Positions 1 to 64,000 of a stretch of 64,000 nucleotides of DNA are shown here, piece after piece. This DNA is from Panulirus ornatus (Eukaryota > Arthropoda > Malacostraca > Decapoda > Palinuridae), in NCBI RefSeq assembly GCF_036320965.1, contig NC_092235.1, positions 2,478,028 to 2,542,027 on the forward strand, written 5' to 3'. The notes under the pieces were generated by a model. That model was given only the letters and a program-made list of their open reading frames with translations. It was not told the origin of the DNA and did no database searches. Each line of letters begins with the position of its first letter. Positions within the stretch are counted from its first letter, which is position 1. A program made the translations under genes and the position numbers.

Positions 1-124
1 GTAAATAAAGTATACAAGTAATGGGAGTGTGTGTTTGTGGTGGTAGTGGGTGGGTGTGTTAAGCGTGGAAAGGAAGGCCTGTTAAAGTCCTTTTTTGTAG
101 ACTGGAGGTTTGAAAACGGGATTT

Positions 125-380
125 AACGGGCCTCGGTGCCTCTATATATGGTGAAATACGTGCTTGCCATTGGTTGACAATGATCTACCAATGAGAGGGC
201 TGCATTTGATATAGTTTGATAAGTTGTAAGGATGAAATTCCTATGTATTGTTTGGGTTAGGTAAAGTAATCAAGTAATCTCGTCTTCGGTGGTGCGAGCG
301 CGTTTTGTGTACTAGCAGACACAAACTCCCTCCCTATTGGCTGAAGGAAAGCCATAAGCTCCGCCCACCCTGCCTCACTT
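125..380 (-). promoter_or_regulatory. CCAAT/TATA promoter-like block, left arm
   Basis: Mirror image of 55250-55500. On the minus strand the order is GC-box-like element, CCAAT, CCAAT, TATATA, pointing off the left edge of the window. The rest of 1-690 shows no gene. Confidence 0.33.
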
Positions 381-1158
381 GATCCGGATGAAGGTTGAAA
401 GGCAATTCTATACAATTATCTCTATGTATATAGGGAAAAAAGTAAAATATGATGGTGTCATAAGATAGAGCTTGCTGTGTTGTCTATGTTCCATAAGATA
501 CATACAAAGAAAAATGCACATTTCACAAAAAGCACACGATGATAGGCACAGAAGGTACAACTGCTACTTTTACGTCCATCTGACCCGGTATATATAAGAA
601 TGTTCCTATGTATACATCATCTTTTCTAGCCATTCGAGAAGGTTCTTGCTGCTCCTGTCTCGACCACGTGTTAACCACGTGGTTGATGGAGGATTAACCT
701 CCAGATCCCACGAAGAAAGAAGAAAGAAGACAGAAGACAGAAGACAGAAGACTGAAGAAAGAAGAGAGAAGAAAGAAGTGGATTGTAACGTTGCCTCCCG
801 CGTTGGTCCTTCCCGCGGGAGACCGTTACGGTGACGACGCCGGCAGGCTGTTCCCTCACCACCCTCGCTGCTCCCCACACCCCCGCGTTGCCTCCACTCC
901 ATCTTCACATCCTTTTTTATTTTCTTATATTTTATCATCCATCATCCATCTCTCGACCGTTTGGCTTGAGCAATCTCTACCCCAGCTTCCCCAACCCATT
1001 CTGGAAAACTCATTTTCCTGAGGAGTGGAGGCTGGAGTGGACCTGTTCTCACCTGACGGGGTGGAGACCCTCACACTATCTCTTACCTCTCCCCTACCTT
1101 GGACCGTCGAGCCTCCCTCACTCACGTTTTCTCGCACTAGGACACTGATGCCACCAAC

Positions 1159-2721
1159 ATGCCGCCCGACATACGTCTAAAATCCCTCAAAACTGATTGC
1201 CCCCCTCCTTCCACGTTCGAACTCCTGTCCATCGTCTTTAAGACCACTGAGATCCGTCCTACTAGGGTCATTCAATTCCCTCGAACAAATACCAGTTTAA
1301 GATTTGCTTGGGCAAATATAGTGATCTAGATAGAATCCTATCTAAGCCTCTCCTTGATGAACTAGCTAAAAAAAAACTACCAAATCGTTCAGGACCGCTG
1401 CCCCCTTCAAGCTAGATGTACTATTATTGCCTACAATGTTGATGACTCTATCTTGTCCCTCAGCCCTTCGGAGATTGTTGAAGCCATCAATGGTGAAAAC
1501 AATGACGTTAATGTCATCAACGTCTATAAACCGAATAACTCCAGATCAATAAAGATACAATGTTCAAACCCGACCGAGGCCGATCGCCTGCTCTCCCAGG
1601 GAGTCCTGTTCCCCATGATCTCTGTGCCAGCAAAATCCCTGAAGAAAGATGAACATCTCGACGTACAACAATGTTTCAAATGTCTGAAATACGGACATGA
1701 GACTAAGAACTGTAAAGAACCCCACCAAACCTGTAGTCAATGCGCGGAAACTGGTCATGGTTTTCGTGAGTGCAAGGTTCAGGCAGCGAAGTGTGTCAAC
1801 TGTAAAGGTAGACATGTTGCTGTATCTGGGCTGTGCCCACGTAGAAAGGAGCAACTCCGCGCAGTGCGTCAGGCACAAAAATCCAACTCACCTCCTTCCA
1901 CAAACCCTCACCTTTACGCAACAGTTGCTGCTGCTGCTGCTCCTCCCCCTGCCACCCAAGCTTCTCCTATCCCAACTACTAATTCTTCAGACCTCCTCAC
2001 CCTACAAGGTAGGATGCATGCGTGCTACCTAAAAGCGTCGTTCCTGAGCAGGGAAGATAAGTCGGAATTCATCAGAATTTTCGATTTGCTGCTTGCTCAT
2101 AACAACCTACCCAATGTACGAGCTCCACCTGAACTCCTCAGCTCCCCCGCCACCAACCATCCATCTCCGACCCCTGTCTCGTCCGCCACCCTGACCCCTA
2201 ACGAAAACGTATCCCAGGAGACCCCCAGTAACACTTCCAACTCTCCCCCAACTACTCAACCTGTCACCCTCCCAACTTCCAATACCCCCTCCGCACCCTC
2301 TAACACATCTCCATCCACAACCCCCCAACCCAACACCAGCAATCCTACTGTCTCTCCAAATACCGATTCCTCTCCCACCCCCACCGTCCCAACTTCCACC
2401 ACCACGACAGTTCCTCCCGATCATCCACACACCAATCCCCCCCTCCCCCCTTCCCCATCCCTCCGTCCAACCCCTAACCCTCCCAGAGGAGCCCCAGCAC
2501 CTGACCTTGCCGACACACCAGACAACCCACCAACGGTCAACCTCGACCTTCAAATTGTCGACAATGACCCTCTCCTCTCCCCTCTCCCCTCTCCTGACCC
2601 CTCAACAGATATATCCCGACCCAAGACTAGAAACATGATACACGTGAAACACTCAAACGGTTCGTCAACGGCATTCATCGACAACAGACACAGAAGGCCA
2701 ATAAACTTCCATAAATCGTAA
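1159..2721 (+). pseudogene. LINE ORF1 (Gag-like, CCHC zinc knuckles), frameshifted
   Basis: RNA-binding Gag-like protein of the LINE. The ATG at 1159 (MPPDIRLKSLK...) opens a frame lost near 1285 and again around a nine-A run (1368-1376). The long frame then runs to 2721. It has three knuckles in a row: CFKCLKYGHETKNC, CSQCAETGHGFREC and a third, C-x2-C-x3-H-x6-C. These are followed by a long Pro/Thr/Ser-rich low-complexity region (about 2120-2560). The role is known for this family: binding LINE RNA. The frameshifts mean this copy is probably dead. Confidence 0.8.
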
Positions 2722-2732
2722 AATGCTAAAAC

Positions 2733-5460
2733 GTGCGCAGCTATCACAATGACCGTCATCTGATTGCCACTCTCCTCGAAGGGAAGAGACCCGATGTTGT
2801 GATACTTAACATCACATGTATCACCAACGGATACAAAATTAGACATTGCGGGTATACATCACGACAGTCTCCAGACAGTAGACACGAGGGAGTCGCTATT
2901 CTCATACGCAACACCATCGAACACGAATACCTCGCCACCTCATGGCAATACGAACACTTTCTAGCAGGTAAGATAAACACAATACATGGCTTCATTATTT
3001 TCTGCACTACATACTCTCGACCCAACACTACCATTCCACTCCTTGATCTCTACACACTATTCAGTCACACACATATCCCAGTCTACCTTCTAGCTAACCT
3101 CAACGCCCAACACAGAACCTTCCACCACAACAGAAACAATTCTCATGGTGATGACTTACTCGCTTTATACTCTTACAAACGTCTTAACTTCCTAGGTCCT
3201 TACTTCTACACTGTCTTCACTGGCCAAGGAGGAAAAAGCAGACCTGATCTTGTCTTCTCCAACAGAGCCAGTAATTATCTTCATAATTTGCCATCTCCAG
3301 GACCACTGTGTGGTTCCGAACACATCCCTATCTTTCCTCATCTCTCGTCTAACCCTATCGTCGTCCCATCACCCTCACACTACCACTACAAAAGAGCAGA
3401 CTGGGAGAAATTCAAAGAGATTCTCTCCAACTGCACTTACACCACAAACTACGAAAATCACCCAATAACACTAATAGACAGCAGAAATAGAACATATACA
3501 CGAAACAATCATACAGGCAGCTGACGCCTTCTATCCCCAGATCTTCATTTACTTCAAGATACTCCTTCTTCCCTTCTTCCAAAACAACCAGACTCATCTC
3601 GTGCTACCGTCGACGCTTTGAGCAAAACAGATATCGTTTGGGCATAGTTCAGTGCGACTTCACATCCCTAAGAAACAACACACTCAACAGCCTTCTAGAA
3701 GACCAAAATAGAGACTGAAAATCTCTTATCACCACAACAGAACAACACCGAATCAAATCTCAAGAGTTTTGGAACAGAATCCGAAAGCTCAAAAGAATAC
3801 CAAAAAAGACTTTAATAGGCTAAATGACGACAACACTCTACACCATAACCCACAAGACATTGCCAACATTTGTCAAAAACTCTGGGAAGGTATCTTTCAC
3901 CCTCACCCCCCCCCCCCTCACCCTGTGGCGTACGAAAATACTCAAATTGTCACACAACACATACAAAACAGATCCAGTCACTTCTACACAGAACAGATCA
4001 TACACCTCCAATCGCTTTCACACAACCACCTTCTCACAACTCCAATAAGATCGAGCGAGGTCAAATTCCTCCTCCTCAAATCACCCAAAGTAGCTCCAGG
4101 TAATTCAGGCATTGGTTACCAGCTACTTACACATCTCCCTGAGAACACTATTAGAGTCATCACCTTCCTCTTCAACGTGGCACTAGCCTCTGGCTATTTT
4201 CCCGCGATCTTCAAAACTGCAACAACCATGATGATATCTAAACCCAACAAATCCAACAGAGACCCAGTGAACTACAGACCCATCAGCCTACTTGAGTCCA
4301 CTGGGAAGACATTTGAAAGAATCTTAAACAACAGACTTAGACAACACCTAACAAACAACAACCTACTCTCACACAAACAGTTTGGCTTTCATCAACATCG
4401 CTCCACACGAGATTAACTCAACATCATTATGAAGTACATAAAAACAACACGCGAACACACAAAATGACCGCACTCATCACAAAAGATGTTGAAAAAGCCT
4501 TTGACACCGTGTGGCACGATGGATTGAGGTTTAAACCAAGCACCCAATTCGAACTCCCACGACCCAACATTAAGCTTCTCTCTAACTATCTTAAGCAACA
4601 TAAAAACCCAAATCAATTACAGAAACAATTATACAAACTACTTCTTCCTTAATGCCGGTGTACCTCAAATCTCCGTGCTGGCCCCCACTCTCTACACACT
4701 CTACACAAATGATCTTCCCAATCCTATACACCTGGACTCCATCACTCTCCAATATGCAGATGATGTCACACAGCTAATCAGAGCCAGAACCCTCACACAC
4801 CTAATCAGCAAAACACAACAGGAAATTGACCACGTTTCGCTTTGGGAGTTAGAATGGAGGATTAGATAAAATCCTGCTGAATCCAACATATCATACTTTA
4901 ATGTACTTCAGAGGTACAACATAAGTAATGTTTACCTGCACTCCCGTATACACCGACATTTACCCATTCCCATCTCAAACACCAACACTGTCCTGGGTCT
5001 AAACTATGATGTACACCTGAGAATGAGCCGACATATTCAGTCTAAAGCGGCTATTGCGAGAGCGGAGCTCGCTAAATTGTATAGATTTAGAGAGGCGGAA
5101 TTCAAAACCAAATTGCACCTCTACAAAGCATTAATCCGACCACTTATCACTTAGGCCCCTTCAGCTCCTGAACTCGGAGCTTAATTTAACATCTGTGCAC
5201 TCCAAATCATTCAAAACAAAGCTCTACGTTGAGTTTTTAACATCAAATGGCACGAGTTCATCAGAAACACAAAACTTCACGATAGAGCACGAATCCCTCC
5301 TCTAAACATCTACTGGAGGATATTGTTTGAAAGACAAGTAGAACGATTTCAAATACATCATACTCACTGGATTGATTACTTCAACAATCTCCTGGGAATA
5401 GATCACCCAGGTAACATGTTCAATATACAACCTGGACAACATCCAGTGCCAATATATTAA
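2733..5460 (+). pseudogene. LINE ORF2 (endonuclease-reverse transcriptase), broken
   Basis: The frame starts VRSYHNDRHLIATLLEG and lacks an ATG at that point. The AP-type endonuclease (2733-3524) has a PDVVILN strand and a GSEHIPIF segment where other copies read GSDHIPIF, so the catalytic Asp of the SDH motif is changed. The reverse transcriptase follows in pieces: NYRPISLLE (about 4270), DVEKAFDTVWHDGL (about 4485) and QYADDVTQL (about 4750). Stops and frameshifts near 3524, 4416, 4869 and 5155 make it nonfunctional. The reading ends in PGQHPVPIY before a stop at 5458-5460. Confidence 0.8.
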
Positions 5461-5706
5461 AAACTAAAAACCTCTATAGATCTTGCTGCTAAGTCCGTGC
5501 GGGGAACGCCTTGGTAAAATCATTGTCGATCAGCCAGAGATACGATCCATCTCCTCCTATGTCATTAAAAAAAAAAGAAAAAAAAGCCCTCCACTCATCA
5601 TCTTTGCCCTACTTATCCTATTTTTCCTATGCAAGCTGGGTTAAGACCTGGCTCTTTCCCTCCCTCTAAAATTCACTTCCTCTAAGAATTGTTACTCTTT
5701 CCCTCC

Positions 5707-5709
<3 letters not shown>

Positions 5710-5802
<93 letters not shown>
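5710..5802. repeat. (CT)n microsatellite
   Basis: Near-perfect CT dinucleotide run of about 93 bp in the 3' UTR of LINE copy L1. The mirror (AG)n lies at 49847-49940. The tandem copy L2 has only a short CT stretch at the equivalent place (about 8412). Confidence 0.97.
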
Positions 5803-5805
<3 letters not shown>

Positions 5806-5845
5806 CCCGATCTTCCTTGGAAGGAACATTTCTATCATCGTCATT

Positions 5846-8460
5846 TTGGTTTGGACCTTACTTCCACACTGTCTTCACTGGCCTAGGGGGAAAAAGCCAG
5901 AACTGACCTTGTCTTCTCCAACAGAGACAGTAATTATCTTCAGAATTTCTTGTCTCCAGGACCCTAACCCTATCCTCGTCCCATCACCCTCACACTACCA
6001 CTACAAAAGAGCAGACTGGGGGAGCTTCAAAGACTCTCTCCAACTGCACTTACACCACAAACTACGAAAATCACCCAATAACACTAATAGACACAGAAAT
6101 AGAACATATACATGAAACAATCACACTAGCAGCTGACATTTCTATTCCCAAATCTTCATTTATCTCAAGATACTCCTTCTTCCTTTCTCCCAAAACAACA
6201 AGACTTCTCTCGTGCTATCGTCGACGCTTTGAACAAAACAGAAGTCGTTTGGGCCTAGTACGGTGGGACCTCACATCCCTACGAAACCACACACTCAACA
6301 GCCTTCTAGAAGACCACAGTAGACACTGGAAATCTCTCATCACTACAACAGAACAACACCGAATTAAATCTCCTCAAGAGTTTTGGAACAGAATCCGGAA
6401 ACTCAAAGGAATACCAAAAACAGACTTCAATCGGCTAAATGACGACAACACTCTACACCATAACCCACAAGACATTGCCAACATTTGTCAAAAACACTGG
6501 GAAGGTATCTTTCACCCTCACCCCCCTCACCCTCTGGCGTACGAAAACACTCAAATTGTCACACAACACATACAAAACAGATCCAGTCACTTCTACACAG
6601 AACAGATCATACACCTCCAATCGCTTTCACACGACCACCTTCTCACAACTCCCATAAGATCGAACGAGGTCAAATTCCTCCTCCTCAAATCACCCAAAGT
6701 AGCCCCAGGTAATTCAGGCATTGGTTACCAGCTACTTACACATCTCTCTAACAACACTATTAGAGCCATCACCTTCCTCTTCAACGCGGTACTAGCCTCT
6801 GGCTATTTTCCCGCGGCTTTCAAAACAGCAACAACCACAATGATACCTAAACCCAACAAATCCAACAGAGACCCAGTGAACTACAGACCCATCATTGTAC
6901 TTGAGTCCATTGGGAAGACATATGAAAGAATCATAAACAACAGACTTAGACAACACCTTACAAAAACAACAACCTACTCTCACACAAACAGTTTGGCTTT
7001 CATCAACATCGCTCCACACAAGATGAACTTAACATCATTACGAACTACATAAGAAACAACACGCGGACACACAAAATGACCGCACTAATCATCACAAAAG
7101 ATGTTGAAAAAGCCTTTGACACCGTGTGGCACGATGGATTGAGGTATAAACTAAGCACCCAATTCCAAGTCCCCCGACCCATCATTAAGCTTCTTTCTAA
7201 CTATCTTAGCAACAGAAAAACCCGAATCAAATACAGAAACATTTACTCAAACTACTTCTTCCTTAATGCCTGTGTACCCCAAGGCTCCGTGCTGGCCCCC
7301 ACTCTCTACACACTCTACACAAATGATCTTCCCAATCCTATACACCTGGACTCCATCACTCTCCAATATGCAGATGATGTCACGCAGCTAATCAGAGCCA
7401 GGACCCTCACACACTTAATCAATAGAACCCAACAGGAAATTGACCACGTTTCTCTCTGGGAGTTAAAATGGAGGATTAAAACAAATCCTGCAAAATCCAA
7501 CATATCCTACTTTAATGTACGTCAGAGATACAACGTAACTAATGTCTACCTGCACTCCCGTATACATCGACATTTACCCATTCCCATCTCAAACACCAAC
7601 ACTGTCCTTGGCCTAAACTATGATGTACACCTGAGAATGAACCGACATATACAGTGTAGAGCGGCTATTGCGAGAGCGGAGCTCGCAAAATTGTATAGAT
7701 TCAGAGAGGCGCAATTCAAATCCAAATTGCACCTCTACAAAGCATTAATACGACCTCTTATCACATACGCCCCTTCAGCTCTGGAACTCGGAGCCAAATC
7801 CAACATCCGTGCACTCCAAATCATTCAGAACAAAGCTCTACGTTGGGTTTTTAACATCAAATGGCACGAGTTCATCAGGAACACAGAACTTCACGAGACA
7901 GCACGAATCCCTCCTCTAAACATCTACTGGAGGATATTGTTTGAAAGACAAGTAGAGCGATTTCAAATACATCATACTCACTGGATTGATTACTTCAACA
8001 ATCTCCTGGGAATAGATCACCCAGGTAACATGTTTAATATACAACCTGGACAACATCCAGTGCCAATATATTAAAAAACTAAAAACCTATATAGATCTTG
8101 CTGCTAAGTCCGTGCGGGAAACGCCTTGGTAAAATCAGTGTCCATCGGCCAGAGATACGATCCATCTCCTCCTGTATCCCTTATAAAAATGAAAATGAAA
8201 AAGTAAAAAAGAAAGTAAATAAGTAATACAAAAAATAAAATAAAATAAATTGATAAAGAAATGGATATTAAAAAAGATAACTTAAATGAAACTTTGCCCT
8301 CCACTCATCATCTCCGCCCTTCTTAACCTATTTTTCCAATGCAAGCTGGGTTAAGCCTGGCTCTTTTCCTCCCTCTAAAATTCACTTCCTCTAACAATTC
8401 TTGCTCTTTCCCCCCCTCTCTTTTCCTGCCCCTCCTTGGAAGGGACTTATCTATCATCAT
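5846..8460 (+). mobile_element. Jockey-like LINE, 5'-truncated tandem copy L2
   Basis: Starts abruptly inside the endonuclease coding region (TTGGACCTTACTTCCACAC) right after the 3' UTR of L1 and runs through RT, stop (8072-8074) and the same 3' UTR, ending near 8456. The dimer occurs in both inverted arms, so it formed before the arms separated. 8460-8650 is otherwise unremarkable. Confidence 0.8.
6249..8074 (+). pseudogene. LINE ORF2 fragment (linker and reverse transcriptase), one frameshift
   Basis: Two long frames, 6249-7052 and 7076-8074, are separated by a frameshift in an A/C-rich stretch near 6960-7030. The first has the EN-RT linker and RT fingers (NYRPI). The second has DVEKAFDTVWHDGL (RT motif A), a VPQGSVLAPTLYTLYTND block (motif B) and QYADDVTQL (motif C, catalytic DD), then the thumb and C-terminal region ending PVPIY. 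It is better preserved than L1 but cannot give full-length ORF2. Confidence 0.8.
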
Positions 8461-8656
8461 TATTGGTTCATTGGCATCACAGGCGGCAGCGTCAGCTAGC
8501 ACATCCACCTTATAAAATGAATGAAACTTAAAATATGGATTTATGAATTGCTTTTTATTAAGAGAAACTCTGCAAAGACAAAGAAGACCTGGGGACGCGA
8601 GGGGAGGAGGTAGTTGCCAGATACCGCGATATTTGTCCAAAACATTTTGCAGACTA

Positions 8657-8717
8657 TGACGTCACTACTTGAGGCAATGTACCTGCTGGAGTGATGACGT
8701 CATGGAGGTTGACGTCA
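8657..8717. promoter_or_regulatory. Cluster of three perfect CRE sites (TGACGTCA)
   Basis: TGACGTCA occurs at 8657-8664, 8695-8702 and 8710-8717; the second overlaps the A of the ATG at 8702. This palindrome is the classical CREB/ATF binding site. The cluster is kept on the other arm (mirror about 46898-46958). No TATA box is visible. Confidence 0.6.
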
Positions 8718-8918
8718 CCAGGTGTGTTGTAGCTGGAGTATTGTTAGTGTTGTGGCAGGTGAGCCTCATCAGCCACCCACAGTGGTTCACTACCATCCTG
8801 GATGGTGGTCAAAATATAGTCAACAATATTAGTAATGATGGCGTTATTTTAGGTGACATTAATGGCGGCGGCTGTATTGGCGACTCATATAATGTGAGAG
8901 AAGTTGTCTTATGCTCAC
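8702..8918 (+). CDS. Putative first coding exon with signal peptide, left arm
   Basis: An open 72-codon segment from ATG 8702 to a good splice donor (CAC|GTGAGT at 8919). Residues 1-24 look like a signal peptide: a short N-terminus with Arg, then VVAGVLLVLWQVSLIS. The rest is Asn/Gly/Asp-rich (NNISNDGVILGDINGGG). The same frame, ATG and donor are kept on the right arm with a single substitution (His/Gln) inside the 72 codons. Three CRE sites sit at its 5' end. I do not recognise the product, and no following exon was found before the satellites begin at about 9122. It could also be chance conservation between recent duplicates. Confidence 0.35.
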
Positions 8919-9121
8919 GTGAGTACCTGACCTTGTTCAAATGACAATGTTAATATATCATTATCATCATGATCATCATCATGTATGTGTAGTGATGATG
9001 ATGATGATGAACATTAATGATGGTGTAAACATGACCCAGAAAGATGGGCCAGGAAGATGATGGCTATTAGACACATTGGTTGTGGCAAGAAATATTGTGG
9101 ACACCAAGTTAGCGTTGTAAG

Positions 9122-9645
9122 ATGGGACACCTGCACTCACACCCACCCACCCAGGCTGACCTGCACTCACACCCACCCAGGCTGACCTGCACTCACACCC
9201 ACCCACCCACCCAGGCTGACCTGCACTCACACCCACCCAGGCTGACCTGCACTCACACCCACCCACCCACCCAGGCTGACCTGCACTCACACCCACCCAC
9301 CCACCCAGGCTGACCTGCACTCACACCCACCCACCCACCCAGGCTGACCTGCACTCACACCCACCCACCCACCCAGGCTGACCTGCACTCACACCCACCC
9401 ACCCACCCACCCACCCACCCAACCCACCCACCCAGCCAACCAGCCAGCCACCCAGCCAGCCATATAACTGACCCCCAGACAGCCACCCACCCACCCACAT
9501 AACTGACCCCAGCCACCCAGCCAGCCACCCAGCCAGCCACCCACATAACTAACAGCCACCCAGCCACCCAGCCAGCCAGCCACCCAGCCACCCACATAAC
9601 TAACAGCCACCCAGCCACCCACCCAGCCACCCAGCCACCCAGGGT
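9122..9645. repeat. CCCA-rich minisatellite, left arm
   Basis: Tandem units combining AGGCTGACCTGCACTCACAC with variable numbers of CCCA, giving 28-36 bp periods to about 9410. CCAGCCAGCCACC-type units with TAACTGACC or TAACTAACAG spacers follow. It is about 520 bp against about 1,860 bp on the right arm. The long readable frames in it come from the absence of stops in the unit. Confidence 0.95.
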
Positions 9646-9857
9646 GAGCCACATAACATGTAGCAGAGGAGGATGGTACAGCTGGTGTAGTAGGTCGACC
9701 AGCTGCTCTCCTTCTGGCAGCTGGTCGTTTTCTGTGATGAGAAAACGTTCTCTACTTACGGGCGCCCCGTACAGCAGCAGGTCAGGTTGGGCCACAATGC
9801 TCTACCCTGAGCCGGATCCATTTGACCTGGTCGTGCACGACAACTGCCCCATCCACA
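9646..9857 (-). other. Conserved non-satellite segment between arrays, left arm
   Basis: About 210 bp of complex sequence between two satellites, kept on the other arm at 44405-44614. On the minus strand it reads AQPDLLLYGAPVSRERFLI and onward through a Leu/Glu-rich stretch, but the frame is broken near 9798 relative to the right copy. It could be an exon remnant. No family was recognised. Confidence 0.35.
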
Positions 9858-10018
9858 GGTGTGGGTGGGTGGGTGGGTGGGTCGGTGGGTCGGTGGGTCG
9901 GTCGGTCGGTCGGTCGGTCGGTCGGTGGGTGGGTGGGTCGGTGGGTGGGTGGGTGGGTGGGTGGGTGGGTGGGTCGGTCGGTCGGTGGGTGGGTGGGTGG
10001 TGGGTGGGTGGGTCGGGG
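9858..10018. repeat. (GGGT/CGGT)n array
   Basis: Tetranucleotide run of GGGT and CGGT, about 160 bp. The right arm has only about 45 bp (near 44370-44413). Confidence 0.95.
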
Positions 10019-10136
10019 TGTTAAGGTGTGGTTTGAGCCCCACTGGGCAATGTTGCCCCGCCCACCAACCACATCCCCTCCCTGACCTACCTGACCTGCC
10101 CTGACCTGACCTGACCTGAACCCCACTGAACATGAA

Positions 10137-10890
10137 TCCAGACTTGCCACACCATGTCATCACTGATGATGATGACGTCAACACCACCACATCATGACGT
10201 CATCATCATCATCATGTCATCACTGATGATGACGTCAAACACCACCACATCACACTTGTTGACGTCATCATCATCATGATGTCATCAGTGATGAGGGTCA
10301 ACACCACCACCATATCACACTTGCTGACGTCATCATCATCATCATCATCATGTCATCACTGATGACGTCAACACCACCACATTACATTTGCTGGCGTCAT
10401 CATCATCATCATCATGTCATCACTGATGACGTCAACACCACCACTTGACACTTGCTGACGTCATCATGATGTCATCAGTGATGACGTCAACACATGACAC
10501 TTGGTGACGTCATCATGATGTCATCAGTGATGAGGTCAACACCACATGACACTTGGTGACGTCGTCATGATGTCATCAGTGATGAGGTCAACACAACATG
10601 ACACTTGGTGACGTCATAATGATGTCATTAGTGATGAGGTTAACACCACATGACACTTGGTGACGCCATCATGATGATGTCATCAGTGATGACGTCAACA
10701 CATGACACTTGGTGACTGCATCATCATGATGTCATCAGTGATGAGGTCAACACCACATGACACTTGGTGACGTCGTCATGATGTCATCAGTGATGAGGTC
10801 AACACACATCACACTTGTTGACGTCATCATCATCATGATGTCATCAGTGATGAGGTCAACACCACATGACACTTGGTGACGTCGTCATGA
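10137..10890. repeat. CRE-like minisatellite, left arm
   Basis: Units of about 55-65 bp built from GACGTCATCATCATGATG, TCATCAGTGATGAGGTCAAC and ACCACATGACACTTGGTGAC. Many units carry TGACGTCA or one-base variants, and the TCATCA/TGATGA pairs make each unit partly self-complementary. The right arm keeps about two units (44130-44245). Short (GACCT)n and (TCC)n runs flank it at 10080-10125 and 10960-10995. Confidence 0.9.
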
Positions 10891-11108
10891 TGGTAGTCTT
10901 GTGTTGATGATCAGGTCAGGTCAGGTCAGGTCAGGTTTGGTGGCTGGCTGATTCTAAATATGGCCTCCTCCTCCTCCTCCTCCTCCTCCTCCTCCGTTGT
11001 TCTCTGGTGATGGAGATATGATGATATAATTACATACAACATACCATCATTATTGTGGCATCAAGAGAAATGGCTTCCTACAAGTAGCATTGGTTGATTT
11101 ACGATGAA

Positions 11109-11139
<31 letters not shown>

Positions 11140-11182
11140 CATCCACAGATAATGGTGACGGTGACGAGCCCAACCTAGAAAG

Positions 11183-12593
11183 TTATATATCATCATGGTT
11201 CATCATGTCCTCACACATGTCACGTTTGTGCTCACCTGACCCACCACAATCACCTGCAATGATCCAGCACTGATCCACCATCACATGGGGATCCCAGTGT
11301 CCCAGGTATGGGTATCCCAGTGTCCCAGGTATGGGTATCCCAGTGTCCCAGGTATGGGTGTCCCAGTGTCCCAGGTATGGGTATCCCAGTGTCCCAGGTA
11401 TGGGTATCCCAGTGTCCCAGGTATGTGTATCCCAGTGTCCCAGGTATGGGTATCCCAGTGTCCCAGGTATGGGTATCCAAGTGTCCCAGGTATGGGTATC
11501 CCAGTGTCCCAGGTATGGGTATCCCAGTGTCCCAGGTATGGGTATCCCAGTGTCCCAGGTATGGGTATCCCAGTGTCCCAGGTATGGGTATCCCAGTGTC
11601 CCAGGTATGGGTATCCAAGTGTCCCAGGTATGGGTATCCCAGTGTCCCAGGTATGGGTATCCCAGTGTCCCAGGTATGGGTATCCCAGTGTCCCAGGTAT
11701 GGGTATCCCAGTGTCCCAGGTATGGGTATCCCAGTGTCCCAGGTATGGGTATCCCAGTGTCCCAGGTATGGGTATCCAAGTGTCCCAGGTATGGGTATCC
11801 CAGTGTCCCAGGTATGGGTATCCCAGTGTCCCAGGTATGGGTATCCCAGTGTCCCAGGTATGGGTATCCCAGTGTCCCCGGGATCTTTCTTCCATGGTTC
11901 TTAAATCTTGGTGGAATGGTTGAGCCAGTTCCTCACTTAGGTTGTCTGGCCAAGTGGGTGTGGAGGTAATGCACTTTGATGTTCATTTTACAGCCAAGTT
12001 GAGGGAAAGAAGATGGCAGGTTCTCCACTAGTTCAGGGTAGTTATCTGCTTTATGGTGACCAAGACAATTCCTTACAACCACAGTGAACGAAGACCATGC
12101 CTCTGCCTCAACATTGGTCATTGAATCTTGGAAATGTGGGTCTTTCATGAGTTCCATGATTTGTGACCCGTCGACAATACCTGCCTTCACCTTCTCCATG
12201 ATCAGCGCTGGACATTTTCTGCCTGTGTAGTCAAAGCAGAGTGTCCTTCTTTGTTCCAAACCTTCACAAACTGTTTCATTAAACCTAGTTTGATGTGCAG
12301 TGGTGGTACAGTGATCTTATCTCTGTCAACCAAGGGTTCTGCCATGACATTCTTGTCTCCAACCAACATGTTTTCTCTCAGAGACCATTGTTTTCTCAGC
12401 CAGTGCTCATCCTCAGCTCTACTATCCCAGAGACAGATAAAGCTGGGCTACTTGTTGTACCCACTCTGCTGACCCAGGAGAAAAGTCACCATCTTAAGAT
12501 CCACACACATTAACCATTGGTCATGGTGGTATGATATCTTGTGTAAGACCAGCACGATTGTGTCCTGCTGTTCACTCATCATAGTTGAACCAC
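11183..12593 (-). pseudogene. Conserved arthropod repeat-protein, broken copy, left arm
   Basis: Part of an uncharacterised protein family that I recall as multicopy in aphid, spider and decapod genomes. Readable pieces (minus strand) include MEQRRTLCFDYTGRKCPALI (from 12259), IVDGSQIMELMKDPHFQDSM, CLGHHKADNYPELVENL and, past a frameshift, PFHQDLRTMEERSRGHWD. The 23-bp minisatellite then interrupts, and HVMVDQCW plus a short tail end near 11183. The 5' end is cut by the N gap at 12594. Several frameshifts make it nonfunctional. Confidence 0.7.
11285..11880. repeat. 23-bp minisatellite inside a broken gene, left arm
   Basis: About 26 units of GGGTATCCCAGTGTCCCAGGTAT (23 bp, split here as GGGTATCCCAG + TGTCCCAGGTAT). 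23 is not divisible by 3, so three units give a 23-residue period and all frames stay open. Variants such as CCAAG for CCCAG recur. On the minus strand it sits inside the WD...MVDQCW part of the repeat-protein pseudogene. Confidence 0.97.
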
Positions 12594-12693
12594 NNNNNNN
12601 NNNNNNNNNNNNNNNNNNNNNNNNNNNNNNNNNNNNNNNNNNNNNNNNNNNNNNNNNNNNNNNNNNNNNNNNNNNNNNNNNNNNNNNNNNNNN
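12594..12693. other. Assembly gap, 100 N
   Basis: A run of exactly 100 N, the usual placeholder for a scaffold join of unknown size. Homology between the two inverted arms stops on its left edge. Confidence 0.98.
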
Positions 12694-13325
12694 TATATCA
12701 CTCTGATGTCTTCCCTGTTTGCTCAGTAATTGAACTTTTGATAGTTTTATGCAATATATATCATGCTCTTAAGTTGGTTTACGGAACTCAAGTGTGTACT
12801 TGGCATTCAGGTGAGATGATAGGCAATTCAATATCAAACATGTAACTACTATTAGGTATACTCGAGTTAGAGTATAATGGACATCAAACGCCAGGGAGGA
12901 GCCTCCGCCACCCTGAGTGTCCACTACAGTTCCCAGTTACGTCATGGTCAATATGCCAGCACTCACCAGGTCTCCAACCTTATCAGGAGCTGACCACTCT
13001 CTCTGTGTCTGGCATCACAACGTTGATGGATTCATATCGTCTTTGTCTTGATGTTACTTTGAACTCTTTATAAGGAGATCAGCATATGTTTATTTGGAAC
13101 TTGTGGTAGTGGTAAATACGTCCATCCATTCCTCCGCACCAAAAGGAATATATGTATTACTACAACCGGTTTTCATACGACATTTGGACCCCTTATCTAA
13201 GGGTTCCTGCAGCTTCAAGGTTGCTTTGCACTCAGTAGCAGGGACACGATGGACTCCTTTGAAGATAAAATGTTTTCGTGAGACTGTACTGTTTCGTTAA
13301 GCGACGATGACACATATCTTCGCTA
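12694..13325. other. No recognisable gene
   Basis: Complex sequence after the gap. A 38-codon ATG frame (12876-12992) exists but has no supporting signal. Nothing else is supportable. Confidence 0.6.
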
Positions 13326-14865
13326 ATAATACTAATACTAATAATAATAATGTAATTATGATAAATTGTACTGTACTATAATAATAATGAGATAATAAAA
13401 TTGATGATAATAATTGTAAAAATAATTATGTAATCATAATAAATTGTACTATACTATAATGATAATAAAATAATAAAATTGATGATAATAATAATAGTAA
13501 TGATAATGATGTAATTATAATAAATAGTACTGTACTATAATAATAATGAAATAATGAAATTGATGATAATAATAATAGTAATGATAATGATGTAATTACA
13601 ATAAATAGTACTGCACTATAATAATAATGAAATAATGAAATTGATGATAATAATAATAGTAATGATAATGATGTAATTATAATAAATAGTACTGCACTAT
13701 AATAATAATGAAAAAATGAAATTGATGATAATAATAATAGTAATGATAATGATGTAATTATAATAAATAGTACTGTACTATAATAATAATGAAATAATGA
13801 AATTGATGATAATAATAATAGTAATGATAATGATGTAATTACAATAAATAGTACTGCACTATAATAATAATGAAATAATGAAATTGATGATAATAATAAT
13901 AGTGATGATAATGATGTAATTATAATAAATAGTACTGTACTATAATAATAGTGAAATAATGAAATTGATGATAATAATAATAGTAATGATAATGATGTAA
14001 TTACAATAAATAGTACTGCACTATAATAATAATGAAATAATGAAATTGATGATAATGATAATAGTAATGATAATGATGTAATTATAATAAATAGTACTGC
14101 ACTATAATAATAATGAAATAATGAAATTGATGATAATAATAATAGTAATGATAATGATGTAATTATAATAAATAGTACTGCACTATAATAATAATGAAAT
14201 AATGAAATTGATGATAATAATAATAGTGGTGATAATGATGTAATTATAATAAATAGTACTGCACTATAATAATAATGAAATAATGAAATTGATGATAATA
14301 ATAATAGTAATGATAATGATGTAATTATAATAAATAGTACTGCACTATAATAATAATGAAATAATGAAATTGATGATAATAATAATAGTAATGATAATGA
14401 TGTAATTATAATAAATAGTACTGCACTATAATAATAATGAAATAATGAAATTGATGATAATGATAATAGTGGTGATAATGATGTAATTATAATAAATAGT
14501 ACTGTACTATAATAATAATGAAATAATGAAATTGATGATAATAATAATAGTAATGATAATGATGTAATTATAATAAATAGTACTGCACTATAATGATAAT
14601 GAAATAATGAAATTGATGATAATAATAATAGTGGTGATAATGATGTAATTATAATAAATAGTACTGTACTATGATAATAATGAAATAATGAAATTGATGA
14701 TAATAATAATAGTAATGATAATGATGTAATTATAATAAATAGTACTGCACTATAATAATAATGAAATAATGAAATTGATGATAATAATAATAGTGGTGAT
14801 AATGATGTAATTATAATAAATAGTACTGTACTATAACAATAATTTAATAATGTAATTGATGATAA
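13326..14865. repeat. 81-bp AT-rich satellite
   Basis: About 18 units of 81 bp (for example, ACTGCACTATAATAATAATG recurs every 81 bp). Because 81 is 27 codons, the minus strand stays open for 501 codons with a hydrophobic 27-residue repeat (SISLFHYYYSAVLFIIITSL and onward). Differences between units are mainly transitions (A/G, T/C). The protein reading is most simply a by-product of the period. Confidence 0.95.
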
Positions 14866-14965
14866 TATTCCGCGATATATTCCTGGCAGCCTCTCACGTC
14901 TGCCTCCTCCACCCCAGCAAGACCCACACAACTTTTTTGTCGGAGTCGTTCAGGTCCGTCAACTT

Positions 14966-15030
14966 TTACGTTTTTTTTTTTTCTTTGTCGCTGTCTCCCG
15001 CGTTTGCGAGGTAGCGCAAGGAAACAGACG
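14966..15030 (-). mobile_element. RTE-like LINE 3'-end fragment
   Basis: T-run followed by the family 3' core TCGCTGTCTCCCGCGTTTGC and GAGGTAGCGCAAGGAAACAG, in reverse orientation. Only the last 60 bp are present. Confidence 0.8.
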
Positions 15031-15206
15031 ATATCAATTATAATAAGCTATATTTTGCTCGCTGCTTGGCGATCATGTTTCAACAATTATAGGTTATATG
15101 TTTCACGCTGTTTGGTGATCATGTTTCAACACTTATAAGTTGCATGTTTCATGCTCAGCCTCTTCTCAGCCTGCTCAGACTCACTCCTTAGTGCTTGAAG
15201 TAGCTT

Positions 15207-15975
15207 TTATCTACTACGATATATTTGTAGAACCATCTGGAAAGCATCTCTATCAGCCCTATCATGTGCCTTCGCTAGATCCACAATCATGAGAAGCAAG
15301 TGTTTTGGGAGCAGCTGAATGAGTGTATTAGTGGTTTTGATGCACAATACCGGGTTATAGTGATGGGTGATTTGAATGCAAAGGTGAGTAATGTGGCAGT
15401 TGAGGGAATAATTGGTATACATGGGATACACACACAGACATATACATTCCTTCACACTCAGACTCTAGCTGTCATGTATAATGCACCGAAACCACTGCTC
15501 CCTTTCCACATCCAGGCTCCAGAAAACTTTCTATGGTTAATCCCAGACGTTTCAAATGCCCTGGTTCAATCCACTGACAGCACGTCGACCCCGGTATACC
15601 GCTTCGTTCCAATTCACTCTACTCCTTGCAAGCCTTTTACTCTTCTGCATGTTCAGGCCCCGATCGCTCAAAATGTTTTTCACTCCATCTTTCCACCTCC
15701 AATTTGGTCTCCCACTTCTCGTTCCCTCCACCTCTGACACATATGTCCTCTTTGTCAATCTTTCCTCACTCATTCTCTCCATGTGACCGAACCATTTCAA
15801 AACACCTTCTTCTGCTCTCTCAACCACACTATCTTTATTACCACACATCTCTCTTACCCTCACATTACTTACTCGATCAAGCCACCTCACACCACATATT
15901 GTCCTCAAACATCTCATTTCCAGCACATCCACCCTCCTCCGCACAACTCTAACTATAGCCCACGCCTCGCAACCA
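15207..15975. mobile_element. Rearranged RTE-like LINE fragments
   Basis: Three pieces of one LINE family are mixed in orientation: an RT motif-A piece on the minus strand (15216-15297, DLAKAHDRADRDAF), an endonuclease piece on the plus strand (15297-15424, MGDLNAKVSNVAVEG), and the C-terminal piece with 3' UTR on the minus strand (15440-15975). The inverted order fits 5' inversion during integration or later breakage. An ATT/ATC-rich microsatellite (15976-16130) follows. Confidence 0.75.
15552..15944 (-). pseudogene. RTE-like LINE ORF2 C-terminal fragment
   Basis: Translation begins [19 protein letters not shown] and contains the family's C-terminal signature [14 protein letters not shown], then [14 protein letters not shown], and reads on without the stop used by the other copies. 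No RT catalytic motif is included, so it has no activity. Confidence 0.8.
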
Positions 15976-16434
15976 TATTATTATTGTTGTTATTATCATT
16001 ATCATCATTATTATCATGTATCATTATTATCATCATTATGATTATCATTATCACTATTATGATAATTGTTACTATCATTAATATCATTATCATGGTCATT
16101 ATGATTACTATAATCATTAAGTATAATATGATATCTGTTACTGAAGGATACGGTATGCTGGTTATCAAGTGGGAAGTTAGATATGGTATGGATTGTCATT
16201 TCACATGTAGGTTAGTAGGAAATATATTGTGTACCTAACGTGTGTTGTTGGGCATTATAATCGTCCGATAATGATAATGATTAAATCTTATTTCCTGCTC
16301 TTCTCAGTTTTAAAACCAGATACATGAAATATCTTCCGTTGACAATTTTTTTATCTAGAGTTCGGTATGTACATGTGTGGTCTTAAGATTTAGGTGACTA
16401 AGTATTGCAATTCACTGGCAGGTGTGGTGTGCAT

Positions 16435-16566
16435 TATCACCGAGCCTGAGTCTCAAAGATCAAGGTCATGGGTTCGAGTCTCCAACATTCAGTACGTTCA
16501 TCCAACGTTATAGTGAAGATCTTGACGATAAATTAGGATTTTGACATTATCTGAAAGCGTTGGGTC
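16435..16566 (+). mobile_element. tRNA-derived SINE-like fragment
   Basis: A degenerate tRNA half with a recognisable pol III B box (GGTTCGAGTCT at 16471-16481) is followed at 16483 by an 84-bp tail that also occurs after the tRNA gene at 34868 (tail 34987-35070, about 80% identical). A tRNA-like head plus a shared tail at two loci is the layout of a SINE. Confidence 0.5.
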
Positions 16567-16739
16567 AAAGATCAGTGATTTTAAGAGTTTAGTGAGATAG
16601 TATTGAAGTGGAGAGTGTAGTGGCTGAGGCCAAGAACCAGTGGTGTCCAGTGAGTACTGAAGATGATGACCCTTGTCCTGCCCCATTAGGTCAGGTCAAA
16701 TGGCACTTAGCGAGGTAACGAGTTAGAGTCAAGAACAGA

Positions 16740-17205
16740 GGCAAGTATTTTGGGAGCAAGTGAGTGAGTGTGTCAGCAGTTATGATGTAAGAGACCAGGT
16801 ATTAGTGATGGTGATTTAAATGTGAAGGTAAGTAATGTGGCAGTGGAGGGTATAACTGAGGTGCATGGAAATGGTGAACAACTTGTGTTGTGTGTGTGTA
16901 AAGGACTGGTGATTGGGAATACCTGGTTTGTAAAATGTGATATACATAAATATACGTATGTGAGTAGGAGAGATGGTCAGCGGGCATTACTGGATTACAT
17001 GTTAATTGAAAGGCGTGTAAAAGAAGGACTTTTGGATGTAAATGTGCTGATAGGGGCTGCTAGAGGCGACAGTGGAGACGACAGTGAAAATCTGAAGAGG
17101 TTTTCGAAAAAGAAGAGAATGGCGAGAGGAAGTGAACTTGGAAAAGAGACTTGTGTGAAGAAATACCAAGAGAGATTGAGTGCCACATACACTCTTACTG
17201 TGTAG
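16740..17205 (+). pseudogene. RTE-like LINE endonuclease fragment
   Basis: Reads DLNVKVSNVAVEGITEVHG, then GNTWFVKCDIHKYTYVSRRD, ALLDYMLIERRVK and LLDVNVLIGAARGDSGDD: the middle and end of an AP-type endonuclease of the RTE-like family. Stops lie in the first 80 bp, and the catalytic SDH near the end is altered to SGD. 17210-17755 shows no gene. Confidence 0.65.
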
Positions 17206-17756
17206 AGATGACATAAAAATGTTGATGAACAGAGGAGTTGGGATATGACATGAAAAAGTTGGAGAATAAATGAAGGAAAGATTGAGATATACAGATGACT
17301 GGCGGGCCTCCATGATGGTTGTCAATCTAGCCAGCTGGGTTATTATTTATAAGTTGTGTTTAGTTGTAGGTCCAAGTTTGTTGTCAGGATATAATGTTGA
17401 CTGCCAGTGAGTACCTGGCTGGCGCGGGTGCCACAAGGCTGGGTCAAGTGTAGTGTAAGTGTGGTCTAGGGATGGTGTGTGTACCACTTGTAGATGATGG
17501 GCCGCATCATGACCTGCCCGTTATAACATCTTGACCAACACCTGCTGCTGCTACACTTGCAACTCTCCTTTTTTAAGACCGTTTTTATGCTTCATGTAAC
17601 TTTGTCTTTTTTAAATTATTCTAAAGCTATAACTAGAAAATTATTTTTAATATGTAGTTTCTGTGAAAATATACTCTGAAAGCACATCGCTGTCGTCTTC
17701 CAGGCATTGCCCATCTGATACAATAATTGGTGGCAGGTGACAGTTGATATAGAGTG

Positions 17757-20700
17757 GTTGAGGCCAGTGTGACCACGTGGGGTTTGTAACTGGCTGAGGC
17801 CAGCGTGACCACGTGGGGCTTGTGACTAGTTGAGGCCAGCGTGACCACGTGGGCCTTGTGACTGGTTGAGGTCAGCGTGATCATATGGGGCTTGTGACTG
17901 GTTGAGGCCAGCGTGACCACTGGTGCTTGTGACTGGTTAAGGCCAGTGTGACCAGGTGGGGCTTGTGACTGGTTGAGGCATGCGTGACCACGTGGGGCTT
18001 GTGACTGGTTGAGGTCAGCGTGACCATGTGGGCCTTGTGACTGGTTGAGGCCAGCGTGACCATGTGGGGCTTGTGACTGGTTGAGGCCAGCGTGACCACT
18101 GGGGCTTGTGACTGGTTAAGGCCAGTGTGACCAGGTGGGGCTTGTGACTGGTTAAGGCCAGTGTGACCAGGTGGGGCTTGTGACTAGTTGAGGTCAGCGT
18201 GACCATGTGGGGCTTGTGACTGGTTGAGGTCAGCGTGACCATGTGGGGCTTGTGACTGGTTGTGGCCTGCGTGACCACGTGGGGCTTGTGACTGGTTGAG
18301 GTCAGCGTGACCATGTGGGGCTTGTGACTGGTTGAGGCCAGCGTGACAACGTGGGGTTGTGACTGGTTGAGGCCAGCGTGACCAAGTGGCGCTTGTGATT
18401 GGTTGAGGCCAGCGTGACCACGTGGGCCTTGCGACTGGTTGAGACCAGCGTGACCATGTGGGGCTGTGACTGGTTGAGGCCAGCGTGACAACGTGGGGTT
18501 GTGACTGGTTGAGGCCAGCTTGACCAAGTGGCGCTTGTGATTGGTTGAGACCAGATTGACCATGGTGAGGGGGAGGTTGTAACTGGTTTAGGCCAGCGTG
18601 ACCACGTGGGGCTTGTGACTGGTTAAGGCCAGCGTGACCACGCGGAGCTTTTGACCAGTTGAGGGCAGCATGACCACATAGGTATGTGACTGGCTGTGGC
18701 CAGCGTGACCACGTGGGGTTGTGACTGCTTGTGGCCAGCGTGACCACATAAGTTTGTGACTTGTTGAAGCCAGTGTGACCACGTTGGGTTGTGACTGGTT
18801 GAGGCTAGCGTGACCACGAGGGGTTGTGACTGGTTGAGGCCAGTGTGACCACGTGGGGTTGTGACTGGTTGAGGCTAGCGTGACCATGTGGGGTTGTGAC
18901 TGGTTGAGGCCAGCGTGACCACGTGGGGCTTATGACTGGTTGAGTTCAGCGTGACCACGAGAGGCTTGTGACTGGTTGAGGCCAGGGAGACCACGTAGGA
19001 ATTGTGACTGTCTGAGCTCAGTGTGATCACGTGGGGCTTGTGACTGGTTGAGGCCAGCGTGACCACGTGAGGTTGTGACTGGATAAGGCCAGCGTGACCA
19101 CGTGGGGTTGTGACTGGTTGAGGCCAGCGTGACCAGGTAGGGTTGTGACTGGTTGAGGCCAGCGTGACAACGTGGGGTTGTGACTGGTTGAGGCCAGCGT
19201 GACCAAGTGGCGCTTGTGATTGGTTGAGGCCAGCGTGACCACGTTGTCCTTGCGACTGGTTGAGGCCAGCGTGACCATGTGGGGCTGTGACTGGTTGAGG
19301 CCAGCTTGACCAAGTGGCGCTTGTGATTGGTTGAGACCAGATTGACCACGGGGAGGGGGAGGTTGTAACTGGTTGAGGCCAGCGTGACCACGTGGGGCTT
19401 GTGACTGGTTGAGGCCAGTGTGACCACTGGGGTTGTGACTGGTTTAGTCCAGCGTAACCACGGGGGCTTGTGACTGGTCTTAATAAGGCCAGTGTGACCA
19501 CGTGGGGCTTGTGATTGGTTAAGGCCAGCGTGACCACGTGGGGCTTTTGACTGGTTAAGGCCAGCGTGACCACGTGGGGTTGTGACTGGTTGAGGCCAGC
19601 GTGACCACGGGGGCTTGTGACTGGTCTTAATAAGGCCAGTGTGACCACGTGGGGCTTGTGATTGGTTAAGGCCAGCGTGACCACGTGGGGCTTTTGACTG
19701 GTTAAGGCCAGCGTGACCACGTGGGGTTGTGACTGGTTGAGGCCAGCGTGATCACGCGGAGCTTTTGACCAGTTGAGGACAGCATGACCACATAGGGTTG
19801 TGACTGGTTGAGGCCAGCGTGACCACGTGGGGTTGTGACTGGTTGTGGCCAGCGTGACCACGTGGGGCTTGTGACTGGTTGTGGCCAGCGTGACCACGTG
19901 GGGCTTGTGACTGGTTGTGGCCAGCGTGACCACGTGGGGCTTGTGACTGGTTGTGGCCAGCGTGACCACGTGGGGTTGTGACTGGTTGTGGCCAGCGTGA
20001 CCACGTGGGGTTGTGACTGGTTGTGGCCAGCGTGACCACGTGGGGTTGTGACTGGTTGTGGCCAGCGTGACCACGTGGGGTTTGTGACTGGTTGTGGCCA
20101 GCGTGACCACGAGGGGTTGTGACTGGTTGTGGCCAGCGTGACCACGTGGGGTTGTGACTGGTTGTGGCCAGCGTGACCACGTGGGGCTTGTGACTAGTCG
20201 AGGGCAGCATGACCACATAGGGTTGTGACTTGTTGAGGCCAGCGTGACCACGTAGAGTTGTGACTGGTTGAGGCCAGCGTGACCACGTGCAGTTGTGACT
20301 AGTTGAGGCTAGCGTGACCACTGGGGTTGTGACTGGTTGAGGCCAGAGTGACCACGTGGGGTTGTGACTGGTTGAGGCCAGCGTGACCACGTGGTGCTGT
20401 GACTGGTTAAGGCCAGCATGACCGCATGGTGCTCTGGCTGTTTGAGGCCAGCGTGACCACATAAGTTTGTGACTTGTTGAAGCCAGCGTGACCACGTTGG
20501 GTTGTGACTGGTTGAGGCTAGCGTGACCACGAGGGGTTGTGACTGGTTGAGGCCAGTGTGACCACGTGGGGTTGTGACTGGTTGAGGCTAGCGTGACCAT
20601 GTGGGGTTGTGACTGGTTGAGGCCAGCGTGACCACGTGGGGCTTATGACTGGTTGAGTTCAGCGTGACCACGAGAGGCTTGTGACTGGTTGAGGCCAGGG

Positions 20701-21530
20701 AGACCACGTAGGAATTGTGACTATCTGAGCTCAGTGTGATCACGTGGGGCTTGTGACTGGTTGAGGCCAGCGTGACCACGTGAGGTTGTGACTGGATAAG
20801 GCCAGCGTGACCACGTGGGGTTGTGACTGGTTGAGGCCAGCGTGACCAGGTAGGGTTGTGACTGGTTGAGGCCAGCGTGACCACGTAGGGTTGTGACTGG
20901 TTGAGGCCAGCGTGACCACGTGGGGTTGTGATTGGTTAAGGCCAGCGTGACCACGTGGGGTTGTGACTGGTTGAGGCCAGCGTGACCACGTGGGGTTGTG
21001 ACTGGTTGAGGCCAGCGTGACCACGTGGGGTTGTGACTGGTTGAGGCCAGTGTGACCACTGAGGTTGTGACTGGTTGAGGACAGCGTGACCACGTGGGGT
21101 TGTGACTGGTTAAGGCCAGCGTGACCACGTGGGGTTGTGACTGGTTGATGCCAGCGTGACCACGTGGGGTTGTGACTGGTTGAGGCCAGCGTGACCACGT
21201 GGGGTTGTGACTGGTTGAGGCCAGCGTGACCACGTGGGGTTGTGACTGGTTGAGGCCAGTGTGACCACTGAGGTTGTGACTGGTTGAGGACAGCGTGACC
21301 ACGTGGGGTTGTGACTGGTTAAGGCCAGCGTGACCACGTGGGGTTGTGACTGGTTGATGCCAGCGTGACCACGTGGGGTTGTGACTGGTTGAGGCCAGCG
21401 TGACCACGTGGGGTTGTGACTGGTTGAGGCCAGTGTGACCACTGAGGTTGTGACTGGTTGAGGCCAACGTGACCACGTGGGGTTGTGACTGGTTGAGGCC
21501 ACCGTGACCACGTGGGGTTGTGACTGGGGT
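17757..21530. repeat. 35-bp CACGTG-bearing minisatellite, 3.8 kb
   Basis: About 107 units of roughly 35 bp (core GGTTGTGACTGGTTGAGGCC + AGCGTGACCACGTGG). Most units hold the palindrome CACGTG. Sub-variants are ordered in blocks. A block near 18751-19150 recurs at 20463-20870 (offset about 1,712 bp), one near 18341-18560 recurs at 19162-19345, and a 210-bp block repeats at 21049 and 21258. Long frames in it (TSHNPTWSRWPQPV repeats) are stop-free by composition. Confidence 0.95.
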
Positions 21531-22430
21531 GTTGATGTGTTGTGGTCGGCGTCCACAAGGTCGTTATCTTAGTATTTCAGGAACGGAGGAAGATCCACAG
21601 TGGACGTTTTACAAACACAATGTTGAATCATCACAACTTTTACCGAATCTGATTGAAATCAATGAATGAAATATTTCAAATATGAAAAAATAAGACAAAA
21701 GAAAAAGAATGTTTATCAATTCTTTCATTTTTTTACGATTATCTGAAATAATTGCCAGATTCTCCAACCTTAGTAACATTTTCTCATTGTCTCATGTTGT
21801 CATAAAATCCCTACCTGTCTTTACCATGAATGGAAATGATCAATGAATCATTACATTTACTTTAACTCCAATTGTCTCTTCCATTATTTATATATAATGA
21901 AATTTGTTCATAGAAATTAAAGGTCAGAGGAGGATAGATAGTTCTACTTTTACATGACTAATGGTGTTGTTCTTTGACAATATGCTGTACTGACCTAAGT
22001 TTATACGTATTACAGTAACGATCTGAGAAGTGGATGATATTCCAGGTAAAGGTACAGATTACATCAGTAAACATACCTCTTACATAACTAACCCTGCCTG
22101 CCACCTGTGAGAGAAAGAAACTCTCATGATCTTAATGTGTTCATTTGGAAGGATTCTAATGCCTGGTATCAAGGAAATGATATGCATACTGTAATACAGT
22201 GATCAATATTGTACGTCATAATGTAAGTGGTGTGTGACTAACTATAGCTGTAATATTACCTGTTCATTCTTGCTACTAACACATGACACCAAGTTCTCTG
22301 TTAGTCTTATTACGTACATTAATACACTGTTGTCTTGGCTTTACATCTCTACTAATGATGACACCTAAATCCTTGTCCTGCCTTGATAGTTTTATTTCCA
22401 CATCTTAAGATGATACTGCAGTTTGCCTGC
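21531..22430. other. No recognisable gene
   Basis: AT-rich complex sequence. No motif, repeat or coding frame that I can support. Confidence 0.6.
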
Positions 22431-22439
22431 TATGTGTAC

Positions 22440-24556
22440 ACTGGGTGTACGGCCTGGGTGTGCGGCCTGGGGTCGCCTGTGTGTGCGGCTTGGGTGTGCG
22501 GCCTGGGGTCGCCTGTGTGTGCGGCCTGGGTGTGCAGCCTGGGTGTGCGGCCTGTGTGTGCGGCCTGGATGTGCGGCCTGGGGTCGCCTGTGTGTGCGGC
22601 CTGGGTGTGCAGCCTGGGTGCGCGGCCTGTGTGTGCGGCCTGGATGTGCGGCCTGGGGTCGCCTGTGTGTGCGGCCTGGGTGTGCAGCCTGGGTGTGCGG
22701 CCTGTGTGTGCGGCCTGGGTGTGCGGCCTGGGGTCGCCTGTGTGTGCGGCCTGGGTGTGCAGCCTGGGTGTGCGGCCTGTGTGTGCGGCCTGGGTGTGCG
22801 GCCTGGGGTCGCCTGTGTGTGCGGCCTGGGTGTGCGGCCTGGGGTCGCCTGTGTGTGCGGCCTGGGTGTGCGGCCTGGGTGTGCGGCCTGGATGTGCGGC
22901 CTGGGTGTGCGGCTTGGGGTCGCCTGTGTGTGCGGCCTGGGTGTGCGGCCTGGGTGTGCGGCTTGGGGTCGCCTGTGTGTGCGGCCTGGGTGTGCGGCCT
23001 GGGTGTGCGGCCTGGATGTGCGGCCTGGGGTCGCCTGGGTATGCGACCTGGGTGTGCGGCCTGGGGTCGCCTGTGTGTGCGGCCTGGGTGTGCGGCCTGG
23101 GTGTGCGGCCTGGGGTCGCCTGGGTATGCGACCTGGGTGTGCGGCCTGGGGTCGCCTGTGTGTGCGGCCTGGGTGTGCGGCCTGGGTGTGCGGCCTGGGT
23201 GTGCGGCCTGGGGTCGCCTGGGTATGCGACCTGGGTGTGCGGCCTGGGGTCACCTGGGTATGCGACCTGGGTGTGCGGCCTGGGGTCGCCTGGGTATGCG
23301 ACCTGGGTGTGCGGCCTGGGGTCACCTGTGTATGCGACCTGGGTGTGCGGCCTGGGTTCGCCTGTGTGTGTAGTCTGGGTGTGCGGCCTGGGTGTGCGGC
23401 CTTGGGTCGCCTGGGTATGCGACCTGGGTGTGCGACCTGGAGTCGCCTGTGTGTGCGGCTTGGATGTGCGACCTGGGGTCGCCTGGGTGTGCAGCCTGGG
23501 TGTGCGGCCTGTGTGTGCAGCCCGGGTGTGCGGCCTGGGGTCGCCTGTGTGTGCGGCCTGGGTGTGCAGCCTGGGTGTGCGGCCTGTGTGTGCGGCCTGG
23601 ATGTGCGGCCTGGGGTCGCCTGTGTGTGCGGCCTGGGTGTGCAGCCTGGGTGTGCGGCCTGTGTGTGCGGCCTGGGGTCGCCTGGGTTTGCGGCCTGGGT
23701 GTGCGGCCTGGGTTCGCTTGTGTGTGTAGTCTTGGTGTACGGCCTGGGTGTGCGGCCTATGTGTGCGGCCTGGATGTGCGGCCTGGGGTCGCCTGTGTGT
23801 GCAGCCTGGGTATGCGGCCTGGGGTCGCCTGAGTGTGCGGCCTGAATGTGCGGCCTGGGGTCGCCTGGGTTTGCGGCCTGGGTGTGCGGCCTGGGTTCGC
23901 CTGTGTGTGTAGTCTGGGTGTACGGCCTGGGTGTGCGGCCTTGGGTCGCCTGGGTATGCGGCCTGAGGTGTGCGGCCTGGGTGTGCGGCCGGGGGTCGCC
24001 TGGGTGTGCGGCCGGGGGTCGCCTGGGTGTGCGGCCTGGGGTCGCCTGTGTGTGCGGCCTGTGTGCGCGACCTGGGTGTGCGGCCTGGGTGTGCGGCCTG
24101 GGTTCGCCTGTGTGTGTAGTCTGGGTGTACGGCCTGGGTGTGCGGCCTTAGGTCGCCTGGGTATGCGGCCTGAGGTGTGCGGCCTGGGTGTGCGGCCGGG
24201 GGTCGCCTGGGTGTGCGGCCGGGGGTCGCCTGGGTGTGCGGCCTGGGGTCGCCTGTGTGTGCGGCCTGTGTGCGCGACCTGGGTGTGCGGCCTGGGTGTG
24301 CGGCCTGGGTTCGCCTGTGTGTGTAGTCTGGGTGTACGGCCTGGGTGTGCGGCCTTGGGTCGCCTGGGTATGCGGCCTGAGGTGTGCGGCCTGGGTGTGC
24401 GGCCGGGGGTCGCCTGGGTGTGCAGCCTGGGTGTGCGGCCTGGGGTCGCCTGGGTGTGCGGCCTGGGTGTGCGGTCTGGGGTCGCCTGTGTGTGCGGCCT
24501 GGGTGTGCGGCCTGGGGTCGCCTGGGTGTGCAGCCTGGATTCGTTTGGGTGTACGG
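22440..24556. repeat. GC-rich 13-bp-based minisatellite, 2.1 kb
   Basis: Mixture of the 13-bp step CCTGGGTGTGCGG with GGTCGCC inserts, giving higher-order units, with a 232-bp block repeated near 23870, 24101 and 24310. Rich in CpG and open in several frames on both strands (up to 715 codons). It ends at the broken edge of a LINE ORF2 (24557). Confidence 0.95.
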
Positions 24557-26790
24557 TGCAGAAGATAATGAAGCCATGTATTGTGTTTATCTTAACTGCT
24601 AGAAAGTGTTGGTATTGCCATGAGGTGGCGAGGTATTCGTGTTCGATGGTGTTGCGTATGAGAATAGCGACTCCCTCGTGTCTACTGTCTGGAGACTGTC
24701 GTGATGTATACCCGTAATGTCTAATTTTGTATCCGTTGGTGATACATGTGATGTTAAGTATCACAACATCGGGTTTTTTCTCTTCGAGGAGAGTGGCAAT
24801 CAGATGACGGCCATTGTGATAGCTGTGCACGATAAACTATAAGATTTTTAGCATTTTACGACTTATGGAAGTTTATTGGCCTTCTGTGTCTATTGTCGAT
24901 GAAGGCCGTTGACGCACCGTTTGAGAGTTTCACGTGTATCATGTTTCTAGTCTTGGGTCGGGATCTATCTGGTGAGGGGTCAGGAGAGGGGTGAGGGGAG
25001 GGGAGAGGGTCATTGTCGACAATTTGAAGGTCGAGGTTGACCGTTGAAGGGTTGTCTGGTGTGTCGGCAGGGTCAGGTGCTGGGGCTCCCCTGGAAGGGT
25101 TAGGCTCCGGACGGAGGGATGGGGATGGGGGAGGGGGGGATTGGTGAGTGGAGGTTCAGGGGGAACTGTCGTGGTGGTGGAAGTTGGGACGGTGGGGGTG
25201 GGAGAGGAATCGGTATTTGGAGAGACAGCAGGATTGTTGGTGTTGGGTTGGGGGGTTGTGGATGGAGTTGTGTTAGAGGGTGCGGAGGGGGTATTGGATG
25301 TTGGGAGGGTGACAGGTTGAGTTGTTGGGGGAGAGTTGGAAGTGTTACTGGGGGTCTCCTGGGATACGTTTTCGTTAGGGGTTAGGGTGGCAGACGACAC
25401 AGGGGTCGGTGAGGGATGGTTGTTGGCAGAGGAGCTGAGGAGTGCAGGTGGAGTTCGTACATTGGGTAGGTTGTTATGAGCAAGCAGCAAATTGAAAATT
25501 CTAATGAACTCCGACTTATCTTCCCCGCTCAGGAACAACGCTTTTAGGTAGCACGCATGCATCCTACCTTGTAGGGTGAGGAGGTCTGAAGAATTAGTAG
25601 TTGGGATAGGAGAAGCTTGGGTGGCAGGGGGAGGAGCAGCAGCAGCAACTGTTGCGTAGAGGTGAGGGTTTGTGGAAGGAGTAGAGTTGGATTTTTGTGC
25701 CTGACGCACTGCGCGGAGTTACTCCGTCTTACGTAGGCACAGCCCAGATACAGCAACGTGATTACCTTTACAGTGGACACACTTCGCTGCCTGAACCTTG
25801 TACTCACGAAAACCATGACCAGTTTCCGCGCATTGACTACATGTTTGGTGGGGTTCTTTACAGTTCTTAGTCTCATGTCCGTATTTCAGACATTTGAAAC
25901 ATTGTTGTACGTCGAGATGTTCATCTTTCTTCAGGGATTTTGCTGGCACAGAGATCATGGGGAACAGGACTCCCCGGGAGAGCAGGTGATCGGCCTCGGT
26001 CGGGTTTGAACATTGTATCTTTATTGATCTGGAGTTATTCGGTTTATAGACGTTGATGACATTAACGTCATTGTTTTCGCCATTGATGGCTTCAGCAATT
26101 TCCGTGGGGCTGAGGGTCAAGATAGATGCATCAGCATTATAGGCAATAATGGTACATCTAGTTTGAAGGGGGCAGCGGTCTTGAACGATTTTGGTAATTT
26201 GTTTTAGCTAGTTCATCAAGGAAAGGTTTAGATAGGATTGTATCTAAATCACTATCTTTCCCCAAGCAAATCTTAAACTGGTATTTGTTCGTGGGGAATT
26301 GAGTAACCCTAGTAGGACGGATCTCAGTGGTCTTAAAGACGATGGACAGGAGTTCGAACGTGGAAGGGGGAGGACAGTCAGTTTTGAGAGATTTTAGTCG
26401 TATGTCGGGCGGCATGTTGGTGGCATCAGTGTCCTAGTACGTGAAAACGTGAGTGAGGGACGCTCGACTGTCCAAGGTAGGGGAGAGGTAAGAGATAGTG
26501 TGAGGGTCTCCACCCCGTCAGGTGAGAACAGGTCCACTCCAGCCTCCACTCCTCAGGAAAAGGGATGTGAAGATGGAGTGGAGGCAACGCGGGGGTGTGG
26601 GGAGCAGCGAGGGTGGTGAGGGAACAGCTTGGTTGCGTTAGCTCACCGGAACTGTCGCCCGTGGGAAGGAGGCAATGTTACTATCCGCTTCTTTCTCCTC
26701 CCTCTTCTTTTTTCGGTCTTCTCTCTTCTTTCTTCTGTCTTTTGTCTTCTCTCTTCTTTCGTCTTCTTTCGCCAGACAGACCTTAACGAG
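24557..26790 (-). mobile_element. Jockey-like LINE, third copy, 3'-truncated
   Basis: Minus-strand copy with the 5' UTR (about 26416-26790), ORF1 (24939-26415, frameshifted) and only the first 90 codons of ORF2 (VRSYHNGRHLIATLLE equivalent at about 24825). It stops at the GC-rich minisatellite. LINEs normally lose the 5' end, so loss of the 3' part means later breakage, perhaps by growth or exchange of the satellite. Confidence 0.85.
24939..26415 (-). pseudogene. LINE ORF1 (CCHC zinc knuckles), third copy
   Basis: ATG at 26415 (MPPDIRLKSLKTDCPPP). The frame breaks near 26190, resumes about 26120 (LSPTEIAEAINGENNDV) through the knuckles CFKCLKYGHETKNC and CSQCAETGHGFREY. The last Cys of knuckle 2 is Tyr here, so this knuckle is damaged. 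A frame change near 25720 precedes the Pro/Thr-rich tail. Confidence 0.8.
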
Positions 26791-26919
26791 GAGCGTATTA
26801 TGGAGGAGAGGATGGAGGAGGAGGTGGTCCACTATGATGATAAACATGCTGAGTTCTGGCAACGTGTCGTCTATGGTGACGAAAACACCTTCACCTCAGA
26901 TGGTCATCCACAAACATAA
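26776..26919 (+). pseudogene. Tc1/mariner-like transposase scrap
   Basis: A 48-codon frame reads HAEFWQRVVYGDENTF near its end, close to the W-x-RV-x-F-SDE-x-TF signature around the first catalytic Asp of Tc1/mariner DDE transposases. Nothing else of the enzyme or its terminal repeats is visible. It abuts the 5' edge of the LINE copy. Confidence 0.4.
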
Positions 26920-26943
26920 CATTATGTTGGCCCTAACACCAGG

Positions 26944-26944
<1 letters not shown>

Positions 26945-27023
<79 letters not shown>
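26945..27023. repeat. (CT)n microsatellite
   Basis: Near-perfect CT run of about 79 bp. Confidence 0.97.
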
Positions 27024-27026
<3 letters not shown>

Positions 27027-27150
27027 GCTGTCTATTCCTAACAATATGTGCCTCAGCTTCATCCATATCCATAGATTGGTGTTGTCTGTAGGTTGGAGAA
27101 TGCCTCACTACTGCAACGTAACTGAACGTCAAACAAATTGAAGGAAATAC

Positions 27151-27752
27151 GTAACTACCTGCAGCCTTGTTATCCCACAACATAGTAACTACCTGCAGCC
27201 TTGTTATCCCACAACATAGTAACTACCTGCAGCCTTGTTATCCTACAACATAGTAACTACCTGCAGCCTTGTTATCCCACAACATAGTAACTATCTGCAG
27301 CCTTGTTATCCTACAACATAGTAACGATCTGCAGCCTTGTTATCCTACAACATAGTAACTATCTGCAGCCTTGTTATCCCACAACATAGTAACTACCTGC
27401 AGCCTTGTTATCCCACAACATAGTAACTATCTGCAGCCTTGTTATCCTACAACATAGTAACTATCTGCAGCCTTGTTATCCCACAACATAGTAACTATCT
27501 GCAGCCTTGTTATCCCACAACATAGTAACTACCTGCAGCCTTGTTATCCTACAACATAGTAACTATCTGCTGCCTTGTTATCCTACAACATAGTAACTAT
27601 CTGCAGCCTTGTTATCCTACAACATAGTAACTATCTGCAGCCTTGTTATCCTACAACATAGTAACTATCTGCAGCCTTGTTATCCTACAACATAGTAACT
27701 ATCTGCAGCCTTGTTATCCTACAACATAGTAACTATCTGCTGCCTTGTTAGG
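27151..27752. repeat. 34-bp minisatellite
   Basis: About 18 units, 34 bp each, of GTAACTAYCTGCAGCC + TTGTTATCCYACAACATA. Most differences are C/T at two fixed sites. Most units contain a PstI-type CTGCAG palindrome. Confidence 0.97.
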
Positions 27753-27896
27753 TTTCTACTGTATATATGTCACACAACCGTAACTAGTTTAACATATTGA
27801 CATGATTCACCAACACCTACACAAACGTTAATGATCAATAAAACCTCCATCATGATGTGGTATGTTTGACATACACACTTCACTATCACTTATACC

Positions 27897-28008
27897 GTCA
27901 CAGTGGACGAGTCTGAAGGATTAATTATCGTGCCCTGGCAACCTACCGGACGCACTGGGACGGTGCCAGGTCACGATGATTAAACCTTCACACTCGTCCA
28001 CCATGACT
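27897..28008. repeat. Foldback (hairpin) element, about 110 bp
   Basis: GTGGACGAGTCTGAAGG...CCTGGCA (27903-27940) pairs with TGCCAGG...CCTTCACACTCGTCCAC (27964-28001), about 38 bp with few mismatches and a 23-nt loop. Pairing extends a few bases outward (GTCA/TGAC). The size fits a small foldback MITE or a pre-miRNA-like hairpin. Confidence 0.75.
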
Positions 28009-28009
28009 A

Positions 28010-28478
28010 TAGATGGGTTAATGATGTGTGGCTACTGTATGTTGCCACATGTGCCACACCTGCAACGACCCCGGACGGACCCGTGCTGCTGCTGCTGCTG
28101 CTGTCATCGCCGGTGGTGTAGAGACGTGGCACCACAGCGACCGACCGACGCCGTCCTGGAGTACACGTCACATGGTGACGTCAGCCATGTCTGAGGCTGG
28201 ACTGTGTTAGCACAGCGCCAGGATATACTCGTTGTTTATACATTAATAAAGATGTGAAGCAGGCTTTACTTTGGTTTTCCTGAACATATGACACAATATA
28301 TTGCAAATATAGTATTATATTACCTGAGCGTAATAGAGTACATGATTTTGCCTAACAATTATATTGTAATGATGGCCAGTCAGCGACCAACCATACATAA
28401 TTGTCATACATTGCATTACACAGGTGATGTGTATTAACGTGACACGTGAGGTGTTTGGTCACGTGATTAGATCCATGA

Positions 28479-28509
<31 letters not shown>

Positions 28510-29050
28510 TAAGCACATGACGTCATCCGTTGATCACATTATCGGCACACAAAGATAGGCCTGTATACGTCACCAATGTGAATCACGTGACCCGCTGGTC
28601 TCCCATGATAAATGACCAATGTGTATGACCAATGTGTGTTTATATAAACATATGTTAACAAGGGGATATCGGTAGTTGGCGATATATGGCAACTCCCGAC
28701 ATCAGGGCTACCAACATGTGCTACGACCGACACTAATATTTCAGTGAGTTTCGTAGTGTGTTGCCAAATGTTTCACTCATATTGTACACCGATACTTTTG
28801 TGATGTAGTGTACATACTGCGTCTTATATACTGACATGATTTTCATGGTTCACAAGATACAAGGAGGAATTAATGACCACTTAGCTGAGCCTTAACAATA
28901 CTGAGATATACAATACAAAATGTTAAATGTATTAAGAATATGAACGAGGTGAGGATCTGGTGGAAGGTCAAAGTGGTGGTCAGGTCAAGGTTGGGTCACC
29001 GCAGCCAGACACACAATGTTATTAATGGTCATATCTGCAGTGCATTACAC
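28010..29050. other. No recognisable gene
   Basis: Unique-looking sequence with a short (CTG)n (28084-28101) and a (TG)n run (28479-28504). No supportable coding region. Confidence 0.55.
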
Positions 29051-29052
29051 AC

Positions 29053-30176
29053 ATGTCTCACTCCCCACAGGTGTTAGTGGTGTCATGTCTCACTCCCCAC
29101 AGGTGTTAGTGGTGTCATGTCTCACTCCCCACAGGTGTTAGTGGTGTCATGTCTCACTCCCCACAGATGTTAGTGGTGTCATGTCTCAATCCCCACAGAT
29201 GTTAGTGGTGTCATGTCTCACTCCCCACAGATGTTAGTGGTGTCATGTCTCACTCCCCACAGGTGTTAGTGGTGTCATGTCTCACTCCCCACAGATGTTA
29301 GTGGTGTCATGTCTCACTCCCCACAGGTGTTAGTGGTGTCATGTCTCACTCCCCACAGGTGTTAGTGGTGTCATGTCTCACTCCCCATAGGTGTTAGTGG
29401 TGTCATGTCTCAATCTCCACAGGTGTTAGTGGTGTCATGTCTCACTCCCCACAGGTGTTAGTGGTGTCATGTCTCACTCCCCACAGGTGTTAGTGGTGTC
29501 ATGTCTCACTCCCCACAGGTGTTAGTGGTGTCATGTCTCACTCCCCACAGATGTTAGTGGTGTCATGTCTAACTCCCCACAGGTGTTAGTGGTGTCATGT
29601 CTCACTCCCCACAGGTGTTAGTGGTGCCATGTCTCACTCCCCATAGGTGTTAGTGGTGTCATGTCTCAATCTCCACAGGTGTTAGTGGTGTCATGTCTCA
29701 CTCCCCACAGGTGTTAGTGGTGTCATGTCTCACTCCCCACAGGTGTTAGTGGTGTCATGTCTCAATCCCCACAGGAGTTAGTGGTGTCATGTCTCACTCC
29801 CCACAGGTGTTAGTGGTGTCATGTCTCACTCCCCACAGGTGTTAGTGGTGTCATGTCTCAATCCCCGCAGGTGTTAGTGGTGTCATGTCTCACTCCCCAC
29901 AGGTGTTAGTGGTGTCATGTCTCAATCTCCACAGGTGTTAGTGGTGTCATGTCTCACTCCCCACATGTGTTAGTGGTGTCATGTCTCACTCCCCACAGGT
30001 GTTAGTGGTGTCATGTCTCAATCTCCACAGGTGTTAGTGGTGTCATGTCTCAATCTCCACAGGTGTTAGTGGTGTCATGTCTCACTCCCCACAGGTGTTA
30101 GTGGTGTCATGTCTCACTCCCCACAGGTGTTAGTGGTGTCATGTCTCACTCCCCACAGGTGTTAGTGGTGTCATGT
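29053..30176. repeat. 32-bp minisatellite
   Basis: About 35 units, 32 bp each: ATGTCTCACTCCCCACAG + GTGTTAGTGGTGTC. Variants (CAATC for CACTC, AGATG for AGGTG) are scattered in mixed order. Confidence 0.97.
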
Positions 30177-30399
30177 CAAGATATTTCCTACAAGTGCCTT
30201 CTGTCTGATGTGTAGTTCATTCATATTTACACAATATCCCCTGCATGACCTGACCTAAGACTCGTATTACTCTTCATCTCTTGTAACTGATCCAGAATGA
30301 CAAAGTTCCCTCCATCCTCACTGATCCTGGCTACTGAACCCTCTGGCTATATGTGCTTCCTCCCTGATTCAAGCCTCACACTTGATATATGTGGCACAT

Positions 30400-30545
30400 A
30401 TAGGTATGTATATGTGCATGTGTGGACGTGCATGTATATACATGTGTATGTGGATGGGTTAGGCCATTCTTTCGTCTGTTTCCTTGCGCTACTTCGCTAA
30501 CGCGGAAGACAGCGACAAAGTATAATATATAAAATAAATAGATAA
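30400..30545 (+). mobile_element. RTE-like LINE 3' UTR fragment with (TA)n tail
   Basis: Ends GCGCTACTTCGCTAACGCGG + AAGACAGCGACAAAGTATA and then AT-rich sequence running into (TA)n (30551-30642). This is the sense orientation of the 3' end shared by all RTE-like copies here. Confidence 0.8.
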
Positions 30546-30547
30546 AT

Positions 30548-30550
<3 letters not shown>

Positions 30551-30642
<92 letters not shown>
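30551..30642. repeat. (TA)n microsatellite
   Basis: Perfect TA run of about 92 bp between a LINE 3' end and a SINE 5' end. A second run (30876-30957) follows the SINE. Confidence 0.97.
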
Positions 30643-30643
<1 letters not shown>

Positions 30644-30646
<3 letters not shown>

Positions 30647-30870
30647 CCCTGGGGATAGGGGAGAAAGAATACTTTCCACGTATTCCCTGCGTGTCGTAGA
30701 AGGCGACTAAAACGGGAGGGAGCGGGTGGCTGGAAATCATCCCCTCTCGTTTTTTTTTAATTTTTCAAAAGAAGGAACAGAGAAGGGGGCCAGGTGAGGA
30801 TTTTCCCTCTAAGGCCCAGTCCTCTGTTCTTAACGCTACCTCGCAAACGCGGGAAATGGCCAATAGTATA

Positions 30871-30874
<4 letters not shown>
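30644..30874 (+). mobile_element. SINE-B copy 1
   Basis: About 230-bp element: starts TATCCCTGGGGATAGGGG, then CGTATTCCCTGCGTGTCGTA, a GGAAATC...CCCCTCTCG block, a T-run, CTCTGTTCTTAACGCTACC and finally the core TCGCAAACGCGGGAAATGGC. (TA)n on both sides. At least five more copies lie in this window. Confidence 0.75.
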
Positions 30875-30962
<88 letters not shown>

Positions 30963-30988
30963 TATATATTTATATATATATATATATA

Positions 30989-31400
30989 TGTTCAGGCCCC
31001 GATCACACAAAATCTTTTTCACTCCATCGTTCCACCTCCAATTTGGTCTCCCTCTTCTACTCGTTCCCTCCACCTCCGACACATATATCCTCTTGGTCAA
31101 CCTTTCCTCACTCATTCTCTCCATGTGCCCAAACCATTTCAAAACACCCTCTTCTGCTCTCTCAACCACGCTCTTTTTATTTCCACACATCTCTCTTACC
31201 CTTACGTTACTTACTCGATCAAACCACCTCACACCACATATTGTCCTCAAACATCTCATTTCCAGCACATCCATCCTCCTGCGCACAACTCTATCCATAG
31301 CCCACGCCTCGAAACCATACAACATTGTTGGAACCACTATTCCTTCAAATATACCCATTTTTGCTTTCAGAGATAATGTTTTCGACTTCCACACATTCTT
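30989..31400 (-). pseudogene. RTE-like LINE ORF2 C-terminal fragment, cut by gap
   Basis: Minus-strand reading runs [40 protein letters not shown] and [20 protein letters not shown] to the (TA)n. The upstream part is lost in the N gap. No RT motifs are in view. Confidence 0.8.
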
Positions 31401-31500
31401 NNNNNNNNNNNNNNNNNNNNNNNNNNNNNNNNNNNNNNNNNNNNNNNNNNNNNNNNNNNNNNNNNNNNNNNNNNNNNNNNNNNNNNNNNNNNNNNNNNNN
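31401..31500. other. Assembly gap, 100 N
   Basis: A second run of exactly 100 N. It cuts an RTE-like LINE fragment (minus strand) on its left. The right side is unrelated sequence. Confidence 0.98.
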
Positions 31501-32099
31501 TGTTTTAATTTTTGCTTTGTTTGCATTAACATTTGTCTATTGATTTATAGATTATGGTGGAGGTAACCATTGTCAACTCTTATATTAATGAATGGTCTGT
31601 GGTAGGTTTACTCCCTACACCATCATCCTTCTTGGTTCCAAATCTATTTCAGGCCACCCAGACCACTGGTGCCTTGTGGATGTACCAATGTGACCCTATG
31701 TTCGTACAATTGTTCTTAAGCCCATTTCGTAGGCAGTGTTACCTCTTTGTTTTGTGAAAATTGTCTCCTTACCAGCGAGTATTGTAAGAAAATGGTTTAA
31801 CAGTGTATCTTGCAACTGCATCAGCTACTACAGATAATCAGAAAGTGTGAACATTCAGCGGTTCATGAATGCCAAGCGGTTGTTCAAGCCAGGCAAAATG
31901 TGTGGATGACCTTGACGGAGTAAGCAATGTGTTGATGAAGTTATGGCCAGTGGTGTGGCGAGGGAGGGTCTGGGCAGGCAGGACACGATTGAGTGATGTT
32001 TCGTATCGTCAAGCCTCATTCCTTCCCTTGTCTATGTTTTACTTTTGATGACATTCATAGAGAATGCAGCTAAGGAGTTACGTTTTCTATACACAACAT

Positions 32100-32608
32100 A
32101 GATGCTATTCGTTTTTACAAAATCGTAGTTTACTTGCAAACGGTAAAATCACTCATATGTAGCTTTGCCAGGTTTCCTCCTAAATTTGTTCTCCATATTA
32201 GATTCATCATACGTCAACGTAACAACTTAACAAAGAGATGGTCACGAAGTGCAAAGATGATGAAAGGCTTTGATAATCTCGATCTAACTAATTACCTAAG
32301 GCTAGATCTTCTGATCTAAGTCGTATTAATGGATGCAGTCTGGTGGGAAAACATTCTACCTTCACTGAGGCCAAGTGTTATTTGCTCAACCTAATTGTTA
32401 ACATACAGACTGATGATTCCCCTGCAACTTCCATGGTATACACACTGACCAACTTGGCAAGTGGTACACCGAGTACAACGCCACACCTCCTGACTCCTTC
32501 CCAACCCACATGATGAAGGTCATGGACAACTTGTATGACCGCTACCTAACATTACCTGGACCCAAGATGACATTAAAAATTATTGATAAATTCTATCTTG
32601 CTTGAGAG
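32100..32608 (+). pseudogene. Decayed coding fragment of unknown family
   Basis: Several frames read like protein without forming an intact ORF: RQRNNLTKRWSRSAKMMKGF (about 32214), NGCSLVGKHSTFTEAKCYLL (about 32328) and, one base shifted, TDQLGKWYTEYNATPPDSFP (about 32441) followed by THMMKVMDNLYDRYLTLPGP to a stop near 32605. The hydrophobic and charged spacing looks protein-like. I do not recognise the family. 31501-32100 and 32610-33230 show nothing supportable. Confidence 0.3.
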
Positions 32609-33199
32609 AACAGAATCTTTAATACTAAAGAATGATGGAAAGAAAGAGCAAGATAATATCTTGGGGGATAAAGTGTGTCGATCACCACAGACAAAATTGA
32701 GGATACAACATAGAATAGAGAATTTGTACATGATGATGCTCTTGCTTCCTCTGACGTCCACATGTTATCCACATAAACACAGTACTTTACTACAGTACAT
32801 ACAGTAATATCAGTCGTAACAACACTATGTATGCAGTCGTGATTACCGTAACATGTGAGTGGCAAGATTGGATGACGTAACGTAACAATATCAGACTTCA
32901 TCATTCTCAATAGTTTAGGTGGATCATGTAATATTTGGCGTTGCTTCATGTTTTATCAGATGATAAAATGATGGCTGGTCTAATGACCTTCACAAGTCAG
33001 TGGTCATTAAATCCCACACAGCAACCAACCACTCAGGATGACCAGGAGGGAGCCACCTGGTGCAGACCAAGTGTACCAGCCTGGTGGAGAGGATCAACTG
33101 CTCCACCTCAGGATAAGAGCTGCTCAAGTTCTGTAGTGAGGGACACTCCAAGTGGCATGTGAAACTACCAGTCTTAGTTATAAACTACCGCCCGGCTGG

Positions 33200-33319
33200 C
33201 CGGTGGGTGGCTGAGGCCAACATGAACCTAGGGGCTACACACACACACACACACACACACACCGCCCACTGACCTGACCACCGGCCGGTGGGTGGCTGTG
33301 GCCAACATGAACCCAGGGA

Positions 33320-33352
<33 letters not shown>
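33200..33352. repeat. Duplicated segment with (CA)n
   Basis: The phrase GGTGGGTGGCTGAGGCCAAC...CTACACACAC occurs twice (about 33203-33262 and 33287-33352), each ending in a CA run. It is a direct duplication of about 85 bp. 33353-34360 shows no supportable gene; 33740-34230 has a loose AACTTTTAA(A/C)TC-type motif repeated many times. Confidence 0.8.
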
Positions 33353-33353
<1 letters not shown>

Positions 33354-34364
33354 CGGCGCCAGGCTGGAGGCGGGGCATCGTGACGTCACAGGCAAGTCCC
33401 TCCCCCCGCCAGATCCAAACATGTGTTGTGTCTGGTGATGGCGGTTCAAGATTTCCCACATTTATATTGATCTTTACATTATCATCCACTCCCAAAGTCA
33501 CCTGGCATTCTTGTGTTTCAACAACAGACGTGATATATGCAACACCAGGCAAACATTGTACCATTATCTGATAGGTTAATTGGTGCACAATCAAGAACCA
33601 GTGAATTTCATCGCCGCCATAAGTAAGTAAGGAAGGTGACTTTAATGATGATAAATACGACCTGGTATGGCTGTGTCTACACACTACCGCCATCTGGTCA
33701 ACATTGTACATACCAACCTTTAAACTGTGACATTTAACCACAAGGTTTAAAGTCGCTCATGAAAACGCGAACTTAAAATCTATCCATTTAAATCTACCAT
33801 TCATCAATAAACATTTAAACTCCATCATTTGAACGTAAACCTTCCAGCTGCGTTATTTTACCAGAGTCCTTTAAGATACGTTATATAAACACAAAACTTA
33901 AACTTTACGTTAAGCTTGTGCAAACCATCATTGAAACTCAAACTTTTGAATTAGAATTGTAATGAAATTGCGAACTTTTAACTCTGTCAAATTACAGCTA
34001 TTGTACAAAATGATTCACTTACTTGACAAATTTTAATGTCAGTTAATTTAACGATATCCTTTGTGCTTCATCTCTGAAACACAAACCTTTTAACTTTGTC
34101 TCTAGAACTGAACACAACCATTAAGTTTCATAACTGGAATGGAAATTTGGATAATCTATCAAAATTCGTCATATAACGCGAACTTTTAAATCCTTCCATT
34201 CAGTTGGGCCGTTACTTGCCTGGCTGCCATTCATAATATGTCCTTTTATATTGTATGTTGACTACGCTCTCATTCATTCGTCATTTGGATCGTCTCACTG
34301 ATATTCCATTCATAAACTTCATTCCTGCAGCTTATTTTTGACCGCCATGTTGCTTCCTCAAGGT

Positions 34365-34521
34365 TTATAATTCTTTGTGTATTTAATAATAGAAGATTCA
34401 ATGATATTTCTCGTGGTACTGGAATTAGAGTTAATAATGCCATCTCAGTTATTAACTCTAACTCAAGTACCACGAGAAATATCATTGAATCTTCTATTAC
34501 TGAATACACAAAGAATTATAA
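34365..34521. repeat. Foldback of 73-bp arms within Penelope-like sequence
   Basis: 34365-34437 is the reverse complement of 34449-34521 with four mismatches in 73 and an 11-nt loop. The right arm continues as a Penelope-like C-terminus (next entry), so the left arm is a second, inverted piece of the same element. Confidence 0.9.
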
Positions 34522-34606
34522 TCTTGATATTAGTGATGGTCTATATAAATTGGATAACTTTAATGTTGATAAAATGTGTAAACAATTCACCTTCTTGTCC
34601 ACATAA
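34449..34606 (+). pseudogene. Penelope-like retroelement C-terminal fragment
   Basis: Frame NSNSSTTRNIIESSITEYTK, NYNLDISDGLYKLDNFNVDK, ending at TAA 34604-34606. I recognise this as the end of the GIY-YIG endonuclease region of Penelope-like elements (IIESSI...N-L-ISDGLYKLD). The following DNA (TTATGATACGCTTGTTGTCT, GTCCTAGCTACGTCTCTTCG) also matches the element's usual 3' region, from memory. The RT is absent. Confidence 0.5.
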
Positions 34607-34867
34607 TAAGTTTATGATACGCTTGTTGTCTGTCTTGGACAATCACATGTTTACCATATGGCGTCCTAGCTACGTCTCTTCGTTGTATATCAACTGGATA
34701 TATATATCAACTGGATATTTATATATATCCTTCAGTATGTTTACTTTTGATAATGAGGGACAGAAGCAGGAGCCAAACAATTTCGTCAAAGACATCTCTC
34801 TTTTCTAAACGCTGCCTCGCAAAGATTTTCATTAATTCAAATTGAAGAAACAGACGAATTTTCTATT

Positions 34868-34939
34868 GTCTGTTTAGCTCAGTGGTAGAGCGTGAGTCTT
34901 ACACACTCAAGGTCGTGGGTTCGAGACCCACACCAGACA
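34868..34939 (+). tRNA. tRNA-Val (anticodon UAC)
   Basis: 72 nt with all arms: acceptor GTCTGTT/ACCAGAC (one mismatch, T6-C67), D arm GCTC/GAGC, anticodon stem TGAGT/ACTCA with loop CTTACAC (anticodon TAC), T arm GTGGG/CCCAC with TTCGAGA, discriminator A. The A box and the B box (GGTTCGAGACC) are intact and a T7 run follows (pol III stop). The acceptor mismatch and the SINE-like tail at 34987 leave open that this is a recent SINE head rather than a working gene. Confidence 0.7.
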
Positions 34940-34986
34940 TAATTTTTTTCTTTTTCTTTTTTCATTTTGTCCGCATCACATGTGTG

Positions 34987-35070
34987 CAACATTCAGTATG
35001 TTCGTCCAACGTTATAGTGAAGATCTTCACAAAGAATTGAGGTTTTCGACCTTATCTGAAAGGGTCAGGT
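34987..35070 (+). repeat. SINE-like tail shared with 16483-16566
   Basis: Starts CAACATTCAGTATGTTCGTC and contains TATAGTGAAGATCTT. About 80% identical to the tail behind the tRNA-like piece at 16435. Separated from the tRNA by a T-rich 47-bp spacer. Confidence 0.6.
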
Positions 35071-35236
35071 CCACCAAGACGTCCTTGAAATCTTCCAGAA
35101 GCTTCTGGCGATCCTCCTCCAACTGCTGGGCACATCAGAGTTAACATGGGCCGGACATCGGTTGTGGAACGACTTAATCTGCTTCCGGTAGTTAGCAAGG
35201 ATGATAATGAGGGCTCTGACCTCATACCAGGTCAGC

Positions 35237-35308
35237 TTAGTTCCAGTCTATTACTTAGTTCCAGTCTATTGCTTAGTCCCAGTCTATTGCTTAGTTCCAG
35301 TCTATTGC
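35237..35308. repeat. 18-bp minisatellite, four units
   Basis: Four copies of TTAGTTCCAGTCTATTGC with single-base variants. Confidence 0.9.
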
Positions 35309-35487
35309 AACGACAATAAAAAAGTAAAACTCATTTCTTCGTGGAAAATTGAGAGAAAAACACGACAGCAACATGGAGATTTACCCTGTGGTTATTTTGC
35401 CGGCTAGTCGGCAACGGTCGGTCAAACACTATTTTGCCGTGGTAATCTCAGTGCTTCATATAATACTATGTTACAAAATATGTTCTT

Positions 35488-35559
35488 GGGGGCGTAGCTC
35501 AGTGGTAGAGCACTCGCTTGGCATGCGAGAGGTCCCGGGTGCAAACCCCGGCGCTTCCA
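35488..35559 (+). tRNA. tRNA-Ala-like (anticodon GGC)
   Basis: 72 nt: acceptor GGGGGCG/CGCTTCC (two G-T pairs), D arm GCTC/GAGC, anticodon stem CTCGC/GCGAG with loop TTGGCAT, T arm CCGGG/CCCGG, discriminator A, T5 run after it. Two oddities: anticodon GGC is rare for eukaryotic tRNA-Ala, which normally uses AGC, and the T loop reads TGCAAAC rather than TTCAAAC, changing the B box. It may be a pseudogene. Confidence 0.65.
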
Positions 35560-35594
35560 TTTTTGTTATGTGGGAAATTCATTGTTTTCAGTCT

Positions 35595-35598
<4 letters not shown>

Positions 35599-35666
<68 letters not shown>
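35599..35666. repeat. (TA)n microsatellite
   Basis: TA run followed by a T-run that leads into SINE-B copy 2. Confidence 0.97.
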
Positions 35667-35684
<18 letters not shown>

Positions 35685-35687
35685 TTT

Positions 35688-35910
35688 CATACTATTCGCC
35701 ATTTCCCGCGATAGCGAGGTAGCGTTAAGAACAGAGGACTGGGCCTTTGAGGGAAAATCCTCACCTGGCCCTCTTCTCTGTTCCTTCTTTTGGAAAATTA
35801 AGAAAAAAAACGAGAGGGGAGGATTTCCAGCCCCCCGCTCCCTTCCCTTTTAGTCGCCTTCTACGACATGCAGGGAATACGTGGGAAGTATTCTTTCTCC
35901 CCTATCCCCA
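35688..35910 (-). mobile_element. SINE-B copy 2
   Basis: Reverse-orientation copy: TCATACTATTCGCCATTTCC, CGCGATAGCGAGGTAGCG, then the body and TTCTCCCCTATCCCCA at the element's 5' end, with TA repeats on both sides. Confidence 0.8.
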
Positions 35911-35927
35911 TATATATATATATATAT

Positions 35928-36006
35928 CGTCCGATCAGGGAAGTTAAGCAACGTTGGGTCTGGTTAGTACTTGGATGGGTGACCGTCTGGGAACACCAGA
36001 TGCTGT
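35928..36006 (+). rRNA. 5S rRNA fragment fused to SINE-B
   Basis: Matches the 3' two thirds of eukaryotic 5S rRNA: CGTCCGATCAGGGAAGTTAA, GCAACGTTGGGTCTGGTTAG, TACTTGGATGGGTGACCGTC, TGGGAACACCAGATGCTGT. It includes the internal promoter (box A AGTTAAGCAACG, intermediate element, box C GGATGGGTGACC). The first 30 or so bases are missing, and the 3' end runs without a gap into the SINE 5' end at 36007. Confidence 0.85.
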
Positions 36007-36146
36007 TATCCCTGGGGATAGGGAAGAAAGTATACTTGCCACGTATTCCCTGCGTGGCGTACAAGGCGACTAAAAGGGGAGGGAGCGGGAGGCTGGAAAT
36101 CCTTCCCTCTTATTTTCAATTTTCCAAAAGACGGAACAGAGAAGAT
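36007..36146 (+). mobile_element. SINE-B copy 3 (5S-headed, 3'-truncated)
   Basis: TATCCCTGGGGATAGGGAAG, then CGTATTCCCTGCGTGGCGTA and GGCTGGAAATCC, ending near ACGGAACAGAGAAG without the LINE-like 3' core. It is the only copy here with 5S sequence attached. Confidence 0.75.
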
Positions 36147-36179
36147 ATAAAGATATTGTAAAGATGTAACTAATATAAG

Positions 36180-37110
36180 ATATAAGAATGAATGGAAGGT
36201 ACGGATGTAGCTGAAACAAGGAGTAATGAAGATTAAGGTGCAATGAAAATTATTCTGTAGTGAAGATAAATGTATATGTTAAAATTTTGTATTGAACATC
36301 AAGAAGTAATGATAATGATGAGAGTGTAGTGACGATGAGGGTTTAGTTAGGGAGTGGTGACAATTGCCTTTACAATGATACTAAGGAGGTAACACAATGA
36401 GGAACACAAACTTTCCAAAGCTACGTTCAAGTCAGACTTTGAACTAAGTTCGGTAAACAGAAGGATGATGTTAAGATGAGAGTGTAGTGAAGAAGAATAT
36501 AGTGATGATAAGGATATTGTCAAGATAGGTTGTAGCGAAGATACGAATGTAGTGAAGATACGAATTTAGTAGAGATGAGGGTTATTAAAGAGTAAAGTTT
36601 ATTCAAAATGATTATGTAGTGAAGATAAGAACTACTTTTAGTGAACATCAGGGAGTGCAATGATGATGGTATGGTAGAAATAACGGTTTAGTGAAGAAGA
36701 GGATATAGCGAAGATATATTTAGTGAAAATAAGCTAGTAGTGAAGATACACGTTAGTGAATATGAGGTTGTATTGACCTGATCCCCCAAATCCTCCAACC
36801 TACGTTCAAGGGCGGATCCAAAGCCAACCGAAAAGGCTATTTCTCTGTGTATTGTTAGTGGTGGTGGTGGTATGTAGGTGTGTGTAATCATCTATTTGCA
36901 CTGTATTAGGAGGGAGTTTTACACTCGTGGGGCCCCGTGTAAGTACGTTGTTTGTGTGAGCGGGTAAAATCTAAAGCCTTCCTTGAAACCAGCTTAGTCA
37001 AGATAAGGTCATATGAAGATGAGGTTGTAGTGAAGATTATAATAAGCCTTGCATAGTGAAGATAAAGGGATCAAGGAGAGGAGATATAGTAAAGAAGATT
37101 ATAGTGAACA
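36180..37110. repeat. Degenerate array of TAGTGAAGAT-type motifs
   Basis: The decamer TAGTGAAGAT and close variants recur every 20-60 bp in the same strand, with ragged spacers (GAGGTT, AAGG, ATATAG). A related array in the opposite strand lies at 58280-58710. It looks like an old, mutated satellite. No coding region is supportable. A (CA)n run follows at 37216-37318. Confidence 0.6.
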
Positions 37111-37215
37111 CAAAAGGATTCAAGCTACGTGCAGGGTCAGCCTACGGGCTTGAACTTACATTTTAGGTCAAAGGCATCACCAGTACACCCCGGCCAGCAT
37201 TAAAGTTTATCCGTA

Positions 37216-37274
37216 CACACACACAAACACACAAACACAACACACACACACACACACGCACACACACACACACA

Positions 37275-37318
<44 letters not shown>
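37216..37318. repeat. (CA)n microsatellite
   Basis: Interrupted CA run of about 100 bp. 37320-37640 holds nothing supportable beyond CCATCTT(C/G)ACTA phrases. Confidence 0.95.
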
Positions 37319-37319
<1 letters not shown>

Positions 37320-37649
37320 AAAGTAACTATTCAACAATGATTTCCCAAAAGCCATTTACCTCATATCGTTTTATTTCGATGCTTGAAAATGGGCAAATTT
37401 TCGTCAAAGTGTTTTTTGTCTTATTAGTATTTATGATGATTTATTGATTCAAAAAGTATTGGTATTTCGAAACTATTTAGATCCTTCGACATCTCTAGCC
37501 ATCTTCACTACACTCTCAACACCATTGGCCATCTTGACTATTTCTTCGACACCTTTAGATTTCATCAAATAATGATCGCAACAAAACTAAATGAATCCGT
37601 CTACATATCCGGATTTGTATGGGATTTAATCTGGATACATCTGGTTATG

Positions 37650-37680
37650 TGACGTCACATGATAGAGGGGTATATAAGGC
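37650..37680 (+). promoter_or_regulatory. CRE and TATA box of the kinase gene
   Basis: TGACGTCA at 37650-37657 and TATATAAG at 37671-37678, 13 bp apart. Transcription would start near 37700, about 95 bp before the favoured ATG (37795). Confidence 0.7.
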
Positions 37681-37794
37681 CGGCGGCGAGAGAAGTGTAA
37701 TCATTTGAGGATGGGAGTCCGTACCGACAACATCTCCTCTCACACTCTCCGGCAAGAAGAAAATTTGGTAAGTGCACCTCAGGCCGGAATCAAA

Positions 37795-38568
37795 ATGAGT
37801 GTTCCAGTCGTAAAGTTGACCCAGAAGGATGTAAATGACCTGGTGGTCATGAGAGAGGTGGGTCGGGGAGGCAACGCCAAGATTGAAACGGTGTTGTTCC
37901 GTGGATCGTGTTGCGTCATCAAAACCCTTCTGGACGGAGTGAGTTGGAAAAGTCTTATGGATGAAGCCGACATTCACAGGAGACTGGCTGGGGCTGGAGG
38001 AGCCCCTCTACTTCGAGCAGTGTGCCGCAACCCCCCACTGATCATCTTAAGCCACACTGGCCAGCCTTATGATAAGTACATGAGAACATGTCGGTCGGAC
38101 GAGGAACTGGTCGAATCCGCCATCATGGTCGCTCGTCGGCTGATGGAAATCCATAAGAAAAACATTGTCCATAATGACGTCAAGGTCGAGAATGTGACGG
38201 TGACGATGGGTGAGAAGCCAGAGTTTCACATCATCGACTTCGGCTTGAGCGTTAAGAAGGGAAGCTGCGTTGAGTACAATGTTCCTGACCTGTGGTTGGC
38301 CCCTGAGGTCAGGGAGCGCAAGCCGGTCTCCCCAGCCAGTGACGTCTTCTCTTTTGGGCATCTAATGAGGCACGTGTCCATCCTGGTCAGGAAGCAGGGT
38401 GTGCGGGAAAGCCTCCAGGATCTTTACCAAACAGCGACCCACAGCGACCCCTCAGAGAGACCAGCTCTGCCACTTATTATTGGTGAGCTGAAGAAGGTGA
38501 TGAGGTCAGTCCGCCGGAGGCGTACCAGAGGAGGGGGCCAACGGAACCAGAGGAAGGGCAGGAAATGA
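37795..38568 (+). CDS. Short intronless protein kinase
   Basis: Predicted 257-residue kinase that transfers ATP phosphate to protein Ser/Thr or Tyr; the target is unknown. Landmarks: glycine loop GRGGNA (23-28), ATP lysine in CVIK (K43), alpha-C glutamate (E57), catalytic loop HNDVKVEN (H126, D128, K130, N133), DFG (148-150), APE (169-171), DVFSFG (183-188), DPSERP (218-223). The HRD arginine is Asn (HND), so activation-loop phosphorylation may not be needed. Only the kinase domain is present, plus a basic tail (RRRRTRGGGQRNQRKGRK at 240-257) that could be a nuclear or nucleic-acid-binding signal. An in-frame ATG at 37711 would add 28 residues, but it lies about 10 nt from the expected transcript start; 37795 has A at -3. 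No introns, which suggests retroposition or a lineage-specific single-exon family. Confidence 0.85.
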   Translation: MSVPVVKLTQKDVNDLVVMREVGRGGNAKIETVLFRGSCCVIKTLLDGVSWKSLMDEADIHRRLAGAGGAPLLRAVCRNPPLIILSHTGQPYDKYMRTCRSDEELVESAIMVARRLMEIHKKNIVHNDVKVENVTVTMGEKPEFHIIDFGLSVKKGSCVEYNVPDLWLAPEVRERKPVSPASDVFSFGHLMRHVSILVRKQGVRESLQDLYQTATHSDPSERPALPLIIGELKKVMRSVRRRRTRGGGQRNQRKGRK

Positions 38569-38715
38569 GGTGCCCTTCCTCAACTATCTACCTCACAATA
38601 AGAACTTTGTTTTAGAGGAAATTATTATTTTTACATATCTTAAAACGGGAAAGACCTTTATTTTAGAGGAAATTAAAATATTTATTAAAAACGGAAAAAA
38701 ATTATGGAACTCGAC

Positions 38716-38787
38716 ATGCAACCACCTCCTCGTGGTGAGTTCTGGGTGATAAGAGATCAAACATCTCTTATCAGCTAAGAGTTGCAT
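38716..38787. other. Branched hairpin downstream of the kinase
   Basis: Outer stem ATGCAAC (38716-38722) with GTTGCAT (38781-38787) encloses ACCAC/GTGGT (38721-38736, sharing two bases with the outer stem) and a perfect 10-bp hairpin GATAAGAGAT/ATCTCTTATC (38748-38772). It lies about 150 nt past the kinase stop, possibly in its 3' UTR. Function unknown. Confidence 0.5.
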
Positions 38788-38916
38788 ACAAACGTATTTC
38801 CTGATAAGTAAAAGACAACTGGATAATGTTCTTATGATCTTAAATGTTCTTAGAGTCTGGCTAGTGTTATCTTGGAGGTCTTCTATCCCCTACAGCTCGG
38901 GCTGGGCCCAGACTTC

Positions 38917-39052
38917 ATCATGGACAACGATAAATGATCTTAGCCTAGCTATAATGGACAACGATAAATGATCTTAGCCTAGCTATAATGGACAGCGATA
39001 AATGATTTAGCCTAACTATTATGGACAACGCTAAATGATCTTAGCCTAGCCA
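38917..39052. repeat. 34-bp minisatellite, four units
   Basis: Four units built on ATGGACAACGATAAATGATC + TTAGCCTAGCTATA, with one 2-bp shortened unit. 39055-39290 shows no gene. Confidence 0.9.
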
Positions 39053-39290
39053 TCAAGGCCCATTTTCAGTCGTCCATCATAAATTTGCATGTTATTCTAA
39101 TATTATTAGTAGTTTGAACCTTATAAAAGACTGACTTGGTTCAGTTGTATGTTTTCATTCAAGAACAAATTAAAGTGTCCCAAGCATTTTGAAATGGCAT
39201 TTGTAATACTTAACTCTCAATGTTAGCGAAAACATGTGAGATAACCACGACTGAGCAGCTTTCCTGTGTGCTATGAATTTTTGACCTTCC

Positions 39291-39296
<6 letters not shown>

Positions 39297-39365
<69 letters not shown>
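39297..39365. repeat. (CT)n microsatellite
   Basis: Perfect CT run of about 68 bp. Confidence 0.97.
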
Positions 39366-39369
<4 letters not shown>

Positions 39370-39479
39370 AAATATCCGAAATTATGAAATTCAATGAAGC
39401 CAAACTTCTGAATTACTTGTTTGTCTTGTAAAGTAGATCGTAGGTTTTTTTGATATATATATATATTTTTTTTTTTCTT

Positions 39480-40414
39480 TTTTTGCTTTGTCGCTGTCTC
39501 CCGCGTTTGCGAGGTAGCGCAAGGAAACAGACGAAAGAAATGGCCCAACCTACCCCCATACACATGTATATACATACACGTCCACACACGCAAATATACA
39601 TACCTACACAGCTTTCCATGGTTTACCCCAGACGCTTCACATGCCCTGATTCAATCCACTGACAGCACGTCAACCCCGGTATACCACATCGATCCAATTC
39701 ACTCTATTCCTTGCCCTCCTTTCACCCTTCTGCATGTTCAGGCCCCGATCACACAAAATCTTTTTCACTCCATCTTTCCACCTCCAATTTGGTCTCCCAC
39801 TTCTCCTCGTTCCCTCCACCTCCGACACATATATCCTCTTAGTCAATCTTTCCTCACTCATTCTCTCCATGTGCCCAAACCATTTCAAAACACCCTCTTC
39901 TGCTCTCTCAACCACGCTCTTTTTATTTCCACACATCTCTCTTACCCTTACGTTACTTACTCGATCAAACCACCTCACACCACACATTGTCCTCAAACAT
40001 CTCATTTCCAGCACATCCACCCTCCTGCGCACAACTCTATCCATAGCCCACGCCTCGCAACCATACAAAATTGTTGGAACCCCTATTCCTTCAAACATAC
40101 CCATTTTTGCTTTCCGAGATAATGTTCTCGACTTCCACACATTCTTCAAGGCTCCCACGATTTTCGCCCCCTCCCCCACCCTATGATCCACTTCTGCTTC
40201 CATGGTTCCATCCGCTGCCAGATCCACTCCCAGATATCTAAAACACTTTACTTCCTCCAGTTTTTCTCCCTTCAAACTTACCTCCCAATTGACTTGACCC
40301 TCAACCCTACTGTACCTAATAACCTTGCTCTTATTCACATTTACTCTTAACTTTCTTCTTTCACACACTTTACCAAACTCGGTCACCAGCTTCTGCAGTT
40401 TCTCACATGAATCA

Positions 40415-40420
<6 letters not shown>
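39480..40420 (-). mobile_element. RTE-like LINE copy, 5'-truncated
   Basis: The 3' end is on the left (GCTTTGTCGCTGTCTCCCGC, next to a short TA run at 39456), followed by about 190 bp of 3' UTR and the C-terminal half of ORF2 to 40414, where a (TA)n run (40421-40484) begins. Confidence 0.85.
39670..40414 (-). pseudogene. RTE-like LINE ORF2 fragment (after RT motif C)
   Basis: Starts in the RT thumb region ([20 protein letters not shown]) and runs through [39 protein letters not shown] and [20 protein letters not shown] to RNRVNWIDVVYRG. The catalytic FADD lies outside this copy. Confidence 0.8.

Positions 40421-40484
<64 letters not shown>
40421..40484. repeat. (TA)n microsatellite
   Basis: 64-bp TA run lying exactly between two RTE-like LINE copies in the same orientation. 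Confidence 0.97.
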
Positions 40485-40488
<4 letters not shown>

Positions 40489-41807
40489 TATACTTTGTCG
40501 CTGTCTCCCGCGTTTGCGAGGTAGCGCAAGGAAACAGACGAAAGAAATGGCCCAACCCCCCCCATACACATGTATATACATACGTCCACACACGCAAATA
40601 TACATACCTACACAGCTTTCCATGGTTTACCCCAGACGCTTCACATGCCTTGATTCAATCCACTGACAGCACGTCAACCCCGGTATACCACATCGCTCCA
40701 ATTCACTCTATTCCTTGCCCTCCTTTCACCCTCCTGCATGTTCAGGCCCCGATCACACAAAATCTTTTTCACTCCATCTTTCCACCTCCAATTTGGTCTC
40801 CCTCTTCTCCTCGTTCCCTCCACCTCCGACACATATATCCTCTTGGTCAATCTTTCCTCACTCATTCTCTCCATGTGCCCAAACCACTTCAAAACACCCT
40901 CTTCTGCTCTCTCAACCACGCTCTTTTTATTTCCACACATATCTCTTACCCTTACGTTGCTCACTCGATCAAACCACCTCACACCACACATTGTCCTCAA
41001 ACATCTCATTTCCAGCACATCCATCCTCCTGCGCACAACTCTATCCATAGCCCACGCCTCGCAACCATACAACATTGTTGGAATCACTATTCCTTCAAAC
41101 ATACCCATTTTTGCTTTCCGAGATAATGTTCTCGACTTCCACACATTCTTCAGGGCCCCCAGAATTTTCGCCCCCTCCCCCACCCTATGATCCACTTCCG
41201 CTTCCATGGTTCCATCCGCTGCCAGATCCACTCCCAGATATCTAAAACACTTCACTTCCTCCAGTTTTTCTCCATTCAAACTCACCTCCCAATTGACTTG
41301 ACCCTCAACCCTACTGTACCTAATAACCTTGCTCTTATTCACATTTACTCTTAACTTTCTTCTTCCACACACTTTACCAAACTCAGTCACCAGCTTCTGC
41401 AGTTTCTCACATGAATCAGCCACCAGCGCTGTATCATCAGCGAACAACAACTGACTCACTTCCCAAGCTCTCTCATCCCCAACAGACTTCATACTTGCCC
41501 CTCTTTCCAAAACTCTTGCATTTACCTCCCTAACAACCCCATCCATAAACAAATTAAACAACCATGGAGACATCACACACCCCTGCCGCAAACCTACATT
41601 CACTGAGAACCAATCACTTTCCTCTCTTCCTACACGTACACATGCCTTACATCCTCGATAAAAACTTTTCACTGCTTCTAACAACTTTCCTCCCACACCA
41701 TATATTCTTACTACCTTCCACAGAGCATCTCTATCAACTCTATCATATGCGTTCTCCAGATCCATAAATGCTACATACAAATCCATTTGCTTTTCTAAGT
41801 ATTTCTC

Positions 41808-41811
<4 letters not shown>
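40485..41811 (-). mobile_element. RTE-like LINE copy, longest here
   Basis: The 3' end (ACTTTGTCGCTGTCTCCCGC) abuts the (TA)n at 40421-40484. The 3' UTR is about 190 bp and ORF2 extends to at least 41786. The 5' end stops at the next (TA)n (41815-41878). Confidence 0.85.
40674..41786 (-). pseudogene. RTE-like LINE reverse transcriptase, truncated ORF2
   Basis: 370 open codons carrying all RT catalytic motifs: AFMDLENAYDRVDRDAL (motif A), GLRQGCVMSPWLFNLFMDG (motif B), LLFADDTALVAD (motif C), then the thumb and the C-terminal [36 protein letters not shown], ending VYRG. The endonuclease and RT fingers are missing, so it is not autonomous. The family resembles RTE/BovB-type LINEs; the exact clade is not settled from the sequence alone. 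Confidence 0.8.

Positions 41812-41814
<3 letters not shown>

Positions 41815-41878
<64 letters not shown>
41815..41878. repeat. (TA)n microsatellite
   Basis: TA run between two RTE-like LINE pieces. Confidence 0.97.
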
Positions 41879-41879
<1 letters not shown>

Positions 41880-41882
<3 letters not shown>

Positions 41883-42247
41883 CTATTTATTCATTTTGCT
41901 TTGTCGCTGTCTCCCGCGTTAGCGAGGTAGCTCAAGGAAACAGACGAAAGAATGGTCCAACCCAACCACATACACATGTGTATACATAAACGTCCACACA
42001 CAGTACATATACATATCTATACATCTCAATGTATACATATATATACACACACAGGCATATACATATATACCCATGTACATAATTCATACTGTTTGCCTTT
42101 ATTCATTCCCATCGCCACTCCGCCACACATGGAATAACAACACCCTCCCCCCTCATGTGTGCGAGGTAGCGCTAGGAAAAGACAACAAAGGCCCCATCCG
42201 TTCACACTCAGTCTCTAGCTGTCATGTAATAATGCACATACATATAT
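41880..42247 (-). mobile_element. RTE-like LINE 3' UTR fragment
   Basis: Contains the 3' core twice in related form: GCTGTCTCCCGCGTTAGCGA near 41902 and GTGTGCGAGGTAGCGCTAGG near 42157. No coding part. Confidence 0.7.
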
Positions 42248-42531
<284 letters not shown>

Positions 42532-42689
42532 GGGAGTAAATATATAAAACCATTTTGGTGTCTCAGATTTTAGACATGAATCAAGGTATATTTATGCCAC
42601 TGACTAAGATTATGACCTTCATTTCCTTCCGGTAGATACAGTTTTACAGATAATGCAATTATCAATAAATGGACCACTCACGAGCTTAG

Positions 42690-43847
42690 GTAGTTCTAAG
42701 TGGAGCTTAAAATGTTGTGCTTCTACACAATGACAACAAATATGGATCACTCCCAATTGGTGGTTCAACTATGATGTGTGAACAGCAAGACACAGTCGTG
42801 CTGGTCTTACACAAGATATCATACCACCATGACCAATGGTTAATGTGTGTGGATCTTAAGATGGTGACTTTTCTCCTGGGTCAGCAGAGTGGGTACAACA
42901 AGGAGCCCTGCTTTATCTGTCTCTGGGATAGTAGAGCTGAGGATGAGCACTGGCTGAGAAAACAATGGTCTCTGAGAGAAAACATGTTGGTTGGAGACAG
43001 AATATCATGGCAGAACCCTTGGTTGACAGAGATAAGATCATTGTACCACCACTGCACATCAAACTAGGTTTAATGAAACAGTTTGTGAAGGTTTGGAACA
43101 AAGAGGGACACTCTTCTTTGGAACAAAGAAGGACACTCTGCTTTGACTACTTATGCAGAAAATGTCCAGCGCTGATCATGGAGAAAGTGAAGGCAGGTAT
43201 TGTCGACGGGTCACAAATCATGGAACTCATGAAAGACCCACATTTCCAAGATTCAATGACCAATGTTGAGGCAGAGGCATGGTCTTCGTTCACTGTGGTT
43301 GTAAGGAATTGTCTTGGTCACCATAAAGCAGATAACTACCCTGAACTAGTGGAGAACCTGCCATCTTCTTTCCCTCAACTTGGCTGTAAAATGAACATCA
43401 AAGTGCATTACCTCCACACCCACTTGGCCAGACAACCTAAGTGAGGAACTGGCTCAACCATTCCACCAAGATTTAAGAACCATGGAAGAAAGATCCCGGG
43501 GACACTGGGACACCCATACCTGGGACACTGGGATACCCATACCTGGGACACTGGGATACCCATACCTGGGACACTGGGATACCCATACCTGGGACACTGG
43601 GACACCCATACCTGGGACACTGGGATACCCATACCTGGGACACGGATACCCATACCTGGGACACTGGGATACCCATACCTGGGACACTGGGATACCCATA
43701 CCTGGGACACTGGGATACCCATACCTGGGACACTGGGATCCCCATGTGATGGTGGATCAGTGCTGGATCATTGCAGGTGATTGTGGTGGGTCAGGTGAGC
43801 ACAAACGTGACATGTGTGAGGACATGATGAACCATGATGATATATAA
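42690..43847 (+). pseudogene. Conserved arthropod repeat-protein, broken copy, right arm
   Basis: Fuller copy of the pseudogene at 11183-12593. In order: LLHNDNKYGSLPIGG (about 42719), DLKMVTFLLGQQSGY (about 42861), PCFICLWDSRAEDEHW (about 42907), a frameshift near 43000, PPLHIKLGLMKQFVKVW (about 43043), a 25-bp direct duplication (about 43094-43143), PHFQDSMTNVEAEAWSSF, HKADNYPELVENL, a frameshift near 43430, LAQPFHQDLRTMEERSRG, the 23-bp array, then HVMVDQCW and the end at 43847. The family is known to me only as an uncharacterised, highly repeated protein, possibly mobile. Confidence 0.7.
43497..43740. repeat. 23-bp minisatellite inside a broken gene, right arm
   Basis: About 11 units of the same 23-bp repeat as 11285-11880, with one shortened unit near 43643. 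The first and last units merge into the codons GHWD and HWDPH of the surrounding gene, which suggests that the array grew from those codons. Confidence 0.97.
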
Positions 43848-44129
43848 CTTTCTAGGTTGGGCTCGTCACCGTCACCATTATCTGTGGATGTCATCATCAT
43901 CATCATCATCATCATCATTTCATCGTAAATCAACCAATGCTACTTGTAGGAAGCCATTTCTCTTGATGCCACAATAATGATGGTATGTTGTATGTAATTA
44001 TATCATCATATCTCCATCACCAGAGAACAACGGAGGAGGAGGAGGAGGAGGAGGAGGAGGCCATATTTAGAATCACCCAGCCACCAAACCTGACCTGACC
44101 TGACCTGACCTGATCATCAACACAAGACT

Positions 44130-44245
44130 ACCATCATGACGACGTCACCAAGTGTCATGTTGTGTTGACCTCATCACTGATGACATCATGATGACGTCAG
44201 CAAGTGTCATGTGGTGTTGACGTCATCACTGATGACATGAGGGCC
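44130..44245. repeat. CRE-like minisatellite, right arm (two units)
   Basis: About 115 bp matching two units of the 10137-10890 array in reverse complement, with TGACGTCA at the unit starts. It is probably close to the unexpanded ancestral state. Confidence 0.9.
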
Positions 44246-44404
44246 ACTATGATGGCTGTTGTGTGGCAAGTCTGGATTCATGTTCAATGGGGTTCAGGTC
44301 AGGTCAGGTCAGGTCAGGGATGTGGTTGGGGGCAACATTCCCCAGTGGGGCTCAAACCACAACTTAACACCCCGACCCACCCACCCACCCACCGACCCAC
44401 CGAC

Positions 44405-44614
44405 CCACCCACACCTGTGGATAGGGCAGTTGTGGACGACGAGGTCAAATGGCTCCGGCTCTTGGTTGTGGCCCAACCTGACCTGCTGCTGTACGGGGCG
44501 CCCGTCAGTAGAGAACGTTTTCTCATCACAGAAAACGACCAGCTGCCAGAAGGAGAGCAGCTGGTCGACCTGCTACACCAGCTGTACCATCCTCCTCTGC
44601 TACATGTTATGTAG
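44405..44614 (+). other. Possible exon-like open segment, right arm
   Basis: Open frame ending at a TAG at 44612-44614 with complex composition: VKWLRLLVVAQPDLLLYG, then APVSRERFLITENDQLPEGE, then QLVDLLHQLYHPPLLHVM. It is flanked on both sides by simple satellites. The left arm has a small indel that breaks this frame. I do not recognise a domain. It could be a coding remnant or chance. Confidence 0.3.
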
Positions 44615-44620
44615 CTCACC

Positions 44621-44621
<1 letters not shown>

Positions 44622-44652
<31 letters not shown>

Positions 44653-46482
44653 GTGGGTGGGTGGGTGGGTGGGTGGCTGTTAGTTATGTGGGTGGGTGGG
44701 TGGCTGGCTGGCTGGGTGGCTGGCTGGGTGGCTGGCTGGCTGTTAGTTATGTGGGTGGGTGGGTGGGTGGGTGGGTGTGAGTGCAGGTCAGCCTGGGTGG
44801 GTGGGTGGGTGTGAGTGCAGGTCAGCCTGGCTGGGTGGGTGGGTGTGAGTGCAGGTCAGCCTGGGTGGGTGTGAGTGCAGGTCAGCCTGGGTGGGTGGGT
44901 GAGTGTGAGTGCAGGTCAGCCTGGGTGGGTGGGTGGGTGTGAGTGCAGGGCAGCCTGGGTGGGTGGGTGGGTGTGAGTGCAGGTCAGCCTGGGTGGGTGG
45001 GTGTGAGTGCAGGTCAGCCTGGGTGGGTGGGTGGGTGTGAGTGCAGGTCAGCCTGGGTGGGTGGGTGGGTGTGAGTGCAGGTCAGCCTGGGTGGGTGGGT
45101 GTGAGTGCAGGTCAGCCTGGGTGGGTGGGTGGGTGTGAGTGCAGGTCAGCCTGGGTGGGTGTGAGTGCAGGTCAGCCTGGGTGGGTGGGTGGGTGTGAGT
45201 GCAGGTCAGCCTGGGTGGGTGTGAGTGCAGGTCAGCCTGGGTGGGTGGGTGGGTGTGAGTGCAGGTCAGCCTGGGTGGGTGGGTGGGTGTGAGTGCAGGT
45301 CAGCCTGGGTGGGTGTGAGTGCAGGTCAGCCTGGGTGGGTGGGTGGGTGTGAGTGCAGGTCAGCCTGGCTGGGTGGGTGGGTGTGAGTGCAGGTCAGCCT
45401 GGGTGGGTGTGAGTGCAGGTCAGCCTGGGTGGGTGGGTGGGTGTGAGTGCAGGTCAGCCTGGGTGGGTGGGTGTGAGTGCAGGTCAGCCTGGGTGGGTGG
45501 GTGGGTGTGAGTGCAGGTCAGCCTGGGTGGGTGGGTGAGTGTGAGTGCAGGTCAGCCTGGGTGGGTGGGTGGGTGTGAGTGCAGGGCAGCCTGGGTGGGT
45601 GGGTGGGTGTGAGTGCAGGTCAGCCTGGGTGGGTGGGTGTGAGTGCAGGTCAGCCTGGGTGGGTGGGTGGGTGTGAGTGCAGGTCAGCCTGGGTGGGTGG
45701 GTGGGTGTGAGTGCAGGTCAGCCTGGGTGGGTGGGTGTGAGTGCAGGTCAGCCTGGGTGGGTGGGTGGGTGTGAGTGCAGGTCAGCCTGGGTGGGTGGGT
45801 GTGAGTGCAGGTCAGCCTGGGTGGGTGGGTGGGTGTGAGTGCAGGTCAGCCTGGGTGGGTGGGTGGGTGTGAGTGCAGGTCAGCCTGGGTGGGTGGGTGG
45901 GTGGGTGTGAGTGCAGGTCAGCCTGGGTGGGTGGGTGGGTGTGAGTGCAGGTCAGCCTGGGTGGGTGTGAGTGCAGGTCAGCCTGGGTGGGTGGGTGGGT
46001 GTGAGTGCAGGTCAGCCTGGGTGGGTGGGTGGGTGTGAGTGCAGGTCAGCCTGGGTGGGTGGGTGGGTGTGAGTGCAGGTCAGCCTGGGTGGGTGGGTGT
46101 GAGTGCAGGTCAGCCTGGGTGGGTGGGTGGGTGTGAGTGCAGGTCAGCCTGGGTGGGTGGGTGGGTGTGAGTGCAGGTCAGCCTGGGTGGGTGGGTGTGA
46201 GTGCAGGTCAGCCTGGGTGGGTGTGAGTGCAGGTCAGCCTGGGTGGGTGTGAGTGCAGGTCAGCCTGGGTGGGTGGGTGGGTGGGTGTGAGTGCAGGTCA
46301 GCCTGGGTGGGTGTGAGTGCAGGTCAGCCTGGGTGGGTGGGTGGGTGGGTGTGAGTGCAGGTCAGCCTGGGTGGGTGGGTGGGTGTGAGTGCAGGTCAGC
46401 CTGGGTGGGTGGGTGGGTGTGAGTGCAGGTCAGCCTGGGTGGGTGTGAGTGCAGGTCAGCCTGGGTGGGTGGGTGTGAGTGC
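44622..46482. repeat. GGGT-rich minisatellite, right arm (expanded)
   Basis: Reverse complement of the 9122-9645 array, with the unit GTGAGTGCAGGTCAGCCTGG plus 2-5 GGGT. It has grown to about 1.86 kb. The number of GGGT steps per unit varies irregularly, as expected from replication slippage within unequal exchange. Confidence 0.95.
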
Positions 46483-46696
46483 AGGTGTCCCATCTTACAA
46501 CGCTAACTTGGTGTCCACAATATTTCTTGCCACAACCAATGTGTCTAATAGCCATCATCTTCCTGGCCCATCTTTCTGGGTCATGTTTACACCATCATTA
46601 ATGTTCATCATCATCATCATCACTACACATACATGATGATGATCATGATGATAATGATATATTAACATTGTCATTTGAACAAGGTCAGGTACTCAC

Positions 46697-46913
46697 GTGA
46701 GCATAAGACAACTTCTCTCACATTATATGAGTCGCCAATACAGCCGCCGCCATTAATGTCACCTAAAATAACGCCATCATTACTAATATTGTTGACTATA
46801 TTTTGACCACCATCCAGGATGGTAGTGAACCACTGTGGCTGGCTGATGAGGCTCACCTGCCACAACACTAACAATACTCCAGCTACAACACACCTGGTGA
46901 CGTCAACCTCCAT
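46697..46913 (-). CDS. Putative first coding exon with signal peptide, right arm
   Basis: Mirror of 8702-8918. It has the same ATG, hydrophobic leader and GTGAGT donor, with Gln for His after the leader. Downstream in its reading direction lies the expanded GGGT-rich minisatellite, which would be intronic if the exon is used. Confidence 0.35.
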
Positions 46914-47159
46914 GACGTCATCACTCCAGCCGGTACATTGCCTCAAGTAGTGACGTCATAGTCTGCAAAATGTTTTGGACAAATATCGCGGTATCTGGCA
47001 ACTACCTCCTCCCCTCGCGTCCACAGGTCTTCTTTGTCTTTGCAGAGTTTCTCTTAATAAAAAGCAATTCATAAATCCGTATTTTAAGTTTTATTCATTT
47101 TATAAGGTGGATGTGCTAGCTGACGCTGCCGCCTGTGATGCCAATGAACCAATAATGAT

Positions 47160-49795
47160 GATAGATGAGTCCCTTCCAAGGAGGGGCAGGAAAAGAGAGT
47201 GGGGAAAGAGCAAGAATTGTTAGAGGAAGTGAATTTTAGAGGGAGGAAAAGAGCCAGGCTTAACCCAGCTTGCATAGGAAAAATAGGTTAAGAAGGGCGG
47301 AGATGATGAGTGGAGGGCAAGGTTTTATTTTGTTTATCTATTTATTCATTTTTTTTTATCACTTTATGTTATTTTATTTTTCTGCATTTTTTTATTTTTA
47401 TTATTCATTTATTTATTTTTTTTTTTTCAAGGGATACAGGAGGAGGTGGATCGTATCTCTGGCCGATGGACACTGATTTTACCATGGCGTTTCCCGCAGG
47501 GACTTAGCAGCAAGATCTATAGAGGTTTTTAGTTTTTTAATATATTGGCACTGGATGTTGTCCAGGTTGTATATTAAACATGTTACCTGGGTGATCTATT
47601 CCCAGGAGATTGTTGAAGTAATCAATCCAGTGAGTGTGATGTATTTGAAATCGCTCTACTTGTCTTTCAAACAATTTCCTCCAGTAGATGTTTAGAGGAG
47701 GGATTCGTGCTCTCTTGTGAAGTTCTGTATTCCTGATGGACTCGTGCCATTTGATATTAAAAACCCAACGTAGAGCTTTGTTCTGAATGATTTGGAGTGC
47801 ACGGATGTTGGATTTGGCTCCGAGTTTGAGAGCTGAAGGGGCGTATGTGATAAGAGGTCGTATTAATGCTTTGTAGAGGTGCAATTTGGTTTTGAATTGC
47901 GCCTCTCTGAATCTATACAATTTTGTGAGCTCCGCTCTCGCAATAGCCGCTCTAGACTGTATATGTCGGTTCATTCTCAGGTGTACATCATAGTTTAGGC
48001 CCAGGACAGTGTTGATGTTTGAGATGGGAATGGGTAAATGTCGGTGTATACGGGAGTGTAGGTACACATTAGTTATGTTGTATCTCTGACGTACATTAAA
48101 GTAGGATATGTTGGATTTTGCAGGATTTGTTTTAATCCTCCATTTTAACTCCCAGAGAGAAACGTGGTCAATTTCCTGTTGGGTTCTATTGATTAAGTGT
48201 GTGAGGGTTCTGGCTCTGATTAGCTGTGTGACATCATCTGCATATTGGAGAGTGATGGAGTCCAGGTGTATAGGATTGGGAAGATCATTTGTGTAGAGTG
48301 TGTAGAGAGTGGGGGCCAGCACGGAGCCTTGGGGTACACCGGCATTAAGGAAGAAGTAGTTTGAGTAAATGTTTCTGTATTTGATTCGGGTTTTTCTGTT
48401 GCTAAGATAGTTAGAAAGAAGCTTAATGGTGGGTCGTGGGAGTTGGAATTGGGTGCTTAGTTTATACCTCAATCCATCGTGCCACACGGTGTCAAAGGCT
48501 TTTTCAACATCTTTTGTGATGAGTGCGGTCATTTTGTGTGTCCGCGTGTTGTTTCTTATGTAGTTCATAACGATGTTAAGTTCATCTTGTGTGGAGCGAT
48601 GTTGGTGAAAGCCAAACTGTTTGTGTGAGAGTAGGTTGTTGTTTGTAAGGTGTTGTCTAAGTCTGTTGTTTGTGATTCTTTCATATGTCTTCCCAATGGA
48701 CTCAAGTAGGCTGATGGTCTGTAGTTCATGGGGTCTCTTGGATTTGTTGGGTTTAGGTATCATTGTGGTTGTTGCTGTTTTGAAGACCGCGGGAAAATAG
48801 CCAGAGGCTAGTGCCACGTTGAAGAGGAAGGTGATGGCTCTAATAGTGTTGTCAGGGAGATGGGTAAGTAGCTGGTAACCAATGCCTGAATTACCTGGGG
48901 CTACTTCGGGTGATTTGAGGAGGAGGAATTTGACCTCGTTTGATCTTATGGGAGTTGTGAGAAGGTGGTCGTGTGAAAGCGACTGGATGTGTATGATCTG
49001 TTCTGGGTAGAAGTGACTGGATCTGTTTTGTATGTGTTGTGTGACAATTTGAGTGTTTTCGTACGCCAGAGGGTGAGGGGGGTGAGGGTGAAAGATACCT
49101 TCCCAGTGTTTTTGACAAATGTTGGCAATGTTTTGTGGGTTATGGTGTAGAGTGTTGTCGTCATTTAGCCGATTGAAGTCTGTTTTTGGTATTCCTTTGA
49201 GTTTCCGGATTCTGTTCCAAAACTCTTGAGGAGATTTAATTCGGTGTTGTTCTGTTGTAGTGATGAGAGATTTCCAGTGTCTACTGTGGTCTTCTAGAAG
49301 GCTGTTGAGTGTGTGGTTTCGTAGGGATGTGAGGTCCCACCGTACTAGGCCCAAACGACGTCTGTTTTGTTCAAAGCGTCGACGGTAGCACGAGAGAAGT
49401 CTTGTTTTGGGAGAAAGGAAGAAGGAGTATCTTGAGATAAATGAAGATTTGGGAATAGAAATGTCAGCTGCTAGTGTGATTGTTTCATGTATATGTTCTA
49501 TTTCCGTGACTATTAGTGTTATTGGGTGATTTTCGTAGTTTGTGGTGTAAGTGCAGTTGGAGAGAATGTCTTTGAAGTTCCCCCAGTCTGCTCTTTTGTA
49601 GTGGCAGTGTGAGGGTGATGGGACGAGGATAGGGTTAGAAGAGAGATGAAGAAAGATAGGGATGTGGTGGGAACCACACAGTGGTCCTGGAGACAAGAAA
49701 TTCTGAAGATAATTACTGGCTCTGTTGGAGAAGACAAGGTCAGGTCTGGCTTTTTCCCCCTGGGCCAGTGAAGACAGTGTGGAAGTAAGGTCCAA
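47160..49795 (-). mobile_element. Jockey-like LINE, 5'-truncated tandem copy R2
   Basis: Right-arm counterpart of L2. Its 5' end joins the 3' UTR of copy R1 at about 49797. The 3' UTR runs to about 47160 and includes an A/T-rich stretch (47320-47430) that differs from the left arm. Confidence 0.85.
47537..49795 (-). pseudogene. LINE ORF2 (part endonuclease, full reverse transcriptase), 752 codons open
   Basis: The best-preserved Jockey-like ORF2. It starts inside the endonuclease (about 49795), keeps the CGSHHIPIF segment (SDH reads SHH, Asp lost), the linker, RT motif A (TKDVEKAFDTVWHDGL), motif B (AGVPQGSVLAPTLYTLYTND), motif C (LQYADDVTQL), and ends PGQHPVPIY at 47537. Around 48710-48740 two compensating indels replace the NYRPI block with a short scrambled stretch. 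The missing endonuclease N-terminus makes it non-autonomous. Confidence 0.85.
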
Positions 49796-49840
49796 ACCAA
49801 AATGACGATGATAGAAATGTCCCTTCCAAGGAAGATCGGG

Positions 49841-49943
<103 letters not shown>

Positions 49944-50189
49944 GGAGGGAAAGAGCAACAATTGTTAGAGGAAGTGAATTTTAGAGGGAGGAAAAGAGCC
50001 AGGTCTTAACCCAGCTTGCATAGGAAAAATAGGATAAGTAGGGCAAAGATGATGAGTGGAGGGCTTTTTTTTCTTTTCTTTTTAATGATATAGGAGGAGA
50101 TGGATCGTATCTCTGGCTGATGGACGCTGATTTTACCAAGGCGTTCCCCGCACGGACTTAGCAGCAAGATCTATAGAGGTTTTTAGTTT

Positions 50190-52910
50190 TTAATATATTG
50201 GCACTGGATGTTGTCCAGGTTGTATATTAAACATGTTACCTGGGTGATCTATTCCCAGGAGATTGTTGAAGTAATGAATCCATTGAGTATGATGTATTTG
50301 AAATCGCTCTACTTGTCTTTTAAACAATTTCCTCCAATAGATGTTTAGTGGAGGGATTCGTGCTCTATCGTGAAGTTTTGTGTTTCTGATGAACTCGTGC
50401 TATTTGATGTTAAAAACTCAACGTAGAGCTTTGTTTTGAATGATTTGGAGTGCACAGATGTTAAATTAGGCTTCGAGTTCAGGAGCTGAAGGGGCCTAAG
50501 TGATAAGTGATCGTATTAATGCTTTGTAGAGGTGCAATTTGCTTTTGAATTCCGCCTCTCTAAATCTATACAATTTCGCGAGCTCCGCTCTCGCAATAGC
50601 CGCTTTAGACTGAATATGTCGGCTCATTCTCAGGTGTACATCATAGTTTAGGCCCAGGACAGTGTTGGTGTTTGAGATGGGAATGGGTAAATGACGGTGT
50701 ATACGGGAGTGCAGGTAAACATTACTTATGTTGTATCTCTGACGTACATTAAAGTATGATATGTTGGATTCAGCAGGAGTTTATCTAATCCTCCATTCTA
50801 ACTCCCAAAGCGAAACATGGTCAATATCCTGTTGTGTTTTGCTGATTAGGTGTGTGAGGGTTCTGGCTCTGATTAGTTGTGTAAAATCATCTGCGTATTG
50901 GAGAGTGATGGAGCCCAAGTGTATAGGATTGGGAAGATCATTTGTGTAGAGTGTGTAAAAAGTGGGGGCCAGCACGGAGATTTGAGGTACACCGGCATTA
51001 AGGAAGAAGTAGTTTGTATAATTGTTTCTGTATTTGATTCGGATTTTTATGTTGCTTAAGATAGTTAGAGAGAAGCTTAATGATGGGTCGTGGGAGTTGG
51101 AATTGGGTGCTTGGTTTATACCTCAATCCATCGTGCCACACGGTGTCAAAGGCTTTTTCAACATCTTTTGTGATGAGTGCGGTCATTTTGTGTGTCCGCG
51201 TGTTGATTTTATGCAGTTTATAATGATGTTAAGTTCATCTTGTGTGGAGCGATGTTGATGAAAGCCAAACTGTTTGTGTGAGAGTAGGTTGTTGTTTGTT
51301 AGGTGTTGTCTAAGTCTGTTGTTTAAGATTCTTTCACATGTCTTCCCAATGGACTCAAGTAGGCTGATGGGTCTGTAGTTCACTGGGTCTCTTTTGGATT
51401 TGTTGGGTTTAAATATCATTGTGATTGTGGCAGTTTTGAAGACCGCGGGAAAATAGCCAGAGGCTAGTGCCACGTTGAAGAGGAAGGTGATGGCTCTAAT
51501 AGTGATGTCAGGGAGATGGGTGAGTAGCTGGTAACCAATACCTGAATTACCTGGGGCTACTTTGGGTGATTTGAGGAGGAGGAATTTGACCTCGTTCGAT
51601 CTTATGGGAGTTGTGAGAAGGTGGTCGTGTGAAAGCAATTGGATGTGTATGATCTGTTCTGGGTAGAAGTGACTGGATCTGTTTTGTATGTGTTGTGTGA
51701 CAATTTGAGTGTTTTCGTACGCCAGAGGGTGAGGGGGGGTGAGGGTGAAAGATACCTTCCCAGAGTTTTTGAAAAATGTTGGCAATGTCTTGTGGGTTAT
51801 GGTGTAGAGTGTTGTCGTCATTTAGCCTATTAAAGTCTGTTTTGGTATTCTTTTGAGCTTTCGGATTCTATTCCAAAACTCTTGAGATTTGATTCGGTGT
51901 TGTTCTGTTATGGCGATAAGAGATTTTCAGTGTCTATTTTGGTCTTCTAGAAGGCTGTTGAGAGTGTGGTTTCTTAGGGATGTGAAGTCGCACTGAACTA
52001 TGCCCAAACGATATCTGTTTTGCTCAAAGTGTCGACGGTAGCACGAGATGAGTCTGGTTGTTTTGGAAGAAGGGAAGAAGGAGTATCTTGAAGTAAATGA
52101 AGATCTGGGGATAGAAATGTTAGCTGCCTGTATGATTGTTTCGTGTATATGTTCTATTTCTCTGCCTATTAGTGTTATTGGGTGATTTTCGTAATTTGTG
52201 GTGTAAGTGCAGTTGGAGAGAATCTCTTTGAATTTCTCCCAGTCTTCCCTTTTGTAGTGGTAGTGTGAGGGTGATGGGACGAGGATAGGGTTAGACGAGA
52301 GATGAGGAAAGATAGGGATGTGGTCGGAACCACACAGTGGTCCTGAAGATGGCAAATTCTGAAGATAATTACTGGCTCTGTTAGAGAAGACATGATCAGG
52401 TCTGCCTTTTCCTCCTAGGCCAGTGAAGACAGTGTGGAAGTAAGGTCCAAGGAAGTTAAGACGTTTGTAAGAGTATAAAGCGAATAAGTCATCACCATTA
52501 GAATTGTTTCTGTTGTGGTGGAAGGTTCTGTGTTGGGTGTTGAGGTCAGCTAGAAGGTAGACTGGGATATGTGTATGATTAAATACTGTGTAGAGATCAA
52601 GGAGTGGAATGGAAGTGTTGGGTCGAGAGTATGTAGTGCAGAAGATAATGAAGCCATGTATTGTGTTTATCTTAACTGCTAGAAAGTGTTGGTATTGCCA
52701 TGAGGTGGCGAGGTATTCGTGTTCGATGGTGTTGCGTATGAGAATAGCGACTCCCTCGTGTCTTCTGTCTGGAGACTGTCGTGATGTATACCCGCAATGT
52801 CTAATTTTGTATCCGTTGGTGATACATGTGATGTTAAGTATCACAACATCGGGTCTCTTCCCTTCGAGGAGAGTGGCAATCAGATGACGGCCATTGTGAT
52901 AGCTGCGCAC
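50190..52910 (-). pseudogene. LINE ORF2 (EN-RT), right arm, broken
   Basis: The endonuclease (51927-52910) is fully open for 327 codons with PDVVILN, ADLNTQHRTFH and CGSDHIPIF (intact SDH-type motif). RT frames follow at 51183-51821, 50998-51186 and 50781-50975, interrupted by frameshifts near 51850, 51210, 51060 and 50985. QYADDFTQL (motif C) is readable near 50900. The stop is at 50190-50192. Confidence 0.8.
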
Positions 52911-53004
52911 GTTTTAGTATTTTACGATTTATGGAAGTTTATTGGCCTTCTGTGTCTGTTGTCGATGAAGGCCGTTGACGCACCGTTTGAGAGTTTCACG
53001 TGTA

Positions 53005-54481
53005 TCATGTTTCTAGTCTTGGGTCGGGATATATCTGGTGAGGGCTCAGGAGAGGGGAGAGGGGAGGGGAGAGGGTCATTGTCGACAATTTGAAGGTCAA
53101 GGTTGACCGTTGGTGGGTTGTCTGGTGTGTCGGCAAGGTCAGGTGCTTGGGCTCCTCTGGGAGGGTTAGGCTCCGGACGGAGGGAGGGGGAAGGGGGAGG
53201 GGGGGATAGGTGAGTGGAGGTTCAAGGGGAACTGTCGTGATGGTGGAAGTTGGGACGGTGGGGGTGGGAGAGGAATCGGTATTTGGAGAGACAGTAGGAT
53301 TGTTGGTGTTGGGTTGGGGGGTTGTGGATGGAGTTGTGTTAGAGGGTGCGGAGGGGGTACTGGAAGTTGGGAGGGTGACAGGTTGAGTAGTTGGGGGAGA
53401 GTTGGAAGCGTTACTGGGGGTCTCCTGGGATACGTTTTCGTTAGGGGACAGGGTGGCGGACGAGACAGGGGTCGGTGAGGGATGGTTGGTGGCGGGGGAG
53501 GTGAGGAGTTCAGGTGGAGCTCGTACATTGGGTAGGTTGTTATGAGCAAGCAGCAAATCGAAAATTCTGATGAATTCCGACTTATCTTCCCCGCTCAGGA
53601 ACAACGCTTTTAGGTAGCACGCATGCATCCTACCTTGTAGGGTGAGGAGGTCTGAAGAATTAGTAGTTGGGATAGGAGAAGCTTGGGTGGCAGGGGGAGG
53701 AGCAGCAGCAGCAACTGTTGTGTAGAGGTGAGGGTTTGTGGAAGGAGGTGAGTTGGATTTTTGTGCCTGACGCACTGCGCGGAGTTGCTCCTTCTTACGT
53801 AGGCACAGTCCAGATACAGCGACGTGTTCACCTTTACAGTTAACACACTTCGCTGCCTGAACCTTGCACTCACGAAAACCATGACCAGTTTCCAAGCATT
53901 GACTACAGGTTTGGTGGGGTTCTTTACAGTTCTTAGTCTCATGTCCGTATTTCAGACATTTGAAACATTGTTGTACGTCGAGATATTCATCTTTCTTCAG
54001 GTATTTTGCTGGCACAGAGATCATGGGGAACAGGACTCCCCGGGAGAGCAGGCGATCGGCCTCGGTCGGGTTTGAACATTGTATCTTTATTGATCTGGAG
54101 TTATTCGGTTTATAGACGTTGATGACATTAACGTCATTGTTTTCACCATTGATGGCTTCAACAATCTCCGAAGGGCTGAGGGACAAGATAGATGCATCAA
54201 CATTGTAGGCAATAATAGTACATCTAGCTTGAAGGGGGCAGCGGTCCTGAACGATTTGGTAGTTTTTTTTTAGCTAGTTCTTCAAGGAGAGGCTTAGATA
54301 GGATTTTATCTAAATCACTATCTTTGCTCAAGCAGATCTTAAACTGGTATTTGTTCGAAGGGAATTGAATAACCCTAGTAGGACGGATCTCAGTGGTCTT
54401 AAAGACGATGGCCAGGAGTTCGAACGTGGAAGGAGGGGGGCAATCAGTTTTGAGGGATTTTAGACGTATGTCGGGCGGCAT
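53005..54481 (-). pseudogene. LINE ORF1 (CCHC zinc knuckles), right arm
   Basis: ATG at 54479-54481. The frame is broken only at the nine-A run (about 54268-54276), then open to 53005. Three intact knuckles: CFKCLKYGHETKNC, CSQCLETGHGFREC and C-x2-C-x3-H-x6-C, followed by a Pro/Thr/Ser-rich tail. One frameshift separates this copy from an intact ORF1. Confidence 0.8.
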
Positions 54482-55249
54482 GTTGGTGGCATCAGTGTCC
54501 TAGTGCGAGAAAACGTGAGTGAGGGAGGCTCGACGGTCCAAGGTAGGGGAGAGGTAAGAGATAGTGTGAGGGTCTCCACCTCGTCAGGTGAGAACAGGTC
54601 CACTCCAGCCTCCACTCCTCAGGAAAATGAGTTTTCCAGAATGTGTTGGGGAAGCTGGGGTAGAGATTGCTCAAGCCAAACGGTCGAGAGATGGATGATG
54701 GATGATAAAAGATAAAAAATAAAAAAGGTATGTGAAGATGGAGTGGAGGCAACGCGGGGGTGTGGGGAGCAGCGAGGGTGGTGAGGGAACAGCCTGCCGG
54801 CGTCGTCACCGTAACGGTCTCCCGCGGGAAGGACCAACGCGGGAGGCAACGTTACAATCCACTTCTTTCTTCTCTCTTCTCTCTTCTGTATTCTTTCTTC
54901 TTTCTTCTTTCTTCGTGGGATCTGGCGGTTAATCCTCCATCATCCACGTGGTTAACACGTGGCTGAGACAGGAGCAGCAAGAACCTTCTCGAATGGCTAG
55001 AAAAGATGATGTATACATAGGAACATTCTTATATATACCGGGTCAGATGGACGTAAAAGTAGCAGTTGTACCTTCTGTGCCTATCATCGTGTGCTTTTTG
55101 TGAAATGTGCATTTTTCTTTGTATGTATCTTATGGAACATAGACAACACAGCAAGCTCTATCTTATGACACCATTATATCTTACTTTTTTCCCTATATAC
55201 ATAGAGATAATTGTGAAAAATTGCCTTTCAACCTTCATCTGGATCAAGT

Positions 55250-55500
55250 GAGGCAGGGTGGGCGGAGCTTATGGCTTTCCTTCAGCCAATAGGGAGGGAG
55301 TTTGTGTCTGCTAGTGCATAAAACGTGCTCGCACCACCGAAGACGACATTACCTAATTACTGATACCTAACCCAAAAATACATAGGAATTTCACCCTTAC
55401 AACTTATCAAACTATATCAAATGCAGCCCTCTCATTGGTAGATCATTGTCAACCAATGGCAAGCACGTATTCCATCATATATAGAGGCGCCCAGGCCCGT
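55250..55500 (+). promoter_or_regulatory. CCAAT/TATA promoter-like block, right arm
   Basis: Reading rightward there is a GC-box-like GGGCGGAGC near 55259, CCAAT boxes near 55285 and 55454, and TATATATAG near 55478. The spacing is right for a core promoter pointing out of the arm. No coding region was recognised immediately downstream: a LINE 3' fragment starts at about 55621. Present on both arms. Confidence 0.35.
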
Positions 55501-55624
55501 TAAATCCCGTTTTCAAACCTCCAGTCTACAAAAAAGGACTTTAACTGGCCTTCCTTTCCACACTTAACACACCCACCCACTACCACCACAAACACACACT
55601 CCCATTACTTGTATACTTTATTTA

Positions 55625-55862
55625 ATTATAATTTCTCGTTGTATCCCGCGTTAGCGAGGCAGCGAAAGGAATCACACGAAAGAATGGGCCAACCCTCCCA
55701 CATACACATGTATACATATACACGTGCAGAAACGCCCATATACATACCTATGCATTTGAACCTATATATATTCATACATACACATACATATATATACACA
55801 TGTACATACTTCATACTTACTGCTTTTATTCATTCTCGTCGCCACCCCGCCACATTTATTCA
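55625..55862 (-). mobile_element. RTE-like LINE 3' UTR variant
   Basis: Begins TTTCTCGTTGTATCCCGCGT + TAGCGAGGCAGCGAAAGG, then CCCATATACATACC-type sequence, as in the other LINE 3' UTRs but diverged. Starts right at the outer end of the right arm. Confidence 0.6.
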
Positions 55863-55898
55863 TACTTTATATATATATATATATAACTTTTTTTTCTT

Positions 55899-56128
55899 TC
55901 ATACTATTCGCCATTTCCCGCGTTAGCGAGGTAGCGTTAAGAACAGAGGACTAAGCCTTTGCGGGTATATCCTCATCTGGCCCCCTTCTCTCTTCCTTCT
56001 CTTGGAAAATAAAAAAAAAAAAAAAACGAGAGGGGAGGATTTCCAGCCCCCCGCTCCCTTCCCTTTTAGTCGCCTTCTACAACACGCAGGGAATACTTGT
56101 GAAGTATTCTTTCTCCCCTGTTCCCAGG
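55899..56128 (-). mobile_element. SINE-B copy 4
   Basis: Reverse copy with 3' core CCCGCGTTAGCGAGGTAGCG near 55917 and its 5' end at CTTTCTCCCCTGTTCCCAGG (56109-56128). Its last bases supply the pyrimidine tract and AG of the exon that follows. Confidence 0.8.
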
Positions 56129-56346
56129 AGAGAATACGATGAGTTGCAGAAAGAAAATCAAAGAGTAGAGAAAGTGCTGATACAGCAGAAAAAGGAGAAC
56201 TCAGAGTTGGAATTGCTGATACACAGTCATGAAGAAGCCATGTCAGCAAAAGAAGCAGAACTAGAGGATATGACAAAGAAGTTTAATGAACTGAAACGCA
56301 TTCAGGATATGATTCATAACATTTCTGCAGGCAAACTGGGATTCTG
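56128..56346 (+). CDS. Terminal exon of a coiled-coil protein
   Basis: An open segment of about 72 codons after CCCTGTTCCCAG|G reads REYDELQKENQRVEKVLIQQ, KKENSELELLIHSHEEAMSA, then KEAELEDMTKKFNELKRIQD and ends MIHNISAGKLGF with TGA at 56344-56346. The heptad pattern of Leu/Ile/Val with Glu/Lys/Gln predicts a coiled coil. Codon use is regular and no repeat overlaps it. The protein is not identified. No upstream exon was found in the window. It could be the true last exon, or a retrocopied fragment. Confidence 0.55.
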
Positions 56347-56456
56347 ATATGACATTTCCTGATATACATGATTAGAATTCTTTATTTCAGTTGCAAAATC
56401 CTTGAAAAAATTTCTTTATGGTATATATATAAAAAAAAAAAATTCTTTATGGTATA

Positions 56457-56479
<23 letters not shown>

Positions 56480-56487
<8 letters not shown>

Positions 56488-57654
56488 TATACCTCGTCGC
56501 TGTCTCCCGCGGTTGCGAGGTAGTGCAAGGAAACAGACGAAAGAAATGGCCCAACCCCCCCCATACACATGTACATACACACGTCCACACACGCAAATAT
56601 ACATACCTACACAGCTTTCCATGGTTTACCCCGGACGCTTCACATGCCTTGATTCAATCCACTGACAGCACGTCAACCCCTGTATACCACATCGCTCCAA
56701 TTCACTCTATTCCTTGCCCTCCTTTCACCCTCCTGCATGTTCAGGCCCCGATCACACAAAATCCTTTTCACTCCATCTTTCCACCTCCAATATGGTCTCC
56801 CTCTTCTCCTCGTTCCCTCCACCTCCGACACATATATCCTCTTGGTCAATCTTTCCTCACTCATTCTCTCCATGTGCCCAAACCATTTCAAAACACCCTC
56901 TTCTGCTCTCTCAACCACGCTCTTTTTATTTCCACACATCTCTCTTACCCTTACGTTACTTACTCGATCAAACCACCTCACACCACACATTGTCCTCAAA
57001 CATCTCATTTCCAGCACATCCATCCTCCTGCGCACAACTCTATCCATAGCCCACGCCTCGCAACCATACAACATTGTTGGAACCACTATTCCTTCAAACA
57101 TACCCATTTTTGCTTTCCGAGATAATGTTCTCGACTTCCACACATTTTTCAAGGCTCCCAAAATTTTCGCCCCCTCCCCCACCCTATGATCCACTTCCGC
57201 TTCCATGGTTCCATCCGCTGACAGATCCACTCCCAGATATCTAAAACACTTCACTTCCTCCAGTTTTTCTCCATTCAAACTCACCTCCCAATTGACTTGA
57301 CCCTCACCCCTACTGTACCTAATAACCTTGCTCTTATTCACATTTACTCTTAACTTTCTTCTTCCACACACTTTACCAAACTCCGTCACCAGCTTCTGCA
57401 GTTTCTCACATGAATCCGCCACCAGCGCTGTATCATCAGCGAACAACAACTGACTCACTTCCCAAGCTCTCTCATCCCCAACAGTTTTTATCGAGGATGT
57501 AAGGCATGTGTACGTGTAGGAAGAGAGGAAAGTGATTGGTTCTCAGTGAATGTAGGTTTGCGGCAGGGGTGTGTGATGTCTCCATGGTTGTTTAATTTGT
57601 TTATGGATGGGGTTGTTAGGGAGGTAAATGCAAGAGTCTTGGAAAGAGGGGCAA

Positions 57655-57655
<1 letters not shown>
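56480..57655. mobile_element. RTE-like LINE copy with 5' inversion
   Basis: The main part (56480-57481) is minus strand: 3' UTR, C-terminal region and RT motif C (LLFADDTALVAD). At 57484 the sequence flips: 57487-57655 is plus strand and encodes the RT piece immediately upstream (FYRGCKACVRVGREESDW, GLRQGCVMSPWLFNLFMDG...VLERGAS). In intact copies the two parts adjoin, so this is a 5' inversion of the twin-priming type. Confidence 0.85.
56673..57481 (-). pseudogene. RTE-like LINE ORF2 fragment
   Basis: Reads SVGDERAWEVSQLLFADDTA through [20 protein letters not shown] and [20 protein letters not shown] to the VYRG end. Open throughout, but only about a third of ORF2. Confidence 0.8.

Positions 57656-57719
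<64 letters not shown>
57656..57719. repeat. (TA)n microsatellite
   Basis: TA run between the inverted LINE end and SINE-B copy 5. Confidence 0.97.
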
Positions 57720-57720
<1 letters not shown>

Positions 57721-57723
<3 letters not shown>

Positions 57724-57966
57724 CCCTGGGAACAGGGGAGAAAGAATACTTCCCACGTATTCCCTGCGTGTCGTAGAAGGCGACTAAAAGGGAAGGGAGC
57801 GGGGGGCTGGAAATCCTCCCCTCTCGTTTTTTTTTTTTCTTTTTTTTTCCAAAGGAAGGAACAGAAAAGGGGCCCGGGTGAGGATGTTTCCTCAGAGGCC
57901 CAGTCCTCTGTTCTTAACGCTACCTCGCTATCGCGGGAAACGGCGAATAGTATGAAAAAAAAAAAG
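57721..57966 (+). mobile_element. SINE-B copy 5
   Basis: Forward copy: TATCCCTGGGAACAGGGGAG through GGAACAGAAAAGGGGCCCGG to CGCTACCTCGCTATCGCGGG and AAACGGCGAATAGTATGAAA. (TA)n follows at 57968-58073. Confidence 0.8.
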
Positions 57967-58077
<111 letters not shown>

Positions 58078-58279
58078 TATATCTATATATAAACACAATA
58101 ATGGACTTACATAGGAAATATTCCATCTAATTTTTTTGTTTAATTTTTTTTCGTTTAGGTGTTATTTGTTGGAGTTTCTAAGACTTTTTATTTCTGGTTG
58201 CTTACCGTAGCTTTTGAATTAATTATTTGATTTGATTGTTAGTTGTTTATTTTGGCTTATTTAGATGTTATTTTCAATA

Positions 58280-58712
58280 TCAATGGCGTTTATCATGGTC
58301 AACGCCATCTTCACTACATCCTCACAATCATTTTGAATATCAATAGCTTTTCTGTGGTTTAAGGTTATTTTCACTACAACTTCACGGTCATCTTGTTTTC
58401 ATCATCGATGACGTTTATCTTGGTCAAAGACTATCTTCACTACATCCTTATACTTATCTCATTTTCAATATCATTGGCCTCTATCTTGATAAAAGCCATC
58501 TTCACTACTTCTTCATAATCATTATATTTTCAATATCACCAGCGTATTTTTTGGTGAAAGGCCATCTTCACTACATTCATATAGTCAAGTCACTTTCACA
58601 GCACTTAACTCTATCTTAATAAAAATGTATCTTCACTACATCCTCACAATCATCTCGTTTTCATTATCAGTGGCCTTTATCTTGGTCAAGGACATCTTCA
58701 CTACATCTTCAT
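58280..58712. repeat. Degenerate ATCTTCACTACAT-type array
   Basis: Phrases CCATCTTCACTACATC, TCATAATCAT and TTTTCAATATCA alternate every 60-80 bp. It is the reverse-strand relative of the TAGTGAAGAT array at 36180-37110. Confidence 0.65.
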
Positions 58713-58775
58713 AAATATCTTACTTTGGACATATCTTGCCTTTCAAATGGATTCCTGATATACCAATTTACATTC

Positions 58776-58779
<4 letters not shown>

Positions 58780-58842
<63 letters not shown>
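58780..58842. repeat. (TA)n microsatellite
   Basis: TA run followed by a T-run and the LINE 3' end. Confidence 0.97.
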
Positions 58843-59926
<1,084 letters not shown>

Positions 59927-59930
59927 TTTT

Positions 59931-60305
<375 letters not shown>

Positions 60306-60606
60306 TGTAAGTTGTTATGTCAGGAACCCATCTGGAAGGTGAACCTTATATAAACTACATTGCACCTTACATATAAATAGAAACATCAAGCTTCACTATA
60401 TTAGCTTTACTATATTTAAATATAAACAAGGTCTAACCGAGGTTACTTGGTTGAGCAAGACGTGAGAATATCATCAAATGGGCCTCCAGCCCTGGGTTGA
60501 AATTGTCGTTCTGACGTATTTCGAGTTCAGTGCTGATACAGGATCATTGATTATAGGACTGTCTTGTTAGTCTGTGTAACCTCGCCTGACCCAATCCACG
60601 TCTTCA

Positions 60607-61323
60607 ATGGCTTTCTGTTACTACAAACGGGATTACAAAGGAAAGGCTTCCTTTGTTAGTTTCATGAATACCTTCGTTCAAATGAAGGGAAAGACTATTA
60701 CTATGAAGCGGTACCTTATCAGCAGGAAAGAGCTGCAGCAACGGTATGAAAGTTACTGCAAGATACATAACGAGCCCGTGGCTTCCAACGTAAACATCGG
60801 CCGCCATTTGGGTTCCCTCGGCATCATGTGTGACACCAAGATTGGACCCGTTGGGAAACAGGAACGATACTATTCTGGTATCATGTGGCTCGATGGCGCA
60901 GGATCACCAACTGAAATGCAAAGAAAATGGAGAAAGCCGCCCAAACGTATCATGAAGGCCGTGCAAGAGAAGATCGAGAGGAATCGGTTGAGAGACGATA
61001 TCGCTCACAGTATATTGAAATTTATACCCAAGACTTCCTCTGATCTCCAGACACAGCCAGTCACAGAGACCACCAGCCCCGCTTCCCAGACACAGCAAGT
61101 CACAGAGACCACCAGCCCCGCTTCCCAGACGCAGCAAGTCACAGAGACCACCAGCCCCGCTCCCCAGACACAACCAGTCACAGAGACCACCAGCTCTGCT
61201 CTCCAGACACAGCCAGACACACAGCCCACCAGCCCCGTCCCCGACACAGAGCCACAAGATCCTGATATTGAGGAAGCAAATGAATTTCTCGATGATTTTT
61301 TGCTTTCACTGGAGAAGAACTGA
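60607..61323 (+). CDS. Winged-helix-like protein with 13-residue repeats
   Basis: Intact single-exon frame of 238 codons. Residues 15-95 (SFVSFMNTF...ISRKELQQRYESYCKIHNEP...IGRHLGSLGI...GKQERYYSGIMW) have the layout of RFX / poxvirus-D5-type winged helices: helix, L-Y-x2-Y-x2-(Y/W)C, a Pro, G-x2-L, then a G-rich wing ending YYSGI. This suggests DNA binding. Residues 101-140 are basic and helical. Residues 148-212 are five imperfect 13-residue repeats (QTQPVTETTSPAS type). The C-terminus is acidic (DIEEANEFLDDFLLSLEKN), possibly an activation or partner-binding segment. The start at 60607 is the first ATG of the frame. No introns and no transposon ends are seen. It could be a domesticated element or virus-derived gene, or a host single-exon gene. 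Confidence 0.65.
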   Translation: MAFCYYKRDYKGKASFVSFMNTFVQMKGKTITMKRYLISRKELQQRYESYCKIHNEPVASNVNIGRHLGSLGIMCDTKIGPVGKQERYYSGIMWLDGAGSPTEMQRKWRKPPKRIMKAVQEKIERNRLRDDIAHSILKFIPKTSSDLQTQPVTETTSPASQTQQVTETTSPASQTQQVTETTSPAPQTQPVTETTSSALQTQPDTQPTSPVPDTEPQDPDIEEANEFLDDFLLSLEKN

Positions 61324-61402
61324 TGAGTTCCTTATAGACAGAACAAAATGTTAAAAAAAGGAATCTATATAAGTTCACTTATGGAGTGAGATCTTTGACG
61401 GA

Positions 61403-61424
61403 GCTGTGCTGCCTATAGCACAGC
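61403..61424. other. 8-bp hairpin
   Basis: GCTGTGCT (61403-61410), loop GCCTAT, AGCACAGC (61417-61424), 80 nt after the stop of the winged-helix gene. Possibly part of its 3' UTR. Confidence 0.55.
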
Positions 61425-61595
61425 CTACCAAAGGGTGATCTTTGCTGTCGTGCAGTAACCTCATGAGGGCGGAGTCCGGCTACACTTTCTTTACCGAGGA
61501 AAAGATCTCTGCACTAATATTGAGTTTCTCCGTTGGCGTCAGGGTAAACACCCATCCCCCCCGAAGCTTGGTTACCTTTCCGTGGTGGGGGGGAC

Positions 61596-61649
61596 TTCAT
61601 GGATTGGGCAGTAGCAACCATCGTTGGTTGCTCCTGTTCAATCCATGAA
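61596..61649. other. Nested perfect hairpin, 54 nt
   Basis: TTCATGGATTG (61596-61606) pairs perfectly with CAATCCATGAA (61639-61649), and inside it AGCAACCA (61613-61620) pairs with TGGTTGCT (61625-61632) around a TCGT tetraloop. Two stems, 11 and 8 bp, with 6-nt internal loops. Not recognised as any known ncRNA. 61650-62570 shows no gene. Confidence 0.65.
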
Positions 61650-62571
61650 CGAAAAACCAAGCATCTTGAACGTAATTGTCGTATAAATTCACTTGGTGTC
61701 AAAACTGACGCGAAAGCGGTTGTCTCAACTTTGTCAGAAATGTTTGTGCGTCTCGGCCTGATGGCGGGAGTCGGTTTGGCGCTGTGGTCATGAGGGAATA
61801 CGAGGAAGATTGGCAACCGTCCCAGAAGTAGCTACAGTGAGGCCCAGCAGCTGTCCCTAATACTGTGGAAGGCACTCATGTAAGGTGTGCAGTGAGGCGC
61901 ACCAGTAATAAGGGAAACGGACAACCAAAACAGCAATCTTGATCATCAGGAGGCTATCCAATGCTCAGAGTAGATAAGGACGATTATTGTATGGCTTCGC
62001 TCAGAGGATGAAAATCTTAGCCGTGAAAATCAACAAGTATAATAACTAGTAGTTAGTGGTAGTGAAGTGGAATTACCGTATTTCTTTTGTCTTAAGAGTA
62101 AAACGAAACTTTTCGTTTTCTCCATCAAGCTAGAGGTGTTGTAGACCACCATCCTTAAGGTTGTAAGGTAATGGTAACTACAAGGTTATAACCGCAGCAA
62201 ATTTGTGATGGAAAGTGTAGGAAATGTAGTAATGTATGTAATATAAATTATATATATTTGTATAATAAATGTATAGTAAAATTTTGTCTTCTCTGTTCCC
62301 GTTCATTGATTCAAATATAGGTAAGTTTTCTCTCTACCGAGGTGGGATAAGCTACGTGCACTCGGCTTGTAAATGTGGTGACTTTCCCTTCATTACCACA
62401 ATGGTGTGCTGAACTGAAGATGTAGAATTCCGTAGACGAAGCTAATATAGGAAATCAATCTACATCAAAAATTGAACGTATGCATCTTTAAATGGACATA
62501 AAACAAACGGACAGAGGAGCACACTGGAGCAAATGAATTTCAGTATCACCACTTAAAGTAGGCCTTTCAAT

Positions 62572-62768
62572 TAGTTGTGGCTTTAAAGCAAACTTTTTCT
62601 AGCTAAGGTTTAGTTAGCAGCTAAACTAATCCCCACGCCCTTACCTTAAGAAATATTTTCAGAAGGTACTGTCTGAACATATTTCTAAGGTAAGGTCATT
62701 TAGGTTTGGTTTAGATGCTACCCTAACCTAGGCTAGAAAAAGTTTCCTTTGCTTCAGAGCCCCAACTA
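62572..62768. repeat. Foldback element, 197 bp (MITE-like)
   Basis: TAGTTGTGGCTTTAAAGC... (62572-62664) is matched in reverse complement by 62672-62768, about 80% identity over roughly 93 bp with a few gaps. Shared stretches include AAACTTTTTCTAGC, CTTACCTTA, GAAATAT and TTCAGA. The loop is about 8 nt. It may be flanked by TA. No coding capacity, consistent with a foldback MITE. Confidence 0.75.
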
Positions 62769-62769
62769 C

Positions 62770-63159
62770 GTAGACGGGCTACTGTTGATATTAAACAGTA
62801 ACAGAAAGGTGATAAAACTGAGATGAAATGAATAAAAATATAGAACGGGTCAATTGAAATTTGAAGTATTTGCTAAATACAATATTTGAAAGATCCAAAT
62901 GCATCCTAAAGTCAGTCACTTAAATCACAATGCTGAATATTGTTTTAATTGCTCGAACTAGTTACAGGAAGTAAAAATATTAAGCTTAAAGGGATGCCAT
63001 TACAATAACTTTATATACCTGTATAGGATCTCTTAAACTTCTTTTCCCTAAAGCGGAATGGATTTACACATACTGGTTCCTTTCCTCAAACATACTACCT
63101 ATCTCTTCTTTTTTTTCATCTTGGTTACATCAATACACATTTATACACCCCAATCTGAG

Positions 63160-63160
<1 letters not shown>
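62770..63160. other. No recognisable gene
   Basis: AT-rich unique sequence without a supportable feature. Confidence 0.6.

Positions 63161-63161
<1 letters not shown>

Positions 63162-63240
<79 letters not shown>
63162..63240. repeat. (TA)n microsatellite
   Basis: TA run of about 78 bp preceded by CAATCTGAGCTG and followed by CCTTCACATGTACATAATTC, which resembles LINE 3' UTR text at 42068. 63241-64000 shows no gene. Confidence 0.95.
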
Positions 63241-63244
<4 letters not shown>

Positions 63245-64000
63245 CACATGTACATAATTCATACTTGCTGCCGATATTGTCTTGGATATTAGTACAGACT
63301 ATATATCATCTTTCATATTGGTACATACGAAACATTGTCTTTGTACTAATATAGTTTTACTTAACAAATTTTTGTTTTTCTTTCTTCGTCTCAACTGCCG
63401 ATGTTCGAGCAACCATTACTTCTGAAATGGTGTTGGTCAAGAAGGGCGAATATTCTGCGTGTAATCTAATTAATTGAATTTATGCCATTGGATTTTTCTC
63501 ATCTATAGACTTTCTTCTTGAACTCCATGTTACATGATGAAAACAAGGTCTGGTTTATTATTCTCGTGAAGGAACTTGAACAGCAGCAAAATATATAAAG
63601 ATAATCATCCGATGATCGCAGTTAGAAACTGACAGATGTAATATAGTTAGAAATGTCAACAAAACAGTGAGTTGGTGACATGTTTCTTATGTTTGTAATG
63701 CAACTCTGAAGTTAGTTCGTAGATTCTTAAGGGGAATGAATGGTGGACAAATGGTGAAGGAAAGTGCAAAAACGGGGCTAAGTATTTCAGTCCAAACTAG
63801 AATTCATTCATTCACTTCGACATTGATCTCAGGACATTTCAATGGCTGAGATTTACATGATACAGAAAATCTTCAAACAAGGACGATAGACAGATAGATA
63901 GATGGTTGAATAAATAAGTAAACTGATAGATGTAGGTGCAATCAGAGTCGCCTATGATTTCCTTCACAGCGAATGAGATGATAATTGGGCGAGGCTATAA

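Follow-up and report, generated by a model that had tools for sequence, protein, structure and literature searches.

The two long inverted arms in a 64,000-nucleotide stretch of Panulirus ornatus chromosome 12 (positions 2478028-2542027 of that chromosome, in a genome of 2.65 Gb; hereafter the window) very likely belong, as two copies among many, to a dispersed, high-copy segmental repeat, and do not represent an inverted haplotig or a special palindrome. The sequence belongs to a many-copy family in which two modules, A and B, are linked and copies lie on both strands, and the left arm sits on a contig bounded by gaps. There is probably nothing special in the mirror layout, which may reflect the mere placement of this one gap-bounded contig; it is also possible that the two units are truly placed in inverted orientation. 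Base p of the window corresponds to position 2478027+p of chromosome 12, and negative positions lie to the left of the window.

Inverted arms at a scaffold gap

A preliminary description of this DNA had pictured collinear inverted arms at 2-12593 and 42760-55624, and self-BLAST of the window bore this out: 2-9647 aligned with 55624-45918 (94.5% over 9772 columns), 10781-11539 with 44238-43493 (96.4%), and 11630-12593 with 43745-42760 (95.7%), all on the minus strand with E = 0. It had also raised whether homology continues left of position 1; comparison of the flanking DNA showed that the homology crosses the window edge, with -499 matching 56128, so that the arms measure about 13.1 kb (left) and 13.4 kb (right). 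In the left copy an RTE-like LINE starts at -499, where the arm homology stops. Counted as substitutions without indels, the arms differ by 3.64% in 2-5963, 3.12% in 5964-9120, 1.90% in 8250-9100, 1.02% in 10781-11284 and 1.54% in 11880-12593; they are thus 96-99% identical by substitutions, with numerous indels in addition. The inverted pair of that description stands, with the correction that the copies number more than two, as a third LINE copy and further copies of the neighbouring module outside the window show.

Table 1. Coordinates of features in and around the window
Feature	Position	Strand	Remarks
Left arm (B module, opposite in orientation to the right arm)	2..12593, extends to -499	-	Self-BLAST and flanking DNA
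Right arm (B module)	42760..56128	+	Self-BLAST and flanking DNA
100-N scaffold gap	12594..12693		Ends left arm
100-N scaffold gap	31401..31500		Just ahead of A module
A module	31504..39466	+	LTR-element sequence in its first ~1.26 kb
Inverted A copy	-6053..-14096	-	
Same-strand A copy	-23816..-17506	+	
Same-strand A copy	83456..87650	+	
tRNA-Val gene	34867..34940	+	Anticodon varies between module copies
tRNA-Ala (GGC) gene	35487..35560	+	
Protein kinase ORF	37678..38568	+	296 aa; PF00069, 3.5e-15
165-aa open frame, right arm	42947..43444	+	Relative of uncharacterised proteins, 89 database hits
23-bp tandem array, left arm	11285..11878		
23-bp tandem array, right arm	43499..43745		
26/34-bp tandem arrays, right arm	44621..46475		Left counterpart 9140-9641
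LINE, right arm	50067..54627	-	Zinc-knuckle ORF1, endonuclease and RT pieces
Left-arm counterpart of this LINE	about 1013-5583	+	
Shorter second copy of this LINE, right arm	47412..49795	-	Left-arm counterpart 5851-8202
Third copy of this LINE	24556-26561		Self-BLAST
238-aa ORF of neighbouring repeated module	60607..61320	+	Second copy on chromosome 70

The satellites, described beforehand as differing two- to seven-fold between the arms, do indeed differ: the 23-bp array measures about 594-598 bp in the left arm versus about 247-251 bp in the right, a ~52-bp array about 740 bp versus 107 bp, and the 26/34-bp array is several-fold longer in the right arm than in the left. In a motif scan the 23-bp array spanned 69-852 bp among 11 copies, and therefore a satellite-length difference such as that between the arms is ordinary for the family. 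The 165-aa frame of the right arm has a left-arm counterpart with 127 aa open, within the innermost 694 bp of that arm.

The left arm stops exactly at a 100-N gap, as had been noted, and the left unit fills a contig of about 30 kb (-17404..12593) with such a gap at each end. All seven fetched copies run on beyond the base at which the left arm stops; each reaches 42742 or farther, and four extend to 42457-42238. The assembly is reported to have been built from PacBio CLR reads with Wtdbg2 and Flye and scaffolded with 3D-DNA, with 295 gaps given for chromosome 12 and 203 for chromosome 70 (PMC11193758); the arm likely breaks at the gap because CLR assembly fails within a near-identical, many-copy stretch.

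Linked modules on both strands

The unit consists of the A module, with its tRNA-Val/tRNA-Ala pair and kinase gene, followed on one strand by the B module that forms the arm, and this order in the same orientation was found in the window and at two places on chromosome 70. Among the best 40 B copies and the kinases listed, the kinase lies 2.4-14.5 kb upstream of B on the same strand in 21 of 21 pairs. A kinase is present within 40 kb of 24 of the 40 B copies and within 15 kb of 21, among the matches listed, and 16 of the 40 are without one among these matches. The left-arm B has its kinase on the same strand, 25 kb off on the other side, and for two B copies the kinase lies on the opposite strand, at distances of 30 and 40 kb.

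The kinases are divided almost evenly between the strands, with 67 on plus and 65 on minus among the best 132 of 1044 candidates; 58 adjacent pairs share a strand and 56 are opposite, where neighbours are those adjacent among the matches listed, not necessarily adjacent in the genome. With strands so mixed, an inverted pair of neighbours is to be expected. An N-free stretch of chromosome 70 carries A copies in both orientations, and real inversions within the family may thus exist.

These counts bear on the possibility that the left contig is mis-oriented within a head-to-tail array, a reading that concerns orientation only, is compatible with the repeat family and seems to us credible though somewhat improbable. 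Locally, A lies on the plus strand at -23816, 31504 and 83456 and on the minus strand solely on the gap-bounded contig, which, if flipped, would match the A orientation of its neighbours, and the spacing from 32763 to 83456 is about 50.7 kb. At this locus plus and minus units are never joined in one contig. However, the head-to-tail array suggested by these four local A copies does not agree with the mixed strands among the matches listed, and the opposite A copies in the N-free chromosome-70 stretch likewise argue against it.

Intact genes in the repeated units

The closest database relatives of the kinase are lobster proteins, 38-39% identical. Its frame is open in all five full copies of the fetched DNA, and genome-wide each of the 132 scored copies (the best 132 of 1044 candidates, ranked by score, so that intact copies are favoured) covers residues 1 or 3 to 296 with 97-100% identity; 130 have no in-frame stop, and two carry one TGA each. 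The neighbouring module encodes an RRM protein (PF00076, 1.2e-6), whose gene aligns over all 879 bases in 40 of 40 scored copies (the best 40 of 775 candidates). Silent and replacing changes were compared in five tests on small samples, one-sided and with uncorrected p values. The kinase core (residues 40-296) had 7 silent and 4 replacing changes among five copies (p 0.017), residues 1-39 of the same number of copies 1 and 5 (p 0.87), and two further ORFs 6 and 3 (p 0.02) and 8 and 8 (p 0.04), respectively; for the RRM gene, two copies showed 5 silent changes against 13 replacing ones (p 0.61), and selection is not indicated there. For the protein encoded at 60607-61320, a protein database search gave no match at E<=0.001, and the predicted structure had a mean pLDDT of 40.3.

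Among the matches listed, kinase and RRM copies occupy the same blocks, namely 0.2-10.9 and 0.2-13.8 Mb of chromosome 12, much of chromosome 70, and near-terminal parts of chromosomes 8, 9 and 42. It is conceivable, although we consider it unlikely, that the arms are part of an amplified multigene compartment whose genes are kept functional: more than 100 near-identical kinase genes, together with the RRM gene and the two further ORFs, would be preserved by selection or by the amplifying agent itself, comparable to an ampliconic drive system or a selfish element carrying genes, distributed over the ends of many lobster chromosomes. As for a mobile element, no consistent end was found among the copies compared and no transposase in the frames scanned. 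Scans of selected frames with Pfam profiles alone found no nimaviral core genes, and scans of viral contigs, sensitive to close relatives only, found no relatives of the RRM protein or the kinase.

Relatedness of the copies and origin of the arms

The 694-bp piece at the inner end of the left arm recurs at 99-100% identity over its full length in at least 39 other places of the genome, counted among the best 40 of 348 candidates with the left arm itself among those 40; the right arm is absent from them. Such lists are ranked by closeness to the query and so favour close copies. Over this piece 11 substitutions and about 24 additional bp distinguish the left arm from the right, and 3-9 substitutions distinguish it from nine other copies. 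Within 8250-9100 the left arm is 1.41 and 1.70% from two chromosome-70 copies versus 1.90% from the right arm, and in 6800-9100 it is 1.53% from chromosome 70 versus 3.54% from the right arm. In block 42760-43480 the left arm is again nearer to chromosome-70 copies (1.00 and 1.29%) than to the right arm (1.58%), while the right arm, with three others compared, is nearest to the left (1.58 versus 1.72 and 2.59%). An 11-row tree built from the 694-bp piece supported none of its eight forks, and quartet site patterns among four copies tied (1/1/1 and 2/2/0); from these alignments we read the copies as a star-like family with no branching order established. The outer part of the arm was found in the two arms only, both for its ~6.7 kb at 2-6782, among 334 kb compared, and for 54627-56128, within the fetched DNA; both chromosome-70 copies end before it, and there the two arms may be closer kin.

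A one-event, local inverted duplication specific to this locus, large and palindrome-like, would account for two collinear inverted 13-kb arms, 30 kb apart, with LINE insertions in common, and the N-free stretch of chromosome 70 demonstrates that inverted neighbours do occur within contigs. We nevertheless regard it as very unlikely: in most comparisons the arms are not mutually nearest, no contig here joins the plus and minus orientations, and arm identity is far under that of gene-converted palindromes. A large palindrome with homogenised arms joined in one contig was rejected on the gaps at 12594 and 31401 that lie between the arms and on their 1.0-3.6% substitutions. The giant palindrome put forward in the preliminary description is accordingly unsupported by the 96-99% identity with many indels, the two intervening gaps and the roughly 50:50 orientations.

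Least likely of all, and in our view barely credible, is that the left contig represents the right arm's other allele, reversed by scaffolding: the contig of about 30 kb with its 100-N gaps on both sides, the 1.0-1.9% difference of the non-LINE arm parts, little above the heterozygosity of 0.92% reported for P. ornatus (PMC11193758), and the outer LINE pair common to both arms and missing from both chromosome-70 copies agree with it, but the LINE half of the arms has 3.1-3.6% substitutions, in two blocks within 6800-9100 each arm is closer to a chromosome-70 copy than to the other arm, and beyond B the left contig enters another A module after 5.5 kb whereas the right contig does not. Taken together, the 3.1-3.6% of the LINE half and the 1.0-1.9% elsewhere do not give the divergence close to 0.92% expected of a haplotig. 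The doubt voiced earlier that such divergence fits alleles proved justified, and the reversed alternative haplotype found no support, given at least 39 near-identical places for the inner arm and a left arm nearer to chromosome 70.

The copies of the family are at least 1 kb long, more than 90% identical and present at several sites, in keeping with a published definition of segmental duplications as sequences of 1 kb or longer that share >90% identity and occur at more than one site (PMC2566985). Like interspersed segmental duplications, the family is a mosaic of modules, with long blocks of >90% identity that recur at numerous sites on several chromosomes; unlike them, it has more than 100 copies concentrated in few repeat-rich blocks, and its kinase is intact in nearly every scored copy. 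False duplications and haplotigs, as described in PMC9516828, resemble the left arm as duplicates bounded by scaffold gaps, but the lobster family has too many copies and a LINE-half divergence above heterozygosity. Ampliconic regions such as those of Y chromosomes (described in PMC8794474 and PMC11168930) likewise hold many near-identical, intact genes in repeat-rich DNA, whereas the lobster family extends over at least 12 numbered chromosomes and high-identity palindromes are absent from the evidence. Endogenous nimaviruses of crustaceans, according to PMC10871703, are also large multi-copy elements of decapods, sometimes with hundreds of copies; in the lobster family, however, Pfam scans recognised no viral gene, and the kinase and RRM protein had no viral-contig relatives. 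The titles and abstract openings of the literature found do not mention this repeat family.

On the favoured reading of a dispersed segmental repeat, units made up of A (tRNA-Val, tRNA-Ala, kinase) and then B, which comprises satellites, LINE copies and an ORF belonging to an uncharacterised family, sit in large repeat-rich blocks on chromosomes 12, 70, 42, 8, 9, 43 and others. Copies would have been amplified and dispersed in either orientation, presumably by segmental duplication and by exchanges from one repeat block to another, and would later have drifted apart by substitutions, LINE insertions and shifts in satellite length. The orientation of the left contig, true or not, would have been assigned by Hi-C scaffolding.

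What appeared to be a giant palindrome or an assembly duplicate thus very likely belongs to a high-copy family, which calls for caution about inverted repeats in gap-rich long-read scaffolds. With 130 open frames among the 132 scored full-length copies of the kinase, in blocks shared by several chromosomes, why so many of these genes are intact becomes a testable question.

Kinase frames in the genome

Among the 1044 candidates found genome-wide for the kinase ORF of module A, the best 132 were near-identical and full-length, 130 of them without an in-frame stop, and copies lay on at least 12 numbered chromosomes among the matches listed genome-wide. A longer, distinct kinase frame of 480 aa (PF00069, 8.4e-16) was observed at L020:6970-8409 (-), in the chromosome-70 region compared. 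The unplaced contig G000:C1261 is palindromic: at about 6724-12517 one kinase block is the exact mirror image of a second in its coordinates (6724+12517 = 8445+10796), and the contig's satellite pieces are likewise mirrored. This palindrome is perhaps a read artefact.

The tRNA pair

The tRNA-Ala anticodon was GGC in all seven pairs compared, while tRNA-Val carried GAC (two pairs), TAC (three) or CAC (two), which vary at anticodon base 1. Ala-GGC and Val-GAC tRNAs are unusual in animal nuclear genomes. Adjoining the pair, at window 35892-36011, a 5S rRNA-like sequence scored 38.8 bits in Rfam, barely over the threshold of 38; no such match was reported from the 11 other stretches scanned.

LINEs and the neighbouring repeated module

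RTE-like LINE copies were very dense, at L032:4272-7274 and in many other places; in some of them a reading frame stayed open over a long stretch (1001 and 1073 aa), and an RVT_1 domain was found in the frame at L016:6165-9383. In the neighbouring repeated module, the RRM, RFX-hint and third ORFs were each open in the two copies compared.

Coordinates of the features (L numbers, other stretches compared with the window; G000, whole genome)
Feature	Location	Strand	Scope
Kinase ORF, module A	window 37678-38568		genome-wide (G000)
tRNA-Val/tRNA-Ala pairs	window 34867-35560; L011, L016, L023, L028, L035		7 pairs compared
RRM protein ORF, neighbouring module	L009:4577-5455		
ORF with sub-threshold RFX hint (E 0.03), neighbouring module	L009:1197-2039	(-)	
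Further ORF, neighbouring module	window 60607-61320
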